Assembly (NCBI RefSeq): GCF_024124375.1
Contig: NZ_JAMXRZ010000025.1
Location: 1 to 42,086, forward strand
From: Klenkia sp. PcliD-1-E
GTDB taxonomy: Bacteria; Actinomycetota; Actinomycetes; Mycobacteriales; Geodermatophilaceae
Length of the DNA stretch: 42,086 nt
Reading direction: 5' to 3'
Below the pieces are notes generated by a model that was not told the origin of the DNA, made no database searches, and was given only the letters and a program-made list of their open reading frames with translations. The position numbers and the translations under genes are program-made. Below, in pieces: positions 1 through 42,086 of the stretch (within the stretch, counting starts at the first letter, position 1; each line of letters starts with the position of its first letter).

Positions 1-120
1 GTGGTCGCCGCCGAACTCAACGGACGACCCCGCCAGACCCTCGGATGGAGAACCCCCGCAGAAGCCCTCAACGACCTACTCTCAGCCCCTCAACCAACCG
101 GTGATGCAACGACCGGTTGA
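1..120 (+). CDS. IS30-family transposase, C-terminal end (cut by window edge)
   Basis: Frame 1 is open from the first base and stops with TGA at 118-120, giving 39 residues. The segment ELNGRPRQTLGWRTPAEAL resembles the conserved C-terminus of IS30-family transposases, the end of the DDE integrase domain that normally precedes a short variable tail. The catalytic residues lie upstream and outside the window, so activity cannot be judged. The terminal inverted repeat of such elements often overlaps the transposase end; bases 100-127 are a candidate, but without the left end this is only a guess. This is the only insertion-sequence trace I see outside the tRNA-linked island. Confidence 0.75.
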   Translation: MVAAELNGRPRQTLGWRTPAEALNDLLSAPQPTGDATTG

Positions 121-130
121 ACCCACCGGA

Positions 131-210
131 GCTGATCCAACTGCGTCCTGGTTCACCGGCATCGGCGAGCCAGGACGGAGTTCGATCAACCTCCCTGATC
201 AACGCCGGAC
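131..210. repeat. Dispersed palindromic element, copy A (3' side of kdpE)
   Basis: An 8-bp inverted repeat (CGTCCTGG at 144-151, CCAGGACG at 170-177) lies between the transposase end and the 3' end of kdpE. Flanks and stem match a second element at 13885-13965: both start with GCTGATC, share CGTCCTGG..CACCG..GAGCCAGGACGGA, and end with CTGATCA then CGCCGGAC. It can serve as a transcription terminator for kdpDE. It could equally be a small dispersed repeat. Confidence 0.6.
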
Positions 211-230
211 GGGGAGCGGCGGCGGGCCCG

Positions 231-905
231 TCACGGGGTGAAGCGGTAGCCCATCCCCGGCTCGGTGTGCAGGTGGCGCGGGTGGGCGGGGTCGGGCTCG
301 AGCTTGCGGCGCAGCTGGGCCAGGTAGACCCGCAGGTAGTTGGTCTCGGTCTCGTACGCCGGGCCCCACACCGACTGCAGCAGCTGCTTCTGCCCCACCA
401 GCCGGCCGGGGGCGCGCACCAGCTCGCTCAGCAGCGCCCACTCCGTCGGGGTCAGCCGCACCGGGACGCCGTCGACGGTCACCTGCCGGGCGGCGAGGTC
501 GACGGTGAAGTGGTCGGTGACCACCACCGGTTCGGCCGGGGTGTCGGGGCGTCGGCGCACCAGCGACCGCAGCCGGGCCAGCAGCTCGTCCATGTCGAAG
601 GGCTTGGTCACGTAGTCGTCGGCACCGGCGTCCAGCGCGTGGACCTTGTCCCGGCTGTCCGAGCGGGCCGAGAGCACCAGCACCGGCCCGGTGAACCAGG
701 GCCGCAGCCCGGCCAGCACCTCGGTGCCGTCCAGGTCGGGCAGCCCCAGGTCCAGGACGACGACGTCGGGGTGGGCGGCCGCGGCCTCGCGCAGCGCCGA
801 GGTGCCGTCGGGGGCGGTGACCACCTCGTGGCCGGCCGCCCGCAGCGTGATCCGCAGCGCCCGCAGCAGCTGCACGTCGTCGTCGACGACCAGCACCCGG
901 CTCAC
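231..905 (-). CDS. kdpE: KdpE, response regulator of potassium pump expression
   Basis: This is a 224-residue OmpR/PhoB-class response regulator. The receiver domain (about 1-115) has the acidic pocket D8-D10, phospho-acceptor D52 (in VVVLDLGLPDLDG) and conserved K101 (in DDYVTKPFD). A winged-helix DNA-binding domain follows from about residue 125 (LTPTEWALLSELV, then ETNYLRVYLAQLRRKLE). The GTG start at 905 overlaps the kdpD stop by 3-4 bases, so the two are translationally coupled. Known KdpE proteins are phosphorylated by KdpD and activate kdpFABC, which here diverges on the other strand. Candidate 11-bp-phased binding sites lie in the 3365-3805 gap. Context plus family makes the call secure. 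Confidence 0.95.
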   Translation of the reverse strand: MSRVLVVDDDVQLLRALRITLRAAGHEVVTAPDGTSALREAAAAHPDVVVLDLGLPDLDGTEVLAGLRPWFTGPVLVLSARSDSRDKVHALDAGADDYVTKPFDMDELLARLRSLVRRRPDTPAEPVVVTDHFTVDLAARQVTVDGVPVRLTPTEWALLSELVRAPGRLVGQKQLLQSVWGPAYETETNYLRVYLAQLRRKLEPDPAHPRHLHTEPGMGYRFTP

Positions 906-3364
906 GCGGCCACCTGCAGCGACAGCACCATGGTCAGCCCGCCACCGGGGGTGTCCTCGGCGTCCAGGGTGCCGCCCATCGCCTCGGTCAGCCCGCGGGC
1001 CACGGCGAGCCCGAGCCCGACGCCGTGCCCGGACGGGGTGTCGCCCAGGCGCTGGAAGGGGGCGAACACCCGCTCCCGGTCCGCGGCCGGCACCCCGGGC
1101 CCGCGGTCGACGACGCGCAGCTCCACCCGGTCGGGCAGGCAGCCGGCGGTGACCGCGAGCGGGCCGGCGGGGGCGTGCTGGGCGGCGTTGTCGACCAGGT
1201 TGGCCACCACCCGCTCCAGCAGCCCGGGGTCGGCGAGCACCGGCGGCAGGTCGTCGGGGGCGGTGACGGTGACCCGGGAGGGGTCCTCGAGCCAGGTCAG
1301 CGCGCGGTGCACCACGCCGACCAGGTCGGCCGGGGCGGTGACCGGGGTGACGGCGCCGGCCTGCAGCCGGCTCATGTCCAGCAGGTTGTCCACCAGCCCG
1401 GCCAGCCGGTCGGCGGACTCGTCGACGGTCTCGACCAGCTCGGCGCGGTCGGCCTCGGAGAGCGACAGCTGGGTGGAGCGCAGCGCGGAGGAGGCGGCCT
1501 TGATGCCGGCCAGCGGCGTGCGCAGGTCGTGGCTGACCGCGGCCAGCAGTGCCGTCCGCATGCTGTTGCCGGCGGCCAGCCGGTCGGCCTCGGCCGCGGC
1601 CTCGGCCAGCCGGCCCTGCTGCAGCGCGACCGCGGCCTGCTCGGCGAAGGCGACCAGCACCCGCCGCTCACCGGGGGCCAGGTCCCGGCCGGTGAGCTGC
1701 AGCTGCAGGCCGTTGGTGACCGGCACCGTGGCGACGTCGCCGGCCGGGTCGCCGCACGAGCCGACGACGGCGTCGGACTCCACCAGCGCCACCGACTGCA
1801 GCCCGAAGGCCTCCCGCACCTTCTCCAGCATCGCCTGCATGCCCCCGCCGCCGGCCAGCACCGAGCGGGACAACGAGGCCAGCAGCGCGGTCTCCGCCCG
1901 GGAGCGCGCCGCGGCGGTGGCCCGCTGCGCCGACCGGTCGACCACGGTGGCCACCGCGACCGCCACCACCAGGTAGCCGGCCAGCGCGACCAGGTCGTCC
2001 AGCCGGGCGACCGTGAGCCGGCCGGTGGGCTGGGTGAAGAACCAGTTCTCGACCAGGGCGCCGACAACCGCGGCCAGCAGCGCCGGCCCCAGCCCGCCGA
2101 CGAGGGCGACGGCGACCACCAGCAGGAGGAAGACCAGCAGCACGCTGGCCAGCGACAGCGCCGTGCCGGCGGCCAGGCACGCGGCGGTGACGACGGGGAT
2201 GCCGGCGACGGCGAGGGCCAGGCCGGCCCAGCGGCGGCGGGCGGTGAGCGCGCCGGTGAGCGGGGGCAGCCGCAGACCCCGGCTGCCCGCCGCGGAGTGG
2301 GTGACGATGTGCACGTCGATCTCGCCCGACCCGGCGATGACGGCGCCGCCCACGCCGCCGCGGAGCGCCCGCGCCCACCGGCTGCGCCGGGAGGTGCCGA
2401 CGACGAGCTGGGTGGCGTCGGCACCGCGGGCGAACTCCAGCAGTGCTGCGGCGACGTCGTCGGAGACCACCTGGTGGTAGCTGCCGCCGAGGGACTCCAC
2501 CAGCGCCCGCTGGGCGCGCAGCGCGGCGGGGGAGGCGCCGGTGAGGCCGTCGGCGCGCAGCACGTGCACCGCGAGCAGGTCGCCGTCGCCCTGCCGGCGG
2601 GCCACCCGGGACGCGCGGCGGATCAGCGTCTCGCCCTCGGGGCCGCCGGTCAGCGCCACGACGACCCGCTCGCGGGTCTCCCAGACGTGGTCGATGTCGT
2701 GCTCGGCCCGGTACCGGCGCAGGCCCTCGTCGACCCGGTCGGCCAGCCACAGCAGCGCGAGCTCGCGCAGGGCGGTGAGGTTGCCGACCCGGAACCAGTT
2801 GCCCATCGCGGCGTCGATGCGCTCGGGCGGGTAGACGTTGCCGTGCGCCAGCCGGCGGCGCAGCGACTCCGGCGACATGTCGACCAGCTCGACCTGGTCG
2901 GCGCGGCGGACCACCTCGTCGGGCACCGTCTCGCCCTGGGTGACGCCGGTGATCTGCGCGACGACGTCGGTGAGGCTGGCCAGGTGCTGCACGTTCACCG
3001 TGGTGATCACGCAGATGCCCGCGGCGACGAACTCCTGCACGTCCTGCCAGCGGAACTCGTTGCGCGACCCCGGGGCGTTGGTGTGCGCCAGCTCGTCGAC
3101 GACGACGACCTCGGGGTGGCGGGCCAGCACGCCGTCGACGTCGAGCTCGGCGAGGGCCACGCCGCGGTGGGTGACCGTGGCGCGGGGGAGCACCTCCAGG
3201 CCCTCGAGCTGGGCGGCGGTCCGGTCCCGGCCGTGCGTCTCGACCACCCCGACGACGACGTCGGCGCCGCGCTCGGCGCGGCGGCGTGCCTCGCCGAGCG
3301 CGGCGAAGGTCTTCCCGACGCCCGGTGCGGCGCCCAGGTAGACGCGCAACGTGCCCCGGCCCAT
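902..3364 (-). CDS. kdpD: KdpD, osmosensitive potassium sensor histidine kinase
   Basis: An 820-residue membrane sensor kinase. The N-terminal KdpD domain has a Walker A motif GAAPGVGKT at 11-19 and VDELAHTN at 89-96. A UspA-like domain follows (about 235-355), then four closely spaced hydrophobic segments (DUF4118, about 375-470). A GAF-like region comes next, then the HisKA helix with phospho-acceptor H612 (SHDLRTP), and a GHKL ATPase with its N box (NLVDNAAQHA) and GLGLAVA motif. It senses potassium or turgor and phosphorylates KdpE. ATG start at 3362-3364; it is slightly shorter than the E. coli protein but all domains are present. Transcription diverges from the kdpF-C operon. Confidence 0.95.
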   Translation of the reverse strand: MGRGTLRVYLGAAPGVGKTFAALGEARRRAERGADVVVGVVETHGRDRTAAQLEGLEVLPRATVTHRGVALAELDVDGVLARHPEVVVVDELAHTNAPGSRNEFRWQDVQEFVAAGICVITTVNVQHLASLTDVVAQITGVTQGETVPDEVVRRADQVELVDMSPESLRRRLAHGNVYPPERIDAAMGNWFRVGNLTALRELALLWLADRVDEGLRRYRAEHDIDHVWETRERVVVALTGGPEGETLIRRASRVARRQGDGDLLAVHVLRADGLTGASPAALRAQRALVESLGGSYHQVVSDDVAAALLEFARGADATQLVVGTSRRSRWARALRGGVGGAVIAGSGEIDVHIVTHSAAGSRGLRLPPLTGALTARRRWAGLALAVAGIPVVTAACLAAGTALSLASVLLVFLLLVVAVALVGGLGPALLAAVVGALVENWFFTQPTGRLTVARLDDLVALAGYLVVAVAVATVVDRSAQRATAAARSRAETALLASLSRSVLAGGGGMQAMLEKVREAFGLQSVALVESDAVVGSCGDPAGDVATVPVTNGLQLQLTGRDLAPGERRVLVAFAEQAAVALQQGRLAEAAAEADRLAAGNSMRTALLAAVSHDLRTPLAGIKAASSALRSTQLSLSEADRAELVETVDESADRLAGLVDNLLDMSRLQAGAVTPVTAPADLVGVVHRALTWLEDPSRVTVTAPDDLPPVLADPGLLERVVANLVDNAAQHAPAGPLAVTAGCLPDRVELRVVDRGPGVPAADRERVFAPFQRLGDTPSGHGVGLGLAVARGLTEAMGGTLDAEDTPGGGLTMVLSLQVAA

Positions 3365-3407
3365 GGCCCCATGATCACCCTGCCCGGCCGCGGGGTGGCC
3401 GGGGCCG

Positions 3408-3426
3408 GCGTCAAGGTCGCGTCAGG
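3408..3426. promoter_or_regulatory. Candidate KdpE half-site pair near kdpD
   Basis: GTCAAGG at 3410 and GTCAGG at 3421 start 11 bp apart, one helical turn. The surrounding 24 bp closely match the pair at 3697/3708 before kdpF (differences are one substitution, a one-base gap and two changes at the end). It lies 44-62 bp upstream of the kdpD start. Orientation is opposite to kdpD transcription, so an autoregulatory role is inference. Confidence 0.4.
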
Positions 3427-3608
3427 ATCGCCCTCGGGGGTGACGTCGTGGGGGCTGCCAGCTCGGTCTCCACCAGCAGGTGCACCAGGTCGTGCGGCAG
3501 GTCGTCCCCGCCGCCGGCGCCGCGCAGGGTGAAGTCCACGCCGTCGTCCCGGGTCACCGGCGTCACCACGGGCCGCCGGTCGACCATCCGCTCGAACACC
3601 GCACGCAC
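3411..3608 (-). pseudogene. Short hypothetical protein, probably a gene remnant
   Basis: Up to 65 residues, read from GTG at 3608 or GTG at 3599; GGAGG stands just upstream of both. The centre (DFTLRG, then LPHDLVHLLVE) looks like a conserved motif of longer actinobacterial proteins of unknown role, in which the DLVH segment is followed by many more residues. Here the frame ends 20 residues later with a low-complexity tail, so I read it as a truncated gene stranded in the kdp promoter region. Its 3' end overlaps the GTCAAGG pair at 3408-3426. A short functional protein cannot be excluded. Confidence 0.35.
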
Positions 3609-3663
3609 CCCTCCAGGGTGGCGCGGTCGCGCAACCGGGTTCCGGTGTCGCCGGTCACGGGCC

Positions 3664-3746
3664 GTCAGGACGGCGTCAAGGGCAGCGCAGCGCGGCGTCA
3701 AGGACGCGTCAAGGCCGGGTGCGGCGGGGCCCGCCGCTCCTAGCGT
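3664..3746 (+). promoter_or_regulatory. kdpF operon promoter region with 11-bp phased KdpE-like boxes
   Basis: GTCAGG/GTCAAGG elements start at 3664, 3675, 3697 and 3708: two pairs with 11-bp internal spacing, the pairs 22 bp apart, all on one face of the helix. A TAGCGT -10-like hexamer is at 3741-3746, 26 bp past the last box and 60 bp before the first coding start. OmpR/PhoB-family activators, to which KdpE belongs, typically bind 11-bp direct repeats beside or over the -35 region. The rest of 3365-3805 holds only the gene remnant at 3411-3608. Confidence 0.55.
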
Positions 3747-3805
3747 CGCGGTCCGCAGGGGACCGGTGGTGTGCCGGCCCCGCGGACGAGAGAAGGCGAC
3801 GAACG

Positions 3806-3889
3806 GTGACCGACGTGGTCTACGTGCTCCTCACGCTGGCGGTCTTCGGACTGCTGGCCCTGGCCGTGCGCGGGGTGGAGCGGCTGTGA
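3806..3889 (+). CDS. 27-residue membrane peptide heading the kdp operon
   Basis: A GTG-started frame encodes 27 residues: a short polar start (MTDVVY), one hydrophobic helix (about residues 4-20, [15 protein letters not shown]) and a basic end (RGVERL). Its TGA overlaps the GTG of kdpF by four bases, which strongly suggests it is translated. The size and single-helix design resemble KdpF, but kdpF itself follows directly, so this is a separate small subunit or leader. I recall similar short frames ahead of actinobacterial kdpF; a function is not established from sequence. Confidence 0.6.
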
Positions 3890-3972
3890 TCGAGACCTGG
3901 GTCGGTCTGGCGGTGGCGGTCGGGCTGACCGGCTACCTGCTGGCCTCCCTGCTGTTCCCGGACCGGTTCTGA
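3886..3972 (+). CDS. kdpF: KdpF, small stabilising subunit of the K+ ATPase
   Basis: A 28-residue single-span membrane peptide from GTG at 3886. One transmembrane helix (about 6-24) is followed by the typical KdpF ending LLFPDRF. In E. coli KdpF stabilises the KdpABC complex and is dispensable. Its TGA overlaps the kdpA ATG (TGATG), which fixes both boundaries. The gene is too short for automatic detection but its position between the leader peptide and kdpA is the standard one. Confidence 0.85.
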
Positions 3973-5591
3973 TGACGGGCTGGCTCCAGGTCGCCGTCCT
4001 GGTCCTCGCCCTGGGCCTGGTGCACAGGCCGCTGGGGGACTGGATGGCCCGGGTCTACACCTCGGAGCAGCACTGGCGGGTGGAGAGGCTGACCTACCGG
4101 CTCGTCGGCGTGGACGCCGGCGCCGAGCAGCGCTGGCCCACCTACCTGCGCAGCATCCTGGCGTTCTCGCTGGTCGGCGTCCTGCTGCTCTACGCGCTGC
4201 AGCGGCTCCAGGGCCTGCTGCCGCTGGACAACGGGATGGCCCCGGTCGAGCCGTCCAGCGCCTGGAACACCGCCATCAGCTTCGTGACCAACACGAACTG
4301 GCAGGGCTACGCGGGCGAGTCCACGATGGGCCACCTGGTCCAGATGGCCGGCCTCGCGGTGCAGAACTTCGTGTCCGCCGCCGTGGGCCTGGCCGTGCTG
4401 GTGGCGCTGGTGCGCGGGTTCGTCCGCCGCGGCACCGACCGGCTGGGCAACGCCTGGGTCGACATCACCCGCTCCGTCGTCCGGCTGCTGCTGCCCCTCG
4501 CCGTCCTCGCGACCGTGGTCCTGGTGCTCGGCGGGGTCGTGCAGAACCTGCGCGCCGGCGGCGACGTCACCACCCTGGCCGGCGGGTCCCAGTTCGTCCC
4601 GGGCGGTCCGGTCGCCTCGCAGGAGGCGATCAAGGAGCTGGGCACCAACGGCGGCGGGTTCTACAACGCCAACTCCGCGCACCCCTTCGAGGGGCCGACC
4701 GCGTGGGTCTCGCTGTTCCAGGTCTTCCTGCTGCTGCTCATCCCGTTCTCGCTGCCGCGCACCTTCGGCCGGATGGTCGGGGACCGCAGGCAGGGCCTGG
4801 CGATCCTCGGCGTGATGGGTCTGCTGGCCGGCATCTCGGTGGCGCTGATCAGCGCCTTCCAGGCCGGGGCGCTGCCCGAGGGTCAAGAGGTCCGCTTCGG
4901 CGGCCCGCTCTCCGCGCTGTTCGCCTCCGCCACCACGCTCACCTCGACCGGCGCGGTCAACTCCATGCACGACAGCTACACCCCGCTGGGCGGCATGGTG
5001 GCCTTGTTCAACATGATGCTCGGCGAGGTCGCGCCGGGCGGGGTGGGCTCCGGGCTCTACGGGATGCTCGTGCTCGCCGTCGTCGCCGTCTTCGTCGCGG
5101 GCCTCATGGTCGGCCGGACGCCGGAGTACCTGGGCAAGAAGCTCGGCCGCCGGGAGATGACCCTGGCCAGCCTCTTCATCCTCACCACCCCGGCCATCGT
5201 GCTCGTCGGCACCGCAGTCGCGATCGCGGTGCCCGCCGGGCAGGCCGGGATGCTGAACAGCGGCCCGCACGGGCTGAGCGAGGTGCTCTACGCCTTCACC
5301 TCGGCCGGCAACAACAACGGCTCGGCCTTCGCCGGGCTGAGCGCGAACACCACCTTCTACAACACCGCGCTGGGCCTGGCAATGGTCCTCGGCCGGTTCG
5401 TGCCGATCGTGCTGGTCGTCGCGCTGGCCGGGACGCTCGCCGCGCAGGGCAAGGTCCCGGCCACCGCCGGCACCCTGCCCACCCACCGCCCGCTGTTCGC
5501 CGGGCTGCTCACCGCCGTCGTCCTCGTGGTCGTCGGGCTCACCTACTTCCCGGTGCTCGCACTCGGGCCTCTCGCCGAAGGGCTGTCATGA
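3972..5591 (+). CDS. kdpA: KdpA, potassium-translocating subunit
   Basis: A 539-residue polytopic membrane protein of the SKT/Trk-like channel superfamily; it forms the K+ selectivity filter of the P-type ATPase. Pore-loop signatures of the four repeats are visible: [40 protein letters not shown] and [14 protein letters not shown]. Length matches the family. The ATG overlaps the kdpF stop and the kdpA stop overlaps the kdpB ATG (ATGA), so the operon is tightly coupled. It acts with KdpB and KdpC in high-affinity K+ uptake under K+ limitation. Confidence 0.97.
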
Positions 5592-7615
5592 CCACCCCCG
5601 TGCTCGACCGGGCACCCGCTCCGGAGACCGCGACACCCGCCATCGACTGGAGGCCGGCGCTCGCCGGCGCCGTCCGCAAGCTCGACCCGCGGGGGTTGGT
5701 CCGCCAGCCCGTCGTGTTCACTGTCTGGGTCGGCTCGGTGTTCTCCACCGTGCTGGCCGTGCTGCACCCCTCGGTCTTCGGCTGGTCGATCGCCGTGTGG
5801 CTGTGGCTGACCGTGCTGTTCGCCAACGTCGCCGAGGCCGTCGCCGAGGGCCGCGGCAAGGCGCAGGCCGCGTCGCTGCGCAGGGCCAGGACCACCGCCG
5901 TCGCGGTGCTGGAGGACGGCCGGGAGGTCCCGGCCGCCGACCTGCGGCCCGGCGACCGCGTCGTCGTGGTGGCCGGTCAGGTCATCCCGGGGGACGGCGA
6001 CGTCGTCGAGGGCATCGCCAGCGTCGACGAGTCGGCCATCACCGGCGAGTCCGCGCCGGTCATCCGGGAGTCCGGCGGCGACCGGTGCGCCGTCACCGGG
6101 GGCACGACGGTGCTCTCCGACCGCGTCGTCGTGGTCATCACCAGCAAGCCGGGCGAGACCTTCGTCGACCGGATGATCGCCCTCGTCGAGGGCGCCTCCC
6201 GGCAGCGGACGCCGAACGAGGTGGCGCTGAACATCCTGCTGTCCTCGCTGACCATCGTGTTCCTGCTGGCCGTGGTCACGCTGGCGCCCATCGCGTCGTG
6301 GTCGGGCGCCGGCCAGTCGACCACCGTGCTCATCGCGCTGGTGGTCTGCCTGATCCCCACCACGATCGGTGCGCTGCTGAGCGCGATCGGCATCGCCGGG
6401 ATGGACCGGCTGGTGCAGCGCAACGTGCTGGCGATGAGTGGGCGGGCCGTGGAGGCCGCCGGGGACGTCGGCACGCTGCTGCTGGACAAGACCGGCACCA
6501 TCACGCTCGGCAACCGGCAGGCCGCCCGCTTCGTGCCGATCGGCGGGGCCACCGAGGCCGAGGTCGCGCAGGCCGCCGTCCTCGCGTCGCTGGCCGACGA
6601 GACGCCGGAGGGCCGCTCGGTCGTCGTCCTGGGCGGGGGAGCGGTGGACCGGCCCGCAGGTGCCGAGTTCGTGGAGTTCACGGCGCAGACCCGGATGAGC
6701 GGGGTCGACCTGCCCGGCGGCCGCCAGCTGCGCAAGGGCGCGGCCGGGGCGGTGCAGGCGTGGGTGCGCTCGCTCGGGGGCGACGTGCCGGCCGAGGTCG
6801 GGACGTCGGTCACCGAGATCTCCACCGCCGGCGGCACCCCGCTGGTGCTGGCCGCGAACGGGCCGGACGGCGCCCGGGTGCTCGGCGTGATCGAGCTGAA
6901 GGACGTCGTGAAGCCCGGGATGCGCGAGCGCTTCGACGAGCTCCGCCGCATGGGCATCCGCACCGTGATGATCACCGGCGACAACGAGGCCACCGCCCGG
7001 GCGATCGCCGCCGAGGCCGGGGTGGACGACGTGCTGGCCGAGGCGACGCCGGAGGACAAGCTCGCGCTGATCGCGAAGGAGCAGGAGGGCGGCCGGCTGG
7101 TCGCGATGACCGGGGACGGCACCAACGACGCCCCGGCGCTCGCCCAGGCCGACGTCGGCGTCGCGATGAACACCGGGACGTCGGCGGCCAAGGAGGCCGG
7201 CAACATGGTCGACCTCGACTCCAACCCCACGAAGCTGATCGAGATCGTGGCGATCGGCAAGCAGCTGCTCATCACGCGCGGCTCGTTGACCACGTTCTCC
7301 ATCGCCAACGACCTGGCCAAGTACTTCGCGATCCTGCCGGCGATGTTCGCCCCGGTCTTCCCGGGCCTGGACGCGCTGAACGTGATGCGGTTGCACTCGC
7401 CGGAGTCCGCGATCCTCTCCGCGGTCGTCTTCAACGCGCTGGTCATCGTGGCGCTGGTGCCGCTGGCGCTGCGCGGTGTGCGCTACCGACCCGGGACGGC
7501 GTCGGCGCTGCTGTCCCGCAACCTCCTGGTCTACGGCGTCGGCGGCGTGGTGCTGCCGTTCGTCGGGATCAAGGCCATCGACCTGCTCGTGTCGCTCGTC
7601 CCCGGGATCTCGTGA
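5588..7615 (+). CDS. kdpB: KdpB, catalytic P-type ATPase subunit
   Basis: A 675-residue type IA P-type ATPase. The actuator-domain TGES motif ([14 protein letters not shown]) precedes the phosphorylation motif DKTGTIT with D300, the nucleotide-binding segment, and the hinge motif [11 protein letters not shown]. Membrane helices flank these as in the family, including the C-terminal trio. It hydrolyses ATP to drive K+ through KdpA. ATG at 5588 overlaps the kdpA stop by four bases, and the stop overlaps the kdpC ATG (TGATG). No key residue is missing. Confidence 0.97.
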
Positions 7616-8202
7616 TGACTCGTCAACTGCTCGCCTCGGTCCGTGCCCTGCTGCTGGCCACCGTGGTGCTGGGCCTGGCCTACCCGCTGCTGATGACCGG
7701 GTTCGCCCAGGTCGCCGTCCCCGGGCGGGCCGACGGCTCGCTCGTCACCTCGGCCGACGGCACCGTGGTCGGGTCGTCGCTGCTCGGCCAGGGGTTCGTG
7801 GACTCCGCGGGCGACCCGCTGCCGCAGTACTTCCAGTCCCGGCCGTCGGCGGGGGACTGGGACGGGGCGGCGTCCGGCGGGTCCAACCTGGGGCCGAACT
7901 CGCCCGAGCTGGCCTCGGCGGTCGCCGAGCGCCGGTCGGCGGTGGCGTCGTTCAACGGGGTGCCGGAGTCGCAGGTGCCCGACGACGCGGTGACGACGTC
8001 GGCCTCGGGCCTGGACCCGGACATCTCGCCCGCGTACGCCGCCATCCAGGTCGACCGGGTCGCTGCCGCGCGGGGGGTGCCGCCGTCCGAGGTGCAGGCG
8101 CTGGTGCAGCAGGCCACCCACGGCCGGGACCTGGGCTTCATCGGGGCGCCGGGCGTCGACGTCCTGGAGCTCAACCTGGCCCTGGACCGCGCCTTCGGCT
8201 GA
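7615..8202 (+). CDS. kdpC: KdpC, accessory subunit of the K+ ATPase
   Basis: 195 residues with one N-terminal transmembrane helix (about 8-30) and a periplasmic-side domain. Family signatures are YFQSRPSAGD, GSNLGPNSPEL and DPDISPAYAAIQVDRVA. It is thought to stabilise the KdpAB complex and aid ATP binding. Start overlaps the kdpB stop. It is the last gene of the operon, followed by the hairpin at 8213-8267. The reading frame of the island integrase continues antisense through this gene as far as 7531, so the two overlap on opposite strands in the integrated state. Confidence 0.96.
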   Translation: MTRQLLASVRALLLATVVLGLAYPLLMTGFAQVAVPGRADGSLVTSADGTVVGSSLLGQGFVDSAGDPLPQYFQSRPSAGDWDGAASGGSNLGPNSPELASAVAERRSAVASFNGVPESQVPDDAVTTSASGLDPDISPAYAAIQVDRVAAARGVPPSEVQALVQQATHGRDLGFIGAPGVDVLELNLALDRAFG

Positions 8203-8212
8203 GCCCGGCACG

Positions 8213-8267
8213 GAGTGGCACCGCAGCGGGCGTGCAGGTCGCCCGCACGCCCGCTGCGGTGCCACTC
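8213..8267 (+). terminator. Long hairpin after kdpC
   Basis: A perfect 23-bp inverted repeat (8213-8235 and 8245-8267, beginning GAGTGGCACC and ending GGTGCCACTC) with a 9-nt loop starts 10 nt after the kdpC stop. No U-tract follows, as is common in high-GC actinobacteria. It separates the kdp operon from the tRNA gene. Confidence 0.75.
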
Positions 8268-8361
8268 GATGACACGCCGGAGGCCAGGACCCCCCTGCGG
8301 GGAGGCCCCCGGGGGACTGTATGGTTGTCGACGGCTCGGACGCACCAGACCGGGCCGGTTC

Positions 8362-8434
8362 GGGGCTGTGGCGCAGCTGGTAGCGCACCACACTGGCAGT
8401 GTGGGGGTCAGGGGTTCGAGTCCCCTCAGCTCCA
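8362..8434 (+). tRNA. tRNA-Ala, anticodon GGC
   Basis: A complete cloverleaf: acceptor GGGGCTG pairs with CAGCTCC and includes the G3:U70 wobble that identifies alanine tRNAs. The discriminator base is A, the D-arm contains AGCTGGTAGC, and the anticodon loop CTGGCAG sits on a CCACA/TGTGG stem. The T-arm is GGGG-TTCGAGT-CCCC. CCA is not fully encoded. A TATGGT -10-like hexamer lies at 8330-8335. The gene's 3' 42 bases (from the anticodon loop onward) form the left attachment site of the island. Confidence 0.95.
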
Positions 8435-8437
8435 CCC
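8393..8437 (+). repeat. attL core (3' end of tRNA-Ala)
   Basis: This 45-bp sequence starts in the anticodon loop (CTGGCAGTGTGG...) and runs three bases past the tRNA discriminator (...CAGCTCCACCC). It is identical to 28952-28996. Tyrosine integrases commonly recombine at anticodon or T-loop segments, and the island copy restores an intact tRNA here. Confidence 0.85.
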
Positions 8438-9660
8438 CGTTGACCAGGCCGTTCTCCATCAGGAGGGCGGCCTGAGTCGTCTCTGGTGGCAGTTGTGGTT
8501 GCAGTTGGTGCACCACCGCCGGGCAGCAGCAGGGTGCTCATCCGGTCCGCCGCCTCCCGGGCGAGGGCCGGCATGACGTGGCTGTAGATGTCCATCGTGG
8601 TGCGCATCTGGCTGTGGCCGAGCAGCTCCATGACCACCCGCGGGTGCACGTTCTCGCTGAGCAGCAGGGTGGCGGCGGTGTGCCGGCCGTCGTGCAGCCG
8701 CACGTGCCGGACGCCGGCGGACTTCAGCAGACGGGCCCAGTCGTCGTAGTCGGTCTTCTTGTCCACCGGGCGGCCGTTGGACTGGGTGAAGACCAGGTCC
8801 TCGTCGTGCCAGTCGGAGCCGGCCTGCATCCGCTCGCCGAGCTGGGCGGCCTTGTGGTCCTGCAGCTGGGCGACGAGGGGGAGCGGCAAGGCCAGGGTGC
8901 GCTGGCTGCGCCGGGTCTTGGGCTCCTCGTAGACCAGCCCGCCGCCGCGGACGCGGTGGATGCTGCGCCGAACCGTGAGGGTGCCGGTCAGCAGGTCGAT
9001 GTCCTTCCACTGCAGGGCCAGCGCCTCGGACTGCCGCAGGCCGAGGGCGAGAGCGACGGTCCAGCGGGCCGGGTTCCGCGTGTGAGCGGCCGCGGTCAGG
9101 ACGGCGCGGGCCTCGCCGAGGTCGAGGGCGGTGGCGACGTCGCTCTGCTTCTGCGCCGGTGGGTCGACGAGGGTGACGACGTTGCGGGCGATGTGACCCC
9201 GCTGGACGGCGACGGTCAGCGCCCGGGACAGGATCCGGTGCTGGCGCAGGACCGTGGCGGGGGAGTAACCGTCGTCGAGCATCGCCGTGTAGAGCGCGTC
9301 CAGGTGCTCGGGCCGCAGCTTGTCGAGCCGGTGCCGGCCGATGCCGGGCACCAGGTGCTTGCGGACGGCGGACTCGTAGCTCTCCAGCGTGCGCTGGCGT
9401 ACGCGGCGCGGTGCGATGGTGGTCAGCCAGTGCTCCAGCCAGGCCGCAACGGTCGGGGTCGAGGCGGCGCCGAGCGTGCCGTCGGACCGCTTGCGCTCGA
9501 TGTCGCGGACCTTGGCGACGACGACGGCGCGGGTCTTGCCGGTGACGTGCCGCCGGTCGGGCTTGCCGGTGACCGTGGTGCCGACGGAGACGTAACCGTG
9601 CCAGCGACCGTCGGGGGCCTGGTAGATCGTCGACTCACCGTTGGCCGCGCGTCCTGCCAT
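8393..9660 (-). CDS. int: Tyrosine-type site-specific integrase; frame crosses attL
   Basis: ATG at 9660 overlaps the stop of the excisionase gene (TGATG). An N-terminal arm-binding region (about 1-60) and SAM-like core-binding domain (about 70-170) precede the catalytic domain. Its residues are R209 (GLRQSEAL), K248 (EPKTR), H323 and R326 (LHDGRHTAA), H349 (LLGHSQ) and the nucleophile Y359 (MDIYSHV). The domain ends near residue 375. The frame has no stop before the attachment core: it passes through the tRNA gene, read as GAEGTRTPDPHTA, and stays open to 7531 inside antisense kdpC (709 residues in all). I end the feature at the core boundary. In the circular form the frame would stop after 425 residues. 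Its role is integration and excision at tRNA-Ala. Confidence 0.9.
8484..8507 (+). repeat. Candidate integrase arm-type site, left
   Basis: A 24-bp sequence (starting TGGTGGCAGTT and ending GGTTGCAGTTG) matches 28814-28837 at 23 of 24 positions in the same orientation. It lies 46 bp inside attL and contains two GCAGTT units. In the excised circle the two copies would flank attP, as integrase arm sites do. The left copy also codes for the Thr/Ala-rich integrase tail. Confidence 0.5.
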
Positions 9661-9989
9661 CACTCGCTCCTGTGCTCGGTCGGGGCAGTGTGGTCGGGGC
9701 GGTCCCTGGTCGCCAGTACGACTGTGAACAGCGGCGCCTGGTCCACAGGTGGGTGGACGCGCGGGCGGCGCCGGGGTAGGGGAGCCGGGTTATCGAGCCG
9801 GCGGACATAACGCTCGAGCTCGGCCCGGGAGATCCGGCAGCTGCGGCCGATGTGTACCGGTCGTAGGTGCCCGTCCTTGATCAGTGCGTAGACGGTGGTG
9901 CGTCCGATGCGCAGGACGTCAGCTGCTTCCTCGGTGGTCAGCAACAGCTGGTCGCGGCTGAGGTTGGGCATTTGCTCGTCCGCCGACAT
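9660..9989 (-). CDS. Excisionase-like helix-turn-helix protein
   Basis: 109 residues with a MerR-like/excisionase HTH domain at about 15-65: LLTTEEAADVLRIGRTTVYA, then ALIKDGHLRPVHIG and RISRAELERYV. This is the HTH_17 type usual for small DNA-binding proteins next to tyrosine integrases. The C-terminal 45 residues are Pro/Arg-rich and probably unstructured. ATG at 9989 has a GGAGG ribosome site 5-6 nt upstream. It is translationally coupled to the integrase and likely sets the direction of recombination; a repressor role is also possible. Confidence 0.8.
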   Translation of the reverse strand: MSADEQMPNLSRDQLLLTTEEAADVLRIGRTTVYALIKDGHLRPVHIGRSCRISRAELERYVRRLDNPAPLPRRRPRVHPPVDQAPLFTVVLATRDRPDHTAPTEHRSE

Positions 9990-10113
9990 GTGTTCCTCCC
10001 TGGAGGCTCTTCGGCCGGAGCATCTGCTTCCGTCCTGGACTCAACAGGCGACTCGGGTTCTCGTTCGGTGCCGTCCGGTGCCATTCCGTGGCGGTGGTTT
10101 GCATGCCGTGGCC

Positions 10114-10175
10114 GCTGGGGTGACGTCTGAGGGGGAGGCGTCACTCCACCTCGCACATCGCGATGTCACCCCAGC
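10114..10175. promoter_or_regulatory. 11-bp inverted repeat upstream of the excisionase/integrase unit
   Basis: GCTGGGGTGAC (10114-10124) and GTCACCCCAGC (10165-10175) are perfect inverted copies 40 bp apart, about 125 bp upstream of the excisionase start. A smaller TGACG/CGTCA inversion (10121-10125, 10139-10143) is nested inside. This may be an operator or a DNA-bending site. The rest of 9990-10302 shows no convincing gene on either strand. Confidence 0.4.
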
Positions 10176-10302
10176 CACTGCGCGGGCCTTCGTCTCCTTC
10201 GGCCTGCCCTACTACGGTTGGCCTGGCGACGTGGCGGGCCAGGGCGATCTCGGGCGCGTGTGCCATCTGACAACCGGTCCGCTGCCGTCCGCACGTGTTC
10301 AC

Positions 10303-10380
10303 CTACGCCCGGGACAGCATCTCGCCGTCGAAGCGCACCCGGTCCTCGCGCCCGTTCACCCCGGTGCAGATGGCCAACAT
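10303..10380 (-). CDS. Possible 25-residue peptide coupled to the upstream gene
   Basis: The ATG at 10380 overlaps the stop of the 304-residue gene (TGATG), and the frame encodes MLAICTGVNG, REDRVRFDGE, MLSRA before TAG. Composition looks protein-like with no low-complexity tract, but I recognise no family. It may be a real short gene or the displaced C-terminus of a longer ancestral gene. Confidence 0.25.
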   Translation of the reverse strand: MLAICTGVNGREDRVRFDGEMLSRA

Positions 10381-11294
10381 CAGGGCGATGGCGGAGGAGC
10401 CGGTCCGGGGTCGCCCTCGGTGACGCTGCCCACCTCGTTGAACTTGGCCAGGACGTCGGCACCCATCCATGTGCACTGCCAGAGCTGGGTGCCGTCCTGC
10501 AGGCTGCAGTACGTGTAGTCCGCGAGGTTCATCGACCGCAGGTCTGACAGGATTGCGTTGAAGATTGCGCTGTCGCGGATGCCTGAGGCCGCGGCCACGT
10601 GACGCCCCTCGCGCTTCGGGTCGGTCTCTTCGCCCTTCTCAGGCAGGCCGTTCAGGTAGACGAGGACGCGTAGGTGTGGGGCCTCGATGCGGCTCAGCAG
10701 GCGTACCCAGTGTCGTTCCGCGTCCACCGTGGCTTCGTCCTCGGCCAAAGCGCCCGAAGCCAGCGCCCGGCCGAGCGCCCGGGTGCGTTCGGGGTAAGCG
10801 CTGTAGGCGGCGGCGGTCAGGGCTTCGGCCAGCATCGACAGGCGCACTGGGTCGGAGCTCAGGACGTTGAGCAGTTGGTCTGCGGTTTTGCCGCTGACGC
10901 GGGTTGCCTCTGTGAGTGCACCGTCCACGTTGTCGGCGCGCTGCCGCTGGTAGCGACCGACCGCGAGCTCCAGGGCCGGCACAAAGCCCGCGGCGACCAG
11001 TCCGGCTACCGGATCGACCAGGGACACCCCTTGCGCCGCGACGGTGGCCACAATCTTGGCGGCCAGGGCAGTCAGCTCGGGTGACTGGTCCTCCACGGTC
11101 GCACCGTAGCGCCGGCTGAGGCCACGCCGTGGGATCGGTGGGCACCACCGGTCAGCCGCAGACCCTGTTCTCGGCTCGGGGAAGACGTTGCGCAGCGGGC
11201 AGTCCAGCCGCTGGGCGATCCGGGCACTGTCCGGCCCCGAGGGCACCTCGATGGTGTCGAGGCGAAGGCCCTTCTTGTCCCGCACGTAGGCCAT
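10380..11294 (-). CDS. Hypothetical protein with helical middle and winged-helix-like end
   Basis: 304 residues from ATG at 11294, which overlaps the stop of a preceding 34-codon frame (TGATG). The first 65 residues (MAYVRDKKGLRLDTIEVPSG onward) differ in character from the rest and loosely recall N-termini of phage structural proteins. The middle (about 70-215) is Ala/Leu-rich helix, including DPVAGLVAAGFVPALELAVG and LGRALASGALAEDEATVDAE. The end (about 215-290) has alternating hydrophobics like a small winged helix, then a Pro-rich tail. An internal GTG (VEDQSPELTALAAK) is another possible start. I do not recognise a function. It belongs to the island's own module rather than its catabolic cargo. 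Confidence 0.55.
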   Translation of the reverse strand: MAYVRDKKGLRLDTIEVPSGPDSARIAQRLDCPLRNVFPEPRTGSAADRWCPPIPRRGLSRRYGATVEDQSPELTALAAKIVATVAAQGVSLVDPVAGLVAAGFVPALELAVGRYQRQRADNVDGALTEATRVSGKTADQLLNVLSSDPVRLSMLAEALTAAAYSAYPERTRALGRALASGALAEDEATVDAERHWVRLLSRIEAPHLRVLVYLNGLPEKGEETDPKREGRHVAAASGIRDSAIFNAILSDLRSMNLADYTYCSLQDGTQLWQCTWMGADVLAKFNEVGSVTEGDPGPAPPPSP

Positions 11295-11398
11295 CAGGAC
11301 ACCGCTGCAGTGAACAGGCCGGTGATGTCCGTGTCGTCGGCGGTCAGCCGAGCCGTCAGCCCTCTTGTGATGCTGGGGGGCCCGTCGCTGATGAGCAT
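11294..11398 (-). CDS. Possible 34-residue peptide upstream of the hypothetical gene
   Basis: From ATG at 11398 the frame encodes MLISDGPPSI, TRGLTARLTA, DDTDITGLFT, AAVS, and its TGA overlaps the next ATG (TGATG). Codon positions look coding, and the protein-like pattern continues upstream (RYLAASFVAGG) until an in-frame TGA, so it may be the remnant of a longer gene that lost its start. No family recognised. The remainder of 11399-11660 shows no convincing gene. Confidence 0.35.
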   Translation of the reverse strand: MLISDGPPSITRGLTARLTADDTDITGLFTAAVS

Positions 11399-11660
11399 TC
11401 CGCCCGCGACGAAGGAGGCCGCGAGGTACCGGGCCGAATCGCGTCAAAGTCGAACGGCGCCCGACTTTTCACGACGCATTGCCGTCACCCGGTTTGCAAG
11501 AGGTGTGTCGTCGTTGTCTTCGCGGTGCTCGGATGCCGCGGTATCGCGGTGGGCGCGGTCCGCCATAGGGGGTCGGTGTACGTGGCCTCGTCTGCGGACG
11601 GAGGACGGCGGTTGCGGTGACGGAGCAGTCGCTCAGCGCGCCAGGCGCGCGTCTGCCTGA

Positions 11661-11678
11661 GTCAACACCAGGGTTGAC
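11661..11678 (+). promoter_or_regulatory. Island operator 1: GTCAAC-N6-GTTGAC before the MBL-thiolase unit
   Basis: A perfect 6+6 palindrome with a 6-bp spacer (ACCAGG), 21 bp before the ATG of the metallo-beta-lactamase-fold gene. It is one of six copies in the island; the right half plus the next base forms TTGACA, a -35-like hexamer. Confidence 0.7.
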
Positions 11679-11698
11679 AGCCCGTGGACGATGAGTGG

Positions 11699-12637
11699 AT
11701 GAGCTCCACCGCAGCCGACCCGGTCCTGCCACCGCCGGTCCTCGCCGAGGTCGCCGACGGCGTGTTCGCCTACGTCCAACCCGACGGCACCTGGTGGGTC
11801 AACAACACCGGTCTGCTGGTCGGCGCGCGGGGGGCCGCGGTGGTCGACACCTGCTCCACCGAGAAGCGCACCCGGGCGTTCCGGGACGCGGTCGCCACGG
11901 TCACCGACCAGCCGGTGCGCACCCTGGTCAACACCCACCACCACGGCGACCACACCCACGGCAACTGGCTGTTCGACGGCGCCACCGTGGTCGGCCACGA
12001 GGCCACCCGCGAGGGCGTGCTGGCCGCCGGCGTCCCCGGCGAGCAGCCGTTCTGGACGCCGTTCGACATCGGGCAGGTCGTCCTGGAACCACCCTTCCTG
12101 ACCTACACCGAGGGCGTCACGCTCTGGGTCGACGACCGGCGCTGCGAGGTCACCCACGTCGGCACGCCGGCGCACACCACGAACGACTCCGTGGTCTGGC
12201 TGCCCGAGCAGCGCACGCTGTTCGCCGGCGACCTGCTCTTCGCCGGCGGCACCCCGTTCCTGGTCATGGGGTCGCTGGCCGGGGCGATCGAGGTGCTCGA
12301 GCACGTCGTCGCCCCGCTCGGCGCTGAGACCATCGTGCCCGGCCACGGCCCGGTGTCCGGCCCGGAGCTGGTCGACGACGTGCTGGGCTACCTGCGCTGG
12401 CTCGACGGGGTCGCTCGCGACTCGCACGCCGCCGGGGTGTCACCCCTGGAAGCTGCGCGCAGCACCGACCTGGGGCCGTACGCCGGGTGGTCCGACGCGG
12501 AGCGCATCGTCGGCAACCTGCACCGGGCGCACGCCGAGCTGTCCGGTGGCGAGCGCGGCTGCCAGATCGACGTCCGTTCGGCACTGGCCGACATGGTCAC
12601 CTACAACGGCGGTCACCCCCTGACCTGCATCGCCTGA
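11699..12637 (+). CDS. Metallo-beta-lactamase-fold hydrolase, candidate lactonase/esterase
   Basis: 312 residues from ATG at 11699 (an in-frame GTG at 11684 is an alternative; neither has a clear ribosome site). The zinc-binding motif HHHGDH is at 80-85 (H80, H82, D84, H85). Further metal ligands are likely at the His in VGTPAHTTND, the Asp in LFAGDLLF and the His in IVPGHGPVSG. The fold is shared by N-acyl-homoserine-lactone lactonases, glyoxalase II and other thioester or ester hydrolases; the family does not fix the substrate. It is the first gene after operator 1 and is followed 86 bp later by the thiolase. In this cargo it could hydrolyse the lactone made by the monooxygenase, or a CoA thioester. 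Confidence 0.8.
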   Translation: MSSTAADPVLPPPVLAEVADGVFAYVQPDGTWWVNNTGLLVGARGAAVVDTCSTEKRTRAFRDAVATVTDQPVRTLVNTHHHGDHTHGNWLFDGATVVGHEATREGVLAAGVPGEQPFWTPFDIGQVVLEPPFLTYTEGVTLWVDDRRCEVTHVGTPAHTTNDSVVWLPEQRTLFAGDLLFAGGTPFLVMGSLAGAIEVLEHVVAPLGAETIVPGHGPVSGPELVDDVLGYLRWLDGVARDSHAAGVSPLEAARSTDLGPYAGWSDAERIVGNLHRAHAELSGGERGCQIDVRSALADMVTYNGGHPLTCIA

Positions 12638-12651
12638 CCCCGTGCAGCCGT

Positions 12652-12702
12652 CCCTGACCGCCCTGGTCAGGGCTGTTCCCCCCGCCGGCACCGCTGCCGG
12701 CG
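12652..12702 (+). terminator. Two hairpins between the MBL gene and the thiolase
   Basis: CCCTGACC/GGTCAGGG (12652-12659, 12665-12672, loop 5) is followed by CGCCGGC/GCCGGCG (12683-12689, 12696-12702, loop 6). They end 21 nt before the thiolase ATG. With no operator or clear promoter between the genes, they may act as a partial terminator or mRNA processing site within one operon. Confidence 0.45.
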
Positions 12703-12723
12703 CCCAGTGAGAGGAGTCGCCAG

Positions 12724-13866
12724 ATGCGCGACGCAGTGATCGTCGAGGCCGTGCGCACCCCCGTCGGCAAGCGCAACGGTGGCCTGTCCGGTGTCCACCC
12801 CGTCACCCTGTCCGCGCACGTCCTCCGCGAGCTGGTGTCGCGCGCCGGGGTCGACCCCGCGCTGGTCGACGACGTGGTGTGGGGGTGCGTCTCGCAGATC
12901 GGCGAGCAGACCTACGACGTCGCCCGCAACGCCGTGCTGTCGGCCGGCTGGCCCGAGAGCGTCCCCGGCACCACCGTCGATCGGCAGTGCGGCTCCTCCC
13001 AGCAGGCCGTGCACTTCGCGGCGGCGGGCCTGGTGGCCGGTCACTACGACGTCGTGGTCGCCGGCGGCGTGGAGTCGATGAGCCGGGTGCCCATGGGCTC
13101 TTCGCTGGCAGGTGCGAGCCCGCTGGACCAGGACTACCTGGACCGCTACGACGGCGTGGCCCCCAACCAGGGCGTGGGTGCCGAGCTGATCGCCGAGCAC
13201 TGGGGCCTGTCGCGCACCCAGCTCGACGAGTTCGCGCTGCGCTCGCACGAGCGCGCTGCCGCCGCCCAGGACGAGGGCCGCTTCGACGCCCAGATCGCCC
13301 CGGTCGACACCCCCGACGGCCGGGTCGCCCTCGACGAGGGCGTGCGGCGGGGTGGCACCGTGGAGGGCCTGGCCGGGCTGAAGACCCCGTTCAAGGCCGA
13401 CGGTGTGGTGTCGGCCGGGAACGCCAGCCAGATCTCCGACGGCTCGGCCGCCCTGCTGATGATGACCAGCGAGAAGGCCGCGGCCCTGGGTCTGACCCCG
13501 ATCGCCCGCGTGCACAGCGTCGCCCTGGCCGGCGACGACCCGGTCAAGATGCTCACCGCGCCCATCCCGGCCACCAAGAAGGTGCTGGACCGCTCCGGCC
13601 TGCGGCTGGACGAGATCGGCGTGTTCGAGATCAACGAGGCATTCGCGCCCGTGCCGCTGGCCTGGCAGGCCGAGATCGGCGGTGACGAGAAGCTGCTCAA
13701 CCCGTTGGGCGGGGCCATCGCGCTGGGTCACCCGCTGGGCGGCTCCGGCGCCCGCATCATGACCACGATGGTCCACCACATGCGCGACAACGGGATCCGC
13801 TACGGCCTGCAGTCGATGTGCGAGGGCGGCGGCCAGGCCAACGCGACCATCCTCGAGCTGGTCTGA
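12724..13866 (+). CDS. Thiolase (acetyl-CoA acyltransferase), FadA5-like
   Basis: 380 residues from ATG at 12724 with GAGAGGAG 8 nt upstream. Thiolase residues are present: nucleophile C89 in DRQCGSS, INEAFAP, the GHPLGGSGAR loop with its catalytic His, and the C-terminal Cys in MCEGGGQANA. It carries out the last step of beta-oxidation, cleaving a 3-ketoacyl-CoA with CoA. The N-terminal half (GKRNG, then GCVSQIGEQ) recalls the FadA5/steroid-side-chain group more than housekeeping thiolases, but this is recall and does not prove substrate. It probably shares operator 1 with the MBL gene, and ends convergent with the hydrolase gene. Confidence 0.93.
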   Translation: MRDAVIVEAVRTPVGKRNGGLSGVHPVTLSAHVLRELVSRAGVDPALVDDVVWGCVSQIGEQTYDVARNAVLSAGWPESVPGTTVDRQCGSSQQAVHFAAAGLVAGHYDVVVAGGVESMSRVPMGSSLAGASPLDQDYLDRYDGVAPNQGVGAELIAEHWGLSRTQLDEFALRSHERAAAAQDEGRFDAQIAPVDTPDGRVALDEGVRRGGTVEGLAGLKTPFKADGVVSAGNASQISDGSAALLMMTSEKAAALGLTPIARVHSVALAGDDPVKMLTAPIPATKKVLDRSGLRLDEIGVFEINEAFAPVPLAWQAEIGGDEKLLNPLGGAIALGHPLGGSGARIMTTMVHHMRDNGIRYGLQSMCEGGGQANATILELV

Positions 13867-13884
13867 CCTCCAGCCTGGATCAGC

Positions 13885-13965
13885 TCAGCTGATCGGACTC
13901 CGTCCTGGCCCACCGACGCCGGTGAGCCAGGACGGACATCCGCGGACCCAGCTGATCAGCGCCGG
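13885..13965. repeat. Dispersed palindromic element, copy B (between thiolase and hydrolase)
   Basis: A 10-bp inverted repeat, CCGTCCTGGC (13900-13909) and GCCAGGACGG (13926-13935), has an inner CACCG/CGGTG extension. It sits in the convergent gap and its right end covers the hydrolase stop codon. It is closely related to 131-210, with conserved GCTGATC and CTGATCA-N-CGCCGGAC flanks. It probably works as a bidirectional terminator. Confidence 0.65.
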
Positions 13966-14837
13966 ACCCAGCGGGCCAGGTCGGCGGTGAGCTCGTCGGC
14001 CTGGGCCAGTCGCTTGTCCAGCCACCAGAAGCCGTGCACCGCGCCCGGGTACTCCACCAGCTCCACCGGCACCCCGGCCTCCCGCAGCCGCCCTGCGTAC
14101 GCGCGGCCCTCGTCCCGCAAGGGGTCCAGCTCGGCCACCACGACAACGGTCGGCGGTGACCCGACCAGCTCGGGGGCGTGCAGGGGTGCGGCCAGCGGGT
14201 CGGTCGGCGAGCTGTCGCCGAGGTAGAGCCCCCAGAACCACTCCAGCTCGCGGCGGGTCATGAACGGTCCGTCGGCGCGGGCCAGCATCGACGGGGTGTC
14301 CGTCGGCGGGGCCAGGGTGGGGTAGAGCAGCACCTGCGCATCCGGGGCCGGTTCCCCCGCGTCCCGCAGCGACCGCGACACGGCTGCGACCAACGCCCCG
14401 CCGGCGGAGTCCCCGACCAGCACCAGGCGGTCCCCGAGCCTGGCCGACCGCACCCACCTGACGGCGGCCAGGCAGTCCAGCACCGGCCCCGGGAAGGGGG
14501 ACTCCGGGGCCAGCCGGTAGTCCACGGACACCACCGTGGCACCGGAGGCGGCGGCCAGCGCCCGGCACGGCCGGTCGGCGACCTCGACGTCGCCGATCAC
14601 GAACCCCCCGCCGTGCAGGTAGACCACAACCGGGCCCGCGGTCCCCGGCCGGTAGACCCGGACCCGGACGCCGTCCCCGAGGTCGACGTCGTGGACGTCG
14701 GCCACGGGGGCGGGCGGCTTCTGCAACCGGACGGCGCCCCGGACCTGCTCCCGCGCGGCGGCGATGCCGACGCGGTCGTAGGTGGTCACCCCCGCCGCGG
14801 CGAACGTCTCCAGCAGGTACTGCACGTCGGGGCGCAT
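13956..14837 (-). CDS. Alpha/beta hydrolase of the hormone-sensitive-lipase family
   Basis: 293 residues from ATG at 14837. The oxyanion motif HGGGF (VVVYLHGGGFVIGD), nucleophile GDSAGG (LVGDSAGGALVAA), acid in VAELDPLRDEG and His in GAVHGFWW form the full set of HSL/Est-type carboxylesterases. The start MRPDVQYLL looks natural for the family, although no strong ribosome site precedes it; an upstream short frame ends 11 nt earlier and may couple translation. It faces the monooxygenase gene across a region with two operators. Such pairs typically hydrolyse the ester or lactone product of a Baeyer-Villiger reaction. Cytoplasmic, with no signal peptide. Confidence 0.9.
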   Translation of the reverse strand: MRPDVQYLLETFAAAGVTTYDRVGIAAAREQVRGAVRLQKPPAPVADVHDVDLGDGVRVRVYRPGTAGPVVVYLHGGGFVIGDVEVADRPCRALAAASGATVVSVDYRLAPESPFPGPVLDCLAAVRWVRSARLGDRLVLVGDSAGGALVAAVSRSLRDAGEPAPDAQVLLYPTLAPPTDTPSMLARADGPFMTRRELEWFWGLYLGDSSPTDPLAAPLHAPELVGSPPTVVVVAELDPLRDEGRAYAGRLREAGVPVELVEYPGAVHGFWWLDKRLAQADELTADLARWVRR

Positions 14838-14848
14838 GTCGGGTCCGT

Positions 14849-14980
14849 TCAGCGGTGGTCGGACGCGCACCGGACCGGTGCCCAGGCATCCGGGGACCTC
14901 CGAGTTCGGGTGGCCCCCGCCGACCGCTCGAGCAACGCGTTCTGCCACGCAGTGGAGATCTGGTCGGTGTGGGTCGGCAC
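14849..14980 (-). CDS. 43-codon leader frame before the hydrolase gene
   Basis: A GTG at 14980 has an excellent ribosome site (GGAGGAG, 4-nt gap). It opens a 43-residue frame beginning MPTHTDQISTAWQNALLERS and turning Arg-rich. It starts 63 nt below operator 2 and stops 11 nt before the hydrolase ATG. The first half looks protein-like, the second like read-through, so it may be a truncated or frameshifted gene or a leader peptide. No family recognised. It accounts for most of the 205 bases between operator 2 and the hydrolase. Confidence 0.4.
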   Translation of the reverse strand: MPTHTDQISTAWQNALLERSAGATRTRRSPDAWAPVRCASDHR

Positions 14981-15042
14981 GGCGCTCCTCCGGGGCTCGC
15001 ATGTGGTGCAGCACCCGCACGATGGCTCGACGGCGCACTCTC

Positions 15043-15060
15043 GTCAACATCGACGTGGAC
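15043..15060 (-). promoter_or_regulatory. Island operator 2: GTCAAC-N6-GTGGAC before the hydrolase
   Basis: One mismatch from the island palindrome (GTGGAC instead of GTTGAC); spacer ATCGAC. It lies in the divergent region between the hydrolase unit and the monooxygenase, 86 bp centre-to-centre from operator 3. Confidence 0.55.
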
Positions 15061-15128
15061 TGAACAACGTGCGCAGGGCGGGCGCCGACAGCAGGGCGCT
15101 GGCGCTCCGGCAGCGGGGAACCGGTGGC

Positions 15129-15170
15129 GTCAACACGTTCGTTGACAGAGGTCCGTCCGCGACCTACCGT
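15129..15170 (+). promoter_or_regulatory. Island operator 3 overlapping the monooxygenase promoter
   Basis: Palindrome GTCAAC-ACGTTC-GTTGAC at 15129-15146. Its right half forms a -35 hexamer TTGACA (15142-15147), followed after exactly 17 bp by TACCGT (15165-15170) as -10. A regulator bound here would cover the -35 element, the layout of repression. The coding start is at 15205. Confidence 0.75.
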
Positions 15171-15204
15171 CGGAGGCGCACCACCCCGCGACGACAGGAG
15201 CGAC

Positions 15205-16863
15205 ATGAGCGCGAGTCCCCGCCCCGGCACGGCACACCACGACGTGGACGTAGTGGTCGTCGGCGCCGGTTTCGCCGGGCTGGCGATGCTGCGTGAGCTG
15301 CGCGACGAGCGCGGCATGAGCGTGCGGGTCCTGGAGGCCGGCGACGACGTCGGTGGCGTCTGGTTCTGGAACCGCTACCCCGGCGCGCGCTGCGACGTCG
15401 ACTCCACGGACTACAGCTACACGTTCTCGGCCGAGCTGGACGCCGAGTGGGACTGGTCCGAGCGCTACGCCACGCAGCCGGAGATCTTGCGGTACGTGCA
15501 CCACGTGGCCGACAAGTTCGACCTGCGACGGGACATCACCACCGGCGCCCGGGTCACCCGCGCCGACTGGGACGACGCCGAGGGACATTGGGACGTCGTC
15601 TGCGAGGACGGCACCACCGCTCGCGGGCGCTACCTGGTCATGGCGACCGGGTGCCTGAGTGCGGTGAAGAGGCCCGACATCCCCGGCATCGAGGAGTTCG
15701 CCGGTCAGGTGCTGCACACCGCCGACTGGCCGCGCGAGCCCGTCGACCTGGCCGGCAAGCGGGTCGGTGTCATCGGCACGGGGTCCTCGGGCATCCAGGT
15801 CATCCCGCGCATCGCGCCCGAGGTGGCCGAGCTGGTGGTCTTCCAGCGCACGCCGGCCTTCAGCGTGCCGGCCCACCACCACGTCCTGTCCGACGCCGAG
15901 CGGGCCGCCCTGCGGCTGACGCTGGCGCAGCGCCGCGAGCAGCTGCGCAGCTCGCCGACGGGCCTGTCGGTGCCGGTGACGAAGCGGGGAGCCCTGGACG
16001 ACGACGAGCAGGCTCGCCGTGCGCACTACGAGGAGCAGTGGCGCACGGCCGGGTTCGGTTTCCTGCTGGCCTACAACAACCTGCTCGTCAGCCACGAGGC
16101 CAACGCGACCGCGGCCGACTTCATCCGCAGCAAGATCGCCGAGCGGGTCGAGGACCCGGAACTGGCGGCCAAGCTGTCGCCGAGCAGCTATCCCTACGGC
16201 GCGAAGCGTCCGTGCGTGGACACCGGCTACTACGAGACCTTCAACCGGGAGAACGTCACCCTGGTCGACATCGCCGACGCCCCGATCACCGGGGCCACGG
16301 CAACCGGGCTGACCACCACGGCCGGCTCGCACGACCTCGACGTCGTCGTCCTCGCGACCGGGTTCGACGCCATGACCGGGTCCCTGCTGCGACCGACCAT
16401 CACCGGCCGGGACGGCGTTACCCTGCGGGAGCACTGGTCGGGCGGACCCCGCACCTACCTGGGCCTGATGACCGCCGGCTTCCCGAACATGTTCGTGATC
16501 GCCGGTCCGGGTTCACCCTCGCTGCTGGGCAACGTCATGGTGTCCATCGAGCAGCACGTGGACTGGGTGTCGGCGCTGCTGGCCGACTCGGCCGCTGCCG
16601 GCACACCGGTCATCGAGGCCACGGCCGAGGCGGAGGCCGGGTGGGTCGACCACGTCAACGCCGCCGCCGCTCCCACGCTCTACATGGAGGCCGCCTCCTA
16701 CTACCTCGGGGCCGAGGTGGAGGGGAAGCCGCGGGTGTTCATGCCCTACGCAGGTGGCCTGCGCCGCTACCGGCGGGAGTGCGACGCGGTCGCCGCCGAC
16801 GGCTACACCGGCTTCGAGCGGTCGCCCGCGCCGGGGGACGTCCGGGTGCCCCAGCCGGCCTGA
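15205..16863 (+). CDS. Baeyer-Villiger-type flavin monooxygenase
   Basis: 552 residues from ATG at 15205, with AGGAG five bases upstream. The FAD Rossmann motif GAGFAG is at 20-25. The type I Baeyer-Villiger fingerprint F-x-G-x3-H-x3-W-P is FAGQVLHTADWP starting at F165. The NADPH-binding GTGSSG starts near residue 191, and a C-terminal ATGFDAMTG is also typical. Length fits cyclohexanone/steroid monooxygenases. The enzyme uses NADPH and O2 to insert oxygen next to a ketone, giving an ester or lactone. It stands alone under operator 3, facing the esterase gene. The family is secure; the ketone accepted is unknown. Confidence 0.92.
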   Translation: MSASPRPGTAHHDVDVVVVGAGFAGLAMLRELRDERGMSVRVLEAGDDVGGVWFWNRYPGARCDVDSTDYSYTFSAELDAEWDWSERYATQPEILRYVHHVADKFDLRRDITTGARVTRADWDDAEGHWDVVCEDGTTARGRYLVMATGCLSAVKRPDIPGIEEFAGQVLHTADWPREPVDLAGKRVGVIGTGSSGIQVIPRIAPEVAELVVFQRTPAFSVPAHHHVLSDAERAALRLTLAQRREQLRSSPTGLSVPVTKRGALDDDEQARRAHYEEQWRTAGFGFLLAYNNLLVSHEANATAADFIRSKIAERVEDPELAAKLSPSSYPYGAKRPCVDTGYYETFNRENVTLVDIADAPITGATATGLTTTAGSHDLDVVVLATGFDAMTGSLLRPTITGRDGVTLREHWSGGPRTYLGLMTAGFPNMFVIAGPGSPSLLGNVMVSIEQHVDWVSALLADSAAAGTPVIEATAEAEAGWVDHVNAAAAPTLYMEAASYYLGAEVEGKPRVFMPYAGGLRRYRRECDAVAADGYTGFERSPAPGDVRVPQPA

Positions 16864-16875
16864 CCCCCTCCGACC

Positions 16876-16927
16876 CGACGAGGGCCGGGTACCGCGACAG
16901 CGCCGTCGCGGTACCCGGCCCTCGTCG
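16876..16927. terminator. Bidirectional terminator between monooxygenase and livF
   Basis: A perfect 23-bp inverted repeat (16876-16898 and 16905-16927, starting CGACGAGGGCC) with a 6-nt loop lies in the convergent gap, 12 nt after one stop and 23 nt before the other. Confidence 0.8.
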
Positions 16928-16950
16928 TGCAGGGGTCGAGGCCGGAGGGG

Positions 16951-17703
16951 TCAGGCCCCCAGGTAGGCATCCACCAGGTCGCCGCTCCTCAGCTGGTCGG
17001 CCGTGCCCTCGAGGACCACGCGGCCCTGCCGCAGCACGTAGGCGCGCTGGACCACCTCGAGGGCCAGGCCGGCGTTCTGCTCGACCAGCACCACGCTCAT
17101 CCCGCCCTCCGCGATGAGCTGGCGCAGTGCGTCGAACAGTGAGGCCACGATGGCCGGCGCGAGCCCGGTCGAGGGCTCGTCGAGGAGGAGGAGCGCCGGA
17201 TCGGTCATCAGCGCGCGCCCGAAGGCGAGCATCTGCTGCTCCCCGCCCGACATCGAGCCCGCCCGGCGGTCGAGCATGCGGCCCAGGGCGGGGAACAGCT
17301 CCAGCACCCGGGCGCGGAGCTCGGTGGCGCGTGCGGTCGGCAGCGCCTGGCCGCCCATGGCCAGGTTGTCCGCGACGGTCATGTCGGCGAACAGCTCACG
17401 CCCGCTGGGCACGTGGCCGACCCCTGCCCGGGTGCGGGCGTGGTCGGCCAGGGCGCTGACGTCGCGACCGTGCAGCACGACGGTGCCGGCCTGCGGCCGG
17501 ACGATGCCCGCAACAGCGCGCAGCAGCGTCGTCTTGCCCGCGCCGTTGGCGCCCAGGACGCCGACGACCTCGTCGCGGCCGACGTGCACGGACACGTCGT
17601 GCAGCACACGCAGGGCCCCGTAGCCGGCCGTCAGGCCCTGGACGGCGAGGGCGTCGGTGTCGCCGCCGTCGCCGTCCCGAGCCGCTGCCCCGAACAGCTT
17701 CAC
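16951..17703 (-). CDS. LivF-type ABC ATPase of the island importer
   Basis: 250 residues from GTG at 17703, overlapping the stop of the fused permease-ATPase gene (GTGA). Walker A GANGAGKTT at 51-59, signature SMSGGEQQM, Walker B ALLLLDEPSTGLAP and the switch His region are all present, in the order typical of LivF in branched-chain amino acid importers. It energises uptake together with the upstream permeases and binding protein. It is the last gene of the SDR-livK-livH-livMG-livF unit. Liv-type transporters in catabolic clusters often import aromatic or carboxylic substrates rather than amino acids. Confidence 0.93.
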   Translation of the reverse strand: MKLFGAAARDGDGGDTDALAVQGLTAGYGALRVLHDVSVHVGRDEVVGVLGANGAGKTTLLRAVAGIVRPQAGTVVLHGRDVSALADHARTRAGVGHVPSGRELFADMTVADNLAMGGQALPTARATELRARVLELFPALGRMLDRRAGSMSGGEQQMLAFGRALMTDPALLLLDEPSTGLAPAIVASLFDALRQLIAEGGMSVVLVEQNAGLALEVVQRAYVLRQGRVVLEGTADQLRSGDLVDAYLGA

Positions 17704-19592
17704 GAGGTCACCGCCCCCGGGGTGGTCGACCCGGTGGACCCGCCTGCGCCGAGGCCGACGCCGGATCCGAGGTAGGCCCGGATCACCTCCGGGTGCCGGA
17801 GGACCTCGGCCGGTTCGCCGTCCATGATCGTTGCTCCTCGGTCCATGACGACGATCTCGTCGGCGATGTCGACGATCGCCTTGATGACGTGCTCGATCCC
17901 GGCGACGGCGTCCACGCCGAAGCCGGGCATCCGGCGGATGGCATCCCGGACCACCTCGAGCTCCTCGTCGCTCATGCCGGCCATGACCTCGTCGAGCAGG
18001 ATCAGGGACGGGCCGAGCGCGAGGGCCCGACCCAGTTCGACCATGCGGCGGTGACCCACCGCGAGGGTGTCCGATGCGGCGAAGCGGATGTCGGTGAGAC
18101 CCAGCACCTGGACCACCCAGGACGCCTGCTCGTGCGCCTGCGCCCGGTGCCGGCCGCCCAGTGCGGCGAGGTACACGTTCTCCCACACCGTCATGGAGGC
18201 GAAGGGCCGCGGGATCTGGAAGGTGCGGGCCAGGCCGCGGCGTGCGAGGCGGTGCCCGGGTCGACCGCCGCGTACGGGCTGTCCGTCGAAGACGATGCTG
18301 CCCTGGGTCGGCGTCACGATCCCGGCGACGGCGTTGAAGAGCGTGGTCTTGCCCGCGCCGTTGGCACCGATGATGAACACGGTCTGACCGCGGCGGACCG
18401 TGAGGTCCACGCTGCGCAGCGCCTGCACACCGCCGAAGCTGACCCCGACGTCCCGGCAGACCAGCAGTTCGTCCGAGGACGCGGCGGCCGCCCGAGGGGT
18501 GTGGGAGGCCCGCAACCGCTCCGCCAGCTCGGCCTTGCTGGGGAGCTCGGCCGGTCCGCGGACGATCTCGCGGCGCAACCAGCCGACCCGGTTGGCGAGG
18601 GAGACGATGCCACCGGGCAGGAACACCGTGACCAGGACGACCAGGGCGCCGAACAGGGCCAGCTGCCACTCGGGGAAGGCGGTGGCCAGTTGGTCGCTCA
18701 CCACGGTCAGCACGACCGCGCCGATGAGCGGGCCCCACAGCGTGCCGATGCCACCGGCCAGCACCAGCACGATGACCTGCAGGTCGAGTGCGGGGTTGAA
18801 GACGCTGGACGTGTCGATGAAGCCGCGGTTGTAGGCCACCATGCCGCCGACCAGAGCGGGGACCAGGGCGCTGAGCGAGAAGGACAGGACCTTGACCTGG
18901 GTGGTGGCCACGCCCATGGCCTCGGCCACCTGCTCGTCGTCGCGGACCGCCATCGCGCGCAGCCCGAACGGCGACCGGGCCATGAAGGCGTTCACGGCGA
19001 AGGCCATCACGGCGACCCCGGTGACCGACAGCAGCACCGGCTTCTGCGCGATGACGCCCGGGACGACCAGGCCGGTGGAGCCGCCGGTCAGCTCCCACTG
19101 CGAGAGCAGCAGCGAGACGATGTAGGCCAGGCCGAACATGCCCAGCGCGAAGTAGATCCCCTGCAGCCGGAGCATGACCCAGCCCACCGGTACCGCGACG
19201 ACGGCGCCGGCCAGGCCACCGAGCACCGCAGCCAGGAACCAGGGGACCTCAGCGTGGATGATCAGCAGGGCGGTGGCGAAGGCGCCGAAGCCGAAGAAGA
19301 CGACCTGCCCGAAGCTGATGTAGCCGGTGAAGCCGCTGATGATGTTGAAGGCGTAGGCCAGCGCGACGAACATGGCGATGTCGATCGCCAGCTGGTTGGT
19401 CGCGAGGTCGCCGAGCAGCCCCCACGCCAGGAACGCGGCCACCAGTGCGGCGAGCAGCCCGAGCTGCAGGGCGTCGCTGCGGGTGGAGGGCAGCCGGCCG
19501 CCGGTGTGCCGCGGGCCGCCGCTGGACCGGTTGAGCAGGCCTGCGACGAGGGAGCCGCCGGACGGTCGGGCGTCGGTGGTCGGGCCGGTCAT
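17700..19592 (-). CDS. Fused LivM permease - LivG ATPase
   Basis: 630 residues from ATG at 19592, which overlaps the livH stop (ATGA). Residues about 40-345 form a LivM-type permease with many hydrophobic helices (AYAFNIISGFTGYISFGQVV is the family signature near its start). A linker follows, and an ABC ATPase begins near 380 with Walker A IGANGAGKTT (about 405), a signature region LAVGHRRMVELG and Walker B LILLDEVMAGM. The signature differs from the usual LSGGQ-like form but is intact at the glycine. Permease and ATPase are usually separate genes; fusions of this kind are known, so no sequencing error need be assumed. Confidence 0.9.
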   Translation of the reverse strand: MTGPTTDARPSGGSLVAGLLNRSSGGPRHTGGRLPSTRSDALQLGLLAALVAAFLAWGLLGDLATNQLAIDIAMFVALAYAFNIISGFTGYISFGQVVFFGFGAFATALLIIHAEVPWFLAAVLGGLAGAVVAVPVGWVMLRLQGIYFALGMFGLAYIVSLLLSQWELTGGSTGLVVPGVIAQKPVLLSVTGVAVMAFAVNAFMARSPFGLRAMAVRDDEQVAEAMGVATTQVKVLSFSLSALVPALVGGMVAYNRGFIDTSSVFNPALDLQVIVLVLAGGIGTLWGPLIGAVVLTVVSDQLATAFPEWQLALFGALVVLVTVFLPGGIVSLANRVGWLRREIVRGPAELPSKAELAERLRASHTPRAAAASSDELLVCRDVGVSFGGVQALRSVDLTVRRGQTVFIIGANGAGKTTLFNAVAGIVTPTQGSIVFDGQPVRGGRPGHRLARRGLARTFQIPRPFASMTVWENVYLAALGGRHRAQAHEQASWVVQVLGLTDIRFAASDTLAVGHRRMVELGRALALGPSLILLDEVMAGMSDEELEVVRDAIRRMPGFGVDAVAGIEHVIKAIVDIADEIVVMDRGATIMDGEPAEVLRHPEVIRAYLGSGVGLGAGGSTGSTTPGAVTS

Positions 19593-20455
19593 GCCGTTGC
19601 CTTCCTCGAGAGCAGTCCGGCGGGCTTGAGCAGCATCACCAGGATGAGCATCAGGTAGGGCGCAGCAGCCTGGACGACGGCGCCGAACTGGTAGCCGGCC
19701 ACGGTCTGCACGATGCCCACGAGCAGGGCGCCGACGACCGCCCCCTTGTAGTTGCCCAGGCCGCCGAGGGCGATGACCACGAACGCGACGATGGTGAAGT
19801 TCGTGGCCGCCTGCGGTGCGATCGGCTGGGTCATCACCAGCAGCATCCCGGCGGCCGCGGCGACCGCCGCACCGACGCTGAAGCCGACCAGCCGGAGCCG
19901 CCGGGGGTTGATCCCGCACGCGCCGGCGCCCAGCGGGCTCTGCGCCTGCGCCCGAAGGCTCGTGCCCGACCGGGTGCGGGTGAGCCAGAACGCGATGCCC
20001 GCGGTGATCGCCGCGGCCAGCACCACGCCGACCAGGAGGGACCACGCGAAGCGGAAGGGCCCGACGGTGAGGGAGGACTGCAGGAAGGTGGTGGTCCGGT
20101 AGTCCGAGCCCCAGACCTGCTGACCGACGTTGATCAGGATGTAGGACAGCCCGAAGGTGGCCATGAGGGTCAGCAGCTCGTGCTGCTTGGCGGTGCCCCT
20201 GATCCGCTCGATGATCGCCCACTGGACGAGTGCGCCGAGAGCGGAGGCGGCGACGACCACCACGAGCAGCCCGAGGAAGGGGTTGATCCCGGCCCCGTAC
20301 AGACTCCACACGCCGAGCCCGCCGAGCACGATGAAGGCTCCGTGCGCGAGGTTCACGATGCCCATCACGCCGAAGACCAGGTTCAGGCCCTGGGCCATGA
20401 GCAGGTAGAACCCACCCAGCAGGACGCCGTTGAGCGCCACCTGCACGTACGTCAC
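19589..20455 (-). CDS. LivH-type permease
   Basis: 288 residues from GTG at 20455, with GAGAGG about 6 nt upstream. Hydrophobic throughout, with the LivH signature GLNLVFGVMGIVNLAHGAF near the N-terminus and VIALGGLGNYKGAVVGALL near the end. It forms the transmembrane pore with the LivM part of the next gene. It follows livK after a hairpin that may lower expression of the membrane parts relative to the binding protein. Confidence 0.93.
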   Translation of the reverse strand: MTYVQVALNGVLLGGFYLLMAQGLNLVFGVMGIVNLAHGAFIVLGGLGVWSLYGAGINPFLGLLVVVVAASALGALVQWAIIERIRGTAKQHELLTLMATFGLSYILINVGQQVWGSDYRTTTFLQSSLTVGPFRFAWSLLVGVVLAAAITAGIAFWLTRTRSGTSLRAQAQSPLGAGACGINPRRLRLVGFSVGAAVAAAAGMLLVMTQPIAPQAATNFTIVAFVVIALGGLGNYKGAVVGALLVGIVQTVAGYQFGAVVQAAAPYLMLILVMLLKPAGLLSRKATA

Positions 20456-20473
20456 GTCGGATCCTCTCGGTCG

Positions 20474-20512
20474 GACGTCCCTGTCCGGCCCACGCGGCCG
20501 GACAGGGACGTC
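20474..20512 (-). terminator. Hairpin between livK and livH
   Basis: A perfect 17-bp inverted repeat (20474-20490, 20496-20512; GACGTCCCTG...CAGGGACGTC) with a 5-nt loop starts 5 nt after the livK stop and sits inside the operon. Such intercistronic hairpins often cause partial termination or protect the upstream binding-protein message. Confidence 0.6.
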
Positions 20513-20517
20513 GGGGA

Positions 20518-21705
20518 TCAGTAGGGGAGCTGTGCGGGGACGGCGCCGGCCACGTCGGCGGGGAAGACGATGGCCTGGGCGCCGTCGATCCACTGGAAGA
20601 GCACGGGGCTGTACCCGGTCTGCACCCCGCTGTCGTCGACGGCGTACTGGCCGAGGACGGTCTCGAACCCGCCCGCGTGGAGGGCGTCGTTGACCGCGGA
20701 CTTGTCGGTCGACCCGGCTTCCTCGATGGCGGCGGCGAGGACCTGGACCGTCGCGTAGGCGCCGGCGGCCTGCGTGTTGACCGGGGTGTCGTAGGCGTCC
20801 TCGTACCCGGCGAGGAACTCCTCGGTGCCCTGGAACCCGAGAGCCGCGTCGAACTGCGTGTAGCCGACCGTCCGCTCGGCGAGGTCCCCGAGGCCCTCGA
20901 CGAACGCGGGGTCGACGGCGGTCGGGCTGGCGATGACCTCGGGACGGAAGCCCTGCTGGTCCAGCGCTCGGGTCAGTCCGATGGAGTCCTGGATGGCAGA
21001 GCACTCGATGACCACCTGCGGGTCACCCTCGGCGATGCGCAGTGCGGTCGACGAGAAGTCGCTGGTGGAGGCGGCGTACTCGATCCGGTCGACCAACTCG
21101 GCACCGGCATCGGTGATCGTCTCCTCTGCGCCGTCGCAGATGGCCGAGAAGGCGTCGAGGTCGTTGTTGACCAGGGTGATCCGGGTGTACCCGGCATCCG
21201 CGGCGAACTGCGGGACCTGGGCGAGGGTGTCCCGGCCCGGGCCGAGGCCGGCCATGACCGACCAGGAGGTGCCGTCGAAGACCGCAGGCGAGGAGGTCTG
21301 GCTGTGCACCATCGGCGTCTGGTAGCGCTCGGCGAGCTGCGCGGCCGGGCCGGCCAGTGCGCTGCCGTAGGGCGAGAGGACCGCGTCCACGCCGGTGGAG
21401 CCGAGGAACTCGGTGTAGAGCCGGCTGACGATGCCCGCATCGCTCTGGTCGTCCTGCAGGTCCAGCTCGAGCTGACGGCCCAGCACCCCGCCGTCGGCGT
21501 TGATCTGGTCCACGGCCAGCTGGTAGCCGTTCGAGACGTTGGTGCCGCTGCTGGCGTAGTTGCCGGTCAGCGAGACCGACGCCCCGATCCGGATCGGTTC
21601 GTCGGAGGACCCGCCCGAGGCGCTGTCGTCGGACCCGCCCCCGCAGCCGGTGACGACGGTGGCGGTCACCGCGATGCCGATCGCGAGCCTGGTGGACCTG
21701 CTCAT
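20518..21705 (-). CDS. LivK-type substrate-binding lipoprotein
   Basis: 395 residues from ATG at 21705 with GAGGAG upstream. The signal peptide ends in a lipobox (TVVTGC, lipidated Cys at 21), then a Gly/Ser-rich linker. The mature part is a type I periplasmic binding protein (Peripla_BP_6): IRIGASVSLTGNYASSG, YQLAVDQINADGGVLGRQLEL and PYGSALAGPAAQLAERY match the family opening. It is anchored outside the cell and delivers substrate to LivH/LivMG/F. Its specificity cannot be told from sequence; the neighbouring genes suggest a carboxylate, ketone or terpenoid-like compound rather than an amino acid. Confidence 0.92.
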   Translation of the reverse strand: MSRSTRLAIGIAVTATVVTGCGGGSDDSASGGSSDEPIRIGASVSLTGNYASSGTNVSNGYQLAVDQINADGGVLGRQLELDLQDDQSDAGIVSRLYTEFLGSTGVDAVLSPYGSALAGPAAQLAERYQTPMVHSQTSSPAVFDGTSWSVMAGLGPGRDTLAQVPQFAADAGYTRITLVNNDLDAFSAICDGAEETITDAGAELVDRIEYAASTSDFSSTALRIAEGDPQVVIECSAIQDSIGLTRALDQQGFRPEVIASPTAVDPAFVEGLGDLAERTVGYTQFDAALGFQGTEEFLAGYEDAYDTPVNTQAAGAYATVQVLAAAIEEAGSTDKSAVNDALHAGGFETVLGQYAVDDSGVQTGYSPVLFQWIDGAQAIVFPADVAGAVPAQLPY

Positions 21706-21781
21706 GGGTGCTCCTCGTGCGCTGGCCCGGCGTCGGTGCCGGGTCGGGTGGGGACGGGTGGTGCGGTGGTGCGGTGGGGGG

Positions 21782-22600
21782 TCAGGGGCCGACGGCGGCG
21801 AGCTCGTCGGCAGAGGGGGACGCCAGGGACGCGTCACCGGTGGTCATGCCGCCGTCGACGGGCAGCAGCTGGCCGGTGACGTAGTCGGCGTCGTCGGAGA
21901 GCAGGAAGGCGATGACCCGGCCGACGTCCTCGGGGGTGCCGAAGCGGCCGGCCGGTGTGCGGGCCAGGACGGCGTCGCGGAAGCGCGGGACGGCGAAGGC
22001 GCGGCGGGTCATCCCGGTCTCGATGTAGCCGGGGCTGACCGCGTTGACCCGGATGGCGTGCGGTGCGAGCTCCAGCGCCGTCGCCCGGGTGAGCACCCCC
22101 ACGCCGCCCTTGGAGGCCACGTAGGAGGTCAGGTTGGGGGCGGCGAAGTGGGCCATGACCGACGCGACGTTGACCACCGCTCCACCCGAGCCCTGCGCGA
22201 TCAGCTCCCTGGCGAACCGCTGCGTCACCGCGCGGGTGCCGGTCAGGTTGACTCCCAGCACGCGGTCCCACTCGGCGTCCGGCGTGTCGGTGAAGGCGTG
22301 CCGGCTCGTGACCCCGGCGCTGTTGACCAGACCGTCCGCGAGCACTCCCCGCTCGCGCAGGCCGGCGAACAACGCGTCCACCGACGCGACGTCGGCGACG
22401 TCGACGCGCAGAGCCTCGCCCCGCCCCCCGGCCTCCACGACCGCAGCGGTCGTCGCCTCCGCCGTTCCCGGGTCCAGGTCGGCGACCAGCACCCGGGCTC
22501 CCCGCGCGGCCAGCACGACCGCCGCGCCGGCACCGATGCCCGAGCCGCCGCCGGTGACCAGGACGGTGCGGCCCGACAGCGGCGTGGCGACGGTGCTCAT
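21782..22600 (-). CDS. Short-chain dehydrogenase/reductase
   Basis: 272 residues from ATG at 22600 with AGAGGAG upstream. Classical SDR features: NAD(P)-binding TGGGSGIG, VNSAGV, catalytic Ser in VASVMAH, Y-x3-K in SYVASKGG, and SPGYIETGMT. An acidic residue after the second strand (VADLDPG) points to NAD+ over NADP+, hence oxidation of an alcohol. It heads the transporter operon 129 bp below operator 4. In the proposed route it would oxidise a secondary alcohol to the ketone used by the monooxygenase, or act on a beta-oxidation hydroxyacyl intermediate. Confidence 0.92.
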   Translation of the reverse strand: MSTVATPLSGRTVLVTGGGSGIGAGAAVVLAARGARVLVADLDPGTAEATTAAVVEAGGRGEALRVDVADVASVDALFAGLRERGVLADGLVNSAGVTSRHAFTDTPDAEWDRVLGVNLTGTRAVTQRFARELIAQGSGGAVVNVASVMAHFAAPNLTSYVASKGGVGVLTRATALELAPHAIRVNAVSPGYIETGMTRRAFAVPRFRDAVLARTPAGRFGTPEDVGRVIAFLLSDDADYVTGQLLPVDGGMTTGDASLASPSADELAAVGP

Positions 22601-22728
22601 CGGTCTCCTCTGGGTGTGGCGGCGTGGTCGGGTCCCCGCTTCTGGAGGACCGGTTCGCCGGGTGTGCGCTCAGTGCGCGCTCAGCCTGGGCTGCTGGTGG
22701 GCAAAGCTAGGTGACCCAGGACACGCGC

Positions 22729-22746
22729 GTCAACCCCTGTGTTGAC
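22729..22746 (-). promoter_or_regulatory. Island operator 4: GTCAAC-N6-GTTGAC before the SDR-liv operon
   Basis: A perfect palindrome with spacer CCCTGT. On the minus strand the downstream half gives TTGACG followed 18 bp later by TAGCTT, a plausible -35/-10 pair for the SDR-livKH-MG-F unit. Confidence 0.7.
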
Positions 22747-22802
22747 GGCTGGTCGGGATCGTTCCCGCACCGTGCCCCGGCGGATCCGCCCAGGGCACGA
22801 CG

Positions 22803-22835
22803 ACGGACCGGACGGCGAGGAGCCGTCCGGTCCGT
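22803..22835 (-). terminator. Terminator after the acyl-CoA operon
   Basis: A 14-bp perfect inverted repeat (ACGGACCGGACGGC / GCCGTCCGGTCCGT) with a 5-nt loop, beginning 16 nt beyond the stop of the NTF2-like gene and before operator 4. Confidence 0.75.
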
Positions 22836-22851
22836 GGGCTGTCGAGGTCGG

Positions 22852-23597
22852 TCAGCGCCGGGCGCGGCTCCGCAGCAGACCGTGCCGGTCGCTGACCACC
22901 ACACCGCCGTCGACCACCCCGCCCACGACCGTCACCAGCCCCGCCACGCCCAGCCGGACGACCTCACCGGTGTCCGTGTCCTCCCCGACCTGGGTCGCGG
23001 CGAACGCCACCTGGTCACCGGCGGAGAACAGCTGCGCCACCTCGACGTCGCGGGGACGGACCAGTGCGGCGGTCAGCCCGTCGTCCCAGGTCACGCCGTC
23101 GACGCCGGGCTGCGCCGAGGCCAGCCAGGTGCGGACGACGTCCTCGGCGGCGGGGTCGGGCACCGCGGGCCGGGTCGTCCACGGCGCCACCATCGGCGTC
23201 CCCACGGTGTCCGGGACCCCGTCGGCCAGCTGACGCCGGCGGGCCGCGTAGTCCTCCTGGGTCCAGTTCTCGGTCAGCCGCCCGCCGTCCCAGGCGAACA
23301 GCGCGACACCGGTCCAGGCGGCGGCCCGCAGGTCGTGCCGGGCCGACGCCCCGTGCTCGGTGAAGTGCAGCACCAGCCGGTCCTCGGTGAACGCGAGGTC
23401 GTGCACGGTCAGCTGCAGGCCGGGGAACTGCTCGAGCTGGCCGACGGTGGCCGGCACGTAGGCCTCGAGACCGTCGAGCTCGACGTCGCCGATGTGCACC
23501 TGGTAGCCGGGCACCATGATCTCCGGGGGGACGGACGCATCGGCCCGGTCCAGCCAGTCGACGGTGAAGCGCTGGGCCAGGCGGGCGAGCGGGTGCA

Positions 23598-23598
<1 letters not shown>
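22852..23598 (-). CDS. Tandem SnoaL/NTF2-like protein
   Basis: 248 residues from ATG at 23598, overlapping the synthetase stop (TGATG). The first half has the SnoaL-like polyketide-cyclase/NTF2 pattern: YVPATVGQLEQFPGLQLTVH, then FTEDRLVLHFTEHG, and WDGGRLTENWTQEDYAARRR at its end. The second half (about 145-240) has a similar alternation (AEDVVRTWLASA, then VAFAATQVGEDTDTGEVVRL) and looks like a second NTF2-like cone. The fold includes ketosteroid isomerases, epoxide hydrolases and dehydratases as well as non-catalytic proteins. Its place in the acyl-CoA operon suggests an isomerase or hydratase role on the pathway substrate; that is inference. Confidence 0.7.
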
Positions 23599-25115
<1,517 letters not shown>

Positions 25116-25117
25116 GG

Positions 25118-26314
25118 TCAGTAGCTCTTGGGCAGGCCCAGGCTGTGCTGGGCCACGTGGTTGAGGACCATCTCGCGGCTGACCGGCGCGGTCTTGAACA
25201 TGCGCGCGACGAACCACAGGTCGGCCAGGCCGTACTCGTAGGACAGGCCGTTGCCGCCGTGCACCTGGATGGCCTGGTCCAGGGCCTTCACCGCGGCGTC
25301 GCCGGCGGCGAACTTGGCGATGTTGGAGGCCTCGGCGGCGTCGAGGCCGGCGTCGGACATCTCGGCGGCGCGCATGGTCATCAGCCGGGCCAGCTCCACC
25401 GCGATGTAGGACTCCGCCAGCGGGTGCGCCACCCCCTGGTGGGCGCCGATCGGGGTCTTCCAGACGGTGCGCTCGTTCGCGTACTGCGCACCCTTGGCCA
25501 GCGCGTAGCGGGCGATGCCGTTGGCCATGCACGCCGCGGCCACCCGCTCGGGGTTGAGCCCGGCGAAGACCTGCTTGAGGCCCTCGCCCTCGGTGCCGAC
25601 CAGCCCGGCGCGCTCGACCGGGACGTCGTCGAAGAACGTCATGAACTGCTTCTCGGGCAGCATCAGCGCCGAGTCCAACTTCTGGAAGGTGAGCCCGGGG
25701 GCGTCGGTGTCGCAGATGAACAGCGACAGCGTGTGCCGCCCGTCGGGGCCGGGCTCGGCGTCGCGGGCCACCACGAGCAGGGCCTGGCACTCGTCGACGC
25801 CCGACGTCCAGTACTTCTGCCCGCGCAGCCGCCACCCGCCGTCGCCGTCCTTGTGCGCGGTGGTGGTGATCTTGTGGGTGTTGGAGCCGGCGTCGGGCTC
25901 GGTGATGGCGAACGCCATCCGGAAGGTGCCGTCGGCGATGCCGGGCAGGTACTTGGCCTTCTGCTCGGGCGTGCCGTGCGCGGTCAGCACGGTGCCGGCG
26001 ATGGCCGGGCTGATCACGACCATGAACATGGGGCAGCCCTGGCTGGCCATCTCCTCGATGACCACGGCCAGGTCGGCCAGCCCGCCGCCCCCGCCGCCGT
26101 GCTCCTCGGGCAGGTGGACGCCGAGGAACCCGGCCTTGCCCATCGCCGACCACAGCTCGTCGGCGCGCTCGCCCCTGGCGACGACGTCCTGGAAGTAGGA
26201 GCGGCCGTAGCTGCCGACCAGCTGCCGCACCGCCTCGCGCAGGTCGCGGCGCTCCTCGGTGGTGTCGCTGATCCGCGAGCCCTTGCCGGGCAGGCCGACC
26301 GGGGTGTTGTTCAC
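25118..26314 (-). CDS. Acyl-CoA dehydrogenase
   Basis: 398 residues from GTG at 26314 with GAGGAG upstream. Family features: GFLGVHLPEEHGGGGGG, the FAD-binding segment AFAITEPDAGSN, RGQKYWTSG, FDDVPVERAGLVG, and the C-terminal VHGGNGLSYEYGLADLW. The Glu in the last motif is in position to be the catalytic base. It oxidises an acyl-CoA to a 2,3-enoyl-CoA using FAD and an electron-transfer flavoprotein not encoded in this window. It is the first gene of the ACAD-synthetase-NTF2 operon under operator 5. Confidence 0.94.
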   Translation of the reverse strand: MNNTPVGLPGKGSRISDTTEERRDLREAVRQLVGSYGRSYFQDVVARGERADELWSAMGKAGFLGVHLPEEHGGGGGGLADLAVVIEEMASQGCPMFMVVISPAIAGTVLTAHGTPEQKAKYLPGIADGTFRMAFAITEPDAGSNTHKITTTAHKDGDGGWRLRGQKYWTSGVDECQALLVVARDAEPGPDGRHTLSLFICDTDAPGLTFQKLDSALMLPEKQFMTFFDDVPVERAGLVGTEGEGLKQVFAGLNPERVAAACMANGIARYALAKGAQYANERTVWKTPIGAHQGVAHPLAESYIAVELARLMTMRAAEMSDAGLDAAEASNIAKFAAGDAAVKALDQAIQVHGGNGLSYEYGLADLWFVARMFKTAPVSREMVLNHVAQHSLGLPKSY

Positions 26315-26334
26315 GAGGTCTCCTCTGCAACGTC

Positions 26335-26379
26335 GTCAACGCCATCGTTGACGGTAGGGAGTGGCCTGGGCCACGTCAA
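26335..26379 (-). promoter_or_regulatory. Island operator 5 with promoter of the acyl-CoA dehydrogenase operon
   Basis: Palindrome GTCAAC-GCCATC-GTTGAC at 26335-26352. On the minus strand TTGACG (26374-26379) and TACCGT (26351-26356) are 17 bp apart, and the -10 runs into the operator. A bound regulator would cover the -10 and start site. This TACCGT matches the -10 at operator 3. Confidence 0.75.
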
Positions 26380-26393
26380 GGGTGCGAACGGGG

Positions 26394-27245
26394 TCAGGGC
26401 CAGTCGTAGAACCCGCGGCCGGACTTGACGCCCAGCTCGCCCGCGGCGACCTTGTCGACCAGCAGCTGCGGCGGCGCGAACTGCGGCCCCAGGGCGGTCT
26501 CCAGGTTCCGGGCGATGTGCAGCCGCACGTCCAGCCCGACGATGTCGGTCAGCCGCAGGGGCCCGACGGGGTGCCGGTAGGCCAGCTGGACCGCCCGGTC
26601 GATGTCGGCCGGTTCGCCCACCCCCTGCTCGACCATCCGGATGGCCTCCAGGGCGGCCACCACGTCGAGCCGGCTGGTGGCGAAGCCCGGTGCGTCGGCG
26701 ACCACCGCGGACTCCTTGCCGATCCCGGTGACGGCGGCCAGCGCCGTCTCCAGCGTCGCCGCCGACGTGCGTGCGCCGCGGACCACCTCGACCACCGGGA
26801 TGGACCAGACGGGGTTGAAGAAGTGCATGCCCAGGAACGCCTCGGGGCGGGCCAGGCCCTCGGCGAGGGCGTCGATGGACAGGGCGCTGGTGTTGCTGGC
26901 CAGCACGGCCGGTCCGCGCGCCTCGCAGGCGGCCAGCACCCGGTGCTTGAGCGCCAGGTCCTCGGGCACCGTCTCGACGACCAGGTCCAGGCCCTCGGGC
27001 AGCTCGTCGGCCGAGGGCACGTGCTCCAGGCGGTCGGCCAGGCCGGCGGCGACCTCGGCGGAGAGCTTGCCGCGGCGCACCCCGGCCTCTGCTGCGCCGG
27101 CCACCTCGCGGCGCACCGCGGCCATCCGTGCGTGGTCGGGCTCGACCACCACGGCGCGCGCCCCGGTCACCGCGAAGACGTAGGCGATGCCCACGCCCAT
27201 CGTGCCGGCCCCGACCACACCGACGCTGCCCGTCGCATCCGCCAC
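26394..27245 (-). CDS. 3-hydroxyacyl-CoA dehydrogenase
   Basis: 283 residues from GTG at 27245 with GAGGAGG 5 nt upstream. NAD-binding GAGTMGVGIAYVFA at the N-terminus, with E after the second strand (VVVEPDH). The catalytic His lies in LGMHFFNPVW, and the C-terminal domain has LTDIVGLDVRLHIARNL and SGRGFYDWP. This is the 3-hydroxybutyryl-CoA dehydrogenase (PaaH/Hbd) layout, without an enoyl hydratase part. It oxidises the 3-hydroxyacyl-CoA made by the divergent hydratase to a 3-ketoacyl-CoA. It shares the operator 6 region with that hydratase. Confidence 0.93.
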   Translation of the reverse strand: MADATGSVGVVGAGTMGVGIAYVFAVTGARAVVVEPDHARMAAVRREVAGAAEAGVRRGKLSAEVAAGLADRLEHVPSADELPEGLDLVVETVPEDLALKHRVLAACEARGPAVLASNTSALSIDALAEGLARPEAFLGMHFFNPVWSIPVVEVVRGARTSAATLETALAAVTGIGKESAVVADAPGFATSRLDVVAALEAIRMVEQGVGEPADIDRAVQLAYRHPVGPLRLTDIVGLDVRLHIARNLETALGPQFAPPQLLVDKVAAGELGVKSGRGFYDWP

Positions 27246-27281
27246 CCGGTCCTCCTCGACGCGTCCTGGCTGTACCGTGCC

Positions 27282-27299
27282 GTCAACGTACACGTTGAC
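27282..27299. promoter_or_regulatory. Island operator 6 between 3-hydroxyacyl-CoA dehydrogenase and hydratase
   Basis: A perfect palindrome with spacer GTACAC, central in the 70-bp divergent gap: 36 bp from one start codon and 16 bp from the other. TACCGT at 27273-27278 on the plus strand could be the hydratase -10. Confidence 0.7.
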
Positions 27300-27315
27300 A
27301 GCATCGGAGGGCACG

Positions 27316-28080
27316 ATGGGCGGGACGGTCACCGTCGACAGGCGCGGACAGGTTCTGGTGATCACGCTGGACCGCCCGGCCAGGCGCAACGCGGTCGACG
27401 GCGCGACGGCCCGCGCCCTGGCCGCCGCGGTGGACGACCTCGACGCCGACCCCACCCTCGCCGTCGGCGTCCTCACCGGGGCCGGTGGCACGTTCTGCTC
27501 CGGCATGGACCTGGGCGCCTTCCTCACCGGCGACCTCCCGGAGGTCCCGGGTCGAGGCTTCGGTGGCATCACCCGTCGCCCCCCGGAGACGCCCCTCGTC
27601 GCCGCCGTCGAGGGCTACGCCCTGGCCGGCGGGTGCGAGCTGGCGCTGGCCTGTGACCTGGTGGTGGCCGCCGAGGACGCCGTGTTCGGCATCCCGGAGG
27701 TGACCCGCGGGCTGTTCGCCGGCAGCGGCGGGCTGCTGCGACTGCCGCGACGCATCCCACCCGCGATCGCTCTGGAGCACGCACTGACCGGCGACCCGCT
27801 ACCAGCGGTCGAGGGTGCCCGCTGGGGTCTGGTCAACCGGCTGACCCCACCCGGTGGTGCGCTCGCCGGTGCCCTGGAGCTCGCCGAGCGGATCGCCCGC
27901 AACGGGCCGCTCGCCGTCCGTGTCACCAAGCACGTGGTGCAGACCGCGCCGGAGTGGCCCGCCGACGAGGTGTGGGACCGCCAGCAGGTGCTCCTCGACC
28001 AGGTCATGGGGTCCGACGACGCGCGCGAGGGCGCCCGCGCGTTCGCCGAGAAGCGACCACCGGTGTGGACCGGGCGATGA
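27316..28080 (+). CDS. Enoyl-CoA hydratase/isomerase
   Basis: 254 residues from ATG at 27316 with GGAGG 5 nt upstream. Crotonase-fold features: RPARRNAVDG, GAGGTFCSGMDLGAF (oxyanion loop), VEGYALAGGCELALACDLVV (second oxyanion Gly-Gly and first catalytic position), and FGIPEVTRGLFAGSGG (second catalytic region, with Glu in IPEV). It adds water to the enoyl-CoA, or shifts a double bond. It sits divergent from the 3-hydroxyacyl-CoA dehydrogenase and convergent with the TetR gene, the two stops being only 4 bp apart. Confidence 0.92.
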   Translation: MGGTVTVDRRGQVLVITLDRPARRNAVDGATARALAAAVDDLDADPTLAVGVLTGAGGTFCSGMDLGAFLTGDLPEVPGRGFGGITRRPPETPLVAAVEGYALAGGCELALACDLVVAAEDAVFGIPEVTRGLFAGSGGLLRLPRRIPPAIALEHALTGDPLPAVEGARWGLVNRLTPPGGALAGALELAERIARNGPLAVRVTKHVVQTAPEWPADEVWDRQQVLLDQVMGSDDAREGARAFAEKRPPVWTGR

Positions 28081-28084
28081 GCGC

Positions 28085-28741
28085 TCAGCGGGTCGTGAGG
28101 CCGTCCAGCAGCACGTCTGCGTAGGCGCGACCGATGGTCGCGGCGTCGACGGCGGACTTCTCGGGGTTGAACCACCGGTTCGTCCAGCCCACCATGCCGA
28201 TCAGCCCGTAGGCGAGCACCCACGGTTCGGCGACCGGCCGGATGGTGCCCTCGGCGATCCCCGACTCGATGATCGCGGTGACGCAGTCCTGGTAGGCACG
28301 GTTGAGCCCGCGCATCTCGGCCGACCAGTCGGCGCGCTTCTGCCCGACGTGCGACAGGTTCTCCTGGATGAACACGTACAGGAAGGGATAGGACGCGGCG
28401 TAGGAGTCCATCAGCTCGGTGACCAGTCGGCGCAGCTTGTCCGGCGCGTCCCCGGCGCCGTCCCGGATGGCTTCGGCCCGTGCGACGTTGGCCCGGACGG
28501 CATCGCTGACGACCTCGTCGAACAGCTCCTCCTTGCTGCCGACGTAGTAGTACAGCGTCGCGCGGTCGGTCCCGAGAGCCTCGGCGATCTGCCCGATGCT
28601 CGTGCCGCGGAACCCGTGCGACTTGAACAGGCCGGCTGCCGCCGCGATGATCTCCTGCCGCCGCTCCCGGTAGGCCGCGCGGTCGCCGTCCTGGGCCGCG
28701 GCCCGGCGACGACCGATCGCGCTCGCCTGCTCCTCGCTCAC
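28085..28741 (-). CDS. TetR-family regulator, likely controller of the island cargo
   Basis: 218 residues from GTG at 28741 (an open extension to 28852 covers a repeat and is unlikely to be coding). The N-terminal HTH spans about 33-67: IIAAAAGLFKSHGFRGTSIG, then QIAEALGTDRATLYYYVGSK. The C-terminal domain is helical (SYPFLYVFIQENLSHVG, MVGWTNRWFNPE) and resembles the TetR_C_33/KstR2-like ligand domains known to bind acyl-CoA esters. It is the only TetR gene in the window, and six identical-type palindromes precede the cargo units, so it is the natural candidate to bind them. I see no copy in front of its own gene, so autoregulation is unsupported. Confidence 0.88.
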   Translation of the reverse strand: MSEEQASAIGRRRAAAQDGDRAAYRERRQEIIAAAAGLFKSHGFRGTSIGQIAEALGTDRATLYYYVGSKEELFDEVVSDAVRANVARAEAIRDGAGDAPDKLRRLVTELMDSYAASYPFLYVFIQENLSHVGQKRADWSAEMRGLNRAYQDCVTAIIESGIAEGTIRPVAEPWVLAYGLIGMVGWTNRWFNPEKSAVDAATIGRAYADVLLDGLTTR

Positions 28742-28813
28742 CCCGTCGACCCTAGGCGTTGTCCTCGACGGCGCCGGAGGACCGTCGCGTGCGCCCTCCC
28801 CGCGGCTGCGCCG

Positions 28814-28837
28814 TGGTGGCAGTTCTGGTTGCAGTTG
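28814..28837 (+). repeat. Candidate integrase arm-type site, right
   Basis: A partner of 8484-8507, identical at 23 of 24 positions and in the same orientation, 114 bp inside attR. It is upstream of the TetR start and fits no other feature. Confidence 0.5.
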
Positions 28838-28951
28838 CCCGCTGTCGATCATGGTTCACCGCCGTTCGTCGGCGTGCGCAAGTCGCGGAGAAGGCCGTCT
28901 GAACAGGGCTTTCGTCCGTCGGCGGACAATGGCGTACGGCATCAGGTCGGC

Positions 28952-28996
28952 CTGGCAGTGTGGGGGTCAGGGGTTCGAGTCCCCTCAGCTCCACCC
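28952..28996 (+). repeat. attR core (partial tRNA-Ala copy)
   Basis: A 45-bp exact copy of 8393-8437 with no 5' half of a tRNA before it, so it is not a functional tRNA. It marks the right end of the island. Host sequence resumes with the hairpin at 29001. Confidence 0.85.
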
Positions 28997-29000
28997 GAAT

Positions 29001-29039
29001 GACGAAGGCCGCTCACCCACCGGGTGCGCGGCCTTCGTC
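29001..29039 (+). terminator. Displaced terminator of the original tRNA-Ala transcript
   Basis: GACGAAGGCCGC (29001-29012) pairs perfectly with GCGGCCTTCGTC (29028-29039), loop 15 nt, starting four bases after attR. Before insertion it would have stood directly behind the tRNA gene. It can also end transcription of the convergent GH15 gene. Confidence 0.7.
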
Positions 29040-29046
29040 GTCCTGG

Positions 29047-30882
29047 TCAGCGCTGCCGGGCCCGGGCCAGCTTCCAGCCCGACGCGATGACGCCGAGGTG
29101 GCTGAACGCCTGCGGGAAGTTGCCCAGGAACGAGCCGTCGCGGGGGTCGATCTCCTCGCTGAGCAGCCCCAGCGGGGTGGCGCGGGCGCACAGGGAGTCG
29201 AACAGGGCCTCGGCCTCGTCCAGCCGGCCCTGGCCGGTGAGGTTGTCCACCAGCCAGAAGCTGCACAGCAGGAACGCGCCCTCCCCACCGGGCAGCCCGT
29301 CGTCGGACTCGGTGTGCAGGTACCGGTAGAGCAGCCCGTCGCCGGCGTCCAGGTGCTCGCGCACCTTCTCGACGGTGGCGACCATCCGCGGGTCGTCGAA
29401 GGGGACGACGCCGCGCAGCGGCAGCGCGAGCAGCGACCCGTCCAGCCCGCCGTCGTTGGCCTTCCCGTGCTCGGCGAGGTGCTCGGTGAACGTGCCCCGC
29501 TCCTCGTCCCACGACCGCTCGAGCACCGCGGCCCGGATCTCGTCGGCCGCGGCCCGCCACCGCTCCCGGGGGTGGTCCAGGCCGCAGCGCTCGGCGATGC
29601 GCAGGGCCCGGTCCACCGCGACCTGGCACATCGCCACCGAGTAGGTGAACGGCCGGCCGGCGCCGCGGATCTCCCAGATGCCCTGGTCGGGGGTGCGCCA
29701 CTGCTCGATGGCCTGCTCGGCCAGCGCCGACAGCGCCCGCCAGAGGTGCTCGTCGACCGAGCCGCCGTCGGCGGCCCACTGGTGGGCGACGTCCATCAGC
29801 TCGCCGTAGACGTCGTGCTGGGTCTGCCCGGCCGCGCCGTTGCCCCAGCGGACCGGGGCCGACCCGCGCCAGCCGCGCAGCACGGGGTCCTCCCACTCCT
29901 CGGGCGGCTGGCCGCCGTCGAGGGCGTACATGATCCTTGGTCCGCCGTCGCGCTCGGCGTTGGTGAGGGTCCAGGCCAGGAAGGAGTCGGCCTCGGTGGT
30001 CAGCCCGATGCGGCGCAGCGCGTAGACGCTGAACGCGGCGTCGCGGACCCAGGTGTAGCGGTAGTCCCAGTTGCGCACGCCGCCCACCTCCTCGGGCAGC
30101 GACGAGGTGGCGGCGGCCATGATCGCGCCGGTCTCGGCGTGGTCGAGCAGCTTCAGGGTGAGCGCCGAGCGACGGACCAGGGCGCGCTGCGGGCCCTCGT
30201 ACCGGATCCGGGCCGCCCACGCCCGCCAGGCCGCGGCGGTCTGCTGCACCAGGGTCTCGGGGTCCTGCCGGTCCAGCAGCCGGGTGTTGCCCGACCAGTG
30301 CAGCGAGACGGTCAGCGGGGCCCCGGCGCGCAGCGTGGCGGTGCCGTGCAGCCCGCCGTCCTCGACGCGCAGGGGGTGCGAGCACCACAGGGTCAACCGG
30401 AGGTCCGGGCGCGCCGGCCAGCTGATCGCCCAGCCGCCGCCCTCCTCCTGGAACTCGACGTCGTCCTTGGGGCGCAGCCGCACGGTCACCTCGGCCGTGC
30501 CGCGCACGACCCGGGCCAGCCGGAGCAGCTCCGAGCGGCCCGCGGGGACCAGCTCGGTGAGGTCGGCCCCGGCCCGCAGGGTGAGGCAGTCGGTCACCTC
30601 CAGCACACCGTCGGGGCCGTGCAGCTCGGTCACCAGCACCCCGGTGTCGTCGAGGTAGCGCTGGTCGGCCGACGTCAGGCCGGTCAGCTCCAGGTCGAGC
30701 GAGCCGCCCCGTTCGTGGTCGAGGAGACCGGCGAGGAAGGGCGGGGAGTCGAACTCGGGCAGGCACAGCCACGGGATCGAGCCGTCCCGGGCGACCAGCG
30801 CGCACGTGGCGCCGTCCCCGACCAGGCCGTGGTCCTCGATGGGGAGCTGACCGCGGTCTCGGGTCAGCGGGCGGGTCGGCAC
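29047..30882 (-). CDS. GH15 glucoamylase/trehalase-like glycoside hydrolase
   Basis: 611 residues from GTG at 30882 with AGGAG 6 nt upstream. An N-terminal beta-sandwich (about 1-220; IEDHGLVGDGATCALVARDG is the typical opening) leads into an (alpha/alpha)6 barrel. Barrel motifs include NWDYRYTWVRDAAFSVYAL, GNGAAGQTQHDVYGELMD, DQGIWEIRG (probable catalytic acid Glu) and GEGAFLLCSFWLVDNL (probable catalytic base Glu). It lacks a signal peptide, so it is cytosolic. Actinobacterial members act on trehalose or alpha-glucans; the choice cannot be made here. The frame stays open upstream to 31116, but the coding pattern begins at the chosen GTG. Confidence 0.9.
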   Translation of the reverse strand: MPTRPLTRDRGQLPIEDHGLVGDGATCALVARDGSIPWLCLPEFDSPPFLAGLLDHERGGSLDLELTGLTSADQRYLDDTGVLVTELHGPDGVLEVTDCLTLRAGADLTELVPAGRSELLRLARVVRGTAEVTVRLRPKDDVEFQEEGGGWAISWPARPDLRLTLWCSHPLRVEDGGLHGTATLRAGAPLTVSLHWSGNTRLLDRQDPETLVQQTAAAWRAWAARIRYEGPQRALVRRSALTLKLLDHAETGAIMAAATSSLPEEVGGVRNWDYRYTWVRDAAFSVYALRRIGLTTEADSFLAWTLTNAERDGGPRIMYALDGGQPPEEWEDPVLRGWRGSAPVRWGNGAAGQTQHDVYGELMDVAHQWAADGGSVDEHLWRALSALAEQAIEQWRTPDQGIWEIRGAGRPFTYSVAMCQVAVDRALRIAERCGLDHPRERWRAAADEIRAAVLERSWDEERGTFTEHLAEHGKANDGGLDGSLLALPLRGVVPFDDPRMVATVEKVREHLDAGDGLLYRYLHTESDDGLPGGEGAFLLCSFWLVDNLTGQGRLDEAEALFDSLCARATPLGLLSEEIDPRDGSFLGNFPQAFSHLGVIASGWKLARARQR

Positions 30883-30901
30883 AGGTGTCTCCTGGGTGTC
30901 G

Positions 30902-30993
30902 GCTCGTCGTCGGAGGCCAGGATGCGCAGAGCCGGCAGGTCCCGCAGCTCGGGACGGGCCGCTGAGCTGCGGTTTCTCCGCGCAACCAGTGCA
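30902..30993 (-). promoter_or_regulatory. Upstream element shared with the mrp operon, copy 1
   Basis: About 90 bp ending 20 nt before the GH15 start are related to 37791-37876. Shared blocks on the plus strand are GCTCGTC, CAGGATGCG, GCCGGC, CTCGG, CTGCGGTTTC and CAACCA, with GGTT-N9-AACC palindromes in both. It could be promoter, leader RNA or dispersed repeat. It matches no riboswitch I know. Confidence 0.45.
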
Positions 30994-31067
30994 GGCCCAG
31001 GTTTGGCCGAGCCGCGCCGGAGGAACAGAGGACGCAACCGGGGACCACCCACGACGCAGGAGAGACC

Positions 31068-31334
31068 ATGTCGCTGTCGCCCACCGAGCTCGCCGCGCTC
31101 CAGGACATCGAGGCACAGCTGGTCGGGGAGGGGCCGACCGGTTCCCCCGGCCGCACGTGGGCCCTGGCCGCGGCCCTCCTCGTGGGCGCCGCCGTCCTGC
31201 TGGTCGTCGGGGCCGTCGTCGGCAACCCGGCCGCGGTGGTCCTGGGTGCGGCGTGGGCGCTGGCGGCGCCGGTCGCGTGGGTGGTGCAGAGGCGGTTCGC
31301 CGGGGCGGCTGCGCTCGGGGGCGGCGCGAGCTAG
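31068..31334 (+). CDS. DUF3040-like small membrane protein
   Basis: 88 residues from ATG at 31068 with GGAGAG upstream. The start MSLSPTELAALQDIEAQLVG is the conserved cytosolic segment of DUF3040 proteins, followed by two transmembrane helices (about 31-52 and 55-72). The family is common in actinobacteria and has no assigned function. It diverges from the GH15 gene and lies 28 bp before the exchanger gene, so the two are probably co-transcribed. Confidence 0.8.
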   Translation: MSLSPTELAALQDIEAQLVGEGPTGSPGRTWALAAALLVGAAVLLVVGAVVGNPAAVVLGAAWALAAPVAWVVQRRFAGAAALGGGAS

Positions 31335-31362
31335 GCAGCCGGCGGGCCGGAGGGTCCGCGCG

Positions 31363-32436
31363 GTGGTGGTGTTCCTGCTGCTGGCGGGCCTGGTCGCGCT
31401 GGTCGCCGGGGGAGAGCTGCTCGTCCGGGGCGCCGGGGGGCTCGGCCGGGCGGCGGGCCTGTCCCCGCTCGTGGTCGGCGCGACCGTGGTGGCCACCGCC
31501 ACCAGCGCGCCCGAGCTCGCGGTGTCCGTCGACGCCGTGCTCTCCGGCTCACCGGGGCTGGCGGTCGGCAACGCCGTCGGCAGCAACACCGTCAACATCC
31601 TGCTCGTGCTGGCGGTCGCTGCCCTGGTCCGCCCGCAGACCGGCGGCCGGTCGGTGCTCCGCTTCGACCTCCCGGCCGCGCTGGCCATCGCCGTGGCCCT
31701 CGTGCTGCTCGGCCTGGACGGCGACCTCGGGCGGTGGGACGGCGCCCTGCTGGTCCTCGGCCTGGTCGGCTACCTGGCCGCCGCGGTCGCCCGCGGGCGG
31801 CGAGCCGAGCCGGAGCGCCCGACGGCGGCCCCACCGGTCCGACCCCGCCTGCTGCGGGACGGCCTCGCCGTGCTCGCCGGCGTGGCGCTGCTGGTCGTGG
31901 GCGCGAACTGGCTGGTGGACTCCGCCAGCTCCATCGCCTCGGCGCTGGGCCTGTCCGACCTGGTCATCGGCCTGACCGTGGTGTCGGTGGGGACCGCACT
32001 GCCGGAGATCACCACGGCGGCCATCGCGGCGCTGAGGGGGGACACCGAGCTCGCGGTGGGCAACGTCGTCGGCAGCAACGTGGCCAACATCGGCCTGGTC
32101 CTCGGCGCCCCGGCCCTCGCCCTGCCCGGTGGGGTGGCCGTGGACCCGGCGGTGGTGCGGTTCGACGCCCCGGTGATGATCGCCGCGACGGTGGCGCTGG
32201 GTGTGGTGCTGTGGACCGGGTCGCGGGTCAGCCGGGTCGAGGGCGCGGTGCTGCTGGCCTGGTTCGTCGCCTACACCGCCTACCTCGTGCTGGCCTCGAC
32301 CGACCACGACGCGCTGGGCCCGTTCAGCGCCGTCCTGCTGTGGTTCTGCCTACCGCTCACGGTCGTCGCCGCGGCCGGGTTCGCCGTCCGGGAGGTCCGC
32401 GGTGGTGCGGGTACCGGGCGCCAGCGGCGCGCCTGA
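31363..32436 (+). CDS. CaCA-family sodium/calcium exchanger-like antiporter
   Basis: 357 residues from GTG at 31363, with GGAGGG 8 nt upstream. About ten hydrophobic helices in two related halves, each with the alpha-repeat signature: TSAPELAVSVDA with GNAVGSNTVNI, and TALPEITTAAIAAL with GNVVGSNVANIGLVLG. The Glu of each repeat is the ion-binding residue in the family. It exchanges Ca2+ or K+ for Na+ or H+ across the membrane. The 3' end overlaps the convergent mnhG gene by 87 bp. Confidence 0.9.
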   Translation: MVVFLLLAGLVALVAGGELLVRGAGGLGRAAGLSPLVVGATVVATATSAPELAVSVDAVLSGSPGLAVGNAVGSNTVNILLVLAVAALVRPQTGGRSVLRFDLPAALAIAVALVLLGLDGDLGRWDGALLVLGLVGYLAAAVARGRRAEPERPTAAPPVRPRLLRDGLAVLAGVALLVVGANWLVDSASSIASALGLSDLVIGLTVVSVGTALPEITTAAIAALRGDTELAVGNVVGSNVANIGLVLGAPALALPGGVAVDPAVVRFDAPVMIAATVALGVVLWTGSRVSRVEGAVLLAWFVAYTAYLVLASTDHDALGPFSAVLLWFCLPLTVVAAAGFAVREVRGGAGTGRQRRA

Positions 32437-32709
32437 GATGCGCGCCGCCTGACCGATCTCGAAGCCGGCGATCGCCACGGTGAACAGCTGCAGGGCCACC
32501 GCGAGCAGCAGGACGACGACGGCGGTCGGTCCGGGGTCGAGGACGACGACGCCGAGCAGCACGAGCACCAGCCCGAGGCCACCGGCCTTGGCGACGGCGT
32601 TGGTGCGGTTGTACACGTCGGGCATCCGGACCAGGCCGACCGCGGCGACCACGAAGAGCAGCACCCCGAGGAGGAGCAGGACGTCGCCGACCACCGTCTG
32701 CAGGCTCAC
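32350..32709 (-). CDS. mnhG: MnhG/MrpG antiporter subunit
   Basis: 119 residues from GTG at 32709, overlapping the mnhF stop. Three transmembrane helices with the MnhG signature (VGLVRMPDVYNRTNAVAKAG and LGLVLVLLGVVVL). It is the last small membrane subunit of the Mrp complex. The C-terminal 30 residues are Pro/Asp-rich and overlap the end of the exchanger gene on the other strand; TAG stop at 32350. Confidence 0.92.
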   Translation of the reverse strand: MSLQTVVGDVLLLLGVLLFVVAAVGLVRMPDVYNRTNAVAKAGGLGLVLVLLGVVVLDPGPTAVVVLLLAVALQLFTVAIAGFEIGQAARISGAPLAPGTRTTADLPDGEPGRGDDRER

Positions 32710-32975
32710 CGCGATCGCCGCACCACGAGCCGGGCCAGCGCGATGGTGGCCAGGAAGCCGACCAGCGTGCCGATGAGCACCAGGTCCAGCAGCGCCGGGG
32801 TGCGCAACCGGACGGCCAGCAGCGCCACCGCGCCCAGCGTGACCAGGAACCCGAAGTCGACGCCGAGCACCCGGTCGGCGTCGCTGGGCCCGCGGACGGC
32901 GCGGACCGTGGCCATCACCAGGCACACCGCCAGCAGCACGAGCAAGGCGTCCAGGACGGTCTGCTGGACGATCAC
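32706..32975 (-). CDS. mnhF: MnhF/MrpF antiporter subunit
   Basis: 89 residues from ATG at 32975, overlapping the mnhE stop by four bases. Three transmembrane helices; GPSDADRVLGVDFGFLVTLG and LVGFLATIALARLVV are typical of MrpF. A membrane subunit of the cation/proton antiporter, coupled by overlap to mnhE and mnhG. Confidence 0.93.
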   Translation of the reverse strand: MIVQQTVLDALLVLLAVCLVMATVRAVRGPSDADRVLGVDFGFLVTLGAVALLAVRLRTPALLDLVLIGTLVGFLATIALARLVVRRSR

Positions 32976-33304
32976 GGGTTCCTCCTCGTCCGGCCGAACG
33001 CGGCCAGCATCCGTTTCTCCAACTCGCCCAGCTGCGCCAGCTCGGCATCGCAGTCGACGGCGTGCACGGCGTGCACCACGACGTCCGAGCCGCGCCGGTC
33101 GACCACCAGCGTGCCGGGGGTCAGGCTGACCAGCGCGACGAAGCTCGCCACCTCCACGTCGGTCCGGGACGCGAGGGAGTAGGTCACCACGACCGGCCGG
33201 TGGGCCAGGCGAGGGCGCAGCACGTGGCCGGCCACCCGCACGTTGGCCGCGAGGAACTGACCCACGTACCAGACCAGGAAGGACACGGTCGCCAGCGGCC
33301 TCAC
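32972..33304 (-). CDS. mnhE: MnhE/MrpE antiporter subunit
   Basis: 110 residues from GTG at 33304, overlapping the mnhD stop (GTGA). One N-terminal hydrophobic region (SFLVWYVGQFLAANVRVA) and then the MrpE domain with FVALVSLTPGTLVVD and VHAVHAVD. It is shorter than Bacillus MrpE (about 160), lacking the first two helices, as is usual for actinobacterial MnhE. It contributes to assembly of the Mrp complex. Confidence 0.88.
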   Translation of the reverse strand: MRPLATVSFLVWYVGQFLAANVRVAGHVLRPRLAHRPVVVTYSLASRTDVEVASFVALVSLTPGTLVVDRRGSDVVVHAVHAVDCDAELAQLGELEKRMLAAFGRTRRNP

Positions 33305-34764
33305 CGGGTCACCGCCGCGACCCACGCCGAGGTGTCGGCGAGCTGCTGCCCGGCGACGGTGCTGGCGGCCAGCAGGGGTTGCGCCCAGATGCCCAGCACC
33401 AGCGCCACTGCGGCCAGCACCAGGGGCGGACCCACCAGGGTCACCGGGATGCCGCCGGAGGGCGCGGGCAGCGGCGACGGCTCACCCCAGAAGACGCCGT
33501 TCCAGAGCTTGAGCATCGACACCAGGGTCACCGTGCTGACCGCGACGACGGCCAGCAGCACCCACCACGGCCCGTCGGCGGCCGCCGCGGTGGCCAGCTG
33601 GAGCTTGGCGACGAACCCCGAGGTCGGCGGGATGCCGACCAGCGCCAGCGCCGACCCGGCGAAGGCGACGGCGAGCCAGCGCTCGCGGTGCACCAGGCCA
33701 CCACCCAGCCGGGAGAGCACATCGGTGCCGTACCGCACCTCCACGGCTCCGCCGACCATGAACAGCGCCGCCTTGACCAGCACGTACTGCACCAGGAAGA
33801 ACGTCGCCGCGGCCAGCCCGGCCACCGTGGACAACCCCAGCCCCACCAGCACGTAGCCGATCTGGCTGACCATGTGCGCGGTCAACACCGGCCGCACGGC
33901 CTTCGCCCCGACGGCCGAGAGCACACCTACCACCATGGTGAGGACGGCGACCACCAGCACCACCCACAGGAAGCGCCGGTCGCCGTCGAAGAGCACCGCG
34001 TAGAGCCGGAACAGCGCGTAGAGCCCGACCTTGGTCAGCAGGCCGGAGAACAGCACGGTGACAGCCGGCCCGGCCACCGAGTAGGACCCCGGCAGCCAGG
34101 AGTGCAGCGGGACGACGGCGGACTTCACCCCCATCGCCAGCAGCACCAGCGTCGCGGCGAGCGCGGCCGGGGCGCTGTCGGCGGCGACCCCAGCCAGCTG
34201 AGCGAGCTGCACGGTGCCGGTGACGCCGTAGAGCAGGCCGACCCCGCCGAGGAACAGCGTCGAGGCCAGCAGGTTGACCCCGACGTAGAGCCGGGCGCCG
34301 GCGACCCGCTGCCGCCGCCCGGCCAGGGTGAGCAGCACGTAGCTCGGGATGAGTACGACCTCGACGAAGACGAACAGGTTGAACAGGTCCGCCGTCGACA
34401 GCGCCCCCGAGACCCCGGCCGACATGACCAGTACCAGCGGGGTGAAGGTGCGCTCGCGGTCCTCGCCCGTGCCGATCGCGTAGACCAGCCCGAGCAGCGT
34501 GACCGCGGCGGTGAGCAGCAGCACCAGCGAGCCGAAGGCGTCCAGCGCCAGCACGATCGCGATGCCCGCCGGCCAGCCGCCGATCTGCGCCACGGGGACG
34601 TCGCCGCCCAGCGTGGAGGCCAGCAGCACCGCGGCGGCGACCACCACCAGCGCCGAGCTGCCGATGCCCACGACCCGGGCCAGCACCGTGGACCGCGGCG
34701 CCAGCAGGAGCACCGCGGCGGCCACCAGCGGCAGCGCGACCGGCGCGACGACCAGGGCGTTCAC
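33301..34764 (-). CDS. mnhD: MnhD/MrpD antiporter subunit
   Basis: 487 residues from ATG at 34764. A fourteen-helix-type protein homologous to complex I NuoN/M. It carries the proton_antipo_M features FNLFVFVEVVLIPSYVLL, VVPLHSWLPGSYSVAGPAV and MVSQIGYVLVGLG, and the conserved Glu of helix 5 and Lys residues of the proton path are visible. It works with MnhA as one of the two large ion-translocating subunits of the Na+(K+)/H+ antiporter. Confidence 0.94.
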   Translation of the reverse strand: MNALVVAPVALPLVAAAVLLLAPRSTVLARVVGIGSSALVVVAAAVLLASTLGGDVPVAQIGGWPAGIAIVLALDAFGSLVLLLTAAVTLLGLVYAIGTGEDRERTFTPLVLVMSAGVSGALSTADLFNLFVFVEVVLIPSYVLLTLAGRRQRVAGARLYVGVNLLASTLFLGGVGLLYGVTGTVQLAQLAGVAADSAPAALAATLVLLAMGVKSAVVPLHSWLPGSYSVAGPAVTVLFSGLLTKVGLYALFRLYAVLFDGDRRFLWVVLVVAVLTMVVGVLSAVGAKAVRPVLTAHMVSQIGYVLVGLGLSTVAGLAAATFFLVQYVLVKAALFMVGGAVEVRYGTDVLSRLGGGLVHRERWLAVAFAGSALALVGIPPTSGFVAKLQLATAAAADGPWWVLLAVVAVSTVTLVSMLKLWNGVFWGEPSPLPAPSGGIPVTLVGPPLVLAAVALVLGIWAQPLLAASTVAGQQLADTSAWVAAVTR

Positions 34765-35081
34765 GACGGGCCCCGCGCGTCGTCGTCGCCCTCGGTCGGC
34801 TCCTCGGAGCCGGCGCGGAGCAGCCCGAGCAGGTAGACGGTGACGGCGAAGGCGATGACCACCGCGGTGAGCACGAACGCCTGGGGGAGCGGGTCGGCCG
34901 GCGTGCCGGCGCCGTTGCCGGGCAGCGCGAACCCGCCCCGGTCACCGCCGGCGGCCAGCACCAGCACCACCATCGCGTGCCCGAGCAGCACGAACCCCAG
35001 GACGACGCGCAGCATCCCGCGCTGCAGGACCAGGTACGCCCCGCCGGCCACGAGGAGGCCGACGGCCACCGCGGCGGTCAT
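34761..35081 (-). CDS. mnhC: MnhC/MrpC antiporter subunit
   Basis: 106 residues from ATG at 35081, overlapping the mnhA/B stop. Three helices, homologous to NuoK: GLLVAGGAYLVLQRGMLRVV, LGHAMVVLVLAAGG and PLPQAFVLTAVVIAFAVTVY are family segments. Stop and mnhD start overlap (ATGA). Confidence 0.93.
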   Translation of the reverse strand: MTAAVAVGLLVAGGAYLVLQRGMLRVVLGFVLLGHAMVVLVLAAGGDRGGFALPGNGAGTPADPLPQAFVLTAVVIAFAVTVYLLGLLRAGSEEPTEGDDDARGPS

Positions 35082-37771
35082 GCCGCCGCCGGGTCGCGCT
35101 CGTGGCCGGGCCGAGCGCCGAGTGCCTGGACCACGGCGACCACCAGGGCCAGCACCATCAGCCACACCCCCACGTCGAAGACCAGCGCGGAGCTGAGGAA
35201 GGGCAGCAGGTAGAACGGCGTCAGCAGCGCGTCTCCCACGGCCAGGGGGGCCACCCCGACGCCGACCGACAGCACGGCGCCGACCCCGAGCAGCACCCGG
35301 GGCCGCAGCCACCGGCTGGTCGGGACGGTGCCCGATGCCAGCTGGCGCAGCGCGACCGCGATCCCGGCGACCAGCGCGGAGATGAACCCGCCGCCGGGCT
35401 CGTCGTGGCCGCGCCACAGCAGCCAGGCCGACAGCAGCAGCATCCCGGGGGCGAGCAGCCGGGTGCCCACCCGCAGCAGCACGTCGTCGGTGTCGGTGGG
35501 GTGCGGCACGGTCGCCGTCCCCAGCAGCAGGAGGCCGAGCGCGGCGACGCCGACGACCACGGACTCCAGCAGGGTGTCCAGGCCGCGGAAGTCCACGAGC
35601 ACCGTGTTGACCACGTTCGTGCCGCCGGTGAGCTCCTCGGCGCGGTCGAGGAAGAAGGTGCCCGCCGCCGACAGCTCGCGCCGGCCGGTGAGCGCGGCGG
35701 TCGCGCCGGCGGCGACCAGGCCGACCGCGACCGCGAGGACGGCGGTGGGCCAGCGCCGGGGACCGGGCGAGGGCAGCCGGCGGGGTCCGCCGCGCAGCAC
35801 CAGCACCAGGACGACGGCGGTGAGCACCTCGACCAGCAGCAGGGTGATGGCGACGTCCAGCGACCCGGACAGCAGCAGCCACAGCGCCACCACCAGGCCG
35901 ACGACCCCGACCAGGGCGACCAGGGCCACGGTGCGGGTGGCCAGCACGGCCCCGAGCACGGCGGCGGCCAGCAGCCCGACGACCAGCCAGCGGCCGGGGT
36001 CGCCGGCGTCCACCCGGGCGGGCAGCGCGCCGACGGTGGCCAGCCCGACGGAACCGAGCCCGACCACGGCGACCAGCGGGCGGGCCAGGTGTGCGGCCAG
36101 CGAGGGTGATCGGTCGGGGGCACCCACCCGGCCGCCGAGGGCGAGCAGGGTGTCGTGGCCACGGGTGAACAGGGCGGGCCCGTCGGGGAGGCGCAGCCGC
36201 TGCAGCGCGCCGTCGACCCGGTCGCGCTGCCAGAACAGCACGAGGCCGACCGCCACGGTGATCGCCGACATGGCCAGCTCGGGGCTCAGCCCGTGCCAGG
36301 CGTAGACCGACGGCGGGGTCGACCCGGGCAGCGCGTCGGTGGTGGCGCTGTCGATGACCGGGTCGAGCAGGGACACGGCGGGTCCGGCGACGACGCCGAC
36401 CACGGCGGCCACCGCGGCGGGGGCGAGGAAGGCGGGCGCGGGCTCGTACAGGTCGGGTTGCTCGACCGGTCCGCCGAACGCGCCCCAGACGATGCGGGCG
36501 CCGTAGGCGAAGGTGAGCGCGGAGGCCGTGACCGCCACCGCCCCCGCCACCGGACCGGCCCAGGGGGTGACGTCGGCGGACAGGAGCCCCATGAACAGGT
36601 ACTCCTTGCTGACGAACCCGAGCATCGGCGGCACCCCGGCCATCGACAGCGCGGCGACCGCGGTGGCCGCCGCCGTCCAGGGCATGACCTTCCGCAGGCC
36701 GGAGAGCTCCCGGATGTCGCGGCTGCCGGTCTCCTTGTCGACGATCCCGACGAGCATGAACAGCGTCGCCTTGAACAGCGCGTGCGCCATGGTGTGCAGC
36801 AGCGCCGCGGCCAGCGCGGTCGCGGTGCCCACTCCGATGACGGCGACGAGCAGGCCGAGCTGGCTGACCGTGGACCGGGCCAGCATCGCCTTCAGGTCGT
36901 GCTCGCGCAGCGCCTGCACCGCGCCGAGCAGGGCGGTGGTGAGCCCGACGGTGACGAGCACCGCCGACCACGCGGTCTGGCCGGCGAACAGCGGGCTCAT
37001 CCGGACCAGCAGGTAGATCCCGGCCTTGACCATGGTCGCGGCGTGCAGGTAGGCGCTGACCGGGGTCATCGCGACCATCGCCCCGGGCAGCCAGGACTGG
37101 AACGGGAACTGCGCGCTCTTGGTGAACGCCGCGACCGCCACGCAGGCCGCGATCGCGACTGCGTAGGGGCTGTCCAGTACGGCAGCGGGGTCGGCGAGGA
37201 CGGCGGAGAGCCGGGTGGTGCCGGTGGCCAGGGTCAGCAGGACGACGGCCACCAGCAGCGCCAGCCCTCCGACGACGGTGACCACGAGCGCGTGCCGGCC
37301 GGGCCCCGCGGCCTTGGCCCCCGCGGTGGAGACCAGTGCGAACGAGCAGAGGGTGGTGATCTCCCAGAACACGTAGAGCAGCACCAGGTCGTCGGCGAGC
37401 ACCAGTCCGACCATGGCGGCGGCGAAGAGGGTGAGCAGCGGGTAGACCGGGCCGCGGGCGGCGGTGTCGGAGAGGTAGCGGCAGCAGTAGGCCATCACCA
37501 GCGCGCCGACCACCAGGGCGACCAGGCTGAAGACCAGCGAGACGCCGTCCAGCCGCAGCGCGAGCGAGACCCCCAGCTCGGGGATCCACTCCACGTCCCA
37601 GTCCACGGTGCGGTCGGCCAGGACGACGGGCGCGTGCGCGGCGAGGACGCCGGCCACCGCGAGGAACCCGGCGGCCAGGGCGTAGCCCGCGTTGCGCCCG
37701 AGGGCGCGGGTCAGCAGCGGGGCGCACGCAGCGAGCCCGCCGAGGACGGCGAGGCAGACGAGCAGGCTCAC
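35078..37771 (-). CDS. mnhA: Fused MnhA-MnhB antiporter subunit
   Basis: 897 residues from GTG at 37771. Residues about 1-480 are the MrpA antiporter core (VLADDLVLLYVFWEITTLCS with helix-5 Glu, FPFQSWLPGAMVAMTPVSAY, LLHTMAHALFKATLFMLVG). About 580-720 is the MrpA C-terminal extension. From about 730 an MnhB domain follows (NVVNTVLVDFRGLDTLLES and GHDEPGGGFISALVAG). Fusion of A and B in one polypeptide is common in actinobacteria. It is the first gene of the six-gene operon mnhAB-C-D-E-F-G, all coupled by overlaps. Mrp antiporters handle Na+ and alkaline stress. Confidence 0.93.
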   Translation of the reverse strand: MSLLVCLAVLGGLAACAPLLTRALGRNAGYALAAGFLAVAGVLAAHAPVVLADRTVDWDVEWIPELGVSLALRLDGVSLVFSLVALVVGALVMAYCCRYLSDTAARGPVYPLLTLFAAAMVGLVLADDLVLLYVFWEITTLCSFALVSTAGAKAAGPGRHALVVTVVGGLALLVAVVLLTLATGTTRLSAVLADPAAVLDSPYAVAIAACVAVAAFTKSAQFPFQSWLPGAMVAMTPVSAYLHAATMVKAGIYLLVRMSPLFAGQTAWSAVLVTVGLTTALLGAVQALREHDLKAMLARSTVSQLGLLVAVIGVGTATALAAALLHTMAHALFKATLFMLVGIVDKETGSRDIRELSGLRKVMPWTAAATAVAALSMAGVPPMLGFVSKEYLFMGLLSADVTPWAGPVAGAVAVTASALTFAYGARIVWGAFGGPVEQPDLYEPAPAFLAPAAVAAVVGVVAGPAVSLLDPVIDSATTDALPGSTPPSVYAWHGLSPELAMSAITVAVGLVLFWQRDRVDGALQRLRLPDGPALFTRGHDTLLALGGRVGAPDRSPSLAAHLARPLVAVVGLGSVGLATVGALPARVDAGDPGRWLVVGLLAAAVLGAVLATRTVALVALVGVVGLVVALWLLLSGSLDVAITLLLVEVLTAVVLVLVLRGGPRRLPSPGPRRWPTAVLAVAVGLVAAGATAALTGRRELSAAGTFFLDRAEELTGGTNVVNTVLVDFRGLDTLLESVVVGVAALGLLLLGTATVPHPTDTDDVLLRVGTRLLAPGMLLLSAWLLWRGHDEPGGGFISALVAGIAVALRQLASGTVPTSRWLRPRVLLGVGAVLSVGVGVAPLAVGDALLTPFYLLPFLSSALVFDVGVWLMVLALVVAVVQALGARPGHERDPAAA

Positions 37772-37790
37772 CGGATCAGCAGGGGCCCGT

Positions 37791-37876
37791 GCTCGTCACG
37801 TCGACAGGATGCGGGCGCCGGCGGGGTCGTGCATCTCGGAACCGGCTCTGACCTGCGGTTTCGTCAGCCAACCATG
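37791..37876 (-). promoter_or_regulatory. Upstream element shared with the GH15 gene, copy 2
   Basis: A counterpart of 30902-30993, also ending 20 nt before its gene (mnhA). On the minus strand it contains a 12-codon frame, MHDPAGARILST, whose frame in copy 1 reads RDLPALRILAS without ATG. Pairings possible in one copy are not kept in the other, so a conserved RNA fold is not supported. Confidence 0.45.
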
Positions 37877-37895
37877 CGCGAGGTGTTCCGCCGGG

Positions 37896-38687
37896 TCAGC
37901 GGGGGACGACCTCGGTCACCCCCGAGACCATCAGCCCGGTGGCGCCCTCGGCAAGGGCCTGCCGCGCCTGGGCGGGTGTCGAGACGACGTGGCCGAACAC
38001 CGGCTTGCCCGTGGCCACCGCATCGGCCCAGGCGGTGGCGGGCCCGTCCCACGGCAGCGCGAGCAGGTCGTAGCGGACCTGGTCGGCGTCGAAGGTCAGC
38101 AGGTCGGCGGTGAACCAGTAGCCCCAGGTGAGGTAGCCGCGCCCGCGGGCCGCCTCCGGCGCCGCGACGGACGGGCCGTAGCTCTTGACCACGAAGCGGG
38201 CAGGCCCGCCGGCGGCGTCGAGCAGGTCGAGCAGCCCGGCCGGGTCGGCCGCCGGCTTGTCGTCGACGAGCCACACCCGGTCGGGGTGCTCGGCCAGCAC
38301 GTCGGACAACCGGGCCATCGGCAGGCCGCGGTCGACCGTGCGCAGAACCGACAGCTGCGCCCAGGTACTGGTCGCGATGTCCAGGTCACGGTCGAACTCC
38401 GCGCCGGTGGTCGCGTCGTGGCAGATGACCCAGACCCCGTCGGACGTGAGCCAGACCGGCGCCTCCAGCGCCAGGGTCGGGGACCACTCGGCTGCCCGGC
38501 CGTAGGCGTACGCGGTGCCCTCGGGCCAGTCGGCGCTGCCGCCGCGGTGGGCGATGAGCGACGGCGAGTGCGCCAGCCAGGCCTCGACCGGTGTCCGGAT
38601 CGGCTGCACGGACCAGGCCACCGGGCCGCCGCAACCGGCCAGCAGCAGACCGCCGACGAGCAGCACCAGGACGAGCCGGGGCCTCAC
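37896..38687 (-). CDS. Glycerophosphodiester phosphodiesterase-like lipoprotein
   Basis: 263 residues from GTG at 38687, overlapping the stop of the upstream small membrane gene (GTGA). The signal peptide ends in a lipobox (GGLLLAGC). The GDPD domain starts with SLIAHRGGSADWPEGT and continues LALEAPVWLTSDGVWVICHD. The two His and the first Glu positions are present. Where the family has the E-x-D metal pair this protein has LEAPV, so one metal-binding Asp seems to be replaced. It may act on glycerophosphodiesters outside the cell, or be a divergent or non-catalytic member. An ER-type binding loop is not obvious. Confidence 0.78.
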   Translation of the reverse strand: MRPRLVLVLLVGGLLLAGCGGPVAWSVQPIRTPVEAWLAHSPSLIAHRGGSADWPEGTAYAYGRAAEWSPTLALEAPVWLTSDGVWVICHDATTGAEFDRDLDIATSTWAQLSVLRTVDRGLPMARLSDVLAEHPDRVWLVDDKPAADPAGLLDLLDAAGGPARFVVKSYGPSVAAPEAARGRGYLTWGYWFTADLLTFDADQVRYDLLALPWDGPATAWADAVATGKPVFGHVVSTPAQARQALAEGATGLMVSGVTEVVPR

Positions 38688-38881
38688 CTGTTCTGGCGGC
38701 GGGCCACCAGCACGGCGATGAGCAGGACCAGGGCCAGCGGCGCCCAGCCCGGCAACCCGAACGGACCGAGGACGAGCCGGGCGACGAAGAGAACCAGCTG
38801 GAAGGCCACCCAGAACCCGACCAGCAGCACGATGAAGTACACGACCGGTCGTTCCGACTGCAGGCGCCGCAGGTAGTCCAT
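38684..38881 (-). CDS. Small membrane protein, two hydrophobic segments
   Basis: 65 residues from ATG at 38881 (in-frame ATGs at 38890 and 38893 are alternatives). After a basic start MDYLRRLQSERP come two hydrophobic helices (about 13-38 and 42-60) and a basic end VARRQNR. The stop overlaps the GTG of the lipoprotein gene, implying co-translation. No family recognised; it may support export or anchoring of its partner. Confidence 0.65.
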   Translation of the reverse strand: MDYLRRLQSERPVVYFIVLLVGFWVAFQLVLFVARLVLGPFGLPGWAPLALVLLIAVLVARRQNR

Positions 38882-38893
38882 GACCGACATCAT

Positions 38894-39164
38894 CCCCGGT
38901 CGGCACAGGGAACAGGCGCGGGCGCGGCCGTGGTGCCCCGTGGGGATGAGCACCGATGGCACCCACGTCCCCGTCCCTCGGTGCCCAGCCGTTCGTCGTC
39001 GGCGTCGGCGGCATCACCGGCAGCGCGTCGGTGGAGAGGCTGGCCGCGGGCGAGGTGCGGACCGAGGACTCCTTCCTGCGGCTCCCGAGCGTCACCGGGC
39101 CCATCGTCTCGTCCCGTGACCACGTCGTCACCTCTCTGACCTGGCCGTTCATCAACGGACGCGC
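38894..39164. other. Intergenic region without a convincing gene
   Basis: About 270 bp between the small membrane gene and the DUF222 promoter. A plus-strand frame from 38956 (starting MAPTSPSLGAQPFVVGVGG) is open for about 100 codons. It lacks a ribosome site, has no recognisable motif and runs into the next promoter, so I do not call it. Confidence 0.4.
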
Positions 39165-39186
39165 TAGACTTCGAACACCTGATCGA
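39165..39186 (+). promoter_or_regulatory. Promoter with LexA-like SOS box before the DUF222 gene
   Basis: TAGACT (39165-39170, -10-like) is followed directly by TCGAAC-ACCT-GATCGA (39171-39186), 11 of 12 matches to the actinobacterial LexA consensus TCGAAC-N4-GTTCGA. LexA boxes are known before 13E12/DUF222 genes in Mycobacterium tuberculosis. Confidence 0.6.
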
Positions 39187-39205
39187 ACAGGCGGGAGGTG
39201 TGCGG

Positions 39206-40399
39206 GTGACCGTTCTGGAGCTGGACGAGGTCGAGGACCTGCACCGCCTGCCCGCCGATGATGTGCTGGAGCTGCTGGCCGGGCTGGTGGTGGAGCGCAA
39301 CCGTCTCGATGCCCAGATCACGGGGCTGGTGCGGCACGCCGAGCTGACCCAGGCCGCCGAGCACGACGGGTTGGCCTCGATGCGGTCCTGGCTGATCGGG
39401 CACCTGCGGCTGTCGGCGGGTGAGGCCTCGCGGATCGTGCGCGCGGCGAGGCTGCTGGGGCATGTGCCGCACCTGGCCGCGGCGTTCGCCGAGGGGTCGG
39501 TGACCGCGGCGCAGGTGGATGTCGTGGCCGGGGCGATGGGCGAGTCCGACCGGGCGCGGGCCGAGGAGCAGGACGTGGACGTGGAGGCCTTCGACCGGGC
39601 GTTCACCGCGGTCGCGGTGTCCAGCTCGCACCAGTCGCTGGTGGTGGCAGTGGGGGCCTTCGCCGACGCCCTGGACCCCGACGGGCCAGAGCCCGACCCC
39701 ACCGAGGGCCGGCGGCTGAGCATCTCCACCCACGGCGACGGCAGCGTGACCGGCCGGTTCGACCTGGACGCGGTCGGTGGGGAGAAGGTGCGCACGGCGA
39801 TCGAGGCGCTGGTGCAGGCCCACCGCCCGGCCGGTGACGTGCGGACCCGCGGCCAGCGGCAGGCCGACGCGCTGGTGCAGCTCGCCGACAACGCCCTGGC
39901 CGGCGGTGGGCTGCCGGTGCTGCGCACGGTCAAGCCGCACGTCGTGGTCACCATCGCTGCCCAGGACCTCGCGACCGAGGGCATCGGGCCGGGGACGGCG
40001 GCCACCGGGTTCGGCACCGTGATCTCCGCCGCCCGTGCCCGCTGGCTGGCCTGCGACTCCGAGGTCTCCCGGATCGTGATGGGGCCCGATGGCACCCCGC
40101 TGGACGTCGGTCGGGCGCACCGGGTCGTCACCCCCGCCCTGCGCCGGGCCGTGGTGGCCAGGGACAAGGAGTGCGTGTTCGCCGGGTGCGGGGCGCCGCA
40201 CCACTGGGCCGAGGTGCACCACCTGGTGCACTGGGCGCACGGCGGCGAGACCTCGCTGGCCAACTCCGCGCTGCTGTGCGAACCCCACCACACCAAGGTC
40301 CACCACGGCTTCCGCGTCGAGCGCGACCCCGGCGGCCGATGGCGCACCTACCGCCCCGACGACACCGAGATCCTCATCGGCCCCCGCATCACGACCTGA
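39206..40399 (+). CDS. DUF222 / HNH endonuclease (13E12 family)
   Basis: 397 residues from GTG at 39206, chosen over GTG at 39200 because GGGAGG then stands 7 nt upstream. The DUF222 part spans about 10-290 (LRLSAGEASRIVRAARLLG, FDLDAVGGEKVRTAIEAL). The C-terminal HNH nuclease has CVFAGCGAPHHWAEVHHLVH, then WAHGGETSLANSALLCEPHH and TKVHHGF, with both zinc-knuckle Cys and the catalytic His. These proteins are multi-copy in actinobacterial genomes, of unclear biology, possibly mobile or SOS-linked. The 3' end overlaps the convergent DUF1353 gene by 11 bp. Confidence 0.92.
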   Translation: MTVLELDEVEDLHRLPADDVLELLAGLVVERNRLDAQITGLVRHAELTQAAEHDGLASMRSWLIGHLRLSAGEASRIVRAARLLGHVPHLAAAFAEGSVTAAQVDVVAGAMGESDRARAEEQDVDVEAFDRAFTAVAVSSSHQSLVVAVGAFADALDPDGPEPDPTEGRRLSISTHGDGSVTGRFDLDAVGGEKVRTAIEALVQAHRPAGDVRTRGQRQADALVQLADNALAGGGLPVLRTVKPHVVVTIAAQDLATEGIGPGTAATGFGTVISAARARWLACDSEVSRIVMGPDGTPLDVGRAHRVVTPALRRAVVARDKECVFAGCGAPHHWAEVHHLVHWAHGGETSLANSALLCEPHHTKVHHGFRVERDPGGRWRTYRPDDTEILIGPRITT

Positions 40400-40973
40400 C
40401 GTCGCGCCCCGGCACGTCCTGCCGGCGCTCGTCCAACCACGGACCGGGCGGGTCGGCGGGGCGCCCGGCCAGCCGGAGCACCAGGGTCAGCGCCCGGTCG
40501 ACGACGGCGTCCACGGCCAGGCCCACCGCGACCACCACGGACACGGGCAGCACCAGCGGGGCGACCGCGACAGAGAGCGCCAGCACTGCGGGCGCATCGC
40601 GGACCCACCCGGGGCGGCGGACCGGGTTGGCCAGCGCACCCCATCGGACGCCCGTCCACATCACCCAGCGGCGCAGCACCGGCGTCCCGAGCTCGCGGCA
40701 CATCCGGCGGAAGACCCCGTCGGCGTCCCGGCTGCTGATGACCCCGGCGGCGATGCCGACCTCGCAGAACCAGTCGTGCACGATCGCGGCCGCCGTCCAC
40801 GCCCCGTCGGCCGGGATCAACCAGCGCACCGGCACCGGGACCGACGCGAAGTCCGACTCGAACCCCTCCGGGACGACGAACTCCTCCGCGCGGCCCGCGT
40901 AGACCAGCGGAGCGGTCAGCGTCCAGTGCCCGCTGGCGATCTGCTCCACGCGGGGACGGGTCAGGAACGGCAC
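40389..40973 (-). CDS. DUF1353 family protein with membrane tail
   Basis: 194 residues from GTG at 40973. Residues 1-120 match DUF1353: FVVPEGFESDFASVPVPVRW, AAIVHDWFCE and FRRMCRELG. The His-Asp of IVHDW is the conserved centre of this family, first noted in phage proteins. Two hydrophobic stretches (about 130-165) and an Arg-rich end follow, so it is probably membrane-attached. No function is established. It diverges from the transglycosylase gene. Confidence 0.8.
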   Translation of the reverse strand: MPFLTRPRVEQIASGHWTLTAPLVYAGRAEEFVVPEGFESDFASVPVPVRWLIPADGAWTAAAIVHDWFCEVGIAAGVISSRDADGVFRRMCRELGTPVLRRWVMWTGVRWGALANPVRRPGWVRDAPAVLALSVAVAPLVLPVSVVVAVGLAVDAVVDRALTLVLRLAGRPADPPGPWLDERRQDVPGRDVRS

Positions 40974-41069
40974 GCGGACAGTCTGGACCCCCAGCTCGGG
41001 GGGCTGGACCAGGTCCTTGCCCCCGCTTACGGTCAGACGGGCCGGCGGTGACGACGGGGAGGGTGACCG

Positions 41070-42086
41070 ATGGGCAGAGGACCGGGCACCACCCTGCTGC
41101 TCGCCGTGGTCGGTGGCGTCGCGGTGGCCACGTTGCCCGCCCTCGTGGGCCCGGGCGCCACCACGGTCCCGCAGCCACGGCACGAGCAGTTCGTGCTGGC
41201 CGCCGACAGGGTGCGCGACCCCGACCTCGACATGGGCGCCGGGCTGCCGGCCACGCGGCGGGGCACCGGCGCAGCCGCCGCGGAGGGGACCCCGGCCGCC
41301 GCCGACGCACCCTCGACCCACCGCTCCGGCTCGGTGGACCCCGACCTGGACGCCGGACCGCGGCCGTCCTCCACCCGGACGCCGAGCTCGCCGGCGTCCG
41401 GGCTGGCCGCCTCCGGCATCCCGACGACGGCCCTGGAGGCCTACCGCGCCGCCGCCGACGCCCAGGGCTGCGGCATCGACTGGACACTGCTCGCCGCGAT
41501 CGGCCGGGTCGAGTCCGACCACGGCCGGTTCGGCGGGGCGACCCTGCGCACCGACGGCACGTCCAGCCCGAAGATCATCGGCATCCCGCTGGACGGCGGC
41601 CCCGGGGTCGCCACGATCACCGACACCGACGGCGGCCGGTACGACGGCGACACCGAGCACGACCGGGCCGTGGGCCCGATGCAGTTCATCCCCGGCACCT
41701 GGGCCCGCTACGCCGCCGACGGCGACGGGGACGGTGTGCGCGACCCCTTCGACATCCACGACGCCGCCGCGGCCGCCGCGGACTACCTCTGCACCGCGGG
41801 CGGTGACCTGTCGACGCCGGCCGGCCAGGCCCGCGCGGTGCTGGCCTACAACCGGTCGCAGACCTACGTCGACACGGTGCTGGGGCTGGCCGCGACCTAC
41901 GCGGGCACCGAGGTCCCGCAGGTCCCGACGCCGACGGCGCCCCCGACGGTGCCGCCCGCCGCGCCGCCCGCGCCGGCACCTGCCCCCACCGGGCCCGTGC
42001 CGGTACCTGCCCCGGCCCCTGCGCCCAGCCCGTCGCCCGGCCCCGAGCCGTCGCCCAGTCCGTCGCCGAGCCCCGAGCCGTCGCCC
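41070..42086 (+). CDS. Secreted lytic transglycosylase, 3' end beyond window
   Basis: 339 codons from ATG at 41070 (GGAGGG about 8 nt upstream) run to the last base with no stop. A signal anchor (TLLLAVVGGVAVATLPALVG) leads into a low-complexity linker to about residue 115. The SLT-type domain follows: LLAAIGRVESDHGRFGG with the catalytic Glu, DRAVGPMQFIPGTWARYAAD, a Ca-binding-like DGDGDGVRDPFDIHD, and AVLAYNRSQTYVDTVLGLA. After about residue 280 the chain is almost only Pro/Ala/Ser/Glu (PSPSPEPSP units), a wall-spanning or flexible tail. It cleaves peptidoglycan glycan strands; the MltB-like group fits best. Confidence 0.88.
   Translation, partial: MGRGPGTTLLLAVVGGVAVATLPALVGPGATTVPQPRHEQFVLAADRVRDPDLDMGAGLPATRRGTGAAAAEGTPAAADAPSTHRSGSVDPDLDAGPRPSSTRTPSSPASGLAASGIPTTALEAYRAAADAQGCGIDWTLLAAIGRVESDHGRFGGATLRTDGTSSPKIIGIPLDGGPGVATITDTDGGRYDGDTEHDRAVGPMQFIPGTWARYAADGDGDGVRDPFDIHDAAAAAADYLCTAGGDLSTPAGQARAVLAYNRSQTYVDTVLGLAATYAGTEVPQVPTPTAPPTVPPAAPPAPAPAPTGPVPVPAPAPAPSPSPGPEPSPSPSPSPEPSP

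Follow-up and report, generated by a model that had tools for sequence, protein, structure and literature searches.

A palindromic operator that accompanies a TetR clade very likely marks a catabolic regulon in Klenkia

Several TetR-family regulators of catabolism resemble the one considered here. BkaR of Mycobacterium is a TetR repressor acting at several, mostly linked palindromes on genes of acyl-CoA and keto-acid catabolism (PMC3920632). EdcR and SRTF1 are steroid-responsive TetR regulators of catabolic clusters, the latter from Pimelobacter simplex and with a 22-bp site (PMC8700777, PMC7062782); the regulator treated in PMC13273656 is an IclR protein, not a TetR. Here we analyzed a 42,086-nt stretch of Klenkia sp. 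PcliD-1-E (the window), in which a recurrent palindrome precedes cargo genes that probably degrade a ketone-like compound.

The palindrome and its cargo genes

A sequence-only reading of the window had placed exact copies of GTCAAC-N6-GTTGAC at five positions and a copy with one mismatch at 15043, and all six were found there:

11661..11678, no strand assigned: operator GTCAACACCAGGGTTGAC, before the MBL-fold hydrolase and thiolase genes
15043..15060, no strand assigned: imperfect operator GTCAACATCGACGTGGAC, upstream of the alpha/beta hydrolase gene; one mismatch, score 20.3
15129..15146, no strand assigned: operator GTCAACACGTTCGTTGAC, whose right arm serves as the −35 box in the Baeyer-Villiger monooxygenase (BVMO) promoter
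22729..22746, no strand assigned: operator GTCAACCCCTGTGTTGAC, before the short-chain dehydrogenase (SDR), binding-protein and Liv transporter genes
26335..26352, no strand assigned: operator GTCAACGCCATCGTTGAC, overlapping the −10 of the minus-strand acyl-CoA dehydrogenase promoter
27282..27299, no strand assigned: operator GTCAACGTACACGTTGAC, between the divergent 3-hydroxyacyl-CoA dehydrogenase and enoyl-CoA hydratase genes, shortly past TACCGT 27273-27278

In the 4.5-Mb genome, the exact palindrome occurs five times, every time within the window and ahead of cargo genes. The reading had named many equal copies elsewhere in the genome as a result that would refute its proposal, and such copies were not found; a reversed-pattern control gave no exact match in the whole genome. 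When up to two mismatches were allowed, the window held 9 matches against 1.11 expected, a number reached by 0 of 100 shuffles. A weight matrix built from 120 sites of other genomes scored the six sites at 20.3–28.6, compared with 4.0 for the next-best window position and at most 9.5 over 20 random first-order sequences. Site 15043 alone is unremarkable by count, because one-mismatch palindromes occupy 12 positions across the genome, this one included; it is the second site of the divergent hydrolase/BVMO region, and L027 and L034 likewise carry a second, one-mismatch site.

The genes behind these sites are as follows:

11699..12637, plus strand: MBL-fold hydrolase (start at 11684 or 11699)
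12724..13866, plus strand: acyl-CoA thiolase
13956..14837, minus strand: alpha/beta hydrolase, an Abhydrolase_3 esterase
15205..16863, plus strand: type I BVMO, nearest solved relative phenylacetone monooxygenase
16951..21705, minus strand: Liv-type ABC transporter (two ATPases, two permeases, binding protein)
21782..22600, minus strand: SDR
22852..23598, minus strand: SnoaL-like protein (start by our reading)
23598..25118, minus strand: AMP-forming acyl-CoA ligase
25118..26314, minus strand: acyl-CoA dehydrogenase
26394..27245, minus strand: 3-hydroxyacyl-CoA dehydrogenase (start by our reading)
27316..28080, plus strand: enoyl-CoA hydratase

The reading had also called this region an island, a claim that survived in part. 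Two features of an integrative element are present, an integrase match (PF00589) and a direct repeat of a tRNA 3′ end:

8393..8437, plus strand: left copy of a perfect 45-nt repeat, the 3′ part of tRNA-Ala(GGC) 8362-8436
28952..28996, plus strand: right copy, a likely attachment-site remnant

Against this, K. brasiliensis (G076, NZ_FNCF01000007.1) has the cluster after the same tRNA-Ala without the integrase segment; nothing in it aligns to window positions 8484-11660, the part that holds the integrase, and the other fetched stretches contain no exact copy of the 45-nt repeat. A GH15 gene flanks the window's cluster; in G076, G079 and G078 it stands ~12, 34 and 38 kb from the cluster, respectively. 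In the search for a clean empty site in a relative, the tRNA match and the GH15 gene were separated by the cluster plus ~12 kb more in G076, and by ~8.4 kb in G082.

Co-inheritance of the palindrome with a TetR clade

The predicted binder of the palindromes is encoded at the right-hand end of the cluster:

28085..28741, minus strand: TetR-family regulator (PF00440 and PF17932 TetR_C_24)

Its N-terminal helix-turn-helix matches PF00440 with an E of 1.7e-14, and the predicted structure (pLDDT 89.6) is an all-helical TetR fold with a ligand domain. Described earlier as the single TetR gene, it is indeed the sole TetR-family match found in the window, but 19 other places in the genome match at E≤1e-3, all with ≤37% identity to it. 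NCBIfam returned no equivalog above cut-off, and identity with the mycofactocin regulator MftR was rejected at 30.2 bits against an equivalog cut-off of 224.9.

Scanning of 112 genomes of the family showed that 9 of the 10 genomes bearing this TetR have 3–7 exact sites, whereas none of the 102 TetR-less genomes has more than two (Fisher 1.8e-12). The nine TetR genomes hold 44 exact sites, 37 of them within 22 kb of the TetR gene on the same contig; six of the remaining seven are on short contigs with cluster genes and one is elsewhere. The 15 exact sites of TetR-less genomes, spread over 14 genomes, more often have a spacer starting with C or ending with G (13/15 versus 10/44, p=1.9e-5), a feature that window sites 11661 and 22729, two of the five exact ones, also have.

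We then fetched relatives' loci by TetR similarity (the best 80 of 238 relatives, giving 78 loci). Among these best 80, GTCAAC at gap 6 was the most frequent dyad, with 50 copies in 23 of 35 loci, and none of the 36 outgroup loci, which belong to more distant TetRs, has it. Across the 42 nearer loci from the same best 80 of 238, gap 6 occurred in 28 and gap 12 in one, while same-arm dyads at gaps 0–5, 7–11 and 13–15 occurred in none; over 180 arm permutations, the runner-up dyad reached three loci versus 28. At orthologous positions the sites precede the same genes, with arms kept and spacers diverged: the 11661 site is present in L019, L031 and, with one mismatch, L033; the place equivalent to 22729 carries a site in L023, L026, L029 and L032; and all 18 bp of the 27282 site are identical in G076, G078, G079 and G081. 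GTTGAC does resemble a −35 box, and half sites may come from promoters, yet the gap and arm permutations, the outgroup loci, the conserved arms and the gap in weight-matrix scores make it extremely improbable that the palindromes are recombination, repeat or chance sequences devoid of a regulatory role, and we rejected that origin.

In a TetR tree, obtained by a quick search without bootstrap, a single clade (SH-aLRT 100) contains all 39 site-bearing rows together with seven siteless ones, and the window TetR sits among these 46. The seven have no R/Y-perfect site in the fetched DNA, and three of their loci are 3.5–8.2 kb long. The recognition helix of the clade reads D-R-A-[S/T] (D in 45, R in 46, A in 44 and S/T in 46 of 46), as does that of the window TetR, at D59-R60-A61-T62; outgroup TetRs have mostly G/A, K/R, G and A/G at those columns, which fall outside the peptide patterns that retrieved the loci. 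Plasmid loci found through TetR alone had sites in three of three fetched. Cargo differs within the clade, with a type I BVMO in some lineages and a luciferase-like monooxygenase plus amidohydrolase, or a flavin reductase, elsewhere. Of 42 loci (best 80 of 238), 40 encode a relative of one or more of three window proteins, the CoA ligase, the SDR and the enoyl-CoA hydratase, all from common families.

A motif-first search of the class led back to the same regulator: G122 has seven sites on one contig with the TetR gene among them, and is the only other sampled genome with at least three sites on one contig. Reversed-pattern matches were also common in this class scan, numbering up to four per genome; in G470, four sites lie scattered and no TetR match reaches E≤1e-15.

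Could the palindrome be bound by a different regulator, encoded elsewhere in the genome, with the linked TetR controlling something else? The window TetR gene has no operator upstream by pattern or weight-matrix scan, so that autoregulation in the window was rejected; G080 encodes a TetR 81% identical, adjoining a thiolase, with no site of ≤1 mismatch in the 20-kb stretch around it; and there are the sites of the 14 TetR-less family genomes. However, a perfect site precedes TetR by ≤400 bp in 14 of 45 other clade loci, the motif-first search arrived at TetR, and sites accompany the TetR clade across phyla while the cargo changes. We therefore regard a foreign regulator as very unlikely. Since the palindrome travels with the neighboring TetR gene in distant bacteria, this TetR very likely switches the whole gene set on and off.

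Promoter overlap and the proposed switch

Three promoter-like elements coincide with or abut operators:

15142..15170, plus strand: promoter-like TTGACA-N17-TACCGT before the BVMO gene, called from sequence, with a geometry that recurs at other sites
TTGACG 26379-26374, N17, TACCGT 26356-26351, minus strand: acyl-CoA dehydrogenase promoter, its −10 overlapped by the 26335 operator
22733-22704, minus strand: TTGACG-N18-TAGCTT, its −35 being the left arm of the 22729 operator

The first two overlaps are as the sequence-only reading had described them. Downstream of the arms, TANNNT follows at a spacer of 17 for 29 arms and of 18 for 15 arms, versus ~1.1 per other offset. Overlap with a −10 is also raised over the collected sites; TA is raised at −2 and −1 as well, and local AT-richness may therefore contribute to the −4 signal. 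The promoter overlaps looked for are present at only 63 of 147 sites, and site 11661 has neither kind. An operator half frequently doubles as a −35 box, which points to repression through blocked RNA polymerase. Together with the cross-phylum co-inheritance, these overlaps support the earlier proposal that the TetR at 28085-28741 binds the regulon-wide operators.

We consider it highly probable that the six sites are operators of this TetR, at which a dimer blocks polymerase at seven units until a metabolite, likely a CoA thioester, releases it from the DNA. The dimer would occupy (R)TCAAC(R)-N4-(Y)GTTGA(Y) and, because the operator falls on a −35 box, on a −10 box or just past a −10, would block RNA polymerase. 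With operon limits that we infer, the repressed units would be the MBL hydrolase and thiolase; the alpha/beta hydrolase; the BVMO; the SDR with the Liv-type transporter; the acyl-CoA dehydrogenase, ligase and SnoaL genes; the 3-hydroxyacyl-CoA dehydrogenase; and the enoyl-CoA hydratase. Some TetR proteins are activators, and activation at these sites is conceivable on that general ground; many sites, however, lie on −35 or −10 elements or at the likely start point, where a bound protein would obstruct polymerase, and we give this reading little credence. Under repression, the inducer would come from the pathway itself, most probably as a CoA thioester that the ligase makes; by binding to the C-terminal domain it would free the DNA and jointly turn on uptake, the oxidation of ketone to ester, hydrolysis and beta-oxidation.

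The cargo and the fold make an acyl-CoA ligand plausible, since the nearest folds to the TetR model, KstR2, FadR and AibR among them, include CoA-binding regulators; DarR, RefZ and EthR are also neighbors at similar Z, so the fold does not single out a CoA ligand. The protein may instead sense the substrate before its activation, for which a ketone, a lactone or a steroid-like compound comes into question; we regard this as a less likely but serious alternative. SRTF1, encoded beside a ketosteroid dehydrogenase gene, senses progesterone (PMC7062782), and some of the cargo oxygenases likely act on unactivated compounds. By contrast, FadR and AibR were solved with CoA esters, as their structure titles state, and the effector of KstR2 is HIP-CoA (PMC7807495). 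A Pfam search (E≤1e-10) of 20 chosen ORFs of L069, L074, L063 and L064 gave no ketosteroid-dehydrogenase-type match.

Significance and comparison with described systems

On sequence grounds, the window TetR appears to be a catabolic repressor of a known general type with an operator that recurs across phyla. In the open-access literature searched, neither a description of the operator nor a name for the regulator was found. We think it reasonably likely that these proteins form an undescribed TetR subfamily of Actinomycetota and Pseudomonadota, with a fixed RTCAACR-N4-YGTTGAY operator and exchanged cargo, serving as a portable control module for pathways that cleave ketones or rings by oxygenation and lead into beta-oxidation; the subfamily occurs on plasmids and, in the window, beside an integrase. 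Operator and recognition-helix signature together make the regulon directly testable and can be used to search two phyla for clusters with Baeyer-Villiger or luciferase-type monooxygenases. The TetR could serve as a pathway-metabolite sensor, and its ligand would reveal what the clusters degrade. The abrupt divide separating TetRs with the operator from those without it offers a case for how DNA specificity becomes fixed.

FadR of Bacillus and AibR of Myxococcus are likened to the window TetR by fold, with 18–23% identity. The operator motif of KstR2 is ANCAAGNNCTTGNT and that of KstR is TNNAACNNGTTNNA; both were rejected, having no exact match in the window, where the KstR2 motif has one 1-mismatch match, at 27925 within the enoyl-CoA hydratase gene. 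KstR2 of Mycobacterium tuberculosis (4w97/4w1u) thus differs in its operator by that motif, and the window cargo, by contrast, includes a BVMO. PfmR/TTHB023 of Thermus thermophilus (3vpr) has a 16-bp site of its own, (a/c)Y(g/t)A(A/C)YGryCR(g/t)T(c/a)R(g/t) (PMC7022988). BkaR, so similar in its arrangement of palindromes, has the core GTTA-N-T-N4-A-N-TAAC and is autoregulated (PMC3920632), unlike the window TetR, which has no preceding site. The EdcR site, TnnCnnTACnAnTnGTAnnGnnA, is likewise unlike the window operator (PMC8700777), and yet the hosts of EdcR and SRTF1, a sphingomonad-related bacterium and a Nocardioides relative, belong to groups that both include members of the clade described here (PMC8700777, PMC7062782).

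Predicted operators and cargo units in the window

The sequence-only reading had placed six operators of the form GTCAAC-N6-GTTGAC in the window, with no copy outside the proposed island, and had proposed the TetR encoded at 28085-28741 (minus strand) as their binder. Five perfect copies and one with a single mismatch were indeed found at 11661, 15043, 15129, 22729, 26335 and 27282. A scan of the whole genome (4,511,692 bases, 262 contigs, 99.91% complete) bore out the second claim, placing all five perfect copies on the window's contig, and yielded no perfect copy of a reversed-pattern control. Exactly one mismatch was seen at 12 places in the genome, 15043 among them. At up to two mismatches, the window held nine matches against 1.11 expected, a count reached in 0 of 100 shuffles; genome-wide, this tolerance gave 341 matches for the motif versus 94 for the control, so weak matches are uninformative by themselves.

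Sites precede seven transcription units (within inferred operon limits), which together comprise all 15 genes of the putative ketone-breakdown cargo (11699..28080):

MBL hydrolase and thiolase
alpha/beta hydrolase
type I Baeyer-Villiger monooxygenase (BVMO), with phenylacetone monooxygenase as best solved relative (E 9e-178)
SDR and Liv-type transporter
acyl-CoA dehydrogenase, CoA ligase and SnoaL protein
two divergent units, 3-hydroxyacyl-CoA dehydrogenase and enoyl-CoA hydratase

A weight-matrix scan of the window revealed no site for the TetR gene itself; a perfect site lies within 400 bp upstream of TetR in 14 of 45 loci of the site-bearing TetR clade.

The 3′ part of tRNA-Ala(GGC) (8362-8437) recurs at 28952-28996 as a 45-nt perfect direct repeat, and the copies, 20,559 bases apart, flank the cluster together with an integrase gene and an excisionase-like HTH_17 gene. 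In the stretch fetched from Klenkia brasiliensis (G076), the cluster begins directly 3′ of the same tRNA-Ala; it has a different BVMO (60%) and includes additional genes resembling CoA ligases. This stretch showed no alignment to window 8484-11660, and no second exact repeat copy occurred in the stretches fetched. The cluster's flanks within the window (231-5591 and 32350-37771) carry genes for KdpD, a response regulator, KdpA and an Mrp-type Na+/H+ antiporter.

Co-occurrence of TetR and sites in the family

The TetR protein was detected at E≤1e-30 in 10 of 112 family genomes, nine of which contain three to seven exact sites (44 in total). One or two exact sites were found in 14 of the 102 genomes lacking TetR (15 in total), and the reversed control totaled four across all 112. 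Possession of at least three exact sites was associated with TetR presence (Fisher 1.8e-12). Thirty-seven of the 44 sites lie within 22 kb of TetR on its contig; six of the remaining seven are on short contigs bearing cluster genes and one is elsewhere. Synteny across 20 fetched stretches revealed the same genes preceded by sites while the spacers change. In the tenth TetR-bearing genome, G080, a TetR 81% identical to that of the window adjoins a thiolase gene. This genome has no exact site, and the 20 kb fetched around its TetR also lack any site with one mismatch; the TetR is possibly an orphan regulator left after pathway loss. In another (G058), a second, stop-interrupted TetR copy lies by the HCDH gene (L035, 14758-15402), the other copy being inside the same cluster.

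Spacers starting with C or ending with G, which the clade weight matrix disfavours, were present in 13 of the 15 sites from genomes lacking TetR versus 10 of the 44 from genomes with it, two of the window's five exact sites being among these 10. The exact sites in TetR-less family genomes perhaps serve a different regulator.

The predicted operator across TetR relatives

From TetR similarity alone, 78 named loci were gathered (the best 80 of 238 relatives). When every 6-bp dyad with gaps of 0-12 was ranked across the 35 loci that fall outside the close family, GTCAAC with gap 6 came first (23 loci, 50 copies). It occurred in 28 of the 42 nearer loci and in none of the 36 whose TetRs are at ≤34% identity. 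Within the nearer loci, GTCAAC was found at gap 12 in one and at gaps 0-5, 7-11 and 13-15 in none, and the runner-up among 180 arrangements of its letters was present in three. The degenerate form RTCAACR-N4-YGTTGAY was found in 35 of 42 nearer versus 0 of 36 distant loci. TetR alone also matched four plasmid records, and all three fetched carry the site.

A TetR tree of 82 rows, including the window and plasmids (quick search, no bootstrap), placed all 39 site-bearing rows in one 46-row clade (SH-aLRT 100); the 36 rows outside it had no sites. Of the seven clade members without a site, three come from loci 3.5-8.2 kb long, and in two (L053 and L055) there is a site with one mismatch. The clade's recognition helix reads D-R-A-[S/T] (D 45/46, R 46/46, A 44/46, S/T 46/46), and the outgroup differs. 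Phylum names of the members follow from the record titles. Three site-bearing clade loci (L063, L064 and L074) encode luciferase-like monooxygenases, accompanied by amidohydrolases and an MmgE/PrpD gene in L074 or by an amidase in L064; cargo seems to have been exchanged under one operator.

Searching motif-first, we found the degenerate form in 92 of 394 genomes drawn from the class; the reversed control was also common (up to four per genome), so single sites mean little. TetR was then sought at E≤1e-15 in the 18 genomes with at least two sites, the window's own excluded. G122 carries seven sites on one contig (24.6-52.1 kb) with a TetR (39% identity) among them at 29.6 kb, and in G303 a TetR (47%) lies 18 kb from one of its two sites. 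Five further genomes gave matches at 25-30% identity only, and 11 gave none at this threshold, including G470 (four sites on four contigs).

Promoter geometry and known operators

Sites in the window are positioned relative to promoter-like elements as follows:

11661: no such promoter element seen in the sequence
15129: right arm coincides with the -35 of TTGACA-N17-TACCGT
22729: left arm is the -35 of minus-strand TTGACG-N18-TAGCTT
26335: operator overlaps the -10 of TTGACG-N17-TACCGT
27282: TACCGT directly precedes the operator

Across 147 distinct sites (294 arms, both strands counted), the TTGAC embedded in an arm was followed by TANNNT at spacer 17 in 29 cases and at spacer 18 in 15, with about 1.1 at each other offset. 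TA at -4, corresponding to a -10 running into the operator, was present in 21 arms versus about six at most upstream offsets, and was also elevated at -2 (15 arms) and -1 (24 arms). Either geometry (-35 arm or -10 overlap) was present in 63 of 147 sites. This coincidence of operators with -35/-10 geometry argues for repression through steric blocking at a sizeable share of the sites.

Among the operators compared (EdcR, MftR, BkaR, PfmR and Thermus FadR), none matches GTCAAC-N6-GTTGAC, and no description of the site was found in the literature searched (mostly open-access papers). On this basis we regard it as an apparently undescribed addition to a familiar kind of regulator, notable for an operator common to TetRs of different phyla.
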